64,000 bases of DNA from Daphnia carinata (taxonomy: Eukaryota; Arthropoda; Branchiopoda; Diplostraca; Daphniidae). The first letter of the stretch is position 1, and the number at the start of each line of letters is the position of its first letter. Shown here piece after piece: positions 1-64,000 of the stretch. Location of the stretch: positions 5,952,001 through 6,016,000 of the forward strand of contig NC_081335.1 in assembly GCF_022539665.2 (NCBI RefSeq), written 5' to 3'. The translations under genes were made by a program, and so were the position numbers. The notes under the pieces are model-generated. The model worked only from the letters and a program-made list of their open reading frames with translations, was not told where the DNA came from and did not search any database.

Positions 1-299
1 TCTGCAGTACTCTCTACTAGGTGGAGTTCATCGAGTTAAATTCAGGGTGCTTTGCATTCAACAGCTTCCCAAATAACTTAATATTTGAACGACTCATCCT
101 AATATAGCATTCCTATCAAAATAGAAGATAAAAACTTATGAGTTGTATTGGCTTTTAGCAGTGCCAGGTGGTGCTCTAGCAACAACCTGTTTTATTGATG
201 AATTTCATTGTTTTTGGATAGGGGTTTGCTTTTTTTGTACATCAGTCAGATTTTCGAGAACAGCATAGCATATAATACCCAGTAACTTGAATCTCAGTT
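1..299 (+). promoter_or_regulatory. Upstream region of the inverted U2 gene
   Basis: This is the reverse complement of the U2 5' flank in the other units (for example 10206-10503), with only scattered differences. It should hold the Pol II snRNA promoter (a proximal sequence element near -50), but I could not fix an exact motif by eye. No protein gene is visible. Confidence 0.5.
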
Positions 300-486
300 A
301 TCGCTTCTCGGCCTTTTGGCTAAGATCAAAGTGTAGTATCTGTTCTTATCAGCTTAATATCTGATACGGGTTCAAATGGACCCCAGAATATTAAACTGAT
401 TTTGGAATTCGGTGGGAAATCAATGCTTGCATTGATCCTGTCACGGGTTGACCCGGTATTGCAGTACCTCCGGGATCGGCTCACCC
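300..486 (+). ncRNA. U2: U2 spliceosomal snRNA, inverted left-arm copy
   Basis: The 5' end ATCGCTTCTCGGCCTTTTGG, the branch-point recognition region (GTGTAGTATCTGTTC) and the loop IV sequence GGTATTGCAGTACC are textbook U2. U2 base-pairs with the intron branch point in the spliceosome. This copy differs from the minus-strand copies mainly in stem-loops III and IV, and there the changes keep base pairing: CCCGG/CCGGG replaces CCTGG/CCAGG in stem IV. The Sm site reads ATTTTGG, one T shorter than in the other copies but still within the usual range. It may be a functional variant rather than a pseudogene. Confidence 0.93.
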
Positions 487-1128
487 TTTAAAAGGGATAT
501 CTCTATGAATGAAATAAATGTATATCTGCTCATCTTTATCACGCATCATCTTGTTGGAACTAATGATGTAACACCAATGTCTGTATATTTACATCTCATA
601 CATATTTGTCATCCCCAGTATGTCAATATTGCATCTGCAATCATGTGGCTGCTGTAGTGTTATGGTGTACCTCTTTTAGTAAGTGTCAAACATGGTTAAC
701 TAATTGCAGCCCAACGAGTTATGTTCATCTAAAAAGGACAAACTGCCTTTCAGTTCTAACTGTTAAAGTTGTCTCGATTTGAATTGATTGTTCGGTAATC
801 TGTCATGAAACATTTGTCTTACTGAATCTGTCGTTTACATCAGTTGAGCGTCTAACGAGGGTTAAACAGTGCCGTTCGCCGTCTGCTGTTGGGCGCAGAA
901 ATTTTTCGTCAAATGGAAGCATTTTTCTTCTCACCTAAGAATGGCTGTAGATTTCCTATTATTTCAACAAGAGCTTTATGGAATCGACTATGCTCAGTGG
1001 GATCTTTCGATTCTTTGCGCCATTCTATACGCAATGGCTCTTTGTTAAGCTCTTTGGTTTAGTGTGCTTCGTCAGTATTGTTTGGGTACCAAAAAACTAT
1101 GAGTTATCGTCAAGTATTCACTAAACTC
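487..1128. other. U2-U1 spacer with U1 promoter (left arm)
   Basis: This matches, in reverse complement, the spacer between U1 and U2 in R1-R4 (for example 9376-10017). The roughly 100 bp before U1 should contain its promoter. Short reading frames here recur in every unit only because the unit is repeated; I see no protein gene. Confidence 0.5.
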
Positions 1129-1292
1129 ATACTTACCTGGCTCAGAGGCAACCATGATCACTAGGGTGGTTCCTCCAGGGTGAGGCCCTACCATTGCACT
1201 TCGGATGGGCTGACCCTTGCGATTAATCCAAATGCGATTAACTCGGGAGTACAATTTTTGGTAGTGGGGGGCTGCGTTCGCGCTGTCCCCTG
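1129..1292 (+). ncRNA. U1: U1 spliceosomal snRNA, inverted left-arm copy
   Basis: It begins ATACTTACCTGG, the 5' splice-site pairing sequence, has an AATTTTTGG Sm site and ends with the GCGTTCGCGC stem-loop IV, 164 nt in all, the usual U1 length. Stem-loop I reads GATCACTAGGG instead of the GATCACGAAGG of R1, R2 and R5, so the U1-70K binding loop is altered. It pairs with 5' splice sites if expressed. Sequence identity is certain; function of this variant is doubtful. Confidence 0.92.
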
Positions 1293-1597
1293 GTTAACAG
1301 AATATATAATATCAAGTGTACCATACATCACGGGATCCTGTTCATTAGGCAGATTTGTCAGCTAAGGTATGTCATTTGATTTAATAATGTTTTATTTCTT
1401 TAAGTATAGAAATCGTCAAGGAAAATTCTAACATTTAGTTGATCATGCACAATTACTAAGTGTTTTTTATGTAGTAAACGATAAACTTGATTAATTTTCT
1501 ATTTTTTCATTTAAGGTTTCTATGCAACTATTCTTTTTCAATTTGCAAGTTTTTGTTTGAATAATATTATTTTCACGGTCAAAAGTGAAAATAGTAT
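1293..1597. other. U1 3' flank and rearranged element 5' leader
   Basis: The first 170 bp match the U1-5S spacer of the other units in reverse complement. After that the sequence turns into retrotransposon 5'-leader-like DNA, including the TATTTTCAC..GTGAAAATA hairpin, placed before the 5S fragment instead of after it. The left arm is therefore rearranged here. No gene is seen. Confidence 0.45.
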
Positions 1598-1638
1598 TAC
1601 CACGTAGAACTCTAAATTCGGTCTCTTCAGCTCCCGGA
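1598..1638 (+). pseudogene. Decayed 5S rRNA 5' half (left arm)
   Basis: It retains ACCACGTAGAACTC and CAGCTCCCGGA of the split 5S gene, with degenerate bases between. It is followed directly by the element start CGTGTTTTTTGACAG, as in the intact split copies. The first bases of 5S are missing. This marks the same target site in the inverted arm. Confidence 0.7.
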
Positions 1639-2176
1639 CGTGTTTTTTGACAGTTTTTGCCAAATTTTTTTTTCACAAACTTGAAAAATTTTGGCATTGC
1701 TGTTTTCTCTTTCAGTTAGTTTCTTTACTCTCTATTTATCTTCTGTTCTATTTTTCATATTTCAGTTAGTTTTTGTTTGAATAATATTATTTTCACTTCA
1801 AAAGTGAACAATAGTATTAAACATAATAAAATAAATTTCGTCTCTTCTTCCTATTTGTAGTCAATTTTAAAGTTTTTGCAAATTTTTTTTCAATTAGTCC
1901 CTTTAGAAATTTTCATATTTTGGTTGGAAATTTGAAACTCTTTTTCTCACTTATTATTCTTTATCTGTTTAATCTTTTTGTCAATCTTCTTGCAAAAACT
2001 GAACCTATTTATATCAATCCCTTCACCTAATCTTCACTCATTGTTACTATGTCTTCAAATGATTTAAATATATTTATAGCATTCCTTCTAAGTGCACACA
2101 CAAAAAAAACATTAAAAACAAAAAAAAAATATATATTCATCTTCACCTTAAATAATAGTAGCACCCTATTTGTAGA

Positions 2177-2821
2177 ATGGAAATAAAGAGAGAAAGAACA
2201 ATTTTCTTCAGTTTCAAAGAAGTCGAATACGTCCCTTTAGAAATTGAAATACATCGTTGGTTTATGGGTTTGGGAATAGTTGATGATCAACTGACGGTAA
2301 TCGACTTACATTACCATACCAAGCAAGTAGTAGCCAAATTTAAAACCCAAGATCTTTTTGATAATTTTTTACAAAAACGTGCAAAAGGAATATTATATGA
2401 AAAAAATGGGAAAATATATCAAATCCCTGTAATTGTTGCTGGGAGTCCGTGGAAAAAAATTCAGGTTAAGTATGTCCCATGGACGAAATGGACTTCAAAT
2501 ATATTTATACAGCATTCGAGCAATATGGGACTACTTAAATTAAGGGGATTGAATTGGGAAAAGCCAAGACTTAGATCTATTGAAAACCCAATGGAAGAAA
2601 AGTTATTTCGTTTGGAAATGATGATCCATAAAAACATACCTTCATTTATTACAATTATGGGAATAAGATTTTCAGTGGTCTTATACAGAATAAACAGAAT
2701 TAAAACATGTGCTGACATCTGTCTACAAAATCAACATGAAGCTCAACCCCTAAGGCAAAAGGACACTTTAGCCATTGTTACTTTATCATTCAACCATAAT
2801 AATACAGAAAACAGTGAATAA
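2177..2821 (+). pseudogene. ORF1 remnant of the left-arm element
   Basis: The N-terminal part (MEIKRERTIFFSFKEVEYVP and on) is almost identical to ORF1 of elements B and C. From about residue 100 the frame departs through indels, and the CCHC knuckle is reduced to a partly recognisable CADICLQNQHEA. ORF1 proteins of this class bind element RNA. This one is non-functional. Confidence 0.8.
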
Positions 2822-3519
2822 CATACCAACAGTCACAGATTGAAATAGAGCACATTTTAAAAATTTAATTATTTAACAACCCAAAAGAAATTTCAAAGAC
2901 ACAAATTTTTTATTCCCTTCTCAAAATTTCAAAAGTGATGAAAAACTTATTACCTGGATAAACTCAATGAGAAGGTGAAAAAAAAGAAAATAAATAATCA
3001 ATGTTGGAGAAAACAGATGGATTCAAAGTGATTCAACTTTTAGATTCTAATGGAAAATCTAGAAGCTGAATATGGATGTAAAAATAAGCAGAAAAACATT
3101 TAAATTTTACTTTCAGTGAAAGGTAATGCTAAATCTAGAAGGGAAGAAGAACAAATGGAAAATATTTTGGAAAAAATACCAACACTTTATGAATTCCAAA
3201 AACTTTTCACACAATTTTGGGATTTTCCATGCAAAACAAAAGAAGCAAGACTAAACGAAATGGTGGGAAAAAAAAAAAGAAAACTTCAAACGGCATTATA
3301 TGCACACAACTATTCAAAAAAAAATTAAAGGAACTCAAACAAAATTTAAATGTCATGTCGCCAAAGGTTCACCAAGGACAAAATGAAGATTCCTTTTAAA
3401 ATCGAAAATAAAAAATATGTACATAAAAGAAAACAAGGAAGAAAATGGAACCATTAAATTTCTCGGGCTAAGATAATGTGTGGCAAATCATAGGCCCCGG
3501 AAAAAATAATTGAAGAGAA

Positions 3520-4814
3520 TGGATTTTAACAAAAAACCCAGATGTGTCACCAAAAAAGTTTGAAATACAACGTTTATTTCTCGATGACAAGAAAATCCTA
3601 AACAATGTTCAAATAAACCATGAATGTTGATGGAAATTATAGAGGAAGTCTGGATGGACAAAAGTCACCAGGAATAGATGCCTATTGAATTTACAAAATT
3701 TGGCCTTCCTCGAAGAAATAACAATGTTGAACCATGTAGAAATATCGACTCCCAGAAAAACAAGGAATTCAGAAGGAAGCAGGAAAACAAGTTATGGAGA
3801 AAGTGTGACTACAAAATTTTAGCAAAAATATTTAAAACACAATTTGCACGATGTCAAGAACAAACAGGAGGGTTCAAGGACATTAGTCAAAATTTAGCAA
3901 AATATCGTTATAGAATGGACACAAACAAGTTTAGATTTCGAAAAATGCATATGACATGGTAGAAGATTTTTTATCAAAAATGTCGGTTTAACCAAATATT
4001 TATTGAAATATAAAACTTCTAGAAAATCGTCAAGCAAGGTGTATGTAAATGGGAAATGGAAAAAAACATTAAACTTATAGGGGTAAAAAAGGCCCATTAG
4101 CAATGTTTTTTATATAATTTTTTTTTTTTTTAGCAACTGAATATGGTCTAGAATAATGACGTATCTATTTTTATACATTTTGATGATTTATCAACTTTCT
4201 ATTGAAGATTTCAAAGAACCAAAAAAAAGAAATTAATTTAATAAAACTAGGAAGTTTTAAGGAAAAAAATTTGCCTTTAACGTAAAAAACAATAAAAAGC
4301 TGGGACATGGCACCAAGACATCGAATCCACCATCACAAAAACTGTGCTCATTTACTGGCAATTTTGAAACTAACGTTTTAACAGACGCTCCAACAAAAAG
4401 TTGCATTCTTTAAATTTTATCCCAAAATTTTATCATTTTGATTTTATTACAGAAAAATAAGCAGCTTGGACAAACAATAATGTTGAAATGCAGAAAATAT
4501 AAGAGGTGGATTAAGCCTTCCGGAAACAAAGTATGAATCCCTATTTTTAAAATCAATTTATACAGAATTAACAAAGATAGTAAATGAAAACGGAAAATTA
4601 TTGGATAGGCTCATAAGAAAAGGCTAGACCAAATAGTTTCTTGAAACCCCAAAATTAATAACTGAATTAAGGGAGAATTATATAGAGACATTTTAAAAAT
4701 TTTTAAAATTTTAACCCAATTAAAATTTTTATCGCCTCAGCAAAGGAGTTTAAACCTTTTTTTACAAATACACAATGCCCTTCCAACAAAAGACAACTTA
4801 TCATAAAATTTGCA
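3520..4814 (+). pseudogene. ORF2 reverse-transcriptase remnants (left arm)
   Basis: Disconnected pieces of the ORF2 RT region can be picked out: NPDV/HQK at the start, KSPGIDA, DYKILAKIFK, EQTGGFKDISQNLAKYR, LDF-EK-AYDMV, and near 4.75 kb the counterpart of the QRE..LFLQIHNALPTKD stretch. Many small deletions separate them. The catalytic FVDD motif is not intact. Confidence 0.7.
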
Positions 4815-4830
4815 ACAAAATTTTTTCTCA
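4800..4830. other. Head-to-head inversion junction
   Basis: Plus-strand ORF2 sequence ends and minus-strand ORF2 sequence of element A begins within a few bases. The two arms are not cut at the same ORF2 position. The right arm keeps roughly 190 bp with no partner on the left, so the palindrome has an asymmetric centre. Confidence 0.8.
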
Positions 4831-7800
4831 TAAATATTATTTATGCGCCTTTGTATTAATTTGACTGATGGCCTAGTAGTCTTACATTGAAATAAATGGA
4901 GTAAATTTTCTTCTTCTTCACATTGATCACACTTTGCTGAAACTAATTGTTTGCATTTTATAAGTCTATCTTTTGTTGGAAGAGCATTATGTATTTGTAA
5001 AAAAAGGTGTTCTCTTTGCTGAGGCGATAAAAATTTTTGTTTTAACGCCTTAAAAGCTGGTTTAAAATTGGTTCCTGGATTTTTCAAAATAATTTTTGGT
5101 TGCTGGCATTCTTTTAAAATTAGAACACTATATATTTCTTTGGTTGTTGTACACTGGTTTATTGTTAATATTTTACTTAATTCGGTTATTAATTTTGGGG
5201 TTTCCCTTAAGAAAGCTGGAGTAATTTCACTATTTGGTCCTATTTTTACTGGGAATATATTTCTTAATTTGAGCCCTATCCAATATTTGAGCAATTTTCC
5301 GTTTTCATTTACTGGTTCTTTTGTTAATTCTCCTAAAATTGATTTTAAAAATAGGGATTCATACTTTGTTTTAACGTTCAGAAGGCTTAATCCGCCTTCT
5401 GTTATATTTTGGTAAAGTTCTTTTTTTGCAAGTGATTCAAATTTGTGTTGCCAAATGAATGTTTGTCCAAGCTGCTGAATTTTTTCTGTGTAAAATTTGG
5501 GTATTGGTAAAATCTTTGCAAAATGATAAAATTTTGGGCATATAAAATTATTAAAGAATGCAACTTTTTGCTGGAGCGTCAGTACCCTGTTGAAAGTACC
5601 ATGGAGGCTCTGCTTAATTTTTGCCAGCAAATTAGCACAGTTTTTGTGAGTGGTGGATTCAATGTCTTGATACCATTCAATTCCGAGCATTTTTATTGAA
5701 TCTTTTTCTACTATCCACGTTAAAGGCAAATTTTGTTCCTTATTCCAACTCCCTAGTTTTATTAAATTAGATTTATTTTTACTTATTTTTGAGTTGGTTG
5801 CTTGCTCGAAATCTTCAATACAAAGTTCTAAATTCATGAAATCATCGTTATTTTGTATAAAAACGGATACGTCATCTACGAAGGCATTGATTAGGTGTTT
5901 AGAGTTTGCGATTAGAGTTGGTTGAATTTTTGTTTTGATGGAAATTAAAAATGGCTCGATAAAAATTATATAAAGAAACATTGCTAATGGGCAGCCTTGT
6001 CTTACACCTCTTTTTAAATTAATGTTTTTTCCCATTTCTCCATTTACATACACCTTGCTTGACGATTTTTCGTACAGGGTTTGTATATTTCTAATAAAAA
6101 TTCGGTTAAACCCCATTTTTGATAAAACGTCATATAAAAAGGTACGATCTACCATATCATATGCCTTTTCGAAGTCTAGACTAATTATTGCCATACCTTT
6201 TTCTCTTATATTGCCGCCTTTGTAAGTATCCTGGGTTGAAAACCATTCTATAATATTTCGATATGTTGCTAAATTTTGACTAATGTCCCTGTTTGCTAAT
6301 CCTCCTGTTTGTTCTTGACATATTATGTAAGGTAAAATTTTTTTAGTCTTAATGTTATAATTTTTGCTAAAATTTTGTAGTCGGAGCATAAAAGGCTAAT
6401 AGGTCTCCAATTACTTAAAATTTTCCTGCTTCCTCCTTTGTGCAGTAAAGTAATAATTCCTGTTGTCTGGGTTTCGCTAAGTTCCTCGATATCTAATACA
6501 TGGTTGAACAACATTGTTATTTCTTCTTTTAACCAAGGCCATATTTTTCTGTAAAATTCGATAGGTAACCCATCTATTCCTGGTGATTTATTTTGTGGCA
6601 TGGTTTCAATGGCATTCCAGACTTCATCCTCCGTGATTTTTTTTACTAGTTCAACATTCATGTCCTGGCTTACTTGAACATTTAAATTGTTTAGGATTTT
6701 CTTCCTTTTCACTGGGTTGTGGTTATTAAGAGAAAATAAACGTTCGTAAGATAAAAATATTTTTTGGTGTACATCTGGGTTTTTTGTTAAAAATCCATTC
6801 TCTTCCAATTCAGTAATTATTCTGCTTTCTCCATTTGTTTTTTCCTTAATTAGATTGGCCACACTAATGGTTTCGTTACCGATGAGAAAGTTTAATTTTC
6901 CCCTAATCTTCTTCCCTTGTTCTTCTTTTATGTACATATTTTTTAAAACATTTTTTAAAAAGTAATAATCTTCGAAGTTATTTTGTCCTTGGTCTATCTC
7001 AGCCTTTACTTGATCTAGACATTTCATATAGAAATTTTTCTTTGAGTTCCTTTCTTTCCATTTATTTTTTGAATACTGTGTGCATATAATTTTGAAGTTG
7101 TCTTTTATTTCTCTTTCCCACCATTGTAATATACTCCTGTACTCTTGCTTCTTTTGTTTTGCATTTAAAATAAAATTTTCTAAAACTTTTTGGAATTCTG
7201 GGTCATACAGTATACTGGTATTCAATTTCCATAGCAGTTTCTTCTTCCTCTGTTCCTCTATTCTCCCATCTAGATCAAGCATTACTGCTTGATGGTCACT
7301 AAATGTAAAATTTAAATGTTTGCATTCTTGGATATTGTCTTTATTTTTACATTGCACATATATTCTATCAATTCTAGATTTTCCATTAGGACTTATAAAA
7401 GTAAAAGCATTGGTTATTGGGTATTTGAATCTGTAAGCATCTATTAGTTTTAGTCTTTCTACAAGGTTTTTCAGTTGATTATTTATTTTCTTTTTTTCAC
7501 CTTCCCTATCTCTTGGATCAATTATACTGTTAAAATCTCCTAAAATAATAAGTTGTTCATCACTAGCTTTCAGAAATTTGGGAAGTGTCAGTAGAAAAAA
7601 TTTATGTCTGTTTGTTGCTGTTTCGTTTTGGGTTGGAGCATAAATATTTACAATAATTAAATTTTTAAAATGTGCTCTTATAATTCTCCCATCTGCTGCC
7701 TTTTCTATGTTAATTAATTCTAGCTGTTTTCTGTATAATATTATGGTTCCTGATCTTTTGTTTTCAACATTATTGTTGATTATCGCAATAAAATCTGTAT

Positions 7801-7939
7801 GAAGTTCTGGGATTTCGTCAATGTTAGTTTCTTGTAAGGCTAAGATGTCAGGCTTGTTTTTTATTATAAATTGGTTTAAAAATTCTTTTTTATTCTTTGA
7901 TTTAAGACCGTTGATATTTAATGTAATTATTCTAACCAT
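4815..7939 (-). pseudogene. ORF2 of element A (APE endonuclease + RT), frameshifted
   Basis: The start MVRIITLNINGL opens an APE-type endonuclease with LQETN, IYAPT, LGDFNSIID, SRIDRIYVQ and SDHQAVML motifs. RT motifs follow: KSPGIDGLP, NWRPISLLC, LDFEKAYDMVDR, RQGCPLAMF and the catalytic FVDDVSVF. A C-terminal C-X2-C-X7-H-X3-C finger is kept. A run of 7 T near 6.34 kb (8 T in C and D) shifts the frame between the RT fingers and palm, and the last part is lost at the inversion junction. Apart from these two defects the frame is clean. The family nicks target DNA and reverse-transcribes its RNA there. Confidence 0.88.
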
Positions 7940-7973
7940 ATGTTTAATAAAAAAAAAAAAACAGGGTTTTTTA

Positions 7974-8880
7974 CTATAAAAAAGGGGTAAGGTTTGGCTC
8001 TAAGAATTCTGGCTCTTCTTCTTCCATTGCATTTTCTTTGTTTGTGTCTAACTGGTTTTTGGTACAATTTTGAAATTCCTCTATTCCCCCTGTAAGTAGT
8101 CCTGCAAATTGTGTTTTATCTGATATCGCCTCACTTTCTTTTGTCGCTTCTGATTCGTTTATTTTAAGTTCTTGTTCTTCATGAGTAGACTGACAAAAAT
8201 TGTATTCCTTTCTACTACTCTCCATCTCCTCTATAATTTCCATACATGGTTTTTGCATCATGGAGCATAAGTCGTCATCGGTGTCTTGTATTTCAATACT
8301 ATTACTTTCTTCATTATTTTTTCCGGGGCCTATGATTTGAGTTACATTATCTTCCCAAGGAAATCCGCTGGTTCCATTTTTCCTATTTTCTCCGTCTTCC
8401 TTATTTTCGCATGGAATCTCATTTCTTTTAGTGAACCTTTGGCGACATGTATTTAAATTTGGTTTTAATTTTTTGAGTTGTCTTCGATTCCCTGTACTTA
8501 TCAATTTCGTTTGCCCTTTTATTTCGTTTCTTTCTGATTCCTTTACTTTCCCAAAATATTTTCCATTTGCTTCTTCCTTCGATCCTTTACGCCCTCGCTT
8601 TTTCTGCTGTTTCCATTCAGCTTCATCTCCAGAATCTGTTGAATCACTTCCACTGTCTTCTCCAACATCACTGTGCTCATGTTTTCCGGTATTTTTTACA
8701 CTTTCGGCATCCTTGACTATTTCTTTCAGCGTTCTAATGGCTAATGTGACTGCAGGACTACTTCCTAAAGCTTGGCTGTAGGTCCTTTTGCCTCCATCAC
8801 AGTTTCGAGCTTCATGTTGATCAGAGTCACATCTGGCACATGTTTTAATCTGTCCTGTATAAGTAACTGAAAATCTTATT
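7974..8880 (-). pseudogene. ORF1 C-terminal part of element A
   Basis: Only the C-terminal two thirds remain, starting just before the CCHC knuckle CARCDSDQHEARNC and running through the acidic, low-complexity tail to the same stop as in B-D. The open frame runs on upstream into antisense 5S and spacer DNA, which is chance and not a fusion gene. Confidence 0.8.
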
Positions 8881-8882
8881 CC

Positions 8883-8931
8883 CCCGGGAGCTGACGAGAC
8901 CGGGTGAGTTCTACGTGGTATGGCCGTTGAC
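8883..8931 (-). pseudogene. 5S rRNA 5' half (R1), split by element A
   Basis: This is nucleotides 1-49 of the split-type 5S gene (GTCAACGGCCATACCACGTA to CAGCTCCCGG). The internal control region of 5S lies after nt 50 and is missing, so it cannot be a working Pol III gene. Confidence 0.9.
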
Positions 8932-9211
8932 ACTTTCGACCGTAAAGGTAACAACGTCTGTTTCGTTGCAAATTGTGTAGTTGCAGTCACCTTAAAAATC
9001 CTCTAGCTTAGCGCTTGGGCCTCGTTTACTACATATAAAAACACTTAGTAATTGTGCATGATCAACTAAATGTTAGAATTTTCCTTGACGATTTCTATAC
9101 TTAAAGAAATAAAACATTATTAAATCAAATGACATACCTTAACTGACAAATCTGCCTAATGAACAGGATCCCGTGATGTATGGTACACTTGATATTATAG
9201 GTTCTGCTTAT
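8932..9211. other. 5S-U1 spacer (R1)
   Basis: This is about 280 bp between the 5S 5' end and the U1 3' end, nearly identical in all units. It contains the 5S 5' flank on one side and the U1 3' processing region on the other. No further gene is visible. Confidence 0.4.
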
Positions 9212-9375
9212 CAGGGAACGGCGCGAACGCAGTCCCCCACTACCAAAAATTGTACTCCCGAGTTAACCGCATTTGGGTTAATCGCAAGGGTCAGCCCGAC
9301 CGTAGTGCAATGGAAGGGCCTCGCCCTGGAGGAACCACCTTCGTGATCATGGTTGCCTCTGAGCCAGGTAAGTAT
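9212..9375 (-). ncRNA. U1: U1 snRNA (R1)
   Basis: It has the ATACTTACCTGG 5' end, AATTTTTGG Sm site and canonical loop I GATCACGAAGG. Stem III uses a C:G pair (TTAACC/GGTTAA) where R2-R4 use T:A (TTAATC/GATTAA), a compensated change. The 3' stem-loop IV differs from the rest (GGAACGGCGC on + instead of GGGACAGCGC), which weakens that stem. U1 recognises 5' splice sites. It is probably transcribed by Pol II from the 9376-9450 flank. Confidence 0.95.
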
Positions 9376-10017
9376 GAGTTTAGTGAATACTTGACGATAA
9401 CTCATAGTTTTTTGGTACCCAAACAATACTGACGAAGCACACTAAACCAAAGAGCTTAACAAAGAGCCATTGCGTATAGAATGGCGCAAAGAATCGAAAG
9501 ATCCCACTGAGCATAGTCGATTCCATAAAGCTCTTGTTGAAATAATAGGAAATCTACAGCCATTCTTAGGTGAGAAGAAAAATGCTTCCATTTGACGAAA
9601 AATTTCTGCGCCCAACAGCAGACGGCGAACGGCACTGTTTAACCCTCGTTAGACGCTCAACTGATGTAAACGACAGATTCAGTAAGACAAATGTTTCATG
9701 ACAGATTACCGAACAATCAATTCAAATCGAGACAACTTTAACAGTTAGAACTGAAAGGCAGTTTGTCCTTTTTAGATGAACATAACTCGTTGGGCTGCAA
9801 TTAGTTAACCATGTTTGACACTTACTAAAAGAGGTACACCATAACACTACAGCAGCCACATGATTGCAGATGCAATATTGACATACTGGGGATGACAAAT
9901 ATGTATGAGATGTAAATATACAGACATTGGTGTTACATCATTAGTTCCAACAAGATGATGCGTGATAAAGATGAGCAGATATACATTTATTTCATTCATA
10001 GAGATATCCCTTTTAAA
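9376..10017. other. U1 promoter and U1-U2 spacer (R1)
   Basis: The first 100 bp lie upstream of U1 and are nearly invariant between units, as expected of an snRNA promoter. The rest is the 3' flank of U2. I see no protein gene; short frames recur because the unit recurs. Confidence 0.45.
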
Positions 10018-10205
10018 GGGGAAGCCGATCCTGGAAGTACTGCAATACCAGGTCAACTCGTGGCGGGGGCTATGCAAGCACAGCGTTCCCACCGATTTTC
10101 AAAAATCAGTTTAATATTCTGGGGTCCATTTGAACCCGTATCAGATATTAAGCTGATAAGAACAGATACTACACTTTGATCTTAGCCAAAAGGCCGAGAA
10201 GCGAT
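10018..10205 (-). ncRNA. U2: U2 snRNA (R1)
   Basis: It has all U2 landmarks: ATCGCTTCTCGGCCTTTTGG start, the GTAGTATCTGTTC branch-point region, an Sm site ATTTTTG, and the GGTATTGCAGTAC loop IV. It is 188 nt, the usual length. Its 3' end reads GGCTTCCCC, whereas R2-R4 read GGCTTCTCC. Confidence 0.96.
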
Positions 10206-10860
10206 AACTGAGATTCAAGTTACTGGGTATTATATGCTATGCTGTTCTCGAAAATCTGACTGATGTACAAAAAAGCAAACCCCTATCCAAAAACAATGAA
10301 ATTCATCAATAAAACAGGTTGTTGCTAGAGCACCACCTGGCACTGCTAAAAGCCAATACAACTCATAAGTTTTTATCTTCTATTTTGATAGGAATGCTAT
10401 ATTAGGATGAGTCGTTCAAATATTAAGTTATTTGGGAAGCTGTTGAATGCAAAGCACCCTGAATTTAAGTCGATGAACTCCACCTAGTAGAGAGTACTGC
10501 AGACTTTAAACTGCCTATTAAACAGACAGAGGAAGGTGTTAGTTAGAAACTTGGTAAAACGTTTTGTACGTAGCTCAAATCCACGGTAGACGAAACGCGG
10601 CAATATTTACAACTAAATTAAGGTTACACAGACAGAAAACCTAACAGCATTAAACAATGTTACATGAACCCAATAATGGACGACACCCATCTAAATACTA
10701 TGCCCCCGAATGTGTAAAATTCTCATTAAAAGTGCCCAAGGTTTCATTACTGAAATCTAAACATGGGTGCATTAGCAATTTCGACATCGATTATGATGTA
10801 ATGGAGTTCGACGGGTTTACGTATGCCAGTAAATTCATTTCTTTTTGGGTTGTTTAAATA
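10206..10860. other. U2 promoter and U2-U3 spacer (R1)
   Basis: The 300 bp next to U2 match the left-arm start in reverse complement, so conservation extends at least that far upstream. The rest is the U3 3' flank. A 66-codon open frame at 10657-10857 recurs unchanged in all units, but the repeat identity explains that and nothing marks it as coding. Confidence 0.45.
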
Positions 10861-11082
10861 CCGCTCTGAAAACGCTAGTTTCCTTCCAGTGTACCACAAG
10901 GGAACATCGGAAACGGTCCTCAATAGCTACGAGCAGGAACCACAGAAGTAGTTACACCCGAAACCTGTTTCACTCTCAGAAGCCAGCGTCATTACTCGTC
11001 ATCGCGGGTTGAATGGAGGAATGTTTCTGGTGGGAAACAAGTCAAGATATACTACAGAAATGATCCTGTGAAGTATGATCTT
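10861..11082 (-). ncRNA. U3: U3 box C/D snoRNA (R1)
   Basis: The 5' end AAGATCATACTTCACAGG, followed by box A GGATCATTTCTGTAGT, matches animal U3. A GATGACGAGTAATGA box C region, GAGAGTGAAAC (box B-like) and a 3' end TTCAGAGCGG follow. The length of 222 nt fits U3. U3 guides early pre-rRNA cleavage in the nucleolus. The 3' box D reads CAGA rather than CTGA, in all units. It stands divergently from the SRP RNA gene. Confidence 0.9.
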
Positions 11083-11388
11083 AATGTTGAATTCAGTTGC
11101 TAAAGAATAAATAGATTATGCAAAATGAAACAGCATTAACGTATCTATACGAAAGTTGCCGTGGTTTTGCTAGTTAACGAGTTCATTCTAGAAGTGAATC
11201 TTGTCAAAAAGCGCTACACAGCGACACTTTGCGTTTTGTTCATTTACCACTATCAACCCGATGGCAAAACAACGACGATATTTATACCACTACGGAAATT
11301 AAACGTAGTAGTCTCTTGAAGGGCATCCAGTTACTTTCATCGTGCTCATTTGCAGAAATACATTCGATAGCTGAACACACATACTCCA
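11083..11388. promoter_or_regulatory. Divergent U3/SRP RNA promoter region (R1)
   Basis: This 306 bp lies between the 5' ends of U3 (-) and SRP RNA (+). It must hold the Pol II-type U3 promoter and the upstream Pol III elements of SRP RNA. It is nearly identical in R1-R4. I could not name specific elements with confidence. Confidence 0.5.
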
Positions 11389-11680
11389 GCTGGATGTGTG
11401 GCACGCATCTGTAATCCTGCTTCTGGGAGGCTTGATAGTGTGGATGACTTGAGACGAGGAGCACTACTTCGTGATCGTGCATGTTGATCGAGCGTCCGCA
11501 CTAAGCTCGTCATCAACATGGACCCATCGGAGGAGTTTGATGGGTGCAGGTTAGCTAAGGAGGAGCGAAACGGGCCAGGAGGGAAACTTAGCAGCCAAAA
11601 GTTCCCGTGTCGGGCAGTAGTAGGATCGCGCCCGTGAATGTGCGACATGGATTAGCCTCGGCGAAACAGTCAAACCTCTT
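11389..11680 (+). ncRNA. SRP RNA: SRP RNA (7SL) (R1)
   Basis: The conserved core is clear: GATCGAGCGTCCGCACTAAG with the two Alu-like loops near the 5' end, the SRP54-binding helix 8 region (GGTTAGCTAAGGAGGAGCGA), and the AGCAGCC and AAAAGTTCCCGTG stretch before AGTAGTAGGATCGCG. The ends pair (GAGGCTTGATAG with CAGTCAAACCTC) as helix 5. A T run at 11694-11703 is a Pol III terminator. It forms the RNA core of the signal recognition particle. It is the only gene of the unit on the opposite strand. Confidence 0.93.
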
Positions 11681-11974
11681 TCATTTTCCTTCCTTTTTTT
11701 TTTTCGATTAGGAAAATTGTTATTTCTATGTGTTTCTTTGAACTTCAGATGTGAAATACTACAACGGCAGTGACCCCCGCACTTTTGAAAAGTGTTATAT
11801 ATGTGCAAAGCTCATGCGGAATAATAATCTGAATCCTAGATATTGAATGGCGTTTGAAGTTTTCTTTTCTTTTTTTTTTTTTTTGAAGTTTTTCGCTTTC
11901 AATTCACTTCTTCGGATGGAACAGCGAATTGTGTGAATGTGAGTTCGATTTGAAATGGTAGAATGTTTGAATTT
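11681..11974. terminator. SRP RNA terminator and following spacer (R1)
   Basis: It starts with the Pol III T-run and is followed by AT-rich spacer with a second T run near 11.87 kb, which varies in length between units. No gene is seen. Confidence 0.5.
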
Positions 11975-12006
11975 GCGGCCATCGGGCGCTTCGCGCCCTC
12001 GGCCGC
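11975..12006. repeat. GC hairpin 1 (R1)
   Basis: A 32-nt hairpin: GCGGCC and CGGGCGC arms pair with GCGCCC and GGCCGC around a TTC loop, with a small internal loop. The identical hairpin recurs 88 bp downstream and in every unit. Its GC content stands out from the AT-rich flanks. Function unknown. Confidence 0.85.
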
Positions 12007-12062
12007 GTTTTCAATTGCTATTGTGGATAGTACCGTGCTTCACTTTACATTTACGTGAATTT

Positions 12063-12094
12063 GCGGCCATCGGGCGCTTCGCGCCCTCGGCCGC
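12063..12094. repeat. GC hairpin 2 (R1)
   Basis: An exact second copy of the preceding hairpin, sharing also its flanks (GAATTT before, GTTT and CAATT after). It lies about 110 bp beyond the U5 3' end. Confidence 0.85.
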
Positions 12095-12201
12095 GTTTGC
12101 AATTAGACACCTCAATATTCTTTTATCGATTTTCATCCGAAATTTGCACCCAAGCTACTCCCTAGGTTACGTACAAGAACTTATTTGTGTTTTATTGGGG
12201 T

Positions 12202-12327
12202 GCCCAGTCTAAAGACCAGGCGATCGAAAAATAAGTCATATAGACTCATCAGTGCTCCTAACCACGGAAATCTTTAGTAAAAGGCGAAAGATTTATCCGG
12301 GTATTGATTAGAAACCAGAGTGAATAT
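12202..12327 (-). ncRNA. U5: U5 snRNA (R1)
   Basis: It carries the invariant loop 1 CGCCTTTTACTAAAGATTT flanked by its stem, the CTCTGGTTTCT 5' part, an ATTTTTCG Sm-like site, and a 3' stem-loop GCCTGGTC/GACTGGGC. U5 loop 1 aligns exon ends during splicing. The 126-nt length is normal. Confidence 0.94.
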
Positions 12328-12800
12328 CAACTGAAAGTAGTTGGTATTTATTCATTTCACAACTTCAAACCACTTTGGTAAAGTAACAATGGTAAACCCA
12401 AAAAATTCAACCATAAAGCAACTGCTGGTTTCTGTTAGATTTGAGACAGTGAGTAAAACAGACGATGCTGTGTAAAGCTCATGTAAACATCATTTTTTCG
12501 TTAGATTGTGCACTAAATTAATTCTGGTTAGATGAAACATAAACGAAGTCTAGGGCAAACGAAATCGGTAAGCTGAATTGGGTAAGAAAACGAAGGACAA
12601 GTCTTCTGCTAGTTCTTAAACCTTTGTATTGAACTCTTTCGCTTAGTTGAACAAAGTGCGATTCGTTCAGTAATTCTACAAGTTTTTCGGCCTTCGATAT
12701 CCATGGGAACGAGTAACTAATCGCTTGCTAAATGCTAGAACCTAGCAGACAATGCCCATCACTAACGGAAAACTATGTTAACGTTCATTAAGGGAATCTG
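12328..12800. other. U5 promoter and U5-U4 spacer (R1)
   Basis: This holds the U5 5' flank and the U4 3' flank. A 60-bp stretch around 12437-12495 reappears, diverged, outside the array at 45.17 kb. I could not assign it to a known RNA. Confidence 0.4.
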
Positions 12801-12942
12801 CTCCTGATGGAGCTAACAAAAATTGCCGACGACGAAGATTATTTCACTCCTTCGTGGCGGGGTATTGGTTAAAGTTTTCAACTAGCAATAATCACATCTC
12901 GGTAGACCCTCATTGGTTATGATATTGCCACTGCGCAAAGCT
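12801..12942 (-). ncRNA. U4: U4 snRNA (R1)
   Basis: The start AGCTTTGCGCAGTGGCAATA, the U6-pairing stretch, the 5' stem-loop ending GATTATTGCTAGTTGAAAAC, the CCAATACCCCGCC region, the Sm site AATTTTTG and a terminal hairpin CTCCATCAGGAG identify U4. It is 142 nt. It chaperones U6 in the U4/U6.U5 tri-snRNP; no U6 gene lies in the window. Confidence 0.95.
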
Positions 12943-13344
12943 AAATTGTACATGAGAGGGCTCTACTACTTGAACCTTTCTCTCGCCAATTCTGCACGGA
13001 CGTTGATATCAAGAAAACCAAGAGAGGTGCTGCTTTTCATTGAAATCTAACAGTTCGCTGCCCTCATTTTTACATTCACATACCTACAAAGATAATAGTT
13101 CACTTTACAAATATTCCACCTATGACCACACCACGCCATGGACTGGTAAAATTCATTTAAAGTGTGCATATTACGGTGCATTTCGCCAAATCAAATGAAC
13201 GTGCAGGAATTGATTCAATTTGGAGTACAATTCCACTGAACCCGTCCCCGTTAACTTGACAATAAAATCGATAAAATTCACATTAATACCGATCGAAACA
13301 TTTCCAATTACTATGAAATAGTGTTTTACCTTCAAACTTCAGAA
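12943..13344. other. U4 promoter and U4-tRNA spacer (R1)
   Basis: The part next to U4 should hold its promoter. The rest is AT-rich and conserved between units. No gene is seen. Confidence 0.4.
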
Positions 13345-13429
13345 TGCCGTGACCAGGATTCGAATCTGGGTTACTACGGAATTATCGTTTCCCCACAACG
13401 TAGGGTCCTAACCACTAGACGATCACGGC
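13345..13429 (-). tRNA. tRNA-His(GTG) with intron, T-arm mutant (R1)
   Basis: The acceptor stem GCCGTGA/TCACGGC, the D-arm and the anticodon stem CTACG/CGTAG around TTGTGG give tRNA-His. A 13-nt intron sits one base after the anticodon, the standard nuclear position. In this copy the T-stem base before TTCGAAT is A instead of G, breaking the invariant closing pair and the B-box. It is probably impaired. Confidence 0.9.
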
Positions 13430-13541
13430 AAAATTCAAATTATTTGGCATCTGTAAAATGCTCCACACGATCAAGTTTATGGTTCATCAACAAATTGTAT
13501 TGGTGGAAACAAAAAAATTACTTAATGAAAGAAAAAGCAAT

Positions 13542-13602
13542 GCCAACTGCATCCCGTATTCCCAACCGGTCACCCATCCAAGTACTAACGGAACCCGACG
13601 TA

Positions 13603-13605
<3 letters not shown>
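13542..13605 (-). pseudogene. 5S rRNA 3' half, first copy (R1)
   Basis: This is nt 51 to the end of 5S, with several differences from the second copy (AACCGG, GGAACC, GTAAGC). It follows tRNA-His after a 110-bp spacer and is bordered on the element side by the long T tract. Confidence 0.85.

Positions 13606-13679
<74 letters not shown>
13606..13679. repeat. T74 homopolymer
   Basis: It is read as poly(A) on the element strand, lying directly upstream of the 5S target sequence. R2 and R3 have 17 and 9 T at the equivalent place. It is best read as an expanded poly(A) tail of an old insertion, or an assembly artefact. Confidence 0.8.
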
Positions 13680-13685
<6 letters not shown>

Positions 13686-13876
13686 TAGACGATCACGGAA
13701 TTCAAATTATTTGGCATCTGTAAAATGCTCCACACGATCAAGTTTATGGTTCATCAACAAATTGTATTGGTGGAAACAAAAAAATTACTTAATGAAAGAA
13801 AAAGCAATGCCAACAGCATCCCGTATTCCCAAGCGGTCACCCATCCAAGTACTAACGGGACCCGACGTAGCTTAAC
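13680..13876 (-). repeat. Duplicated block: partial tRNA-His, spacer, 5S 3' half (R1)
   Basis: It contains the first 19 bp of tRNA-His (5' end, through the D-arm), the normal tRNA-5S spacer and nt 51 to the end of 5S (13809-13876). It is bounded on both sides by T tracts. On the element strand the order is 5S 3' half, spacer, tRNA fragment, poly(A), then the next 5S 3' half, as in a 3' transduction. Confidence 0.8.
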
Positions 13877-13950
13877 TTTTTTTTTTTTACGTAGCTTAAC
13901 TTTTTTTTTTAACGGGACCCGACGTAGCTTAACTTTTTTTTTTTTTTTTT
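13877..13950 (-). repeat. Stacked poly(A) tails and 5S target duplications (R1)
   Basis: On the element strand: A17, then 23 bp of 5S starting GTTAAGCTACGTCGGG, then A10, 12 bp GTTAAGCTACGT, then A12, then the full 5S 3' half. Each tract is followed by the same 5S base, nt 51. The same arrangement is in R2 and R3. Confidence 0.88.
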
Positions 13951-13971
13951 ATATTATTGCTGTGACTTAAT

Positions 13972-16900
13972 TTAAAACCATTTTTTGTAGTCCTCGCATT
14001 CTTTTATTATTTTTTCCTCGTTTGCTAGGGAAGTTACAAAAATATTCATAAAATTTGCTTTCCTTCTTTTTTTCCAGACTACAAGGCTTAGATTTGCTGC
14101 TAAAAACGTTGCATAATTTCTCTTTTGTCGCTGTGTATTAGGAAAATCTAGAAGGAAAAGTTGCTTAATATTTGGATAAAATTTTTTCTCATAAATATTA
14201 TTTATGCGCCTTTGTATTAATTTGACTGCTGGCCTAGTAGTCTTACATTGAAATAAATGGAGTAAATTTTCTTCTTCTTCACATTGATCACACTTTGCTG
14301 AAACTAATTGTTTGCATTTTATAAGTCTATCTTTTGTTGGAAGAGCATTATGTATTTGTAAAAAAAGGTGTTCTCTTTGCTGAGGCGATAAAAATTTTTG
14401 TTTTAACGCCTTAAAAGCTGGTTTAAAATTGGTTCCTGGATTTTTCAAAATAATTTTTGGTTGCTGGCATTCTTTTAAAATTAGAACACTATATATTTCT
14501 TTGGTTGTTGTACACTGGTTTATTGTTAATATTTTACTTAATTCGGTTATTAATTTTGGGGTTTCCCTTAAGAAAGCTGGAGTAATTTCACTATTTGGTC
14601 CTATTTTTACTGGGAATATATTTCTTAATTTGAGCCCTATCCAATATTTGAGCAATTTTCCGTTTTCATTTACTGGTTCTTTTGTTAATTCTCCTAAAAT
14701 TGATTTTAAAAATAGGGATTCATACTTTGTTTTAACGTTCAGAAGGCTTAATCCGCCTTCTGTTATATTTTGGTAAAGTTCTTTTTTTGCAAGTGATTCA
14801 AATTTGTGTTGCCAAATGAATGTTTGTCCAAGCTGCTGAATTTTTTCTGTGTAAAATTTGGGTATTGGTAAAATCTTTGCAAAATGATAAAATTTTGGGC
14901 ATATAAAATTATTAAAGAATGCAACTTTTTGCTGGAGCGTCAGTACCCTGTTGAAAGTACCATGGAGGCTCTGCTTAATTTTTGCCAGCAAATTAGCACA
15001 GTTTTTGTGAGTGGTGGATTCAATGTCTTGATACCATTCAATTCCGAGCATTTTTATTGAATCTTTTTCTACTATCCACGTTAAAGGCAAATTTTGTTCC
15101 TTATTCCAACTCCCTAGTTTTATTAAATTAGATTTATTTTTACTTATTTTTGAGTTGGTTGCTTGCTCGAAATCTTCAATACAAAGTTCTAAATTCATGA
15201 AATCATCGTTATTTTGTATAAAAACGGATACGTCATCTACGAAGGCATTGATTAGGTGTTTAGAGTTTGCGATTAGAGTTGGTTGAATTTTTGTTTTGAT
15301 GGAAATTAAAAATGGCTCGATAAAAATTATATAAAGAAACATTGCTAATGGGCAGCCTTGTCTTACACCTCTTTTTAAATTAATGTTTTTTCCCATTTCT
15401 CCATTTACATACACCTTGCTTGACGATTTTTCGTACAGGGTTTGTATATTTCTAATAAAAATTCGGTTAAACCCCATTTTTGATAAAACGTCATATAAAA
15501 AGGTACGATCTACCATATCATATGCCTTTTCGAAGTCTAGACTAATTATTGCCATACCTTTTTCTCTTATATTGCCGCCTTTGTAAGTATCCTGGGTTGA
15601 AAACCATTCTATAATATTTCGATATGTTGCTAAATTTTGACTAATGTCCCTGTTTGCTAATCCTCCTGTTTGTTCTTGACATATTATGTAAGGTAAAATT
15701 TTTTTTTAGTCTTAATGTTATAATTTTTGCTAAAATTTTGTAGTCGGAGCATAAAAGGCTAATAGGTCTCCAATTACTTAAAATTTTCCTGCTTCCTCCT
15801 TTGTGCAGTAAAGTAATAATTCCTGTTGTCTGGGTTTCGCTAAGTTCCTCGATATCTAATACATGGTTGAACAACATTGTTATTTCTTCTTTTAACCAAG
15901 GCCATATTTTTCTGTAAAATTCGATAGGTAACCCATCTATTCCTGGTGATTTATTTTGTGGCATGGTTTCAATGGCATTCCAGACTTCATCCTCCGTGAT
16001 TTTTTTTACTAGTTCAACATTCATGTCCTGGCTTACTTGAACATTTAAATTGTTTAGGATTTTCTTCCTTTTCACTGGGTTGTGGTTATTAAGAGAAAAT
16101 AAACGTTCGTAAGATAAAAATATTTTTTGGTGTACATCTGGGTTTTTTGTTAAAAATCCATTCTCTTCCAATTCAGTAATTATTCTGCTCTCCATTTGTT
16201 TTTTCCTTAATTAGATTGGCCACACTAATGGTTTCGTTACCGATGAGAAAGTTTAATTTTCCCCTAATCTTCTTCCCTTGTTCTTCTTTTATGTACATAT
16301 TTTTTAAAACATTTTTTAAAAAGTAATAATCTTCGAAGTTATTTTGTCCTTGGTCTATCTCAGCCTTTACTTGATCTAGACATTTCATATAGAAATTTTT
16401 CTTTGAGTTCCTTTCTTTCCATTTATTTTTTGAATACTGTGTGCATATAATTTTGAAGTTGTCTTTTATTTCTCTTTCCCACCATTGTAATATACTCCTG
16501 TACTCTTGCTTCTTTTGTTTTGCATTTAAAATAAAATTTTCTAAAACTTTTTGGAATTCTGGGTCATACAGTATACTGGTATTCAATTTCCATAGCAGTT
16601 TCTTCTTCCTCTGTTCCTCTATTCTCCCATCTAGATCAAGCATTACTGCTTGATGGTCACTAAATGTAAAATTTAAATGTTTGCATTCTTGGATATTGTC
16701 TTTATTTTTACATTGCACATATATTCTATCAATTCTAGATTTTCCATTAGGACTTATAAAAGTAAAAGCATTGGTTATTGGGTATTTGAATCTGTAAGCA
16801 TCTATTAGTTTTAGTCTTTCTACAAGGTTTTTCAGTTGATTATTTATTTTCTTTTTTTCACCTTCCCTATCTCTTGGATCAATTATACTGTTAAAATCTC

Positions 16901-17300
16901 CTAAAATAATAAGTTGTTCATCACTAGCTTTCAGAAATTTGGGAAGTGTCAGTAGAAAAAATTTATGTCTGTTTGTTGCTGTTTCGTTTTGGGTTGGAGC
17001 ATAAATATTTACAATAATTAAATTTTTAAAATGTGCTCTTATAATTCTCCCATCTGCTGCCTTTTCTATGTTAATTAATTCTAGCTGTTTTCTGTATAAT
17101 ATTATGGTTCCTGATCTTTTGTTTTCAACATTATTGTTGATTATCGCAATAAAATCTGTATGAAGTTCTGGGATTTCGTCAATGTTAGTTTCTTGTAAGG
17201 CTAAGATGTCAGGCTTGTTTTTTATTATAAATTGGTTTAAAAATTCTTTTTTATTCTTTGATTTAAGACCGTTGATATTTAATGTAATTATTCTAACCAT
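13972..17300 (-). pseudogene. ORF2 of element B (APE endonuclease, RT, zinc finger), frameshifted
   Basis: About 1,110 codons. Endonuclease residues lie in the first 240 (LNINGL, LQETN, LGDFN, RIDRIYV, SDH). The RT covers roughly 400-750 with LDFEKAYDMVD (motif A), RQGCPLAMF (B) and FVDD (C). A CDQCEEEENLLHLFQC finger is near residue 980. Two lesions break it: a 2-bp loss near 16.19 kb and 9 T instead of 8 near 15.71 kb. The final residues KKWF and the stop lie 21 bp before the poly(A) tail. Confidence 0.9.
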
Positions 17301-17307
17301 ATGTTTA

Positions 17308-17309
<2 letters not shown>

Positions 17310-17379
<70 letters not shown>
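17310..17379. repeat. A70 tract between ORF2 and ORF1 of element B
   Basis: The linker between ORF1 and ORF2 is T13 on the element strand in A, C and D, but about T70 here. It sits between the ORF1 stop and the ORF2 start, so it does not break a frame. It is a slippage expansion or an assembly artefact. Confidence 0.85.
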
Positions 17380-17380
<1 letters not shown>

Positions 17381-17391
17381 AGGGTTTTTTA

Positions 17392-18768
17392 CTATAAAAA
17401 AGGGGTAAGGTTTGGCTCTAAGAATTCTGGCTCTTCTTCTTCCATTGCATTTTCTTTGTTTGTGTCTAACTGGTTTTTGGTACAATTTTGAAATTCCTCT
17501 ATTCCCCCTGTAAGTAGTCCTGCAAATTGTGTTTTATCTGATATCGCCTCACTTTCTTTTGTCGCTTCTGATTCGTTTATTTTAAGTTCTTGTTCTTCAT
17601 GAGTAGACTGACAAAAATTGTATTCCTTTCTACTACTCTCCATCTCCTCTATAATTTCCATACATGGTTTTTGCATCATGGAGCATAAGTCGTCATCGGT
17701 GTCTTGTATTTCAATACTATTACTTTCTTCATTATTTTTTCCGGGGCCTATGATTTGAGTTACATTATCTTCCCAAGGAAATCCGCTGGTTCCATTTTTC
17801 CTATTTTCTCCGTCTTCCTTATTTTCGCATGGAATCTCATTTCTTTTAGTGAACCTTTGGCGACATGTATTTAAATTTGGTTTTAATTTTTTGAGTTGTC
17901 TTCGATTCCCTGTACTTATCAATTTCGTTTGCCCTTTTATTTCGTTTCTTTCTGATTCCTTTACTTTCCCAAAATATTTTCCATTTGCTTCTTCCTTCGA
18001 TCCTTTACGCCCTCGCTTTTTCTGCTGTTTCCATTCAGCTTCATCTCCAGAATCTGTTGAATCACTTCCACTGTCTTCTCCAACATCACTGTGCTCATGT
18101 TTTCCGGTATTTTTTACACTTTCGGCATCCTTGACTATTTCTTTCAGCGTTCTAATGGCTAATGTGACTGCAGGACTACTTCCTAAAGCTTGGCTGTAGG
18201 TCCTTTTGCCTCCATCACAGTTTCGAGCTTCATGTTGATCAGAGTCACATCTGGCACATGTTTTAATCTGTCCTGTATAAGTAACTGAAAATCTTATTCC
18301 CATAATTGTAATAAATGAAGGTATGTTTTTATGGATCATCATTTCCACAGTTAACTTTTCCCTTTTGGTTTTCAATAGATCTAAGTTTGGCTTTTCCCAC
18401 TCAATCCCCTTAATTTGCCCATATTGCTCGAATGCTGTATAAATATATTTGAAGTCCATTTCGTCCGGGACATACTTAACCTGAATTTTTTTCCACGGAC
18501 TCCCAGCAACAATTACAGGGATTTGATATATTTTCCCATTTTTTTCATATAATATTCCTTTTGCATGTTTTTGTAAAAAATTATCAAAAAGATCTTGGGT
18601 TTTAAATTTGGCTACTACTTGCTTGGTATGGTAATGTAAGTCGATTACCGTCAGTTGATCATCAACTATTCCCAAACCCATAAACCAACGATGTATTTCA
18701 ATTTCTAAAGGGACGTATTCGACTTCTTTGAAACTGAAGAAAATTGTTCTTTCTCTCTTTATTTCCAT
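17392..18768 (-). CDS. ORF1 protein of element B (nucleic-acid-binding, CCHC)
   Basis: An intact 458-residue frame. Residues 1-150 form a mixed alpha/beta region, with alternating hydrophobic strands that could be an RRM-like fold. Residues 172-185 are a C-X2-C-X4-H-X4-C knuckle (CARCDSDQHEARNC). The rest is acidic and lysine-rich low complexity with SDSTDSGDE. ORF1 proteins of L1/Tx1 elements bind element RNA and form the RNP with ORF2. The start is the first ATG after the leader. It is identical to ORF1 of C, so the array has been homogenised recently. Confidence 0.88.
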   Translation of the reverse strand: MEIKRERTIFFSFKEVEYVPLEIEIHRWFMGLGIVDDQLTVIDLHYHTKQVVAKFKTQDLFDNFLQKHAKGILYEKNGKIYQIPVIVAGSPWKKIQVKYVPDEMDFKYIYTAFEQYGQIKGIEWEKPNLDLLKTKREKLTVEMMIHKNIPSFITIMGIRFSVTYTGQIKTCARCDSDQHEARNCDGGKRTYSQALGSSPAVTLAIRTLKEIVKDAESVKNTGKHEHSDVGEDSGSDSTDSGDEAEWKQQKKRGRKGSKEEANGKYFGKVKESERNEIKGQTKLISTGNRRQLKKLKPNLNTCRQRFTKRNEIPCENKEDGENRKNGTSGFPWEDNVTQIIGPGKNNEESNSIEIQDTDDDLCSMMQKPCMEIIEEMESSRKEYNFCQSTHEEQELKINESEATKESEAISDKTQFAGLLTGGIEEFQNCTKNQLDTNKENAMEEEEPEFLEPNLTPFL

Positions 18769-19265
18769 TCTACAAATAGGGTGCTACTATTATGTGCTAA
18801 GGTGAAGATGAATATATATTTTTTTTTGTTTTTAATGTTTTTTTTGTGTGTGCACTTAGAAGGAAATATAAATATGAAATATGTTGAAGACTAGTAGGAA
18901 TGAGTGAAGATGAGGTGAAGATTGATATAAATAGGTTCAGTACAGAAGATTGCAAGATTGAAACAGAGTAAAGAATAATAACTGAGAAAAAGAGAAAACA
19001 GAATGCAAAGATATGAAAGAAAACTAATTGAAAAAAAATTATGCAAAAACTGAGAAAATTGACTAACAAATGAAGAAGAGAAGAATTTATTCTAACTAAG
19101 TATAATACTATTTTCACTTTTGAAGTGAAAATAATATTATTCAAACAAAAACTAACTGAAATATGAAAAATAGAATTAGATAAATAGATAGAAACTATGA
19201 AATGAGAAAACTAGCTGGAAAATTTTTCAAGTTTGTGATATTTTTGGGAGCTGTCAAAAAACACG
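18769..19265 (-). other. 5' leader of element B
   Basis: An AT-rich leader of about 500 nt running from the 5S junction to ORF1. The strand complement has open frames, but their composition is that of AT-rich leader, not protein. An internal promoter is expected for a non-LTR element but cannot be shown here. Confidence 0.6.
19105..19138. repeat. Leader hairpin of element B
   Basis: ACTATTTTCACTT and AAGTGAAAATAAT pair almost perfectly around a TTG loop. C and D have the same hairpin, and the left arm has two versions with altered loops but conserved stems. Confidence 0.7.
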
Positions 19266-19314
19266 TCCGGGAGCTGACGAGACCGGGTGAGTTCTACGTG
19301 GTATGGCCGTTGAC
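19266..19314 (-). pseudogene. 5S rRNA 5' half (R2), split by element B
   Basis: Nucleotides 1-49 of the split-type 5S gene, directly followed on the minus strand by the element start CGTGTTTTTTGACAG. The complementary 3' half lies 5.4 kb away at 13.81 kb. Confidence 0.92.
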
Positions 19315-19594
19315 ACTTTCGACCGTAAAGGTAACAACGTCTGTTTCGTTGCAAATTGTGTAGTTGCAGTCACCTTAAAAATCCTCTAGCTTAGCGCTTG
19401 GGCCTCGTTTACTACATATAAAAACACTTAGTAATTGTGCATGATCAACTAAATGTTAGAATTTTCCTTGACGATTTCTATACTTAAAGAAATAAAACAT
19501 TATTAAATCAAATGACATACCTTAACTGACAAATCTGCCTAATGAACAGGATCCCGTGATGTATGGTACACTTGATATTATAGGTTCTGCTTCT

Positions 19595-19758
19595 CAGGGG
19601 ACAGCGCGAACGCAGTCCCCCACTACCAAAAATTGTACTCCCGAGTTAATCGCATTTGGATTAATCGCAAGGGTCAGCCCATCCGTAGTGCAATGGAAGG
19701 GCCTCGCCCTGGAGGAACCACCTTCGTGATCATGGTTGCCTCTGAGCCAGGTAAGTAT
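19595..19758 (-). ncRNA. U1: U1 snRNA (R2)
   Basis: Complete 164-nt U1 with canonical loop I (GATCACGAAGG), T:A version of stem III and normal stem-loop IV. It is the most canonical U1 copy in the window. Confidence 0.96.
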
Positions 19759-20400
19759 GAGTTTAGTGAATACTTGACGATAACTCATAGTTTTTTGGTA
19801 CCCAAACAATACTGACGAAGCACACTAAACCAAAGAGCTTAACAAAGAGCCATTGCGTATAGAATGGCGCAAAGAATCGAAAGATCCCACTGAGCATAGT
19901 CGATTCCATAAAGCTCTTGTTGAAATAATAGGAAATCTACAGCCATTCTTAGGTGAGAAGAAAAATGCTTCCATTTGACGAAAAATTTCTGCGCCCAACA
20001 GCAGACGGCGAACGGCACTGTTTAACCCTCGTTAGACGCTCAACTGATGTAAACGACAGATTCAGTAAGACAAATGTTTCATGACAGATTACCGAACAAT
20101 CAATTCAAATCGAGACAACTTTAACAGTTAGAACTGAAAGGCAGTTTGTCCTTTTTAGATGAACATAACTCGTTGGGCTGCAATTAGTTAACCATGTTTG
20201 ACACTTACTAAAAGAGGTACACCATAACACTACAGCAGCCACATGATTGCAGATGCAATATTGACATACTGGGGATGACAAATATGTATGAGATGTAAAT
20301 ATACAGACATTGGTGTTACATCATTAGTTCCAACAAGATGATGCGTGATAAAGATGAGCAGATATACATTTATTTCATTCATAGAGATATCCCTTTTAAA

Positions 20401-20588
20401 GGAGAAGCCGATCCTGGAAGTACTGCAATACCAGGTCAACTCGTGGCGGGGGCTATGCAAGCACAGCGTTCCCACCGATTTTCAAAAATCAGTTTAATAT
20501 TCTGGGGTCCATTTGAACCCGTATCAGATATTAAGCTGATAAGAACAGATACTACACTTTGATCTTAGCCAAAAGGCCGAGAAGCGAT
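20401..20588 (-). ncRNA. U2: U2 snRNA (R2)
   Basis: Full U2 with intact ATTTTTG Sm site. The flank immediately upstream differs from other units: about 11 bp (GAGATTCAAGT on +) are replaced by GTGGTGATAAT, within the first 20 bp before the start. Confidence 0.95.
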
Positions 20589-21242
20589 AACTGTGGTGAT
20601 AATTACTGGGTATTATATGCTATGCTGTTCTCGAAAATCTGACTGATGTACAAAAAAAGCAAACCCCTATCCAAAAACAATGAAATTCATCAATAAAACA
20701 GGTTGTTGCTAGAGCACCACCTGGCACTGCTAAAAGCCAATACAACTCATAAGTTTTTATCTTCTATTTTGATAGGAATGCTATATTAGGATGAGTCGTT
20801 CAAATATTAAGTTATTTGGGAAGCTGTTGAATGCAAAGCACCCTGAATTTAAGTCGATGAACTCCACCTAGTAGAGAGTACTGCAGACTTTAAACTGCCT
20901 ATTAAACAGACAGAGGAAGGTGTTAGTTAGAAACTTGGTAAAACGTTTTGTACGTAGCTCAAATCCACGGTAGACGAAACGCGGCAATATTTACAACTAA
21001 ATTAAGGTTACACAGACAGAAAACCTAACAGCATTAAACAATGTTACATGAACCCAATAATGGACGACACCCATCTAAATACTATGCCCCCGAATGTGTA
21101 AAATTCTCATTAAAAGTGCCCAAGGTTTCATTACTGAAATCTAAACATGGGTGCATTAGCAATTTCGACATCGATTATGATGTAATGGAGTTCGACGGGT
21201 TTACGTATGCCAGTAAATTCATTTCTTTTTGGGTTGTTTAAA

Positions 21243-21464
21243 CCGCTCTGAAAACGCTAGTTTCCTTCCAGTGTACCACAAGGGAACATCGGAAACGGTC
21301 CTCAATAGCTACGAGCAGGAACCACAGAAGTAGTTACACCCGAAACCTGTTTCACTCTCAGAAGCCAGCGTCATTACTCGTCATCGCGGGTTGAATGGAG
21401 GATTGTTTCTGGTGGGAAACAAGTCAAGATATACTACAGAAATGATCCTGTGAAGTATGATCTT
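21243..21464 (-). ncRNA. U3: U3 snoRNA (R2)
   Basis: 222 nt, as in R1. The 3' flank has lost two bases (AT) just beyond the end compared with the other units. Confidence 0.9.
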
Positions 21465-21770
21465 AATGTTGAATTCAGTTGCTAAAGAATAAATAGATTA
21501 TGCAAAATGAAACAGCATTAACGTATCTATACGAAAGTTGCCGTGGTTTTGCTAGTTAACGAGTTCATTCTAGAAGTGAATCTTGTCAAAAAGCGCTACA
21601 CAGCGACACTTTGCGTTTTGTTCATTTACCACTATCAACCCGATGGCAAAACAACGACGATATTTATACCACTACGGAAATTAAACGTAGTAGTCTCTTG
21701 AAGGGCATCCAGTTACTTTCATCGTGCTCATTTGCAGAAATACATTCGATAGCTGAACACACATACTCCA

Positions 21771-22062
21771 GCTGGATGTGTGGCACGCATCTGTAATCCT
21801 GCTTCTGGGAGGCTTGATAGTGTGGATGACTTGAGACGAGGAGCACTACTTCGTGATCGTGCATGTTGATCGAGCGTCCGCACTAAGCTCGTCATCAACA
21901 TGGACCCATCGGAGGAGTTTGATGGGTGCAGGTTAGCTAAGGAGGAGCGAAACGGGCCAGGAGGGAAACTTAGCAGCCAAAAGTTCCCGTGTCGGGCAGT
22001 AGTAGGATCGCGCCCGTGAATGTGCGACATGGATTAGCCTCGGCGAAACAGTCAAACCTCTT
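21771..22062 (+). ncRNA. SRP RNA: SRP RNA (R2)
   Basis: Identical in all landmarks to the R1 copy, including the Alu-domain loops, helix 8 core and the Pol III T-run terminator that follows. It diverges from U3. Confidence 0.93.
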
Positions 22063-22363
22063 TCATTTTCCTTCCTTTTTTTTTTCGATTAGGAAAATTG
22101 TTATTTCTATGTGTTTCTTTGAACTTCAGATGTGAAATACTACAACGGCAGTGACCCCCCGCACTTTTGAAAAGTGTTATATATGTGCAAAGCTCATGCG
22201 GAATAATAATCTGAATCCTAGATATTGAATGGCGTTTGAAGTTTTCTTTTTTTTTTTTTTTTTTTTTTTTTTTGAAGTTTTTCGCTTTCAATTCACTTCT
22301 TCGGATGGAACAGCGAATTGTGTGAATGTGAGTTCGATTTGAAATGGTAGAATGTTTGAATTT

Positions 22364-22395
22364 GCGGCCATCGGGCGCTTCGCGCCCTCGGCCGC
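22364..22395. repeat. GC hairpin 1 (R2)
   Basis: Same 32-nt hairpin as in R1. Confidence 0.85.
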
Positions 22396-22451
22396 GTTTT
22401 CAATTGCTATTGTGGATAGTACCGTGCTTCACTTTACATTTACGTGAATTT

Positions 22452-22483
22452 GCGGCCATCGGGCGCTTCGCGCCCTCGGCCGC
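22452..22483. repeat. GC hairpin 2 (R2)
   Basis: Second exact copy, with the same spacing as in R1. Confidence 0.85.
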
Positions 22484-22590
22484 GTTTGCAATTAGACACC
22501 TCAATATTCTTTTATCGATTTTCATCCGAAATTTGCACCCAAGCTACTCCCTAGGTTACGTACAAGAACTTATTTGTGTTTTATTGGGGT

Positions 22591-22716
22591 GCCCAGTCTA
22601 AAGACCAGGCGATCGAAAAATAAGTCATATAGACTCATCAGTGCTCCTAACCACGGAAATCTTTAGTAAAAGGCGAAAGATTTATCCGGGTATTGATTAG
22701 AAACCAGAGTGAATAT
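22591..22716 (-). ncRNA. U5: U5 snRNA (R2)
   Basis: 126-nt U5 with the invariant CGCCTTTTACTAAAGATTT loop 1 and the 3' stem-loop. Confidence 0.94.
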
Positions 22717-23190
22717 CAACTGAAAGTAGTTGGTATTTATTCATTTCACAACTTCAAACCACTTTGGTAAAGTAACAATGGTAAACCCAAAAAAATTCAA
22801 CCATAAAGCAACTGCTGGTTTCTGTTAGATTTGAGACAGTGAGTAAAACAGACGATGCTGTGTAAAGCTCATGTAAACATCATTTTTTCGTTAGATTGTG
22901 CACTAAATTAATTCTGGTTAGATGAAACATAAACGAAGTCTAGGGCAAACGAAATCGGTAAGCTGAATTGGGTAAGAAAACGAAGGACAAGTCTTCTGCT
23001 AGTTCTTAAACCTTTGTATTGAACTCTTTCGCTTAGTTGAACAAAGTGCGATTCGTTCAGTAATTCTACAAGTTTTTCGGCCTTCGATATCCATGGGAAC
23101 GAGTAACTAATCGCTTGCTAAATGCTAGAACCTAGCAGACAATGCCCATCACTAACGGAAAACTATGTTAACGTTCATTAAGGGAATCTG

Positions 23191-23332
23191 CTCCTGATGG
23201 AGCTAACAAAAATTGCCGACGACGAAGATTATTTCACTCCTTCGTGGCGGGGTATTGGTTAAAGTTTTCAACTAGCAATAATCACATCTCGGTAAACCCT
23301 CATTGATTATGATATTGCCACTGCGCAAAGCT
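23191..23332 (-). ncRNA. U4: U4 snRNA (R2)
   Basis: 142-nt U4. It differs from R1 by two base changes in the U6-pairing/5' stem-loop region, shared with R3. Confidence 0.95.
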
Positions 23333-23734
23333 AAATTGTACATGAGAGGGCTCTACTACTTGAACCTTTCTCTCGCCAATTCTGCACGGACGTTGATATC
23401 AAGAAAACCAAGAGAGGTGCTGCTTTTCATTGAAATCTAACAGTTCGCTGCCCTCATTTTTACATTCACATACCTACAAAGATAATAGTTCACTTTACAA
23501 ATATTCCACCTATGACCACACCACGCCATGGACTGGTAAAATTCATTTAAAGTGTGCATATTACGGTGCATTTCGCCAAATCAAATGAACGTGCAGGAAT
23601 TGATTCAATTTGGAGTACAATTCCACTGAACCCGTCCCCGTTAACTTGACAATAAAATCGATAAAATTCACATTAATACCGATCGAAACATTTCCAATTA
23701 CTATGAAATAGTGTTTTACCTTCAAACTTCAGAA

Positions 23735-23819
23735 TGCCGTGACCAGGATTCGAACCTGGGTTACTACGGAATTATCGTTTCCCCACAACGTAGGGTCCTA
23801 ACCACTAGACGATCACGGC
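23735..23819 (-). tRNA. tRNA-His(GTG) with 13-nt intron (R2)
   Basis: Canonical cloverleaf after removal of the 13-nt intron, anticodon GTG, T-arm CCAGG TTCGAAT CCTGG intact. The base at -1 is T on the sense strand, so the extra 5' G of tRNA-His must be added after transcription, as usual in eukaryotes. Confidence 0.95.
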
Positions 23820-23931
23820 AAAATTCAAATTATTTGGCATCTGTAAAATGCTCCACACGATCAAGTTTATGGTTCATCAACAAATTGTATTGGTGGAAAC
23901 AAAAAAATTACTTAATGAAAGAAAAAGCAAT

Positions 23932-23999
23932 GCCAACAGCTTCCCGTATTCCCAAGCGGTCACCCATCCAAGTACTAACGGGACCCGACGTAGCTTAAC
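23932..23999 (-). pseudogene. 5S rRNA 3' half, first copy (R2)
   Basis: Nucleotides 51 to the end of the split-type 5S, next to the tRNA-5S spacer. On the element strand a 17-nt A tract precedes it. Confidence 0.88.
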
Positions 24000-24016
24000 T
24001 TTTTTTTTTTTTTTTT

Positions 24017-24233
24017 CCACAACGTAGGGTCCTAACCACTAGACGATCACGGCCAAATTCAAATTATTTGGCATCTGTAAAATGCTCCACACGATCAAGT
24101 TTATGGTTCATCAACAAATTGTATTGGTGGAAACAAAAAAATTACTTAATGAAAGAAAAAGCAATGCCAACAGCTTCCCGTATTCCCAAGCGGTCACCCA
24201 TCCAAGTACTAACGGGACCCGACGTAGCTTAAC
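24017..24233 (-). repeat. Duplicated block: partial tRNA-His, spacer, 5S 3' half (R2)
   Basis: It holds the first 37 bp of tRNA-His, up to the anticodon loop, then the normal spacer and a second 5S 3' half at 24166-24233. The fragment end inside tRNA-His differs between R1, R2 and R3. Confidence 0.82.
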
Positions 24234-24315
24234 TTTTTTTTTTTTTTACGTAGCTTAACTTTTTTTTTTTTTAACGGGACCCGACGTAGCTTAACTTTTT
24301 TTTTTTTTTTTTTTT
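24234..24315 (-). repeat. Stacked poly(A) tails and 5S target duplications (R2)
   Basis: Same order as in R1: poly(A), 23-bp 5S target, poly(A), 12-bp 5S target, poly(A), 5S 3' half. The lengths of the A tracts differ between units; the 12- and 23-bp pieces do not. Confidence 0.88.
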
Positions 24316-24336
24316 ATATTATTGCTGTGACTTAAT

Positions 24337-27300
24337 TTAAAACCATTTTTTGTAGTCCTCGCATTCTTTTATTATTTTTTCCTCGTTTGCTAGGGAAGTT
24401 ACAAAAATATTCATAAAATTTGCTTTCCTTCTTTTTTTCCAGACTACAAGGCTTAGATTTGCTGCTAAAAACGTTGCATAATTTCTCTTTTGTCGCTGTG
24501 TATTAGGAAAATCTAGAAGGAAAAGTTGCTTAATATTTGGATAAAATTTTTTCTCATAAATATTATTTATGCGCCTTTGTATTAATTTGACTGCTGGCCT
24601 AGTAGTCTTACATTGAAATAAATGGAGTAAATTTTCTTCTTCTTCACATTGATCACACTTTGCTGAAACTAATTGTTTGCATTTTATAAGTCTATCTTTT
24701 GTTGGAAGAGCATTATGTATTTGTAAAAAAAGGTGTTCTCTTTGCTGAGGCGATAAAAATTTTTGTTTTAACGCCTTAAAAGCTGGTTTAAAATTGGTTC
24801 CTGGATTTTTCAAAATAATTTTTGGTTGCTGGCATTCTTTTAAAATTAGAACACTATATATTTCTTTGGTTGTTGTACACTGGTTTATTGTTAATATTTT
24901 ACTTAATTCGGTTATTAATTTTGGGGTTTCCCTTAAGAAAGCTGGAGTAATTTCACTATTTGGTCCTATTTTTACTGGGAATATATTTCTTAATTTGAGC
25001 CCTATCCAATATTTGAGCAATTTTCCGTTTTCATTTACTGGTTCTTTTGTTAATTCTCCTAAAATTGATTTTAAAAATAGGGATTCATACTTTGTTTTAA
25101 CGTTCAGAAGGCTTAATCCGCCTTCTGTTATATTTTGGTAAAGTTCTTTTTTTGCAAGTGATTCAAATTTGTGTTGCCAAATGAATGTTTGTCCAAGCTG
25201 CTGAATTTTTTCTGTGTAAAATTTGGGTATTGGTAAAATCTTTGCAAAATGATAAAATTTTGGGCATATAAAATTATTAAAGAATGCAACTTTTTGCTGG
25301 AGCGTCAGTACCCTGTTGAAAGTACCATGGAGGCTCTGCTTAATTTTTGCCAGCAAATTAGCACAGTTTTTGTGAGTGGTGGATTCAATGTCTTGATACC
25401 ATTCAATTCCGAGCATTTTTATTGAATCTTTTTCTACTATCCACGTTAAAGGCAAATTTTGTTCCTTATTCCAACTCCCTAGTTTTATTAAATTAGATTT
25501 ATTTTTACTTATTTTTGAGTTGGTTGCTTGCTCGAAATCTTCAATACAAAGTTCTAAATTCATGAAATCATCGTTATTTTGTATAAAAACGGATACGTCA
25601 TCTACGAAGGCATTGATTAGGTGTTTAGAGTTTGCGATTAGAGTTGGTTGAATTTTTGTTTTGATGGAAATTAAAAATGGCTCGATAAAAATTATATAAA
25701 GAAACATTGCTAATGGGCAGCCTTGTCTTACACCTCTTTTTAAATTAATGTTTTTCCCATTTCTCCATTTACATACACCTTGCTTGACGATTTTTCGTAC
25801 AGGGTTTGTATATTTCTAATAAAAATTCGGTTAAACCCCATTTTTGATAAAACGTCATATAAAAAGGTACGATCTACCATATCATATGCCTTTTCGAAGT
25901 CTAGACTAATTATTGCCATACCTTTTTCTCTTATATTGCCGCCTTTGTAAGTATCCTGGGTTGAAAACCATTCTATAATATTTCGATATGTTGCTAAATT
26001 TTGACTAATGTCCCTGTTTGCTAATCCTCCTGTTTGTTCTTGACATATTATGTAAGGTAAAATTTTTTTTAGTCTTAATGTTATAATTTTTGCTAAAATT
26101 TTGTAGTCGGAGCATAAAAGGCTAATAGGTCTCCAATTACTTAAAATTTTCCTGCTTCCTCCTTTGTGCAGTAAAGTAATAATTCCTGTTGTCTGGGTTT
26201 CGCTAAGTTCCTCGATATCTAATACATGGTTGAACAACATTGTTATTTCTTCTTTTAACCAAGGCCATATTTTTCTGTAAAATTCGATAGGTAACCCATC
26301 TATTCCTGGTGATTTATTTTGTGGCATGGTTTCAATGGCATTCCAGACTTCATCCTCCGTGATTTTTTTTACTAGTTCAACATTCATGTCCTGGCTTACT
26401 TGAACATTTAAATTGTTTAGGATTTTCTTCCTTTTCACTGGGTTGTGGTTATTAAGAGAAAATAAACGTTCGTAAGATAAAAATATTTTTTGGTGTACAT
26501 CTGGGTTTTTTGTTAAAAATCCATTCTCTTCCAATTCAGTAATTATTCTGCTTTCTCCATTTGTTTTTTCCTTAATTAGATTGGCCACACTAATGGTTTC
26601 GTTACCGATGAGAAAGTTTAATTTTCCCCTAATCTTCTTCCCTTGTTCTTCTTTTATGTACATATTTTTTAAAACATTTTTTAAAAAGTAATAATCTTCG
26701 AAGTTATTTTGTCCTTGGTCTATCTCAGCCTTTACTTGATCTAGACATTTCATATATAGAATTTTTTTTCTTTGAGTTCCTTTCTTTCCATTTATTTTTT
26801 GAATACTGTGTGCATATAATTTTGAAGTTGTCTTTTATTTCTCTTTCCCACCATTGTAATATACTCCTGTACTCTTGCTTCTTTTGTTTTGCATTTAAAA
26901 TAAAATTTTCTAAAACTTTTTGGAATTCTGGGTCATACAGTATACTGGTATTCAATTTCCATAGCAGTTTCTTCTTCCTCTGTTCCTCTATTCTCCCATC
27001 TAGATCAAGCATTACTGCTTGATGGTCACTAAATGTAAAATTTAAATGTTTGCATTCTTGGATATTGTCTTTATTTTTACATTGCACATATATTCTATCA
27101 ATTCTAGATTTTCCATTAGGACTTATAAAAGTAAAAGCATTGGTTATTGGGTATTTGAATCTGTAAGCATCTATTAGTTTTAGTCTTTCTACAAGGTTTT
27201 TCAGTTGATTATTTATTTTCTTTTTTTCACCTTCCCTATCTCTTGGATCAATTATACTGTTAAAATCTCCTAAAATAATAAGTTGTTCATCACTAGCTTT

Positions 27301-27669
27301 CAGAAATTTGGGAAGTGTCAGTAGAAAAAATTTATGTCTGTTTGTTGCTGTTTCGTTTTGGGTTGGAGCATAAATATTTACAATAATTAAATTTTTAAAA
27401 TGTGCTCTTATAATTCTCCCATCTGCTGCCTTTTCTATGTTAATTAATTCTAGCTGTTTTCTGTATAATATTATGGTTCCTGATCTTTTGTTTTCAACAT
27501 TATTGTTGATTATCGCAATAAAATCTGTATGAAGTTCTGGGATTTCGTCAATGTTAGTTTCTTGTAAGGCTAAGATGTCAGGCTTGTTTTTTATTATAAA
27601 TTGGTTTAAAAATTCTTTTTTATTCTTTGATTTAAGACCGTTGATATTTAATGTAATTATTCTAACCAT
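24337..27669 (-). pseudogene. ORF2 of element C, frameshifted
   Basis: All endonuclease, RT and zinc-finger motifs are present. One frame break is near 26.76 kb, where the sequence around the codons after KKNFYMKCLD is altered with extra T residues. Another is a 5-T run near 25.75 kb where others have 6 T, just before RQGCP. The T8 run that is shifted in A and B is correct here. Confidence 0.9.
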
Positions 27670-27703
27670 ATGTTTAATAAAAAAAAAAAAACAGGGTTTT
27701 TTA

Positions 27704-29080
27704 CTATAAAAAAGGGGTAAGGTTTGGCTCTAAGAATTCTGGCTCTTCTTCTTCCATTGCATTTTCTTTGTTTGTGTCTAACTGGTTTTTGGTACAATTT
27801 TGAAATTCCTCTATTCCCCCTGTAAGTAGTCCTGCAAATTGTGTTTTATCTGATATCGCCTCACTTTCTTTTGTCGCTTCTGATTCGTTTATTTTAAGTT
27901 CTTGTTCTTCATGAGTAGACTGACAAAAATTGTATTCCTTTCTACTACTCTCCATCTCCTCTATAATTTCCATACATGGTTTTTGCATCATGGAGCATAA
28001 GTCGTCATCGGTGTCTTGTATTTCAATACTATTACTTTCTTCATTATTTTTTCCGGGGCCTATGATTTGAGTTACATTATCTTCCCAAGGAAATCCGCTG
28101 GTTCCATTTTTCCTATTTTCTCCGTCTTCCTTATTTTCGCATGGAATCTCATTTCTTTTAGTGAACCTTTGGCGACATGTATTTAAATTTGGTTTTAATT
28201 TTTTGAGTTGTCTTCGATTCCCTGTACTTATCAATTTCGTTTGCCCTTTTATTTCGTTTCTTTCTGATTCCTTTACTTTCCCAAAATATTTTCCATTTGC
28301 TTCTTCCTTCGATCCTTTACGCCCTCGCTTTTTCTGCTGTTTCCATTCAGCTTCATCTCCAGAATCTGTTGAATCACTTCCACTGTCTTCTCCAACATCA
28401 CTGTGCTCATGTTTTCCGGTATTTTTTACACTTTCGGCATCCTTGACTATTTCTTTCAGCGTTCTAATGGCTAATGTGACTGCAGGACTACTTCCTAAAG
28501 CTTGGCTGTAGGTCCTTTTGCCTCCATCACAGTTTCGAGCTTCATGTTGATCAGAGTCACATCTGGCACATGTTTTAATCTGTCCTGTATAAGTAACTGA
28601 AAATCTTATTCCCATAATTGTAATAAATGAAGGTATGTTTTTATGGATCATCATTTCCACAGTTAACTTTTCCCTTTTGGTTTTCAATAGATCTAAGTTT
28701 GGCTTTTCCCACTCAATCCCCTTAATTTGCCCATATTGCTCGAATGCTGTATAAATATATTTGAAGTCCATTTCGTCCGGGACATACTTAACCTGAATTT
28801 TTTTCCACGGACTCCCAGCAACAATTACAGGGATTTGATATATTTTCCCATTTTTTTCATATAATATTCCTTTTGCATGTTTTTGTAAAAAATTATCAAA
28901 AAGATCTTGGGTTTTAAATTTGGCTACTACTTGCTTGGTATGGTAATGTAAGTCGATTACCGTCAGTTGATCATCAACTATTCCCAAACCCATAAACCAA
29001 CGATGTATTTCAATTTCTAAAGGGACGTATTCGACTTCTTTGAAACTGAAGAAAATTGTTCTTTCTCTCTTTATTTCCAT
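27704..29080 (-). CDS. ORF1 protein of element C (CCHC)
   Basis: 458 residues, same sequence as ORF1 of B: N-terminal possible RRM-like region, CCHC knuckle at 172-185, charged low-complexity C-terminal half. Its intact frame beside a broken ORF2 means the copy could at most supply ORF1 protein. Confidence 0.88.
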   Translation of the reverse strand: MEIKRERTIFFSFKEVEYVPLEIEIHRWFMGLGIVDDQLTVIDLHYHTKQVVAKFKTQDLFDNFLQKHAKGILYEKNGKIYQIPVIVAGSPWKKIQVKYVPDEMDFKYIYTAFEQYGQIKGIEWEKPNLDLLKTKREKLTVEMMIHKNIPSFITIMGIRFSVTYTGQIKTCARCDSDQHEARNCDGGKRTYSQALGSSPAVTLAIRTLKEIVKDAESVKNTGKHEHSDVGEDSGSDSTDSGDEAEWKQQKKRGRKGSKEEANGKYFGKVKESERNEIKGQTKLISTGNRRQLKKLKPNLNTCRQRFTKRNEIPCENKEDGENRKNGTSGFPWEDNVTQIIGPGKNNEESNSIEIQDTDDDLCSMMQKPCMEIIEEMESSRKEYNFCQSTHEEQELKINESEATKESEAISDKTQFAGLLTGGIEEFQNCTKNQLDTNKENAMEEEEPEFLEPNLTPFL

Positions 29081-29577
29081 TCTACAAATAGGGTGCTACT
29101 ATTATGTGCTAAGGTGAAGATGAATATATATTTTTTTTTGTTTTTAATGTTTTTTTTGTGTGTGCACTTAGAAGGAAATATAAATATGAAATATGTTGAA
29201 GACTAGTAGGAATGAGTGAAGATGAGGTGAAGATTGATATAAATAGGTTCAGTACAGAAGATTGCAAGATTGAAACAGAGTAAAGAATAATAACTGAGAA
29301 AAAGAGAAAACAGAATGCAAAGATATGAAAGAAAACTAATTGAAAAAAAATTATGCAAAAACTGAGAAAATTGACTAACAAATGAAGAAGAGAAGAATTT
29401 ATTCTAACTAAGTATAATACTATTTTCACTTTTGAAGTGAAAATAATATTATTCAAACAAAAACTAACTGAAATATGAAAAATAGAATTAGATAAATAGA
29501 TAGAAACTATGAAATGAGAAAACTAGCTGGAAAATTTTTCAAGTTTGTGATATTTTTGGGAGCTGTCAAAAAACACG
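29081..29577 (-). other. 5' leader of element C
   Basis: Same AT-rich leader and hairpin (about 29.42-29.45 kb) as in B. Confidence 0.6.
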
Positions 29578-29626
29578 TCCGGGAGCTGACGAGACCGGGT
29601 GAGTTCTACGTGGTATGGCCGTTGAC
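29578..29626 (-). pseudogene. 5S rRNA 5' half (R3), split by element C
   Basis: Nucleotides 1-49 of the split-type 5S gene; the partner half is at 24.17 kb. Confidence 0.92.
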
Positions 29627-29906
29627 ACTTTCGACCGTAAAGGTAACAACGTCTGTTTCGTTGCAAATTGTGTAGTTGCAGTCACCTTAAAAATCCTCTA
29701 GCTTAGCGCTTGGGCCTCGTTTACTACATATAAAAACACTTAGTAATTGTGCATGATCAACTAAATGTTAGAATTTTCCTTGACGATTTCTATACTTAAA
29801 GAAATAAAACATTATTAAATCAAATGACATACCTTAACTGACAAATCTGCCTAATGAACAGGATCCCGTGATGTATGGTACACTTGATATTATAGGTTCT
29901 GCTTCT

Positions 29907-30070
29907 CAGGGGACAGCGCGAACGCAGCCCCCCACTACCAAAAATTGTACTCCCGAGTTAATCGCATTTGGATTAATCGCAAGGGTCAGCCCATCCTTAG
30001 TGCAATGGAAGGGCCTCGCCCTGGAGGAACCACCTTGGTGATCATGGTTGCCTCTGAGCCAGGTAAGTAT
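29907..30070 (-). ncRNA. U1: U1 snRNA (R3), loop I variant
   Basis: 164 nt with Sm site intact. Loop I reads GATCACCAAGG (G to C in the U1-70K contact region). A change GCAGTC to GCAGCC on + alters the bulge before stem IV. Confidence 0.94.
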
Positions 30071-30712
30071 GATTTTAGTGAATACTTGACGATAACTCAT
30101 AGTTTTTTGGTACCCAAACAATACTGACGAAGCACACTAAACCAAAGAGCTTAACAAAGAGCCATTGCGTATAGAATGGCGCAAAGAATCGAAAGATCCC
30201 ACTGAGCATAGTCGATTCCATAAAGCTCTTGTTGAAATAATAGGAAATCTACAGCCATTCTTAGGTGAGAAGAAAAATGCTTCCATTTGACGAAAAATTT
30301 CTGCGCCCAACAGCAGACGGCGAACGGCACTGTTTAACCCTCGTTAGACGCTCAACTGATGTAAACGACAGATTCAGTAAGACAAATGTTTCATGACAGA
30401 TTACCGAACAATCAATTCAAATCGAGACAACTTTAACAGTTAGAACTGAAAGGCAGTTTGTCCTTTTTAGATGAACATAACTCGTTGGGCTGCAATTAGT
30501 TAACCATGTTTGACACTTACTAAAAGAGGTACACCATAACACTACAGCAGCCACATGATTGCAGATGCAATATTGACATACTGGGGATGACAAATATGTA
30601 TGAGATGTAAATATACAGACATTGGTGTTACATCATTAGTTCCAACAAGATGATGCGTGATAAAGATGAGCAGATATACATTTATTTCATTCATAGAGAT
30701 ATCCCTCTTTAA

Positions 30713-30900
30713 GGAGAAGCCGATCCTGGAAGTACTGCAATACCAGGTCAACTCGTGGCGGGGGCTATGCAAGCACAGCGTTCCCACCGATTTTCAGAAA
30801 TCAGTTTAATATTCTGGGGTCCATTTGAACCCGTATCAGATATTAAGCTGATAAGAACAGATACTACACTTTGATCTTAGCCAAAAGGCCGAGAAGCGAT
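30713..30900 (-). ncRNA. U2: U2 snRNA (R3), Sm-site mutant
   Basis: U2 throughout, but the Sm site reads ATTTCTG instead of ATTTTTG, which should impair Sm-ring binding and snRNP assembly. The sequence just beyond the 3' end is also changed (CTCTTTAAGG). It is likely a non-functional copy unless the base is a sequencing error. Confidence 0.93.
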
Positions 30901-31556
30901 AACTGAGATTCAAGTTACTGGGTATTATATGCTATGCTGTTCTCGAAAATCTGACTGATGTACAAAAAAAGCAAACCCCTATCCAAAAACAATGAAATTC
31001 ATCAATAAAACAGGTTGTTGCTAGAGCACCACCTGGCACTGCTAAAAGCCAATACAACTCATAAGTTTTTATCTTCTATTTTGATAGGAATGCTATATTA
31101 GGATGAGTCGTTCAAATATTAAGTTATTTGGGAAGCTGTTGAATGCAAAGCACCCTGAATTTAAGTCGATGAACTCCACCTAGTAGAGAGTACTGCAGAC
31201 TTTAAACTGCCTATTAAACAGACAGAGGAAGGTGTTAGTTAGAAACTTGGTAAAACGTTTTGTACGTAGCTCAAATCCACGGTAGACGAAACGCGGCAAT
31301 ATTTACAACTAAATTAAGGTTACACAGACAGAAAACCTAACAGCATTAAACAATGTTACATGAACCCAATAATGGACGACACCCATCTAAATACTATGCC
31401 CCCGAATGTGTAAAATTCTCATTAAAAGTGCCCAAGGTTTCATTACTGAAATCTAAACATGGGTGCATTAGCAATTTCGACATCGATTATGATGTAATGG
31501 AGTTCGACGGGTTTACGTATGCCAGTAAATTCATTTCTTTTTGGGTTGTTTAAATA

Positions 31557-31778
31557 CCGCTCTGAAAACGCTAGTTTCCTTCCAGTGTACCACAAGGGAA
31601 CATCGGAAACGGTCCTCAATAGCTACGAGCAGGAACCACAGAAGTAGTTACACCCGAAACCTGTTTCACTCTCAGAAGCCAGCGTCATTACTCGTCATCG
31701 CGGGTTGAATGGAGGATTGTTTCTGGTGGGAAACAAGTCAAGATATACTACAGAAATGATCCTGTGAAGTATGATCTT
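31557..31778 (-). ncRNA. U3: U3 snoRNA (R3)
   Basis: 222 nt with box A and C/B regions as in R1. Confidence 0.9.
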
Positions 31779-32084
31779 AATGTTGAATTCAGTTGCTAAA
31801 GAATAAATAGATTATGCAAAATGAAACAGCATTAACGTATCTATACGAAAGTTGCCGTGGTTTTGCTAGTTAACGAGTTCATTCTAGAAGTGAATCTTGT
31901 CAAAAAGCGCTACACAGCGACACTTTGCGTTTTGTTCATTTACCACTATCAACCCGATGGCAAAACAACGACGATATTTATACCACTACGGAAATTAAAC
32001 GTAGTAGTCTCTTGAAGGGCATCCAGTTACTTTCATCGTGCTCATTTGCAGAAATACATTCGATAGCTGAACACACATACTCCA

Positions 32085-32376
32085 GCTGGATGTGTGGCAC
32101 GCATCTGTAATCCTGCTTCTGGGAGGCTTGATAGTGTGGATGACTTGAGACGAGGAGCACTACTTCGTGATCGTGCATGTTGATCGAGCGTCCGCACTAA
32201 GCTCGTCATCAACATGGACCCATCGGAGGAGTTTGATGGGTGCAGGTTAGCTAAGGAGGAGCGAAACGGGCCAGGAGGGAAACTTAGCAGCCAAAAGTTC
32301 CCGTGTCGGGCAGTAGTAGGATCGCGCCCGTGAATGTGCGACATGGATTAGCCTCGGCGAAACAGTCAAACCTCTT
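32085..32376 (+). ncRNA. SRP RNA: SRP RNA (R3)
   Basis: Same as R1 in all conserved parts; Pol III T-run follows. Confidence 0.93.
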
Positions 32377-32672
32377 TCATTTTCCTTCCTTTTTTTTTTT
32401 CGATTAGGAAAATTGTTATTTCTATGTGTTTCTTTGAACTTCAGATGTGAAATACTACAACGGCAGTGACCCCCCGCACTTTTGAAAAGTGTTATATATG
32501 TGCAAAGCTCATGCGGAATAATAATCTGAATCCTAGATATTGAATGGCGTTTGAAGTTTTCTTTTCTTTTTTTTTTTTTTTTGAAGTTTTTCGCTTTCAA
32601 TTCACTTCTTCGGATGGAACAGCGAATTGTGTGAATGTGAGTTCGATTTGAAATGGTAGAATGTTTGAATTT

Positions 32673-32704
32673 GCGGCCATCGGGCGCTTCGCGCCCTCGG
32701 CCGC
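32673..32704. repeat. GC hairpin 1 (R3)
   Basis: Same hairpin. The spacing to hairpin 2 is 4 bp shorter than in the other units because of a small deletion after it. Confidence 0.85.
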
Positions 32705-32756
32705 GTTTTCAAAATTGTGGATAGTACCGTGCTTCACTTTACATTTACGTGAATTT

Positions 32757-32788
32757 GCGGCCATCGGGCGCTTCGCGCCCTCGGCCGC
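32757..32788. repeat. GC hairpin 2 (R3)
   Basis: Exact second copy; one extra T follows it compared with other units. Confidence 0.85.
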
Positions 32789-32896
32789 GTTTTGCAATTA
32801 GACACCTCAATATTCTTTTATCGATTTTCATCCGAAATTTGCACCCAAGCTACTCCCTAGGTTACGTACAAGAACTTATTTGTGTTTTATTGGGGT

Positions 32897-33022
32897 GCCC
32901 AGTCTAAAGACCAGGCGATCGAAAAATAAGTCATATAGACTCATCAGCGCTCCTAACCACGGAAATCTTTAGTAAAAGGCGAAAGATTTATCCGGGTATT
33001 GATTAGAAACCAGAGTGAATAT
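32897..33022 (-). ncRNA. U5: U5 snRNA (R3)
   Basis: 126-nt U5; one base differs from R1 in the stem after loop 1 (AGCGC for AGTGC on +). Confidence 0.93.
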
Positions 33023-33495
33023 CAACTGAAAGTAGTTGGTATTTATTCATTTCACAACTTCAAACCACTTTGGTAAAGTAACAATGGTAAACCCAAAAAA
33101 TTCAACCATAAAGCAACTGCTGGTTTCTGTTAGATTTGAGACAGTGAGTAAAACAGACGATGCTGTGTAAAGCTCATGTAAACATCATTTTTTCGTTAGA
33201 TTGTGCACTAAATTAATTCTGGTTAGATGAAACATAAACGAAGTCTAGGGCAAACGAAATCGGTAAGCTGAATTGGGTAAGAAAACGAAGGACAAGTCTT
33301 CTGCTAGTTCTTAAACCTTTGTATTGAACTCTTTCGCTTAGTTGAACAAAGTGCGATTCGTTCAGTAATTCTACAAGTTTTTCGGCCTTCGATATCCATG
33401 GGAACGAGTAACTAATCGCTTGCTAAATGCTAGAACCTAGCAGACAATGCCCATCACTAACGGAAAACTATGTTAACGTTCATTAAGGGAATCTG

Positions 33496-33637
33496 CTCCT
33501 GATGGAGCTAACAAAAATTGCCGACGACGAAGATTATTTCACTCCTTCGTGGCGGGGTATTGGTTAAAGTTTTCAACTAGCAATAATCACATCTCGGTAA
33601 ACCCTCATTGATTATGATATTGCCACTGCGCAAAGCT
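33496..33637 (-). ncRNA. U4: U4 snRNA (R3)
   Basis: 142 nt, same version as R2. Confidence 0.95.
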
Positions 33638-34039
33638 AAATTGTACATGAGAGGGCTCTACTACTTGAACCTTTCTCTCGCCAATTCTGCACGGACGTTG
33701 ATATCAAGAAAACCAAGAGAGGTGCTGCTTTTCATTGAAATCTAACAGTTCGCTGCCCTCATTTTTACATTCACATACCTACAAAGATAATAGTTCACTT
33801 TACAAATATTCCACCTATGACCACACCACGCCATGGACTGGTAAAATTCATTTAAAGTGTGCATATTACGGTGCATTTCGCCAAATCAAATGAACGTGCA
33901 GGAATTGATTCAATTTGGAGTACAATTCCACTGAACCCGTCCCCGTTAACTTGACAATAAAATCGATAAAATTCACATTAATACCGATCGAAACATTTCC
34001 AATTACTATGAAATAGTGTTTTACCTTCAAACTTCAGAA

Positions 34040-34123
34040 TGCCGTGACCAGGATTCGAACCTGGGTTACTACGGATTATCGTTTCCCCCCAACGTAGGGT
34101 CCTAACCACTAGACGATCACGGC
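34040..34123 (-). tRNA. tRNA-His-derived gene with GGG anticodon (R3)
   Basis: Same acceptor, D and T arms as tRNA-His, but the anticodon triplet reads GGG (proline) because of one base change, and the intron is 12 nt instead of 13. If spliced and charged with His it would be a missense tRNA. It is more likely a pseudogene or an assembly error in a C run. Confidence 0.85.
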
Positions 34124-34229
34124 AAAATTCAAATTATTTGGCATCTGTAAAATGCTCCACACGATCAAGTTTATGGTTCATCAACAAATTGTATTGGTGG
34201 AAACATTACTTAATGAAAGAAAAAGCAAT

Positions 34230-34297
34230 GCCAACAGCTTCCCGTATTCCCAAGCGGTCACCCATCCAAGTACTAACGGGACCCGACGTAGCTTAAC
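34230..34297 (-). pseudogene. 5S rRNA 3' half, first copy (R3)
   Basis: Nucleotides 51 to the end of 5S. The spacer before it lacks 8 bp (AAAAAAAT region) present in other units. Confidence 0.88.
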
Positions 34298-34530
34298 TTT
34301 TTTTTTCGGTAATCCCCAACGTAGGGTCCTAACCACTAGACGATCACGGCAAAATTCAAATTATTTGGCATCTGTAAAATGCTCCACACGATCAAGTTTA
34401 TGGTTCATCAACAAATTGTATTGGTGGAAACAAAAAAATTACTTAATGAAAGAAAAAGCAATGCCAACAGCTTCCCGTATTCCCAAGCGGTCACCCATCC
34501 AAGTACTAACGGGACCCGACGTAGCTTAAC
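34298..34530 (-). repeat. Duplicated block: partial tRNA-His, spacer, 5S 3' half (R3)
   Basis: After a short T9 tract comes a tRNA-His fragment (34307-34350) that reaches further into the intron than in R2, but is garbled there (CGGTAATCCCC). Then come the normal spacer and a second 5S 3' half at 34463-34530. Confidence 0.8.
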
Positions 34531-34609
34531 TTTTTTTTTTTTTTTACGTAGCTTAACTTTTTTTTTTAACGGGACCCGACGTAGCTTAACTTTTTTTTTT
34601 TTTTTTTTT
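34531..34609 (-). repeat. Stacked poly(A) tails and 5S target duplications (R3)
   Basis: Same 12-bp and 23-bp 5S pieces in the same order as in R1 and R2, with different tract lengths. Confidence 0.88.
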
Positions 34610-34630
34610 ATATTATTGCTGTGACTTAAT

Positions 34631-37600
34631 TTAAAACCATTTTTTGTAGTCCTCGCATTCTTTTATTATTTTTTCCTCGTTTGCTAGGGAAGTTACAAAA
34701 ATATTCATAAAATTTGCTTTCCTTCTTTTTTTCCAGACTACAAGGCTTAGATTTGCTGCTAAAAACGTTGCATAATTTCTCTTTTGTCGCTGTGTATTAG
34801 GAAAATCTAGAAGGAAAAGTTGCTTAATATTTGGATAAAATTTTTTCTCATAAATATTATTTATGCGCCTTTGTATTAATTTGACTGCTGGCCTAGTAGT
34901 CTTACATTGAAATAAATGGAGTAAATTTTCTTCTTCTTCACATTGATCACACTTTGCTGAAACTAATTGTTTGCATTTTATAAGTCTATCTTTTGTTGGA
35001 AGAGCATTATGTATTTGTAAAAAAAGGTGTTCTCTTTGCTGAGGCGATAAAAATTTTTGTTTTAACGCCTTAAAAGCTGGTTTAAAATTGGTTCCTGGAT
35101 TTTTCAAAATAATTTTTGGTTGCTGGCATTCTTTTAAAATTAGAACACTATATATTTCTTTGGTTGTTGTACACTGGTTTATTGTTAATATTTTACTTAA
35201 TTCGGTTATTAATTTTGGGGTTTCCCTTAAGAAAGCTGGAGTAATTTCACTATTTGGTCCTATTTTTACTGGGAATATATTTCTTAATTTGAGCCCTATC
35301 CAATATTTGAGCAATTTTCCGTTTTCATTTACTGGTTCTTTTGTTAATTCTCCTAAAATTGATTTTAAAAATAGGGATTCATACTTTGTTTTAACGTTCA
35401 GAAGGCTTAATCCGCCTTCTGTTATATTTTGGTAAAGTTCTTTTTTTGCAAGTGATTCAAATTTGTGTTGCCAAATGAATGTTTGTCCAAGCTGCTGAAT
35501 TTTTTCTGTGTAAAATTTGGGTATTGGTAAAATCTTTGCAAAATGATAAAATTTTGGGCATATAAAATTATTAAAGAATGCAACTTTTTGCTGGAGCGTC
35601 AGTACCCTGTTGAAAGTACCATGGAGGCTCTGCTTAATTTTTGCCAGCAAATTAGCACAGTTTTTGTGAGTGGTGGATTCAATGTCTTGATACCATTCAA
35701 TTCCGAGCATTTTTATTGAATCTTTTTCTACTATCCACGTTAAAGGCAAATTTTGTTCCTTATTCCAACTCCCTAGTTTTATTAAATTAGATTTATTTTT
35801 ACTTATTTTTGAGTTGGTTGCTTGCTCGAAATCTTCAATACAAAGTTCTAAATTCATGAAATCATCGTTATTTTGTATAAAAACGGATACGTCATCTACG
35901 AAGGCATTGATTAGGTGTTTAGAGTTTGCGATTAGAGTTGGTTGAATTTTTGTTTTGATGGAAATTAAAAATGGCTCGATAAAAATTATATAAAGAAACA
36001 TTGCTAATGGGCAGCCTTGTCTTACACCTCTTTTTAAATTAATGTTTTTTCCCATTTCTCCATTTACATACACCTTGCTTGACGATTTTTCGTACAGGGT
36101 TTGTATATTTCTAATAAAAATTCGGTTAAACCCCATTTTTGATAAAACGTCATATAAAAAGGTACGATCTACCATATCATATGCCTTTTCGAAGTCTAGA
36201 CTAATTATTGCCATACCTTTTTCTCTTATATTGCCGCCTTTGTAAGTATCCTGGGTTGAAAACCATTCTATAATATTTCGATATGTTGCTAAATTTTGAC
36301 TAATGTCCCTGTTTGCTAATCCTCCTGTTTGTTCTTGACATATTATGTAAGGTAAAATTTTTTTTAGTCTTAATGTTATAATTTTTGCTAAAATTTTGTA
36401 GTCGGAGCATAAAAGGCTAATAGGTCTCCAATTACTTAAAATTTTCCTGCTTCCTCCTTTGTGCAGTAAAGTAATAATTCCTGTTGTCTGGGTTTCGCTA
36501 AGTTCCTCGATATCTAATACATGGTTGAACAACATTGTTATTTCTTCTTTTAACCAAGGCCATATTTTTCTGTAAAATTCGATAGGTAACCCATCTATTC
36601 CTGGTGATTTATTTTGTGGCATGGTTTCAATGGCATTCCAGACTTCATCCTCCGTGATTTTTTTTACTAGTTCAACATTCATGTCCTGGCTTACTTGAAC
36701 ATTTAAATTGTTTAGGATTTTCTTCCTTTTCACTGGGTTGTGGTTATTAAGAGAAAATAAACGTTCGTAAGATAAAAATATTTTTTTGGTGTACATCTGG
36801 GTTTTTTGTTAAAAATCCATTCTCTTCCAATTCAGTAATTATTCTGCTTTCTCCATTTGTTTTTTCCTTAATTAGATTGGCCACACTAATGGTTTCGTTA
36901 CCGATGAGAAAGTTTAATTTTCCCCTAATCTTCTTCCCTTGTTCTTCTTTTATGTACATATTTTTTAAAACATTTTTTTAAAAAGTAATAATCTTCGAAG
37001 TTATTTTGTCCTTGGTCTATCTCAGCCTTTACTTGATCTAGACATTTCATATAGAAATTTTTCTTTGAGTTCCTTTCTTTCCATTTATTTTTTGAATACT
37101 GTGTGCATATAATTTTGAAGTTGTCTTTTATTTCTCTTTCCCACCATTGTAATATACTCCTGTACTCTTGCTTCTTTTGTTTTGCATTTAAAATAAAATT
37201 TTCTAAAACTTTTTGGAATTCTGGGTCATACAGTATACTGGTATTCAATTTCCATAGCAGTTTCTTCTTCCTCTGTTCCTCTATTCTCCCATCTAGATCA
37301 AGCATTACTGCTTGATGGTCACTAAATGTAAAATTTAAATGTTTGCATTCTTGGATATTGTCTTTATTTTTACATTGCACATATATTCTATCAATTCTAG
37401 ATTTTCCATTAGGACTTATAAAAGTAAAAGCATTGGTTATTGGGTATTTGAATCTGTAAGCATCTATTAGTTTTAGTCTTTCTACAAGGTTTTTCAGTTG
37501 ATTATTTATTTTCTTTTTTTCACCTTCCCTATCTCTTGGATCAATTATACTGTTAAAATCTCCTAAAATAATAAGTTGTTCATCACTAGCTTTCAGAAAT

Positions 37601-37962
37601 TTGGGAAGTGTCAGTAGAAAAAATTTATGTCTGTTTGTTGCTGTTTCGTTTTGGGTTGGAGCATAAATATTTACAATAATTAAATTTTTAAAATGTGCTC
37701 TTATAATTCTCCCATCTGCTGCCTTTTCTATGTTAATTAATTCTAGCTGTTTTCTGTATAATATTATGGTTCCTGATCTTTTGTTTTCAACATTATTGTT
37801 GATTATCGCAATAAAATCTGTATGAAGTTCTGGGATTTCGTCAATGTTAGTTTCTTGTAAGGCTAAGATGTCAGGCTTGTTTTTTATTATAAATTGGTTT
37901 AAAAATTCTTTTTTATTCTTTGATTTAAGACCGTTGATATTTAATGTAATTATTCTAACCAT
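34631..37962 (-). pseudogene. ORF2 of element D, frameshifted in two T runs
   Basis: The RT and zinc finger run open for 721 codons (34631-36796). The endonuclease is open at 36925-37962. Between them a 7-T run near 36.79 kb and another 7-T run near 36.98 kb (6 T in the other copies) shift the frame twice. All catalytic motifs are intact. Confidence 0.9.
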
Positions 37963-37996
37963 ATGTTTAATAAAAAAAAAAAAACAGGGTTTTTTA

Positions 37997-39371
37997 CTAT
38001 AAAAAAGGGGTAAGGTTTGGCTCTAAGAATTCTGGCTCTTCTTCTTCCATTGCATTTTCTTTGTTTGTGTCTAACTGGTTTTTGGTACAATTTTGAAATT
38101 CCTCTATTCCCCCTGTAAGTAGTCCTGCAAATTGTGTTTTATCTGATATCGCCTCACTTTCTTTTGTCGCTTCTGATTCGTTTATTTTAAGTTCTTGTTC
38201 TTCATGAGTAGACTGACAAAAATTGTATTCCTTTCTACTACTCTCCATCTCCTCTATAATTTCCATACATGGTTTTTGCATCATGGAGCATAAGTCGTCA
38301 TCGGTGTCTTGTATTTCAATACTATTACTTTCTTCATTATTTTTTCCGGGGCCTATGATTTGAGTTACATTATCTTCCCAAGGAAATCCGCTGGTTCCAT
38401 TTTTCCTATTTTCTCCGTCTTCCTTATTTTCGCATGGAATCTCATTTCTTTTAGTGAACCTTTGGCGACATGTATTTAAATTTGGTTTTAATTTTTTGAG
38501 TTGTCTTCGATTCCCTGTACTTATCAATTTCGTTTGCCCTTTTATTTCGTTTCTTTCTGATTCCTTTACTTTCCCAAAATATTTTCCATTTGCTTCTTCC
38601 TTCGATCCTTTACGCCCTCGCTTTTTCTGCTGTTTCCATTCAGCTTCATCTCCAGAATCTGTTGAATCACTTCCACTGTCTTCCAACATCACTGTGCTCA
38701 TGTTTTCCGGTATTTTTTACACTTTCGGCATCCTTGACTATTTCTTTCAGCGTTCTAATGGCTAATGTGACTGCAGGACTACTTCCTAAAGCTTGGCTGT
38801 AGGTCCTTTTGCCTCCATCACAGTTTCGAGCTTCATGTTGATCAGAGTCACATCTGGCACATGTTTTAATCTGTCCTGTATAAGTAACTGAAAATCTTAT
38901 TCCCATAATTGTAATAAATGAAGGTATGTTTTTATGGATCATCATTTCCACAGTTAACTTTTCCCTTTTGGTTTTCAATAGATCTAAGTTTGGCTTTTCC
39001 CACTCAATCCCCTTAATTTGCCCATATTGCTCGAATGCTGTATAAATATATTTGAAGTCCATTTCGTCCGGGACATACTTAACCTGAATTTTTTTCCACG
39101 GACTCCCAGCAACAATTACAGGGATTTGATATATTTTCCCATTTTTTTCATATAATATTCCTTTTGCATGTTTTTGTAAAAAATTATCAAAAAGATCTTG
39201 GGTTTTAAATTTGGCTACTACTTGCTTGGTATGGTAATGTAAGTCGATTACCGTCAGTTGATCATCAACTATTCCCAAACCCATAAACCAACGATGTATT
39301 TCAATTTCTAAAGGGACGTATTCGACTTCTTTGAAACTGAAGAAAATTGTTCTTTCTCTCTTTATTTCCAT
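37997..39371 (-). pseudogene. ORF1 of element D, 2-bp deletion
   Basis: Same as ORF1 of B and C except that a CT dinucleotide is lost near 38.68 kb, splitting the frame after the CCHC knuckle. The N-terminal 230 residues and C-terminal 230 residues are each open. Confidence 0.88.
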
Positions 39372-39868
39372 TCTACAAATAGGGTGCTACTATTATGTGC
39401 TAAGGTGAAGATGAATATATATTTTTTTTTGTTTTTAATGTTTTTTTTGTGTGTGCACTTAGAAGGAAATATAAATATGAAATATGTTGAAGACTAGTAG
39501 GAATGAGTGAAGATGAGGTGAAGATTGATATAAATAGGTTCAGTACAGAAGATTGCAAGATTGAAACAGAGTAAAGAATAATAACTGAGAAAAAGAGAAA
39601 ACAGAATGCAAAGATATGAAAGAAAACTAATTGAAAAAAAATTATGCAAAAACTGAGAAAATTGACTAACAAATGAAGAAGAGAAGAATTTATTCTAACT
39701 AAGTATAATACTATTTTCACTTTTGAAGTGAAAATAATATTATTCAAACAAAAACTAACTGAAATATGAAAAATAGAATTAGATAAATAGATAGAAACTA
39801 TGAAATGAGAAAACTAGCTGGAAAATTTTTCAAGTTTGTGATATTTTTGGGAGCTGTCAAAAAACACG
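39372..39868 (-). other. 5' leader of element D
   Basis: Same leader and hairpin as in B and C. Confidence 0.6.
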
Positions 39869-39917
39869 TCCGGGAGCTGACGAGACCGGGTGAGTTCTAC
39901 GTGGTATGGCCGTTGAC
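39869..39917 (-). pseudogene. 5S rRNA 5' half (R4), split by element D
   Basis: Nucleotides 1-49 of the split-type 5S gene; the partner half is at 34.46 kb. Confidence 0.92.
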
Positions 39918-40197
39918 ACTTTCGACCGTAAAGGTAACAACGTCTGTTTCGTTGCAAATTGTGTAGTTGCAGTCACCTTAAAAATCCTCTAGCTTAGCGC
40001 TTGGGCCTCGTTTACTACATATAAAAACACTTAGTAATTGTGCATGATCAACTAAATGTTAGAATTTTCCTTGACGATTTCTATACTTAAAGAAATAAAA
40101 CATTATTAAATCAAATGACATACCTTAACTGACAAATCTGCCTAATGAACAGGATCCCGTGATGTATGGTACACTTGATATTGTAGGTTCTGCTTCT

Positions 40198-40361
40198 CAG
40201 GGGACAGCGCGAACGCAGTCCCCCACTACCAAAAATTGTACTCCCGAGTTAATCGCATTTGGATTAATCGCAAGGGTCAGCCCATCCGCAGTGCAATGGT
40301 AGGGCCTCACCCTGGAGGAACCACCTAAGTGATCATAGTTGCCTCTGAGCCAGGTAAGTAT
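40198..40361 (-). ncRNA. U1: U1 snRNA (R4), most diverged minus-strand copy
   Basis: 164 nt with Sm site intact, but loop I reads GATCACTTAGG, the loop I stem has a C to T change, and further changes fall in stem-loop II (CCCTACCATTGCACTGCGG). Several changes match the left-arm U1, so these two may share a lineage. Confidence 0.92.
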
Positions 40362-41003
40362 GGTTTTAGTGAATACTTGACGATAACTCATAGTTTTTTG
40401 GTACCCAAACAATACTGACGAAGCACACTAAACCAAAGAGCTTAACAAAGAGCCATTGCGTATAGAATGGCGCAAAGAATCGAAAGATCCCACTGAGCAT
40501 AGTCGATTCCATAAAGCTCTTGTTGAAATAATAGGAAATCTACAGCCATTCTTAGGTGAGAAGAAAAATGCTTCCATTTGACGAAAAATTTCTGCGCCCA
40601 ACAGCAGACGGCGAACGGCACTGTTTAACCCTCGTTAGACGCTCAACTGATGTAAACGACAGATTCAGTAAGACAAATGTTTCATGACAGATTACCGAAC
40701 AATCAATTCAAATCGAGACAACTTTAACAGTTAGAACTGAAAGGCAGTTTGTCCTTTTTAGATGAACATAACTCGTTGGGCTGCAATTAGTTAACCATGT
40801 TTGACACTTACTAAAAGAGGTACACCATAACACTACAGCAGCCACATGATTGCAGATGCAATATTGACATACTGGGGATGACAAATATGTATGAGATGTA
40901 AATATACAGACATTGGTGTTACATCATTAGTTCCAACAAGATGATGCGTGATAAAGATGAGCAGATATACATTTATTTCATTCATAGAGATATCCCTTTT
41001 AAA

Positions 41004-41191
41004 GGAGAAGCCGATCCTGGAAGTACTGCAATACCAGGTCAACTCGTGGCGGGGGCTATGCAAGCACAGCGTTCCCACCGATTTTCAAAAATCAGTTTAA
41101 TATTCTGGGGTCCATTTGAACCCGTATCAGATATTAAGCTGATAAGAACAGATACTACACTTTGATCTTAGCCAAAAGGCCGAGAAGCGAT
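41004..41191 (-). ncRNA. U2: U2 snRNA (R4)
   Basis: Complete U2 with intact Sm site and normal upstream flank. Confidence 0.96.
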
Positions 41192-41847
41192 AACTGAGAT
41201 TCAAGTTACTGGGTATTATATGCTATGCTGTTCTCGAAAATCTGACTGATGTACAAAAAAAGCAAACCCCTATCCAAAAACAATGAAATTCATCAATAAA
41301 ACAGGTTGTTGCTAGAGCACCACCTGGCACTGCTAAAAGCCAATACAACTCATAAGTTTTTATCTTCTATTTTGATAGGAATGCTATATTAGGATGAGTC
41401 GTTCAAATATTAAGTTATTTGGGAAGCTGTTGAATGCAAAGCACCCTGAATTTAAGTCGATGAACTCCACCTAGTAGAGAGTACTGCAGACTTTAAACTG
41501 CCTATTAAACAGACAGAGGAAGGTGTTAGTTAGAAACTTGGTAAAACGTTTTGTACGTAGCTCAAATCCACGGTAGACGAAACGCGGCAATATTTACAAC
41601 TAAATTAAGGTTACACAGACAGAAAACCTAACAGCATTAAACAATGTTACATGAACCCAATAATGGACGACACCCATCTAAATACTATGCCCCCGAATGT
41701 GTAAAATTCTCATTAAAAGTGCCCAAGGTTTCATTACTGAAATCTAAACATGGGTGCATTAGCAATTTCGACATCGATTATGATGTAATGGAGTTCGACG
41801 GGTTTACGTATGCCAGTAAATTCATTTCTTTTTGGGTTGTTTAAATA

Positions 41848-42069
41848 CCGCTCTGAAAACGCTAGTTTCCTTCCAGTGTACCACAAGGGAACATCGGAAA
41901 CGGTCCTCAATAGCTACGAGCAGGAACCACAGAAGTAGTTACACCCGAAACCTGTTTCACTCTCAGAAGCCAGCGTCATTACTCGTCATCGCGGGTTGAA
42001 TGGAGGATTGTTTCTGGTGGGAAACTCGTCGAGATATACTACAGAAATGATCCTGTGAAGTATGATCTT
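41848..42069 (-). ncRNA. U3: U3 snoRNA (R4)
   Basis: 222 nt. It has a cluster of changes after box A (ATCTCGACGAGTTT for ATCTTGACTTGTTT), leaving the conserved boxes untouched. Confidence 0.9.
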
Positions 42070-42375
42070 AATGTTGAATTCAGTTGCTAAAGAATAAATA
42101 GATTATGCAAAATGAAACAGCATTAACGTATCTATACGAAAGTTGCCGTGGTTTTGCTAGTTAACGAGTTCATTCTAGAAGTGAATCTTGTCAAAAAGCG
42201 CTACACAGCGACACTTTGCGTTTTGTTCATTTACCACTATCAACCCGATGGCAAAACAACGACGATATTTATACCACTACGGAAATTAAACGTAGTAGTC
42301 TCTTGAAGGGCATCCAGTTACTTTCATCGTGCTCATTTGCAGAAATACATTCGATAGCTGAACACACATACTCCA

Positions 42376-42667
42376 GCTGGATGTGTGGCACGCATCTGTA
42401 ATCCTGCTTCTGGGAGGCTTGATAGTGTGGATGACTTGAGACGAGGAGCACTACTTCGTGATCGTGCATGTTGATCGAGCGTCCGCACTAAGCTCGTCAT
42501 CAACATGGACCCATCGGAGGAGTTTGATGGGTGCAGGTTAGCTAAGGAGGAGCGAAACGGGCCAGGAGGGAAACTTAGCAGCCAAAAGTTCCCGTGTCGG
42601 GCAGTAGTAGGATCGCGCCCGTGAATGTGCGACATGGATTAGCCTCGGCGAAACAGTCAAACCTCTT
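42376..42667 (+). ncRNA. SRP RNA: SRP RNA (R4)
   Basis: Same as R1; Pol III terminator follows. Confidence 0.93.
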
Positions 42668-42962
42668 TCATTTTCCTTCCTTTTTTTTTTCGATTAGGAA
42701 AATTGTTATTTCTATGTGTTTCTTTGAACTTCAGATGTGAAATACTACAACGGCAGTGACCCCCGCACTTTTGAAAAGTGTTATATCCATGTGCAAAGCT
42801 CATGCGGAATAATAATCTGAATCCTAGATATTGAATGGCGTTTGAAGTTTTCTTTTTTTTTTTTTTTTTTTTGAAGTTTTTCGCTTTCAATTCACTTCTT
42901 CGGATGGAACAGCGAATTGTGTGAATGTGAGTTCGATTTGAAATGGTAGAATGTTTGAATTT

Positions 42963-42994
42963 GCGGCCATCGGGCGCTTCGCGCCCTCGGCCGC
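42963..42994. repeat. GC hairpin 1 (R4)
   Basis: Same 32-nt hairpin. Confidence 0.85.
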
Positions 42995-43050
42995 GTTTTC
43001 AATTGCTATTGTGGATAGTACCGTGCTTCACTTTACATTTACGTGAATTT

Positions 43051-43082
43051 GCGGCCATCGGGCGCTTCGCGCCCTCGGCCGC
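43051..43082. repeat. GC hairpin 2 (R4)
   Basis: Same hairpin, standard spacing. Confidence 0.85.
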
Positions 43083-43189
43083 GTTTGCAATTAGACACCT
43101 CAATATTCTTTTATCGATTTTCATCCGAAATTTGCACCCAAGCTACTCCCTAGGTTACGTACAAGAACTTATTTGTGTTTTATTGGGGT

Positions 43190-43315
43190 GCCCAGTCTAA
43201 AGACCAGGCGATCGAAAAATAAGTCATATAGACTCATCAGTGCTCCTAACCACGGAAATCTTTAGTAAAAGGCGAAAGATTTATCCGGGTATTGATTAGA
43301 AACCAGAGTGAATAT
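43190..43315 (-). ncRNA. U5: U5 snRNA (R4)
   Basis: 126-nt U5 with invariant loop 1. Confidence 0.94.
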
Positions 43316-43788
43316 CAACTGAAAGTAGTTGGTATTTATTCATTTCACAACTTCAAACCACTTTGGTAAAGTAACAATGGTAAACCCAAAAAATTCAACC
43401 ATAAAGCAACTGCTGGTTTCTGTTAGATTTGAGACAGTGAGTAAAACAGACGATGCTGTGTAAAGCTCATGTAAACATCATTTTTTCGTTAGATTGTGCA
43501 CTAAATTAATTCTGGTTAGATGAAACATAAACGAAGTCTAGGGCAAACGAAATCGGTAAGCTGAATTGGGTAAGAAAACGAAGGACAAGTCTTCTGCTAG
43601 TTCTTAAACCTTTGTATTGAACTCTTTCGCTTAGTTGAACAAAGTGCGATTCGTTCAGTAATTCTACAAGTTTTTCGGCCTTCGATATCCATGGGAACGA
43701 GTAACTAATCGCTTGCTAAATGCTAGAACCTAGCAGACAATGCCCATCACTAACGGAAAACTATGTTAACGTTCATTAAGGGAATCTG

Positions 43789-43930
43789 CTCCTGAAGGAG
43801 CTAACAAAAATTGCCGACGACGAAGATTATTTCACTCCTTCGTGGCGGGGTATTGGTTAAAGTTTTCAACTAGCAATAATCACATCTCGGTAGACCCTCA
43901 TTGATTATGATATTGCCACTGCGCAAAGCT
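43789..43930 (-). ncRNA. U4: U4 snRNA (R4)
   Basis: 142 nt; the terminal hairpin loop reads CTTCAGGAG instead of CATCAGGAG, stem kept. Confidence 0.95.
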
Positions 43931-44332
43931 AAATTGTACATGAGAGGGCTCTACTACTTGAACCTTTCTCTCGCCAATTCTGCACGGACGTTGATATCAA
44001 GAAAACCAAGAGAGGTGCTGCTTTTCATTGAAATCTAACAGTTCGCTGCCCTCATTTTTACATTCACATACCTACAAAGATAATAGTTCACTTTACAAAT
44101 ATTCCACCTATGACCACACCACGCCATGGACTGGTAAAATTCATTTAAAGTGTGCATATTACGGTGCATTTCGCCAAATCAAATGAACGTGCAGGAATTG
44201 ATTCAATTTGGAGTACAATTCCACTGAACCCGTCCCCGTTAACTTGACAATAAAATCGATAAAATTCACATTAATACCGATCGAAACATTTCCAATTACT
44301 ATGAAATAGTGTTTTACCTTCAAACTTCAGAA

Positions 44333-44417
44333 TGCCGTGACCAGGATTCGAACCTGGGTTACTACGGAATTATCGTTTCCCCACAACGTAGGGTCCTAAC
44401 CACTAGACGATCACGGC
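44333..44417 (-). tRNA. tRNA-His(GTG) with 13-nt intron (R4)
   Basis: Canonical copy with GTG anticodon, intact T-arm and the 13-nt intron. It lies 112 bp from the only intact 5S gene. Confidence 0.95.
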
Positions 44418-44529
44418 AAAATTCAAATTATTTGGCATCTGTAAAATGCTCCACACGATCAAGTTTATGGTTCATCAACAAATTGTATTGGTGGAAACAA
44501 AAAAATTAATAAATTCTCAAAAAACCAAT

Positions 44530-44648
44530 GCCAACAGCATCTCGTATTCCCAAGCGGTCACCCATCCAGGTACTAACGAGACCCGACGCTGCTTAGACTT
44601 CGGGGAGCCGACGAGACCCGGTGCGTTCAGCGTGGTATGGCCGTTGGC
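44530..44648 (-). rRNA. 5S rRNA: Intact 5S rRNA gene
   Basis: A full 119-nt 5S gene, GCCAACGGCCATACCACGCT to GAGATGCTGTTGGC, with closing stem and the internal control region intact. It lacks any insertion at nt 50/51. It differs from the split copies at many sites, including ACGCTGAACGCACC for ACGTAGAACTCACC and GAAGTCTAAGCAGCG for GAAGTTAAGCTACG. The 30 bp before its 3' end also differ from the other units, so it is a separate 5S lineage. It is transcribed by Pol III into the large-subunit 5S rRNA. Confidence 0.96.
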
Positions 44649-44928
44649 ACGGACGACCGTAAAGGTAACAACGTCTGTTTCGTTGCAAATTGTGTAGTTG
44701 CAGTCACCTTAAAAATCCTCTAGCTTAGCGCTTGGGCCTCGTTTACTACATATAAAAACACTTAGTAATTGTGCATGATCAACTAAATGTTAGAATTTTC
44801 CTTGACGATTTCTATACTTAAAGAAATAAAACATTATTAAATCAAATGACATACCTTAACTGACAAATCTGCCTAATGAACAGGATCCCGTGATGTATGG
44901 TACACTTGATATTATATGTTCTGCTTCT

Positions 44929-45092
44929 CAGGGGACAGCGCGAACGCAGTCCCCCACTACCAAAAATTGTACTCCCGAGTTAACCGCATTTGGGTTAATC
45001 GCAAGGGTCAGCCCGACCGTAGTGCAATGGAAGGGCCTCGCCCTGGAGGAACCACCTTCGTGATCATGGTTGCCTCTGAGCCAGGTAAGTAT
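44929..45092 (-). ncRNA. U1: U1 snRNA (R5, last copy)
   Basis: 164 nt, canonical loop I, C:G version of stem III as in R1, normal stem-loop IV. About 77 bp of the usual upstream flank remain before the array ends. Confidence 0.96.
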
Positions 45093-45169
45093 GAGTTTAG
45101 TGAATACTTGACGATAACTCATAGTTTTTTGGTACCCAAACAATACTGACGAAGCACACTAAACCAAAG

Positions 45170-45228
45170 ATAGATTTGAAACAGTGAGTAATACAGACGA
45201 TGCTGTGTAATGCTCACGTAAACATCTG
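45170..45228. other. Right edge of the array
   Basis: The U1 upstream flank stops abruptly after ACTAAACCAAAG and continues with a diverged copy of the U5-U4 spacer segment found at 12437-12495 (ATTTGAAACAGTGAGTAATA). After that there is no similarity to the unit. This looks like an old deletion or recombination junction. Confidence 0.65.
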
Positions 45229-46480
45229 GGCAGGCTCAAATTGCAAAAAAAAGTTAGAATACGCTAGTGCCACCTCTTCCCCGCACTGGTTGGGAACACA
45301 AGTTACTAGTCTCTACTCTGTAAAGACACGGAAAAAAGGAGAGGAGTTTTGTGTACCATTCTGTCACATTATGTGAATGCTGTAATTGGCAGTGGGACTA
45401 CTTGAAAAGGTTTAAAACTGCCGCAGGCTGCAACGAAAGGGCGGGATGAGGCTTTTGGAAGACTAGATTGTGGTTGGAAACGTGGATATGACTATTTTTC
45501 AATACACAGATATTGCTTAAATGGGTGGCAACGCACGTAAATCGACAGGCAGGGATAGCGGGTGCGTTAAACGGCAAATAACAATTGGAGCTATAGAAAA
45601 AGGTGTGTAGGCTTAAACTACCCAAACCACTTTGTAGTGGTTTTGCTCCAAATCCAACCTTACTCCTTTTAAAAAAATAAATAATAATATATTTTGCTGG
45701 CAGGATACTGTACACGGCAACATGGTCTCACTACATATGTAAGGGAGAGCGGACCCAAACTGCACAAACAAAATTTTATTATCGAAAAATAAATGAAATT
45801 TAGTGCTTAGAAAAGTATGATAATGTAATTTTTTCCATTCATATTGGCTAAGTAGTTTAATCGTAACCACATTTTTAGAAAATGAAAAATTAAAAGAAAA
45901 AAATTAAGAGGAGAAACTGCACATTTGGTGTACGACATTAAACATGGTCTTTAAAATTTAATATATTGCAGATGCATGCTTCGAAAAAGTAGTGGGATGT
46001 TCGTATTTCATTAAGCTATTTCTGCATGTACTAAAAATATCCTAAACTAAACTTAATTTTATCACAATTCGTCAATGATTGACTGGGGGAGAGTAGTGGA
46101 ATGGACAAAGTAGCTTGAAAAAAAATGAAAATAGGGGGGGCTTGTTAAGTATCAAGTATTTATTTATTATCGAATGCCATTATCAGAAGGAGATAGCAGA
46201 CAACATTTTGGAACTCTCAGGTTTCAACTTTCGTTTACGATTCTTTTCCGTAACTAATCAACCGAAGCCCCTCCCCAAAAATATCGTTTGCGTCAGGTAT
46301 TACCCCCAAAACTATATCCAGTATCTCCCAACAGAAGGTCATTTTTTAAAACGCTTATCAATCTTAAACAACTTATCCTAAAAATTAAAACAAACCAAAA
46401 AAGAAACTGAAAAGAGAAAAATTAGTGTTTTTTATATAATTACCAAAGTTTTTTTTCATTAAGTGGTTTTCGAGCGGATT
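45229..46480. other. Unassigned intergenic DNA
   Basis: AT-rich DNA without recognisable genes; short open frames show no protein-like pattern. Confidence 0.4.
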
Positions 46481-46485
46481 GGCGG

Positions 46486-46652
46486 TGAAATAGGACTGTA
46501 ACGAAATAGGACTGGAGAAATAGGACTGAAAATTTCCAGTGCTATTTCTACCGGAGAAATAGGACTGACTTTTAATAACTTTTAGGACATTCCTATTTCT
46601 CCATGGCATCAGTCCTATTTCTCCTTAGAAATAATCCTATTTCATTTTTCTT
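46486..46652. repeat. Palindromic cluster 1 of the GGAGAAATAGGAC motif
   Basis: Four forward copies (variants of GGAGAAATAGGACTG) are followed by three reverse copies (CAGTCCTATTTCTCC), so the whole block can fold back on itself. The same design recurs at 58.0 and 63.0 kb. Confidence 0.8.
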
Positions 46653-47066
46653 TGTTCCAGTAGGAACGATGAGCCTCCAATCCCGTAGGCAACTTATTAC
46701 GTAAGAGCGTCGGGCTATATACATTTCCCTCCATTTCCCCCTTCCTTTACGAATAGTTTTAGTATATTTTTGAAAAGTTAGGCCTAAGTGTGGAATTGAA
46801 TATCACATCACACGTATTTTTTAAATTTCATTTCATGAATAACCTTCCGAGTTATTGCGGTCGTCCAATCTGGTACGTGTCCAGTGTGGGTCCGCTACTC
46901 CCTACTACATATCTGCAGATGCATTTTTCCCCTATGGTGAAAATGATAAACGTGCGGAGCGTTAGCCAATTACTTTTTTTTAGAAATTTTTCTGCTTGGA
47001 GTTGTAAATGGAAATTAGAATTGTAAATTTTATGAGAACCGAAAATAATATAAATTTGTTTTGTTT

Positions 47067-47790
47067 CTACAATAGCCTTTGGCCAATAAATTTCTAATAT
47101 TTGTTGCGGGCCAAAATACGACAACGGAAAATTTGGAAAAAAAGTGAGATGAGCTTTCTCAAATTTTCCCGTCTTCTTTATTTTGCCCGCACCAAAAAGA
47201 AACTTCCGAAATCTCGGCAATTGTCCCGAATATTGCCGCCAAAACAAACAAATAAAAAACGCATGCTTTTTGTTTATATGCTGCAAAAAAAAAATTAAAT
47301 ACCCTCTCGCAATAACAATATATTATTTCATTTTCGGCAACGGGGGGGGGGGGAGGGGGGCAGCGTTCTGTCGAATAAAACTTTCGAATAAAATTTCGAA
47401 TAGAATAACGCAAAAAATCGCACATTTTATTCGTCGAATAAAAATGTCCTTATTCGTTATTCTTATTCGTTGTAAATTCGTATTTTATCATTTCGAATAC
47501 AATTTCGAATAAGTAATTTTCTTGTACGACAGACAGTCTTGTTTTGATTGCTGTCCTGTTTTTTTCTGAAGGTAGGCTAAATGCCATTTTTATTCGATAT
47601 TTGATTCGAAAATTTATTCGCTATTCGTTATTCGAAAGTTATTCGTATTCGCGAATAAAACGTCCATTTTATTCGTTATTCGTTTACTTGGTTTATTCGT
47701 ATTCGTTTACAAAAGAATCAAGTTTTTTCTTATTCGACAGAACACTGGGGGGGGGGGGATGCCTCTTTTTTGTGGAGCACACCGTACCAT
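47067..47790. repeat. Dispersed repeat, copy 1 (split by a MITE)
   Basis: From TTGGCCAATAAATTTCTAAT through ACGACAACGGAAAATTTGG to a G run, and resuming after the MITE with ATGCCTCTTTTTTGTGGAG, this matches the reverse complement of 56735-57062. No coding capacity is recognised. Confidence 0.7.
47361..47747. mobile_element. hAT-like MITE with 18-bp terminal inverted repeats
   Basis: The ends CAGCGTTCTGTCGAATAA and TTATTCGACAGAACACTG are inverted repeats with one mismatch. The element is 387 bp, non-coding, and filled with TTATTCG/CGAATAA repeats. It lies inside a G run, so an 8-bp GGGGGGGG-type target duplication is possible but unprovable. CAG termini fit hAT superfamily ends. Confidence 0.72.
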
Positions 47791-49569
47791 ATTGCCTCGC
47801 GACAAGCCTGGGATATGCTTTTTACAAGTGTGCTGTCGCCACAGGGACTTTGATTTGGTTGCTTTAGTGGTTCAACCGTTTAAGTTAAGCCAGTTAAACA
47901 ACAATACGTGTAGCGCATGTCCTTTTTTCGAAGCGAAGCGATATGAATTTGGTTTATCTAGGTTTTCTAATGAGATAATATATTTACAATATTATATATA
48001 AAATAGTAACGGTAATTGAAATAAAAGATTATTAAATCATTTTTTCTTTATTATTTGTTATCAAAATTATTATGATATTTAGTTCATACAATCCGTTTTT
48101 GGGTAATTGTTACCAACGTTGTAAAATAGAATAAATGTTTAACTTTTCCTTTTTTATAGAAATAGATAGCTCTTGATATGAACTATCGATTGCTGTAAAT
48201 TTATCCATTTTTATTGTCTATTTTCCTCGTAAATAATTATAAAAGGCTTTCATGATTTTAGAGAGGGTAAGAGATATGTGAAAAAAAATAAACTTTGCAT
48301 TGTTTAATGCTTAAGCTTTGTCAAACATGTAATCATTCTAATATTTTTGTTTCTGGTATTTCAGAAACAAGCAGCTAAAAATGACTAATTTTGAGTTGCT
48401 ACATTTTATCCTGAAAATGACCAAAAACTAGTTTGTCATTTTAATTTGCGGCCATTTTCTTATCGCGGCAATTTCAAATTTTCTTTCTCGAAATATTTGT
48501 TAAATAGTAAAATCTATGTAACACACCTTATAAATTATTAAATATTTCACCATGGTCTTTAACATCCATGACTAACTATTATTGGTTAATTGTAAAAACG
48601 AAAAAAAGTTTTAAAATGTTAAAAGTAACCATAAACATTTTGTTTGTGAGAAGAGAATTCCGGTATCCGTCTTACATAGACAACCTCACAAATTAACTAA
48701 GAAAAGATTTATTTCATTTTCGATTCTCATTTTGATTTACTATTTTAGGGGTATTTTTCCATATTTCCGCGTGGGGAAACTCCATTTTATGGCCCCTTCC
48801 GCATAGGAAACTCCAAGCAGACAACATTCCAAAAAAAAAATTGTTTAGCCTCGCGCGTTTATCAATTTGGCCATAGAGGAAAAATGAATCTGCCACTATT
48901 TACTAAGTAGTACATATGTAATGATACCATAGTGAAACGCAATATGTGCAAAGTAGTATATATACGGGCCCAAAGTTACTAGTCGATAATGTAGAGAAAA
49001 GATAAGAAAACGACGCAATGGAGTACGACGTGTTTAATGGATATAAGAGATATCATGAACAGATGATGAGAGGGATACTGAACAGCCGGGGGATTACTAA
49101 TTTGTTTGTGTAAAATACGCCCACAGAAACTCAGAATTTTTGGGTTATTACTAATTTATTTGTGCAAAAACATAGCACTGAAAAAAAACCTGCTTTCATA
49201 TACAAAGGTAAGGTAACTGGGAGTATTGTTTATTTAACATGGCGGTCGGTAGACCTAGCAGGAAAGGCCCAGCAAACCTAGTAAAGGCCTCACGCAAACC
49301 CACGTTTAGACGATAATTATAATTTATTGATAAAAAAAGCAAGCTTGCTTAACAATGACGCAGCTAATTCAATGAAATTATGTTAAAATTTAATGAAATG
49401 TTGTTTTGTAAACTATAATAAGAATAATAATTCAAAAATTTCGAAATTATCAATATTAAAAAAACCCGAAATAAAAAAAATACTAATAAAAACATTCCCT
49501 TGGGAATTCAAAAAAAACGCCCCTGATTGAACAGGGTTTCTTGTTTAAGACGCTCAGGACGCAATTCGA
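47791..49569. other. Unassigned AT-rich DNA
   Basis: I see no gene with support. A 60-codon minus-strand frame at 48714-48896 has no recognisable domain. Confidence 0.4.
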
Positions 49570-49650
49570 CGCTCTCAGGATTTGAACCCGAGAACCAGCT
49601 TGTCCCCTTCAGTATCGTAGACGAGTACGCTACCGAGGTGACGAACCCCT
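49570..49650 (-). other. tRNA-like sequence with a B box (possible SINE head)
   Basis: CTCGGGTTCAAATCCTGAG forms a T-arm with a good Pol III B box, and CTCGGTAGCG resembles a D-arm, but no proper anticodon stem or matching acceptor stem is seen. It is a tRNA pseudogene or SINE-derived piece rather than a tRNA. Confidence 0.35.
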
Positions 49651-50198
49651 GAATGAAAGCTTTCCAAATTTAAAGCAAGCCTATATCAAAACATGAACTG
49701 TCAAACCAAAATTTTAAAGTTTGCATTGAACAAAAACCACTAGAGATGGTAAGGCAAACACGAATTCGTTTGATGCTTAAAATATTTTTTATTTACAATC
49801 CACTAAGAGGTACTATTTTACGAGCTATTTCCAACGTTTCGCTTCCAATGATGCCAAGTACCAAATAACCGACAACAAGCAGGAACAGCCAGTGATAAGA
49901 ATGAAAGGAGGACAAAAAAACAAAACAACTACCGAAGCATAACTAACAAAAACAGTGTACATTTTGTAATTAGACGTAGATGAGAAATTTTTCGGATGAT
50001 GGTGTTATTTACTAGTTAAAAATCAAAGTATAAATTAACAAAAACAACTATGATAAAATCCACATAACCCATTTAATCGCTATTGAATCGCAATTTCAAT
50101 CTTACTTCCGTCTGCCAGCTGTTATTTAAGCCTCTTCAATCCCGCACCGTCTGTCCCCAAACGTAATTCTTCATAAAGCGAGGGCCCCACTTCTGTGG

Positions 50199-50466
50199 CT
50201 AGAGCTTATTGAAGAGCCTCTTGCCTCCACCTCCGTTAGATGTCGCCACCCCACCGGCATCATTTACTACCTCATTTTCAACGATTTGCAACGTATCGTT
50301 TGCAGGCCTGACTATTTCCTCGAAAAAGGGCATTGTCGAATCGCATGCCTCCTGTCAGCTTGATGTCGATTATGTTTTTCTTGCGCAAACAACACACGCC
50401 GCAAACCACAGCGCAAACAATCAGGATAACTGCAACGACGACGGTCACAGCCGATTTGCGGATTAT
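50199..50466 (-). CDS. Last exon: transmembrane segment and cytoplasmic tail
   Basis: After an acceptor TTTTAG the frame reads RKSAVTVVVAVILIVCAVVC, a clear membrane helix followed by the basic stop-transfer CLRKKN. Further on the tail is open in another frame (EEIVRPANDTLQIVENEVVN to NKL and a TAG stop), so about one base must be gained or lost near 50.36 kb. Confidence 0.65.
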
Positions 50467-53400
50467 CTAAAACAAGAGAGCAGTTTATTTGTTGGTTTTT
50501 TCGGTTTTATTATGCTTTTTGTTTTGCTTTTTGTTTTTGTTTTCATTTTTTGGACCAATTTCACCGGTAAACGAGCATGCAAGACGTGGGTACTTACTAG
50601 ATTGGGTGCTGGTTGAAATAATATTTTTGCCACTCAGGGTAGGGGCGAGAGGCTCCGTCAGAGTACTTGTACCGTCACGATTCCCAGCTTTGACGACTAA
50701 CTCGTACGGCAAGTTTTCTTTGAGACCGACAAGATTGAGCCATGTCAATCGGGTGTCATTCTTGTCCGTTTGTTTCACGCCTTGAAGTCGCCAGAAAACC
50801 CTGATTTTCAAACAAAAATAAGCAGAAAAAGGGGGTTAATGATGGTTGTACGGTGAAAGACAGGCAACAAATGTGTGAAAATAAAATTTGCTATAGATAT
50901 TTCCGGGCTAATTTATCATACACGCAACAGACAAATACAACGTGGAAGCCCAGAGTTTTTGAAAATTTATCTCTGATAGAAAAAGGATTTACTTTTTATC
51001 TGTACATCTCTACGGTATCGGCATTCTTAGCAGGCGAGTCCCAGAGAACGACTGAGTTATTTTTTCAAGTTGAATTCGTACAATACGCGGTGGTCCTCGA
51101 ATACGTTCTGTAAGATTGCGAAAAAATATATATATATGTACACATATATATTTATGTTATACAAATACTTTCAAGCTGTGATAGGGCTTGCTTATTGGGT
51201 AAGTCGTGTAAATTTTGATGGGTAATGCCTACCTTTGCCTTCGTGGAAACAAAAAATGATAGTTTTTGTTTACATGAGGGCGCACAGTTCAATGCTGGTA
51301 ACTGCTTCACCTCGGCACCAGTCCAAGCAACGCTGAGGTACGCCCCATTGGGTACAGCAACCACGATGATCTGAGACATCTGTAAGAACCATCAGCATGC
51401 AATAAACAACGGTTTGTAGCGGAAAGTACACAAGGCCCTACCAGCTGCGCATGGAATGAGGTTGTGAAAATCACCGATGCACTCCGGCCTGTCAATGACG
51501 CTCTCAATGCCCAAAAACAAAGTGCACGCGTCCATACAGGTGGATGACACGTTTTGCTCTTTGCAGCACTTGGCCACATTCATGACGGACGGAACCTAAT
51601 CAAGAGAAAATAATTTTAGTCTGAGGCAAATGCAATGGTTTCACGCAATGTTGTATACTGCTTTCTGACGCACTTGTAGTTTCATGACTTAAAATTATTA
51701 TTTGGGCGTCATGACCGAAATTATTTTGGGCGTTACAATAATAAACGACAGAGGCGGAGACATTCATATTCTTGACATTAATTGCATAATGTAATTGGCG
51801 TTTGGCTCCTAATTGTGCACGAAGTCGTACAAAAAAAAAATTGGTCATTTCAAAGGTTGTCATTGTTTTCGATTGATTGCGCCCCGTATATTAATTACGC
51901 GATTCTGACGAAGGATTTGAACTTCGTATTTGCTGCTGATCGTGATGTTATCCATGGTGCTGAAATCTCGGTTAAAACTCAGCTTCGGAGTGGGATGGGC
52001 GTCCATTTCACATTCGTGGGTGACATCGTCGCCTAGTGTTGTCATAGTGATTGTGAGCCTGTTATGCTGGGTCGACCTGGAATCGATACACAGAAAAAGT
52101 AAAAAGTCGTGGAGTCAGTTTTGGAACTGCTGAAATCCAATTGAAGTAAAAGAAAATACGCACGTCCAATAATGATGCGTTTAAAAGCTTCCGATGTTTG
52201 GCCGTAGCCATTATTTGCCTAACACGTTATGTGATTCATGGATCGGGTGACGTTAGACAGCACTGCTACCATGTGCCGCGTTTTTTTCCTGTTGTGTAAG
52301 AACACCAGAAATGTAAAGCGAAACAGTAGGCATGGGCGCGCCCGTTGCGACGCAAATGACGGTCATGCTGCTTCCCTCAAGGACAATATTCATCGGGTGG
52401 ATTGTGGGCACTTCTACAACCGCCTCGTATGCTGATCGGTCCAGGCTATCAACGTTTCAGAAGGCCGGCTCTCACCGTTATCGTTTGAAGCCGTGACTTA
52501 GAAAATGTGCTGCGAACTACCTGTTAGATTATCCAACCTGTAGTAGGTGATGGTTGCCGACGACAAATCGAAAGATTTGTCGTCTCTTTAACGGTAGTAC
52601 AAACTGTAAGTTCAGATTTTAAAAAATAAAATAATAATCGAAATGAATAAATCGCTGACTGTGTGGGCATAACGTGGCAAAACCAATATGAAACTAAAGT
52701 ACGTGTAAGTGAATCGATCAGTTGGATACACGCGTGCCGGTTGCTGCCATGAAACTATGGTGTAATCGGCACTTCGGCTGGTCACCGAGATTCCTTGCGG
52801 GGCTAATGGAACGCCGGAAATCGTTGCATTCGACAAAGCTATTTTTCAAAAAATGCAAATAATTAATAGGGGTATTAACTTGGCTGTTGTCCTTCAATTT
52901 CCTTTGACAAAGTGATTAAGTACGAAAAGAATGATCGGCAACTAGAAGATAAAGCACCTGAAGTGATAACGTATTAAAGTTTACGAAAATTTGCTAAAAA
53001 ATGTCACCCAAGTTTGAATTATTTTTGAACTAGTTACAGTAGGGGAAAAAAATGCACACCTTCTTTAGTGATGTTGATTGTAATGATGGAAGACGGCAAC
53101 GACGTTCCGTGGTGATTGGCTGCCACTGCGAAGAAATTGTAAAGCTGCTTTCATTTCAGCTTGATTTCAAGTTTTGATGGCTGCTTGAGGTTGAATAACG
53201 TGCAGTTGTTGATCCATCTCAAAAGCAGCAGCTATCGCTTTCGACGCTAGCTCGTCTATCATGGAATAATAAACGAATAGTGGTTGACGCTGCCGTCGAA
53301 TGGTGGCTGCCAAATTAGCGTCAAACTGTCATCCGTGATCGAAGTGGCATGTACTTGTATAACAGGACCAGGTATCAATCCAGTACCTAATTGTGTCGTT

Positions 53401-55906
53401 TCAATTTCAAGGGCAAATGTAAGCAAATACGTAAGGCAACCCACACCCCGAATTCAGAAAATAAATAAATGAAAAATAGACTACGTATACCTTCCTCGAA
53501 ACACTGGATGACGTTGCACGTAAGGAAAGCACGCAGCAGCCGTGATGACTAGCTCCTCTGTCACGTGACCTTTGGAAAAACCAAGGCAAGCCTGCGGGAT
53601 GCCCATTCGTTCGCAACACTGGACGTGACTCCGTCCACCAGCACCGCATCTCAAAAATTTAGGAAAGTCTTTCGTGCAGCTTTGAGAATTAACTCAAAGC
53701 TGACACTGTCTCTCGATCAGCTTGGCGCTATAATCGCACAAGGGCATGCATTTACAACTAACGCCCGCCATGTTGCAGCAGGTCGTGACATTGTAGGCCG
53801 CCTCCGACGACGTTGCCTCCATTAGGCCGACAGCGGTGGGGAAGAAAATTCGTCGAAGGTTCGCCGATTCCGTGCTTGTTGACCGCAGTCACGTACACTT
53901 CGTGCGCGGTCGAAGCCATCAAATTCTGAAGGATGTATGGCACGCTTTTGCTGTTGATGGTTTTATACGGTGTTCCATTGCCGTCGCTCGTTGGCCGATA
54001 GTGGACGTTGTACGAGACCACCGTTTTGCCGAGGACCTTGGGCATTTCCCATCGTAAAATGGCGAATGTTGGATTGATGTGGGTGACGCGGAAGCCCATG
54101 GGTGGGCCTGGCAAGACGCCATAGCCTTGTAACAAGCAATTGCTCAGCTCGCTCATGTATTGGATGCAGCGAGATTGGTGGTAGTCTTCTCGTGTTATGT
54201 CCCCTGTTCACAGTTGAATGCAAGGCTTTGGCAAACCACGCGATTTATAGCAAGCCGTGTGGTCAATGCCGTTGGCTAAGCAGGGGAAACTGTCGCTGGC
54301 CCACGGGGCGCAGATCATCAAGTCCGGCAGACTAACATCGGCCGTACGGACAGGATCACAAAATTTGTCCACGCATCTGTCGGAAAATATTTTTAAAAAT
54401 GTGTTAGTATTGGCCAGTACGCTGTGTCGCACAATGTAGCAGACGATTAACGTGATGACATAAAATGTGCCTGCTATGATAGACGCCCTTCTTAGTACAG
54501 CATTCTTTAATATCGGGCAGAGCAGGTGCCGTCATTGCAGGCGTTTTGGTTTTCTTCCGTGATTCCGTCAAAGGCCGAACTTTTTGTGAAGGCAAACTGC
54601 TTCGTCGATTGTTGTGGGATGTCACCTGAAATAATACATACAATCATCAATACGCGTTGCTTTACATACTTTCGGCGAAGGCGCAAGTGACTACTTGTTG
54701 CCTTATGAAAATGTTTTCAATTTGAAAGAGCACGTAGCTAAAATACGTACCTCGTAAATAGGATCTCGTACATCGTAAACAAATTCAAGTTGTCAGACGT
54801 CGTCGAGTTTTGATCGGCCGGGATCTAGAGTTCAATAAACGAATAATTCAGTTAAGACCAAATAAGGTATTTGCTATGTACGACGTATGACAAGCAAAAG
54901 CTGACGAGGATTTTTTTTTTACACATTTTTAATTCTTTTTTTTTTAATTGCGCAGAAGCTGAAGTTTTTCCTGTTGTTTTCCCGTAACGACTAGCAGGTT
55001 CATCGACTATGAAAAAGGAAGTCCCATAGGTGACTGGTTACCAATTTTGCCGACCTTGATTTGCATGAAGAACGGTTGCTCTTGCAACCTCATCGACCCC
55101 TTCCTATCACTCGCGTCCTTTTCAGCTCTACCAGTAAGCCCGGTTTTCACTTCCAACGAATCGAAGCCGGGCAGTGCAGGAATGTTAACATAGTAGCGCG
55201 TAACGACACGATAGTTCCTCGAAGGACGAGTCCAGGAAATTCTCAGGGCTTTATCAGACAGGATGTCAACTAGCACGTCCTCGGGAGCGTTCGGTAATAT
55301 CTCTGCATTCATATCGTTTTTGGTTAATTTTTTGGCACATACTGAATTTTTAGACGGAAACAAAGGGCCAGATGATTACAAGAGCGGGTTATTATCATTA
55401 TTATTACTATTATTGCATAACTTGCTATCATCGAGAATGAAGGTGTGGCAAATTGTATTGGTGACCTTGAGCAATACACCGACGGCATAAGGCATAAGGC
55501 AAACTTTTAGAAACTACAGTAGTCAATGCTTGTATGATTTGTCTCGTGAAAAGGCAATCAGTTGATATTGATGTTCATTAAATTTTGCCAGCTGCCCAGA
55601 GAGTAGTGGAACAAAACAAGCAAGAGTACATAGTACGGAAGGTTCGTGGCAAGACGTCACCATTTTCATCGATAGTAGCCCTGATTTCTGTCTAACTTTA
55701 AACTAGAAGTGAAATGCATTCATTAGATTACCTATTCCTTCTGCGATGCAAGCCAGAATTTTCTCTGTGTAAACTGGGCAGGAGACGTGCGTCCGTATGT
55801 CACCAGTCCGTATTGCGTATTCACCGCGACAAATGTCCTGGCAAATGTCGGGCACTCCTTCTTCGATGCAACAAGGGACGTGATTCGTACCGTCTATTCC
55901 CAACAA
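50199..55906 (-). CDS. Multi-exon Ig/FN3/DB-module membrane protein gene (possibly decayed)
   Basis: Reading leftwards: DB module, FN3, DB, FN3, DB, FN3, FN3, Ig, Ig, DB, FN3, a transmembrane segment and a short cytoplasmic tail. This order fits the animal Ig-like and fibronectin type III family that also carries DB modules, a surface or adhesion-type protein; the exact role is unknown to me. Introns are short with GT/AG ends where I can place them. There are also signs of damage: apparent frameshifts near 50.36 and 52.43 kb, a DB cysteine pair turned to C-Y near 54.25 kb and a doubtful GC donor near 54.5 kb. It may be a pseudogene, a diverged duplicate or an error-rich assembly. Confidence 0.7.
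50598..50803 (-). CDS. FN3 exon (membrane-proximal)
   Basis: The pattern LTWLNLVGLKENLPYELVVK and AGNRDGTSTLTEPL is the C-terminal half of a fibronectin III domain (the tyrosine-corner strand and the following loop). A GTAAGT donor ends it at 50598. Confidence 0.7.
51274..51379 (-). CDS. DB-module exon, second half
   Basis: Frame: DVSDHRGCCTQWGVPQRCLD and WCRGEAVTSIELCALM, with the CC and CXXXC pattern of DB modules. It begins after a TTACAG acceptor and ends at a GTAAAC donor. Joined to the previous exon it restores CAADVSDH, so this 62-bp intron is well supported. Confidence 0.72.
51442..51583 (-). CDS. DB-module exon, first half
   Basis: AKCCKEQNVSSTCMDACTLF then ECIGDFHNLIPCAA matches the cysteine spacing of the DB module. 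A GTAGGG donor follows CAA. DB modules are short cysteine-rich extracellular domains. Confidence 0.75.
51880..52045 (-). CDS. Ig-domain exon
   Basis: GDDVTHECEMDAHPTPKLSF then NRDFSTMDNITISSKYEVQI is an Ig-like B-C-C' region with the first cysteine. The usual core tryptophan is replaced by phenylalanine. Exon limits are approximate. Confidence 0.6.
52290..52490 (-). CDS. FN3 end plus Ig start, with a frame break
   Basis: NGESRPSETLIAWTD is the end of an FN3 domain. One frame over, EVPTIHPMNIVLEGSSMTVI with CVATGAPMPTVSLY is the start of an Ig domain. The two belong together but need a 1-2 base correction near 52.43 kb. Confidence 0.6.
52690..52836 (-). CDS. FN3 exon
   Basis: GVPLAPQGISVTSRSADYTI then VSWQQPARVYPTDRFTY matches FN3 A-B-C strands with the core tryptophan. 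The left limit is approximate. Confidence 0.68.
53270..53444 (-). CDS. FN3 exon
   Basis: IPGPVIQVHATSITDDSLTL then IWQPPFDGSVNHYSF is an FN3 N-terminal half with the core tryptophan and following tyrosine. Limits are approximate. Confidence 0.68.
53490..53655 (-). CDS. DB-module exon (diverged)
   Basis: The frame HVQCCERMGIPQACLGFSKG then HVTEELVITAAACFPYVQRH keeps the CC, the GIPQAC signature and the later cysteine, but the expected CXXXC cysteine is a serine or lysine here. It is a recognisable but altered DB module. Confidence 0.6.
53780..54156 (-). CDS. FN3 exon
   Basis: The best preserved FN3 domain: LPGPPMGFRVTHINPTFAIL, RWEMPKVLGKTVVSYNVHYR, then STAHEVYVTAVNKHGIGEPS. It shows the core W, the Y-x-V-x-Y strand and the tyrosine corner. 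Confidence 0.78.
54208..54600 (-). CDS. DB-module exons, split
   Basis: LPDIKECCTKKGVYHS and, after a gap of about 120 bp, CVDKFCDPVRTADVSLPDLM then ICAPWASDSFPCLANGIDHT form one DB module. The intron between them would need a GC donor, and the second CC pair reads CY. Confidence 0.6.
55007..55310 (-). CDS. FN3 exon
   Basis: NAPEDVLVDILSDKALRISW then TRPSRNYRVVTRYYVNIPAL is an FN3 domain with the core tryptophan and the Y-Y strand. Confidence 0.72.
55735..55906 (-). CDS. DB-module exon (most 5' one seen)
   Basis: HVPCCIEEGVPDICQDICRG then VSCPVYTEKILACIAEGI fits the DB cysteine pattern closely. Upstream on this strand (55938-56165) a further short frame contains NPEQCEADFPSLIKYMA, perhaps the preceding piece. 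Confidence 0.68.
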
Positions 55907-56225
55907 GAATATAATAGGACAAAAAATGATGATCCAGCTATGAAACTTGTTGATCGTATTTTGCTTGATGCAAACGGATAAAAAAAGTCAATTGTGGTAA
56001 TAGTAGCCTAAACAAAAGGGTTATAACAGCCATGTATTTGATCAGTGACGGGAAATCAGCTTCGCATTGTTCTGGATTCTGACCAGTTGTGCCGTCCAGT
56101 ATATTGTCACGTGCCCTGTTTTGCGTAACATTATTCGGAGAATTGGGTGAGAAGCACCCAATCATTTCTCTAAAGAATTCATTTTAAATTGTACTAAGAC
56201 GTTCAGTAGTCGTAGGTTACAAATG

Positions 56226-56232
56226 TATAAAG
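56226..56232 (+). promoter_or_regulatory. Possible TATA box
   Basis: TATAAAG with a TTAGTT initiator-like repeat about 25 bp downstream, on the same strand as the Ig exon. Position alone supports it. Confidence 0.25.
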
Positions 56233-56379
56233 AGCCAAGAAATCCTTTGTTAGTTAGTTAGTTTTTAGTGCGTTAGTATAGTAGCTAGTGTGTTTCAGTT
56301 GTTTCCCCAAGTTGTTTACTGTGTTGTTTTGTGGGTGTAGTGTGTAGTGTGGTTTTGGTGGTATAGCGTTACCTACGTT

Positions 56380-56572
56380 ACGAGACAGTATACGCCAACC
56401 GCTTCACGTTTTCGAGGGCGACGATGTCCTATTCACGTGTGATGTGCGCAATCTAGAATCCCACACGCTACTTTGGAGAAGGGAAGATAAAGAAAGAGGG
56501 TCTCCTCGCATTTTTACGGCGGGAGAGAAGCGCGTCACATCATAATTGCATTTCGATGTTCTCCATGACTCC
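56380..56572 (+). pseudogene. Ig-domain exon with in-frame stop, opposite strand
   Basis: The frame HVFEGDDVLFTCDVRNLESH, TLLWRREDKERGSPRIF, TAGEKRVTS is an Ig V-type domain with its first cysteine and core tryptophan. A TAA follows where an acidic residue is expected, then LHFDVLHDSG continues the same domain up to a GTAAGC donor. It resembles the N-terminal Ig of the adjacent minus-strand family but lies on the other strand. Confidence 0.6.
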
Positions 56573-56734
56573 GGTAAGCAAATTAAGCAATTTCAGTTTA
56601 CAACACATAGAACGATGTAGTTCATCTATTTCTTTTAATCGTTTAACTGCCTCGTCTAACGTCTGTGTGTGTGCTTTTTGTGCTTTTTTTGTCCTACATA
56701 TATATATAGGCTACGTACAGTATCCTCCAGAAAA

Positions 56735-57062
56735 AAGAGGCACCCCCCGGTCGCCAAAAATTAAATAATATATTACTAGCGCTAGATGGCATTTAATTTT
56801 TGCAACATATAAACAAAAAAAGCATGCGTTTTTTTTTGTTTGTTTGTTTTGACGGCAAAATTCCAGACGGTTTGCCGATTTTCGATGTTTTTTGTAATTT
56901 TGCTTCGAGCAAAATAAAGAAAACTGAAAATTTGAGAAGTCTGGAGAAAGGCACACATTGTCTGAATCGTAACCTTTTCCCAACCTCACTTTTTTTCCAA
57001 ATTTTCAGTTGTCGTATTTTTGCCCGCAGGAAATATTAGGAAAACTTATTGGCTAAAGGCGA
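56735..57062. repeat. Dispersed repeat, copy 2 (inverted relative to copy 1)
   Basis: The reverse complement of the 47.07-47.79 kb repeat, uninterrupted here. It contains the joined G run and GTGCCTCTTTTTTCTGGAGG, which shows the pre-insertion state of the MITE site in copy 1. Confidence 0.72.
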
Positions 57063-57069
57063 TTTCCCA

Positions 57070-57220
57070 CATAGCACATCTCTGCCGTCGGATGTCCGAC
57101 TGTGATCCGAACATCCGTTAGATATCCTGCGCCATATCGGGTTGTTCCATGGATGTCCGTCGGCTATTAGAATTTGAAGCCCGGTGGAGGTGTCAAAACA
57201 AGATCCTGAGGACGTCCCTG
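57070..57220. repeat. Degenerate GGACGTCC/GGATGTCC repeat block 1
   Basis: Several copies of GGATGTCCG, GAACATCCG and GGACGTCCC, alternating in orientation because the core is palindromic. It resembles the larger block at 59.08 kb. Confidence 0.6.
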
Positions 57221-57990
57221 CAACAGCAAAGAAGAGTTTCAAATTTTTTTCTTTTTTCTAAATAATGGTTGTTAAAAAAAGAGAATTTAAACCGTGTTTT
57301 AAATCGATTTCGAAAAGACCTCTTAGGTTTTGATTCAACTTGAAAAAGCTTTGTTAAAGATCACCATACGTAAAAATGATGTTATATAATTGAACGGTCG
57401 TTGAAAAAAATTATTTGATTAAAAATTAGACCATGGCGAATGAAATGACAAAATGTTAAACATATTACATAATACATTGTACATTGCAATATATTTATCT
57501 CATCAAATCTTACTCAATTTTCAACATACGTTACAATAATAATTTTAATTTTTAATTATTTTTTAATTAAATAATTACAATTCCTAACATTATTCATCTG
57601 ATTTGTGTCAAAACTAGACTAAAATATCTTATCTCCTCGTTCATCCTACAAAGGTAGATAATGCCGTTACCAATAAACCAATCTTAATAATGATAAAAGT
57701 AAATACATTCGGCAATTGCTCGAAGTGCCAAAATTCCTGACTCTTTTTATCTCCCAATCCACACAGAAAAGTGTCTCCTTCAGAATGATAAAGGAACAGG
57801 TAACAAATTGTCTTTAAAAACATTTGCTAAAACGTCAAAAGTTGTTTGTGTTAAAATGGGGAAGATTAGGTAACCATTTACGGCCAAGAACCCCATCAAT
57901 ACCTTAAAGAAGAGCACGTAAAGTGTTTGCTGAAACGTACATGTTAATGAAACTTTCTGTTGGACTGACCAATTGTGTAGAGTAGAAATT
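57221..57990. other. Unassigned AT-rich DNA
   Basis: No supported gene. It lies between the first GGACGTCC block and palindromic cluster 2. Confidence 0.4.
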
Positions 57991-57996
57991 TCTGAT

Positions 57997-58180
57997 TGCC
58001 GGAGAAATAGGACCTGGAGAAATAGGACCCGGAGATTTAGGACCCCAAAATAGGACCTGGAGATATAGGACCCGGAGAATTAGGACCCAATCATCAATCA
58101 TATTTTGAAGGGTCCTATTTCTCCCTCATAAGGGTCCTATTTCTCCATAGTAATGGTCCTATTTCTCCTTGGGAAATAGC
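57997..58180. repeat. Palindromic cluster 2 of the GGAGAAATAGGAC motif
   Basis: Six forward units (GGAGAAATAGGACC, some with ATTTAGG or ATATAGG) then three or four reverse units (GGTCCTATTTCTCC), with AATCATCAATCATATTTT between the arms. Confidence 0.82.
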
Positions 58181-58599
58181 CCTAAAACCCGCTGTTATAA
58201 AGGAAGAACCAGACGGCTTATGTAGTTTACCGCACTCCAAACCACGTTATCAATTGCTCGTGTAATCAGTCCATCATAACTTTTTTGTTTGAATTCATAT
58301 TTGTATTTTTTTTGCATGATTACACGCATTATCTATTGCTTTACACAGCTCATGTATAAAAGTTATATTTATTTTTACACAGTGTTTGATTTTTTGCCCT
58401 TGACCTTTTGTTAGTGGCGTTTCTAGTCCTAGTATCGCCCTCCCCCCTGGCTGATACCCTTATTCCATGCGAATTCCCGGAGACGAGGGGCATGCTTTCC
58501 CCTAAGTACTCCTTAATACACTGATAAATAATAAAAAAATTATATATATATAATTTAAGACAAGCACATTTTTTAATAAAAAAAATATATGCCGCAAAA

Positions 58600-58990
58600 C
58601 CATAAATAGAGACCTACGTGGCAAGAACGAAAATAATGAGTTCCGCTCGGATCATATCCCTTTTCTGTTGTTGTTCCTTTCTCTTTTCTTGTTCTTCGAT
58701 GCGTTCAACCAACTTCTTTCTCGTTTGTGATGTTGATTTTATTCTCTTTCCTAATTGGTTTATCAAGCTCGCAATCAATTCCACATTTTTTTTTAACCTA
58801 TTGCGCTTAGTATTCTTTTATCTGTTAAAATACAGAAAAGTAAAATTAGTTGAAGGTCTATTTTTTTTTTGTCGAAATCAAAGTTTACCTTGGCATCTGT
58901 TATTTTTCCTTTGTTTGTTTAGTTTCTTCTTCTCCAACTTATCTAACTTCCGTTTAAGTTGAGTTTTCATTTTATCAGAGTCCTGCTTTT
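58600..58990 (-). CDS. Possible coiled-coil-coding exons, unassigned
   Basis: On the minus strand two stretches read as lysine/glutamate-rich helix: MKTQLKRKLDKLEKKKLNKQ, and later LVERIEEQEKRKEQQQKRDM. A GTAAAC donor-like site lies between. The heptad-like pattern is suggestive but the bias could come from AT-rich sequence. I do not recognise a family. Confidence 0.25.
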
Positions 58991-59074
58991 CCCCTGAAAT
59001 TGGATGACATATGCTTGCTTGCCTTCCTTAAACAAAAAGATTATAGCACATACATACCCTACTAGCCTTTGTCC

Positions 59075-59345
59075 GTCCCAGGGACATCCCATCTACGTCC
59101 TGGCTGGCCGATCGGGACGTCCCATTCTGACGGCAGATGTACGTCACCAGAATGTCCTAATGTCCGGTTTTAGGGACGTCCACTGGAGGACGTCCTACGG
59201 ACGTAATTAATTGGAAGTCCTGGTAACGTCCTTATTGGGAGTACTACGGACGTCCTTAGTTGGCCGTCTGCAGGATGGCAAATCCGTACGTTCAGTGAAC
59301 GTACGTATTGGAACATCCGCGGAATGTCCGGATCGCGGCAGCCAA
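59075..59345. repeat. Degenerate GGACGTCC repeat block 2
   Basis: At least ten variants of the palindromic octamer (GGGACGTCC, GGACGTCCT, GGACGTAAT, AACGTCC and others) at irregular spacing of 12-30 bp. It lies directly downstream of the truncated GABA transaminase. It might be the end region of an unknown transposon or a young satellite. Confidence 0.65.
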
Positions 59346-59519
59346 AGGACGCAAGAAAATTTGTTTAAATTAAAATAATACCATAAATTTTTGGTAATTG
59401 ATTTACATATCATTTATTTTTACAAAATACAAATAATTAAACAAAAAATTCAAAAAAACTTTTTCGATTTGACTTCGGTAGCAACAGACGAACTAAATCC
59501 AGGTAAGCATATTATTTAC

Positions 59520-59606
59520 ATTTGTTGTACCGATCAAAAAGCTCTTCAACTTTCGCCAAACAGCGATGATCTTCTTCCTCATTTTCACAAATTCTTCCAA
59601 CGGATA
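59520..59606 (-). pseudogene. ABAT: GABA-T exon, frameshifted
   Basis: It starts YPLEEF in frame with the previous exon (PRHK|YPLEEF). The matching continuation ENEEEDHRCLAKVEELFDRY is one frame over. A GTAAAT donor ends the exon. Confidence 0.75.
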
Positions 59607-59670
59607 CTAAAATCACAAGAAATATGAGATCAGGTAATAGTTTGAGCCTAATTGAAATTTTAAAACTAAC

Positions 59671-59784
59671 CTTGTGGCGAGGGAAGGTTCCAATTGGCCA
59701 GTCCTTTGTAGGAATGTCCAGTTTATGGACTGGCTTGGTATGAGTCGTGATTAACGTACCAAACGTTCTGTCGTGGAAAGCGCC
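59671..59784 (-). pseudogene. ABAT: GABA-T exon
   Basis: AFHDRTFGTLITTHTKPVHK then LDIPTKDWPIGTFPRHK. The family usually has FHGRTFG; here G is D. Confidence 0.85.
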
Positions 59785-59848
59785 TTTTGTAACAGAGCAA
59801 AGGCTTTCATTTAATATTGATTCAACATTGTAACGTGTTTCTAAATAC

Positions 59849-60020
59849 CTTTGAAAGACATAAGAGTCAGGTCAGAAACACCAGGCAATTGGTTCATTAC
59901 GCAACTCGTCTTCTCCTCTGGGGTATATGACTTATCTCCCCTCTGTTTCCGGCGATACCAAACGAAAATTGCCTTGTACGCATTTTCGTTTGAGCACGAT
60001 CCACACGCCATCGTCGTTAC
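59849..60020 (-). pseudogene. ABAT: GABA-T exon
   Basis: VTTMACGSCSNENAYKAIFV then the variable surface stretch, ending LMSFK. It contains the strongly conserved CGSCSNENA cofactor-site segment. Confidence 0.88.
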
Positions 60021-60080
60021 CTTTAAATATATTTTTTATTATTTGCAATAGGTCGGAACAATTAAGGAGCTACAACTTAC

Positions 60081-60180
60081 CTCTGTATGGCCTTTGGGAG
60101 CAATACGTAACAGAGAATTCTGGACTCGCTGAGGATAATTTTCACCAGGAAATACACCGAGGGCAGGTCGGTTTATGAAT
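60081..60180 (-). pseudogene. ABAT: GABA-T exon
   Basis: FINRPALGVFPGENYPQRVQ then NSLLRIAPKGHTE, in phase with the next exon. Confidence 0.85.
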
Positions 60181-60268
60181 CTTTGAGAAATATAAATTAA
60201 AATTTTGATGTTGCCCAGACAGGTAAATAATCAATTCAATTACGTTCTGATGTTTTCTTTATCTTGAC

Positions 60269-60412
60269 ATCTAATAATTCAGGGTGGTTGTAACCTAATG
60301 GAACTGAAGAGGTTTGAGTGTAAACATCAAGCAGAATATTGCCATCGACATCGTATAAATAGTTTCGTATGCTCTTCGAATAATCGGCGAACAACTGCAC
60401 TGCGTCCGAGAT
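60269..60412 (-). pseudogene. ABAT: GABA-T exon (first certain one)
   Basis: [20 protein letters not shown] then [20 protein letters not shown]. Acceptor TTTGCAG, donor GTCAAG. Confidence 0.86.
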
Positions 60413-60954
60413 CTGCAAAGATAAATTTGGTAATTTAAAGTCTTACGACGTTAACACAAAGTATGGCAAATAGTATAAAGAAATATGGCAACTGACTTGA
60501 ATTTTTTTCACTTTTTTTCACACTGCTATGCGGCCGTTGCTCAGGCTGCTGTTGTTGCTGATGGAAAAAGTCGAATAACTCTGTTGTTTTACTTTGCGGG
60601 CCTTTCAACTGCTTCCAAAACTAAGAAATAAAAAAAAACTCAGGTTTGATGAATGAAAATTACGAACAAGAAAAACGAACAATAACATATAATATATAGC
60701 ATGCAACAAGAATGAACAACATGGAACGAATCCGGGTTTTTACCATCTTTATTCCTGCTGGATGTTAGGGTTTGCCACCTAAGACGATAATAAATTAAGG
60801 TAGTTAATAGTTGAAAATGCGTCTTACTGAAACGATAATTAAACAATGGCTCTCAGATACTATCTAGTAGGAAGATTATAAAAGTTTTTCAACATTCCAA
60901 AAAGTTATAATTATCGAGTACTTTAAATTTTAGATAAATACGAAAGAAATTCAC

Positions 60955-61130
60955 CTGTGGCAATAAGGCACTTGTCGTAGGTGATGGTAAGGCCGTCATC
61001 TAACTCAGCTTTGCGACCAGCAATGTCCAGTTTAACTACATGATGTCCTCGCACAACTGAAACACCACCATGTTCTTTGGCAACTAATTCCACTGGACTG
61101 CAGTAGAATTCATCCTGATCGAAGAACAAA
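60955..61130 (-). pseudogene. AIFM1: Apoptosis-inducing factor (AIF) exon
   Basis: DEFYCSPVELVAKEHGGVSV then LDIAGRKAELDDGLTITYDK and CLIATG matches the FAD-binding core of AIF, a mitochondrial flavoprotein NADH oxidase. The exon ends at a GTGAAT donor. The next AIF exon is not found downstream; GABA-T relics lie there instead. Confidence 0.8.
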
Positions 61131-61203
61131 CTGGATCCAAAAATAGGTCACATTCATTAAAATAACGCAACACAAAATTATAACTTTAGACAATCACCTT
61201 CAC

Positions 61204-61330
61204 TTTTTTCCGTTCCACTGCTTAAACTTCAGTTTGTTTGACACTTCGGGATCGTCACTGAACCACAATTCTTACGCGATAGTGGTGGCCTCATGTAAGG
61301 CAAGTGGTTTTCTTCACCAATGACTAAGAC
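61204..61330 (-). pseudogene. AIFM1: AIF exon with frameshift
   Basis: VLVIGEENHLPYMRPPLS is followed, one frame over, by ELWFSDDPEVSNKLKFKQWN. Both are AIF signatures, so a 1-2 base indel lies near 61.27 kb. Acceptor TTCTAG, donor GTGAAG. Confidence 0.75.
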
Positions 61331-62150
61331 CTAGAACAAATGATTCTGTGAGGTTTGTCCAGTGAGGGAGACAAACTACACAAAATAAGATAGATAAGGG
61401 TGTTTTGAGACTTACTGTGGGCTCATGGTGGAGAGCGGCGACTGGCGGAGAAATGACGCAACACAATTCAGTAAGTGACACAGGGTTTGTATTATAGCAC
61501 TTTTGACACGGAGCACCGTACACTTCGACTCACAAAAACAGACTGCTTTACAATTTTTCGGGGAGAACATTTTATAGGTAAGTAGAAGGTCGAATTGGTT
61601 AGCACTTCGGGGAGGGCAGGGGATTTTTGCCGTGTAAATTTAACACAGAGGTGCGAAAAGGGGCATGGGGCGGTTCTCGGAGGTTAAAGTCCTCCGTGGG
61701 AACCAAGGTCGGTGTGGGGAGAAGCGGTGCCGGTGGGTCGTCCCTTACAATTCAATTAAAAATGGCGAGATATTTTATGGCATGCTTATAAAAGTCCGAT
61801 TCGATGAGTTGTAGCCTTGAACGTGAACGGAAGAACGAAAAGCCTTTAAACCATAAAAATAAAATTAATTTAGATTCAATTACACATATTTTACCATTCA
61901 TAGCTGGGTGTGTAGTTGGTTTTCCTCAACAACAGAATTGGTTGTCTTGCTTATGTAAATTGAAATCCGTTAAAGCTCAGTACTTGCATCTTGAGATTAA
62001 TGTCTTGACGTAACTAACAGCTGTAATGGTGTTATTTCATCTGAACGATAAGAAAAATGATTACATAAATTTCACGAACAAAAAACTGTGAACATCTAGA
62101 TTACCAGAAGGATGATAGTTATAAGGCAGCTAACAAGTTGGTTCCCAAAT
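61331..62150. other. Unassigned DNA
   Basis: No supported gene. Upstream AIF exons are not seen here. Confidence 0.35.
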
Positions 62151-62153
62151 GGT

Positions 62154-62510
62154 TCATGGTAAATCATCTCTAGTTTCATGATTCTCCTTGAAAGTAACCA
62201 CCTAAGAAACATTTCGGATTAGTAATCTGTGTCAAATTTCCAAATGCAATTAATAAAATTATGTCTATACTTTAAATACCTTTCCTTCCAAGTCAATTTT
62301 TTTCTTCTGTGGTGCTAATGCCAACATGAATTTGAAATGTACCAAAACTGCCAAACCTAGGAAATAAAAATTTTTTAATTTTACTGAAGCTAGCCACTTA
62401 CCTGTCAAACAAACACCGCTTACAATAAGCAACTTCAACGATTCATAGAATTGTAGGATGTTGACACTTCGATCTTGCAACAGTCGTCTGCTTGTAGTAA
62501 CCGTTGCCAT
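62154..62510 (-). CDS. Short three-exon membrane-anchored protein, unassigned
   Basis: Exons at 62402-62510, 62280-62356 and 62154-62201 have good GT/AG borders. Together they read from MATVTTSRRLLQDRS through two hydrophobic stretches (LLIVSGVCLTGLAVLV) to APQKKKIDLEGKVV and a stop soon after. The hydrophobic anchor followed by a basic PQKKK and GKVV recalls the N-terminus of membrane-bound short-chain dehydrogenases, but the nucleotide-binding TGxxxGxG is missing. It may be a truncated relic. Confidence 0.3.
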
Positions 62511-62983
62511 ATATATCGTAAAAAACAATATTTTGCGCAAGGGCAAACAGTGTTTTATTATGAAATTAACGTTTATTAAATTATTTTTATGTAATAATTT
62601 TCTTAGTTATCTGTGTATTAAGAGGTACTTATGCGCCCTCCCAAGAATCCTTATTGAGGCACGAAGAAAAAAAAAGTGAATAGTGACACTAGTAAAGGGC
62701 GGGTGATGGTAGGCCTGAAAACACCAGTAAGAAAATGTAAAATGCAAAAATTCAAATACTGTGTAAACAAAATTACTTTTCTATTAAATGAGCTCTAAAA
62801 AGCAATAGAAAAAGCATATAATCCTGCAAAAATATTATGAATGTAAATAAAAAAAAAAAAAGTTATAATGCAGTGAAGAGGCGTCATATTGATAACGGTG
62901 TTTGGAGTGCAGAAACCAATATAGGCCGTTCGGGTTTTTTTCCAACATATAGGAAAACCAATTGTACATTGATTTTTTATGAT

Positions 62984-63157
62984 GGAGAAATAGGACTTTA
63001 AGGCTGGAGAAATAGGACCCTCAATATGGAGAAATAGGACCCTTCAAAAAATGTTTGAAGATTGGGTCCTATTCCTCCAGGTCCTATTTCTCCAGGTCCT
63101 ATTTGTATGTCCTAAATCTTCGGGTCCTATTTCTCCAGGTCCTATTTCTCCGGCTAC
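62984..63157. repeat. Palindromic cluster 3 of the GGAGAAATAGGAC motif
   Basis: Three forward units (GGAGAAATAGGACCC), a short centre containing TTGAAGATTGGG, then five reverse units (GGTCCTATTTCTCC). Same architecture as clusters 1 and 2. Confidence 0.82.
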
Positions 63158-64000
63158 CGAAATTTCTCCCTCACTGTGGGCTCATTTTGGCTCGGGGAGC
63201 CACAACCTCAATAGAAAAATATACAAAATCATTTGGAAGATAGCAATGGTAAATAATCCCATTCATCTCTAAGTATAAATTGTCGAACTCTGATATCTAA
63301 ATATAAGAAAAATGTAACGTTAACCAAAATAAACTACAGTAAATGTAAACTTGCCTGATATTCTTCTGATGTCTCACTCGAGCAGACGTTACTTTAACAA
63401 TCGCCAACTGAATTCAAATTTAGCATTGAGAGGTAACCCAATGTTAATAAATAATTCACAATTATCATCTAAAACGGACTTTAAACACTTACTGTAATGT
63501 TTAAACTATATCCTTGTAAAAAACTCCTTCAATAATCAAGTTATTATATAAAAAGATTTTTGAGATGAAACCATTCCCCGGTGTTTAGGGAAAGACTACT
63601 GAAATGATAAATAATGGTAGTTTCGACTTTCCAATTTTCGCATGCTAATTCAGCATTTCAGCTAGTCATCGCTTAGTTGTTCGTGGTGTAGTTTATCGTC
63701 TGTGCTGCTTATGTGCTGCGTCTGGAGTTTTCGTGTAACATTAAGTGAATTTCGCGTTTGGAACTTTTCTCGTTAACAACTAGTGCTTCTGTTACTCTGT
63801 GGGCTACTACCGTCTTCCGATTTTGTCTGTGCTGCGCCGTTCCGGATTACTTTCAGTGCCTATGTGCTTCTCTCGATGCTGTCCAGCGGCCTGCTCTGTT
63901 CCTCTCCAGCTGCGTAGTCTTCCTACTGAGGCCCCTCACTGTAGATTATTAAAATGGATCAGTTTTTTATTTGTCTTCCAAACTTGAAAGTTACATGTTG
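63158..64000. other. Unassigned DNA at the window end
   Basis: AT-rich to about 63.64 kb, then a more balanced stretch that could be the start of a transcription unit or a repeat. Nothing I can name. Confidence 0.3.

Follow-up and report, generated by a model that had tools for sequence, protein, structure and literature searches.

An eight-family tandem array of housekeeping RNA genes in Daphnia carinata and the target-specific non-LTR retrotransposons that it houses

Introduction

Smaller linkages of 5S with snRNA genes, as well as retrotransposons specific to 5S or U2, are already known. The linked units described in the available portions of the literature include 5S-U1 in Asellus aquaticus, 5S-U2 in oysters and 5S-U1-U2-U5 in Solea senegalensis (PMC6204057, PMC3464664), and according to a statement from 2009, U3 had until then been seen in direct linkage only with tRNA genes, plus U5 in Euglena (PMC2784804). 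Grouping on a larger scale is described for zebrafish Chr4R, which brings together maternal 5S, U1, U6 and most tRNA genes (PMC11075544), and the zebrafish 5S types are described as differing in retrotransposon target sites (Locati 2017, as cited in PMC5513064). Mutsu and its kin are target-specific non-LTR elements, found in 5S in zebrafish (PMC3706591, PMC11202950). Utopia is a U2-specific non-LTR element with its 3' junction at U2 nt 39, for which Daphnia pulex is listed as a source (PMC4640811).

Here we describe a locus in Daphnia carinata at which eight RNA gene families share a single tandem unit. No eight-family RNA gene unit was found in the open-licence literature, a body that leaves most subscription journals outside its coverage, and the largest linkage that we found in print, as far as the accessible parts of those sources extend, is that of 5S with U1, U2 and U5 in the sole (PMC6204057, PMC3464664). 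A first-pass annotation of the locus had judged the unit richer than known linkages, and the published record as we have it agrees.

Results

The window, a 64-kb stretch of contig C5, was searched with Rfam covariance models at their gathering thresholds, which matched U1, U2, U3, SRP RNA, U5, U4, tRNA and 5S and, together with ARAGORN for the tRNA, upheld the first-pass annotation of a tandem unit with eight RNA families. In each of the four units at 8883-45092, SRP RNA runs on the plus strand, against U1, U2, U3, U5 and U4 on the minus strand, and the E-values of the complete snRNA, U3 and SRP genes, from 4e-12 (U5) to 2e-60 (SRP), exclude chance matches. Unit 4 (40198-44648, minus strand) comprises 5S (44529-44648), tRNA-His (44332-44418), U4 (43789-43930), U5 (43189-43311), SRP (42376-42672, plus strand), U3 (41847-42069), U2 (41001-41191) and U1 (40198-40361), with a further U1 (44929-45092, minus strand, 153 bits) at the array edge upstream of its 5S. 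The same orientation is found in unit 3 (29907-34124), with a tRNA (34039-34124), U4 (33496-33637), U5 (32896-33018), SRP (32085-32381), U3 (31556-31778), U2 (30710-30900) and U1 (29907-30070), in unit 2 (19595-23820), with tRNA-His (23734-23820), U4 (23191-23332), U5 (22590-22712), SRP (21771-22067), U3 (21242-21464), U2 (20398-20588) and U1 (19595-19758), and in unit 1 (9212-13430), with tRNA-His (13344-13430), U4 (12801-12942), U5 (12201-12323), SRP (11389-11685), U3 (10860-11082), U2 (10015-10205) and U1 (9212-9375). An inverted partial unit (300-1292, plus strand) carries U2 (300-489) and U1 (1129-1292), with a U3 just beyond the window edge. In unit 4, the SRP and U5 genes converge on an interval with two GC-rich hairpin motifs (42960-43085, minus strand, starts at 43082 and 42994); this 32-nt hairpin folds at -26.4 kcal/mol and occurs twice per unit in all four window units.

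The snRNAs, U3, SRP and a tRNA are present in all four units; 5S is intact only in unit 4 (99.4 bits). The other three window 5S matches are 3' halves (38.6-41.6 bits) whose 5' counterparts are found some 5.3 kb away, beyond a LINE; with three of the four 5S genes split by this element, LINE-A, unit 4 is the sole complete eight-RNA unit of the four. Because the ~5.3-kb LINE-A also sits between units, successive SRP starts in the window (11389, 21771, 32085 and 42376) give a repeat period of 10.3-10.4 kb rather than the 4.7 kb first proposed, a figure that does fit a cleaner array with a 4.74-kb unit elsewhere on C5, at 8.84-8.94 Mb, where the main array (C5:8.875-8.906 Mb) has a period of 4.73-4.75 kb.

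Rfam detected the tRNA in three of the four window units and ARAGORN, with introns allowed, in all four. The tRNA-His identity stands for units 1, 2 and 4 (anticodon gtg, 13-nt intron) but not for unit 3, whose tRNA has anticodon ggg and a 12-nt intron. These intron-aware calls supersede the tRNA-Pro that ARAGORN returned for two window tRNAs in its default bacterial mode. The changed anticodon in one of four window tRNAs was counted against the view of a functional array. Rfam found no U6 match anywhere in the window, in keeping with the earlier remark that U6 is absent from the unit; among the genome-wide candidates scored, U6 had at least four matches, three of them above the cut-off, which were dispersed only, on C10, C9 and C8, with none on C5.

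A census of the 19 U4-bearing units of the window and main array on C5 revealed a constant gene order in which every family is represented once per unit. A tandem 5S-snRNA linkage unit is defined by 5S sharing one repeat with one or more snRNA genes, and this arrangement is seen here. Separate C5 blocks combine identical gene order with differing insertions and unit-specific junctions, and degraded blocks lie at 7.22 and 9.24-9.57 Mb. U5, SRP and U3 are each present in 18 of the 19 units, 5S is intact in 10, being split or absent in the other 9, and U2 reaches at least 160 bits in 13, the remaining 6 having a damaged copy or none. All seven searched families are intact in seven units, five identified by script (plus strand) and two, one inverted unit and window unit 4, read off the census table. 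A run of N, either a gap or sequence that was withheld, interrupts one main-array locus, so array copy numbers are lower bounds.

The array harbours three target-specific non-LTR elements, of which LINE-A and LINE-B occupy 5S and a Utopia element U2. LINE-A is about 5.3 kb long, with ORF1 followed by EEP endonuclease and reverse transcriptase frames (Pfam PF03372 and PF00078), domains also found in LINE-B. The closest solved protein for both is LINE-1 ORF2, and both are assigned to the L1 group. Between units 4 and 3, LINE-A (34610-39869, minus strand) splits a 5S gene whose 5' half (39870-39917), ending in ...CAGCTCCCGG, meets the LINE-A 5' end and whose 3' half (34462-34564, 38.6 bits) lies past the poly(A), followed on the same strand by part of a tRNA-His gene (about 34307-34350) and a further 5S 3' half (about 34229-34299), on the evidence of sequence and BLAST. 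The LINE-A copy that separates units 3 and 2 (24316-29578, minus strand) is 100% identical to this one and is flanked by 5S halves at 29579-29626 (5') and 24165-24266 (3'), and that between units 2 and 1 (13951-19266, minus strand; 99% identity) separates halves at 19267-19314 (5') and 13808-13907 (3'). A 5'-truncated LINE-A (4804-8883, minus strand) is joined at the usual site to a 5S 5' half (8884-8931) ending in ...GCTCCCGG, and a degraded inverted LINE-A (1622-4620, plus strand) lies past the inverted partial unit.

BLAST placed 5S sequence after 16 of 17 LINE-A-family 3' ends, the 17th being a degraded twin; these 17 ends, a sample rather than a full-genome count and one that includes segmental duplicates, fall at two 5S sites. 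Outside the 17, there was no 5S match at L030, where the LINE-A 3' end is lost beside LINE-B, or at L073, which is not a 3' end. For LINE-B, seven distinct 3' junctions were seen (L010, L011, L014, L015, L018, L023 and L030, with L054 and L055 being two of these re-read), which agree to within a few bases on a single 5S position. Both elements are inserted at fixed sites in 5S, the hallmark of a 5S-specific L1-group element, they use different 5S positions, and one of the two has sublineages that occupy 5S genes of different contigs. All seven intact array 5S genes that were read carry a variant, consisting of a compensated helix II change and a one-base insertion, that lacks the LINE-A target, and the LINE-B site is conserved in both 5S types. 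The array variant may represent an escape from LINE-A.

The Utopia element is a single long frame whose 3' junction (L074) falls at U2 nt 39, the same as the published position. Its reverse transcriptase matches RVT_1 (3.8e-29) and, in the PDB, R2-type proteins best (2.5e-51), so that two features of Utopia, an R2-type reverse transcriptase and a U2 nt 39 3' flank, are present. A C-terminal PD-(D/E)XK-like endonuclease is a by-eye resemblance, RVT_1 being the one Pfam match. At a place that lacks U1, the 5' region of the Utopia element appears to be joined to LINE-B. The first-pass annotation had overlooked the retrotransposon insertions in 5S and U2.

The genome-wide search covered seven of the eight families (all but tRNA-His) and scored the best 26-50 candidates per family, the resulting counts being lower bounds. 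Every one of the seven has at least one dispersed gene. Among the candidates scored, U1 had at least 20 matches above the cut-off and U4 at least 30 matches, all on C5. Two 5S types occupy separate contigs, the unit type on C5 and a 465-bp array on C10, and array and dispersed copies of 5S, SRP, U3 and U5 are distinct in sequence with structure kept. For SRP, U2, U3 and U5, the best dispersed copies among the candidates scored outscore those of the array, which could therefore be a minor source of these RNAs. Mitochondrial ND2 from the genome is Daphnia-like, a match that displaced an initial guess of nematode origin prompted by DB-module/FN3 exons; SL1 gave no match, nor did the control of that search, and sequence composition contributed little.

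Compensatory changes, intact motifs and an invariant U2 nt 1-103 make the array copies look functional. Base pairs in which both partners differ between copies number 5 in 5S, 6 in U2, 14 in SRP, 3 in U5, 4 in U3 and 2 in U1, as counted in three to five sequences per family for these six families. The U1 5' end, the U2 branch-site region, the U5 loop and the Sm-like sites, which we take to be the relevant motifs, are kept in the array copies examined. Among nine array copies, U2 nt 1-103 has no segregating sites and nt 104-191 has 25. A candidate for a shared upstream promoter motif had an information content of 9.26, compared with 8.03-8.77 in 12 shuffles that received less search effort.

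The earlier suggestion that the genes evolve in concert is borne out by the nearly homogeneous spacers but not by the bodies of U1, U2 and U4, in which 12-14% of sites segregate among the array copies read while the flanks hardly vary (the array-edge U1 copy, with its foreign upstream sequence, was left out of the 5' flank only). With six families and the array-edge U1 copy taken together, 75 of 1140 body sites vary, compared with 76 of 1799 flank sites. Alleles of U1, U2 and U4 are common to array and dispersed copies (12-13 shared for U2 in two runs, a difference probably due to tie-breaking), so sequence exchange of these genes apparently extends beyond the array. Simple purifying selection, judged by gene against spacer diversity, was set aside, the opposite being seen (0.0094 in genes and 0.0044 in spacers).

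Discussion

The locus is very likely a real tandem array on C5, with a ~4.7-kb unit of eight amplified housekeeping RNA genes that is home to target-specific non-LTR elements; gene order, repeats, intact functional sequences and dispersed counterparts of the seven searched families are seen directly. Every gene would be transcribed from a separate promoter, of Pol II type in the snRNAs and U3 and of Pol III type in 5S, tRNA and SRP. Unequal crossing-over would homogenise the spacers, and the bodies of U1, U2 and U4 would be refreshed through exchange with dispersed copies, in tracts that run out with the homology at the gene boundaries. Its conserved, multicopy targets in 5S and U2 would make the array a niche for target-specific non-LTR retrotransposons, LINE-A and LINE-B presumably entering different 5S positions by target-primed reverse transcription and Utopia entering U2 at nt 39. 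The 10.3-kb units of the window would have arisen from 4.7-kb ones through LINE-A insertion, with duplication of the interrupted units or repeated insertion, leaving one 5S gene in four intact.

A stage-specific division, in which 5S, the snRNAs, U3, SRP RNA and tRNA-His of the array would be oocyte, maternal or other high-demand forms and the dispersed genes would encode somatic ones, as in zebrafish, is a possible but rather doubtful account. It would suit the two 5S types on different contigs (the C5 unit type and the 465-bp array of C10) and the differences, with structure retained, between array and dispersed 5S, SRP, U3 and U5, and it has a precedent in the described part of zebrafish Chr4R with its maternal 5S, U1, U6 and most tRNA genes (PMC11075544); however, the U1, U2 and U4 alleles common to array and dispersed copies blur the two sets, and the array is without U6. 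We consider it improbable that linkage was selected for fixed RNA ratios, as the first-pass annotation proposed. Although the constant order and the single gene per family per unit would be expected of such a cassette, dispersed copies exist in all seven searched families, many units are without 5S or U2, a separate 5S array lies on C10, and within-unit ratios are not kept when 9 of 19 units have a split 5S or none and 6 have a damaged U2 or none, all of which weakens the idea of dosage linkage.

Heavy interruption of 5S and U2, the degraded blocks at 7.22 and 9.24-9.57 Mb and the greater variation of gene bodies than of spacers could instead be the signs of a decaying array that persists only as a retrotransposon habitat while dispersed genes do the work, but helices with compensated changes, a 5' half of U2 that does not vary, preserved Sm-like sites and the seven complete units make this distinctly unlikely. 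An assembly artefact joining separate loci is scarcely credible: near-identical repeats and the run of N in one main-array locus might invite one, but separate C5 blocks with the same order, differing insertions and unit-specific junctions argue against misassembly. It is also unlikely, taken as a whole, that resident retrotransposons shape the host RNAs both through a 5S escape variant and through RNA-templated conversion of spliceosomal genes. Under the former, the variant escaping LINE-A may have spread in the array by concerted evolution, and LINE-B may have invaded both 5S types via the site conserved in both; under the latter, snRNA cDNAs made by resident reverse transcriptases might overwrite gene bodies, and U1, U2 and U4 variation would end at or near transcript ends because of this overwriting.

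If the reading of a real eight-family array colonized by target-specific elements is confirmed, it would surpass in richness any other mixed Pol II/Pol III RNA gene unit known to us, and the locus would offer a natural setting for following host RNA genes alongside several site-specific retrotransposons. It opens to test whether 5S can escape a site-specific parasite through compensated mutation, by what means essential RNA genes persist under heavy insertion, and whether alternative sets of spliceosomal, ribosomal and SRP RNAs exist in a crustacean, as they do in fish.

Compared with linked 5S-snRNA units, as far as the accessible descriptions of those units go, the Daphnia unit likewise joins 5S to spliceosomal snRNA genes, as several do in tandem repeats, but it unites eight families, adding U4, U3, SRP RNA and a tRNA and mixing Pol II with Pol III types. 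As in the described part of zebrafish 4R, alternative 5S, snRNA and tRNA genes share one region with other copies elsewhere, whereas 4R is a large region of many separate genes with known expression and the Daphnia locus is a tight eight-gene unit without U6. LINE-A and LINE-B resemble Mutsu, an element of the Tx1 clade, in having two ORFs, a length of about 5.3-5.5 kb and insertion in 5S, yet by the available accounts of Mutsu, Daphnia differs in hosting two L1-group elements at different 5S positions, one with sublineages across contigs. The Utopia element shares with its published counterpart, as partly described, the 3' junction at U2 nt 39, the single long frame and the R2-like reverse transcriptase, but it lies inside a mixed RNA cassette, with a 5' region apparently fused to LINE-B.

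Organization and distribution of the RNA gene unit

All eight families that the first-pass annotation had placed in a single unit (U1, U2, U3, SRP RNA, U5, U4, tRNA-His and 5S) were recovered in the window with Rfam covariance models at gathering thresholds and intron-aware ARAGORN. The 34 Rfam matches comprise six U1, five U2, three tRNA, and four each of U3, U4, U5, SRP and 5S. ARAGORN, with introns allowed, detects a tRNA in each of the four units (9212-13430, 19595-23820, 29907-34124 and 40198-44648), namely tRNA-His(gtg) in units 1, 2 and 4, each with an intron of 13 nt, and a tRNA with anticodon ggg in unit 3. Intron length is 12 or 13 nt, and 17 nt in a single copy, at eight loci of the main array, a cleaner run of units on the same contig (C5). 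Every gene in the window units except SRP RNA lies on the minus strand, and the order in the direction of transcription is 5S, tRNA-His, U4, U5, SRP (opposite), U3, U2, U1. The description of four near-complete units stands for the tRNA and for U1, U2, U3, U4, U5 and SRP, but only one of the four 5S genes is complete by Rfam; the other three are partial because a non-LTR retrotransposon, LINE-A, is inserted within them. A GC-rich hairpin motif occurs twice per unit between the convergent SRP and U5 genes (42960-43085, 32670-32790, 22360-22485 and 11970-12095, minus strand), a pair that might serve to keep Pol III and Pol II transcription apart.

From start positions of 11389, 21771, 32085 and 42376, the SRP genes recur every 10.3-10.4 kb rather than at the 4.7 kb first proposed, and the approximately 5.3 kb extra per repeat is LINE-A. 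The shorter length does describe the main array (8.84-8.94 Mb), which has a clean period of 4.73-4.75 kb. A whole-unit DNA search of the genome returned at least 62 matches, among which multi-gene matches are confined to C5: the window block, the main array and, in degraded form, blocks at 7.22 and 9.24-9.57 Mb; those on C6, C8 and C10 are single genes each. Seven units of the window and main array have all searched families (all but tRNA-His) intact, five identified by script on the plus strand and two taken from the table, namely window unit 4 and an inverted unit at 8930818-8935272. tRNA-His is confirmed in the three of these that were scanned whole (L053, L006 and window unit 4). Across the 19 U4-bearing units of the two blocks, U5, SRP and U3 are each present in 18, in contrast to U2 (160 bits or more) in 13 and intact 5S in 10, and gene losses therefore centre on 5S and U2.

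Elsewhere in the window, the minus strand at 53700-56200 carries exons encoding fibronectin III and DB-module domains of one protein (DB E 1e-7 at best); FN3- and Ig-like matches of lower strength extend to about 50.5 kb. Related GGAGAAATAGGACC-like motifs form short tandem repeats on both strands (46480-46650, 57999-58168 and 62981-63151). Contigs C92 and C106 (L035-L037) carry two different mitochondrial COX1/ND2 types, one of them twice on C92, about 16.7 kb apart; the best named matches of the C92 ND2 are Daphnia similis (72%) and D. magna (71%).

Target-specific retrotransposons

LINE-A encodes an EEP endonuclease (PF03372) and a reverse transcriptase (PF00078) by Pfam, and its ORF1 has a zinc-knuckle-like motif by eye, without a Pfam match. 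In the window the 5S 5' half ends ...CAGCTCCCGG and is followed by LINE-A, poly(A) and GTTAAGCTACGTCGGG...; a 5'-truncated copy at 4804-8883 occupies the identical site. By BLAST of ends read on C5, C7 and C10, 5S sequence comes next in 16 of 17 LINE-A-family 3' ends, some of these copies being segmental duplicates of one another and the 17th a degraded twin. A diverged sublineage (66-71% DNA identity) splits 5S genes of the C10 array at the identical site, while a second (C7 and part of C10; L061, L063, L065-L068) is shifted about 25 nt onward within 5S, where its 3' end adjoins approximately GTACC(T)AGATGGG instead of GTTAAGC.

A second 5S element, LINE-B, shares 31% identity with LINE-A over 602 aa. 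In L054 its ORF1 spans 351 aa and its ORF2 runs for 1127 aa without a break, and in L055 ORF2 is split into two frames; the poly(A) of LINE-B abuts (G)ATGGGTGACC in 5S at seven distinct junctions. LINE-1 ORF2 is the closest solved protein to both elements, and named relatives of the LINE proteins occur in D. magna and D. sinensis. In U2 lies Utopia, with a 1244-aa frame and an R2-like reverse transcriptase, whose 3' junction at U2 nt 39 agrees exactly with published Utopia (PMC4640811). Reading from U2 to 5S in L054 and L055, the LINE-B copy starts inside U2, and the U2 3' part, U1 and the 5S 5' half are all missing; the stretch ahead of LINE-B in L054 matches the Utopia 5' region at 88%, and L012 has the same 5' junction. 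L054 and L055 are most simply explained by loss of the DNA between a Utopia insertion and a LINE-B insertion. At L046 and L047 (C8:4330192 and 4334628), an intact U2 is followed about 4.4 kb on by an apparent Utopia 3' end and a U2 without its 5' part, resembling an arrangement reported for Phytophthora in PMC4640811.

Downstream of the first poly(A) in every window unit are short nested pieces of 5S target and poly(A), followed by the 5S 3' half once more with a partial tRNA-His whose end point differs from unit to unit. We take such pieces to be serial read-through transcripts reinserted at one site, in which case the three window LINE-A insertions would be partly independent. Copying of one interrupted unit is the alternative, given the 99-100% likeness of the LINE copies.

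Probable function and exchange, and possible escape

From their sequences, the array genes are taken to be functional. Across array and dispersed copies, RNAalifold finds pairs changed on both sides in 5S (5), U2 (6), SRP (14), U5 (3), U3 (4) and U1 (2), in sets of three to five sequences for each of these six families, with predicted folds that may differ from the accepted ones and a few pairs broken in one sequence. Nucleotides 1-103 of U2 have no segregating sites and nucleotides 104-191 have 25 among nine array copies. Motifs regarded as functional are preserved in the full-length copies inspected.

Dispersed copies are found for each of the seven families searched. The best-scoring candidates place U1 at C5:8603899 and C5:4164108, U2 on C10 and C8, U4 at C5:3932001, U5 on C10 (two) and C4 (one), U3 on C6 (two) and SRP on C6 and C8. 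For 5S there are at least 47 matches (C5 12, C10 33, C83 1, C35 1), many of those on C10 in an array of 465-bp units. Upstream sequences of dispersed and array genes show no resemblance by eye. At L052 (C5:8603600-8605600) 1.35 kb separates the dispersed U1 from a single C10-like 5S (8605250), a pair that may be what is left of an older two-gene linkage. U6, as first noted, is absent from the unit: it is not among the window Rfam matches, and among the best candidates scored it is dispersed only (C10, C9 and partial matches on C8). One of two full-length U6 genes (L002, C9:1512320-1515425) has a tRNA-Thr and a tRNA-Leu gene no more than 350 bp beyond it.

Spacers of the array hardly differ between copies, yet 65 of 497 sites segregate in U1, U2 and U4 bodies versus 20 of 900 in 150-bp flanks, as read in a subset of existing copies (12, 9 and 13, respectively) and excluding one array-edge copy from the U1 5' flank. 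Nineteen of the 20 flank sites lie within 15 bp of a transcript end. At 12 of 23 U1, 12-13 of 25 U2 and 9 of 17 U4 sites, the minor array allele is also present in a dispersed copy, although sites inside one exchange tract are not independent. Array copies of U5 (2 sites), U3 (5) and SRP (3) lack the excess. Ectopic conversion between the array genes and their dispersed counterparts explains these patterns, the variation stopping at the gene boundary because homology ends there. RNA-templated conversion of the bodies, a less likely alternative, would leave an identical pattern.

All seven distinct intact array 5S genes read, from at least 11 at 99.4 bits, have GTCTAAGCAGCG where the LINE-A target has GTTAAGCTACG, and the partner positions have changed too, so that helix II stays paired. 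Among the eight LINE-A-split C5 copies with a readable junction the target is exact in six, has one mismatch in one and is degraded in one, and the variant is in none. The intact genes are possibly a variant escaping LINE-A; this stays a hypothesis because copies within the array lack independence, a hybrid 5S (L022) harbours one LINE-A copy, and LINE-B occurs in both 5S types (three and four copies).

Comparison with known systems

Our literature search, which took in listings, the opening parts of abstracts and text passages, returned no eight-family unit and no U3 or SRP RNA within an animal tandem 5S-snRNA repeat, in keeping with the initial impression that the unit is richer than known linkages. 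Such linkages join 5S with one to three snRNAs (PMC6204057, PMC3464664) and, in Euglena, U3 with U5 (PMC2784804). In zebrafish, maternal 5S, snRNA and tRNA genes share one block (PMC11075544). Retrotransposons specific to 5S (PMC3706591, PMC11202950) or U2 (PMC4640811) are likewise known.
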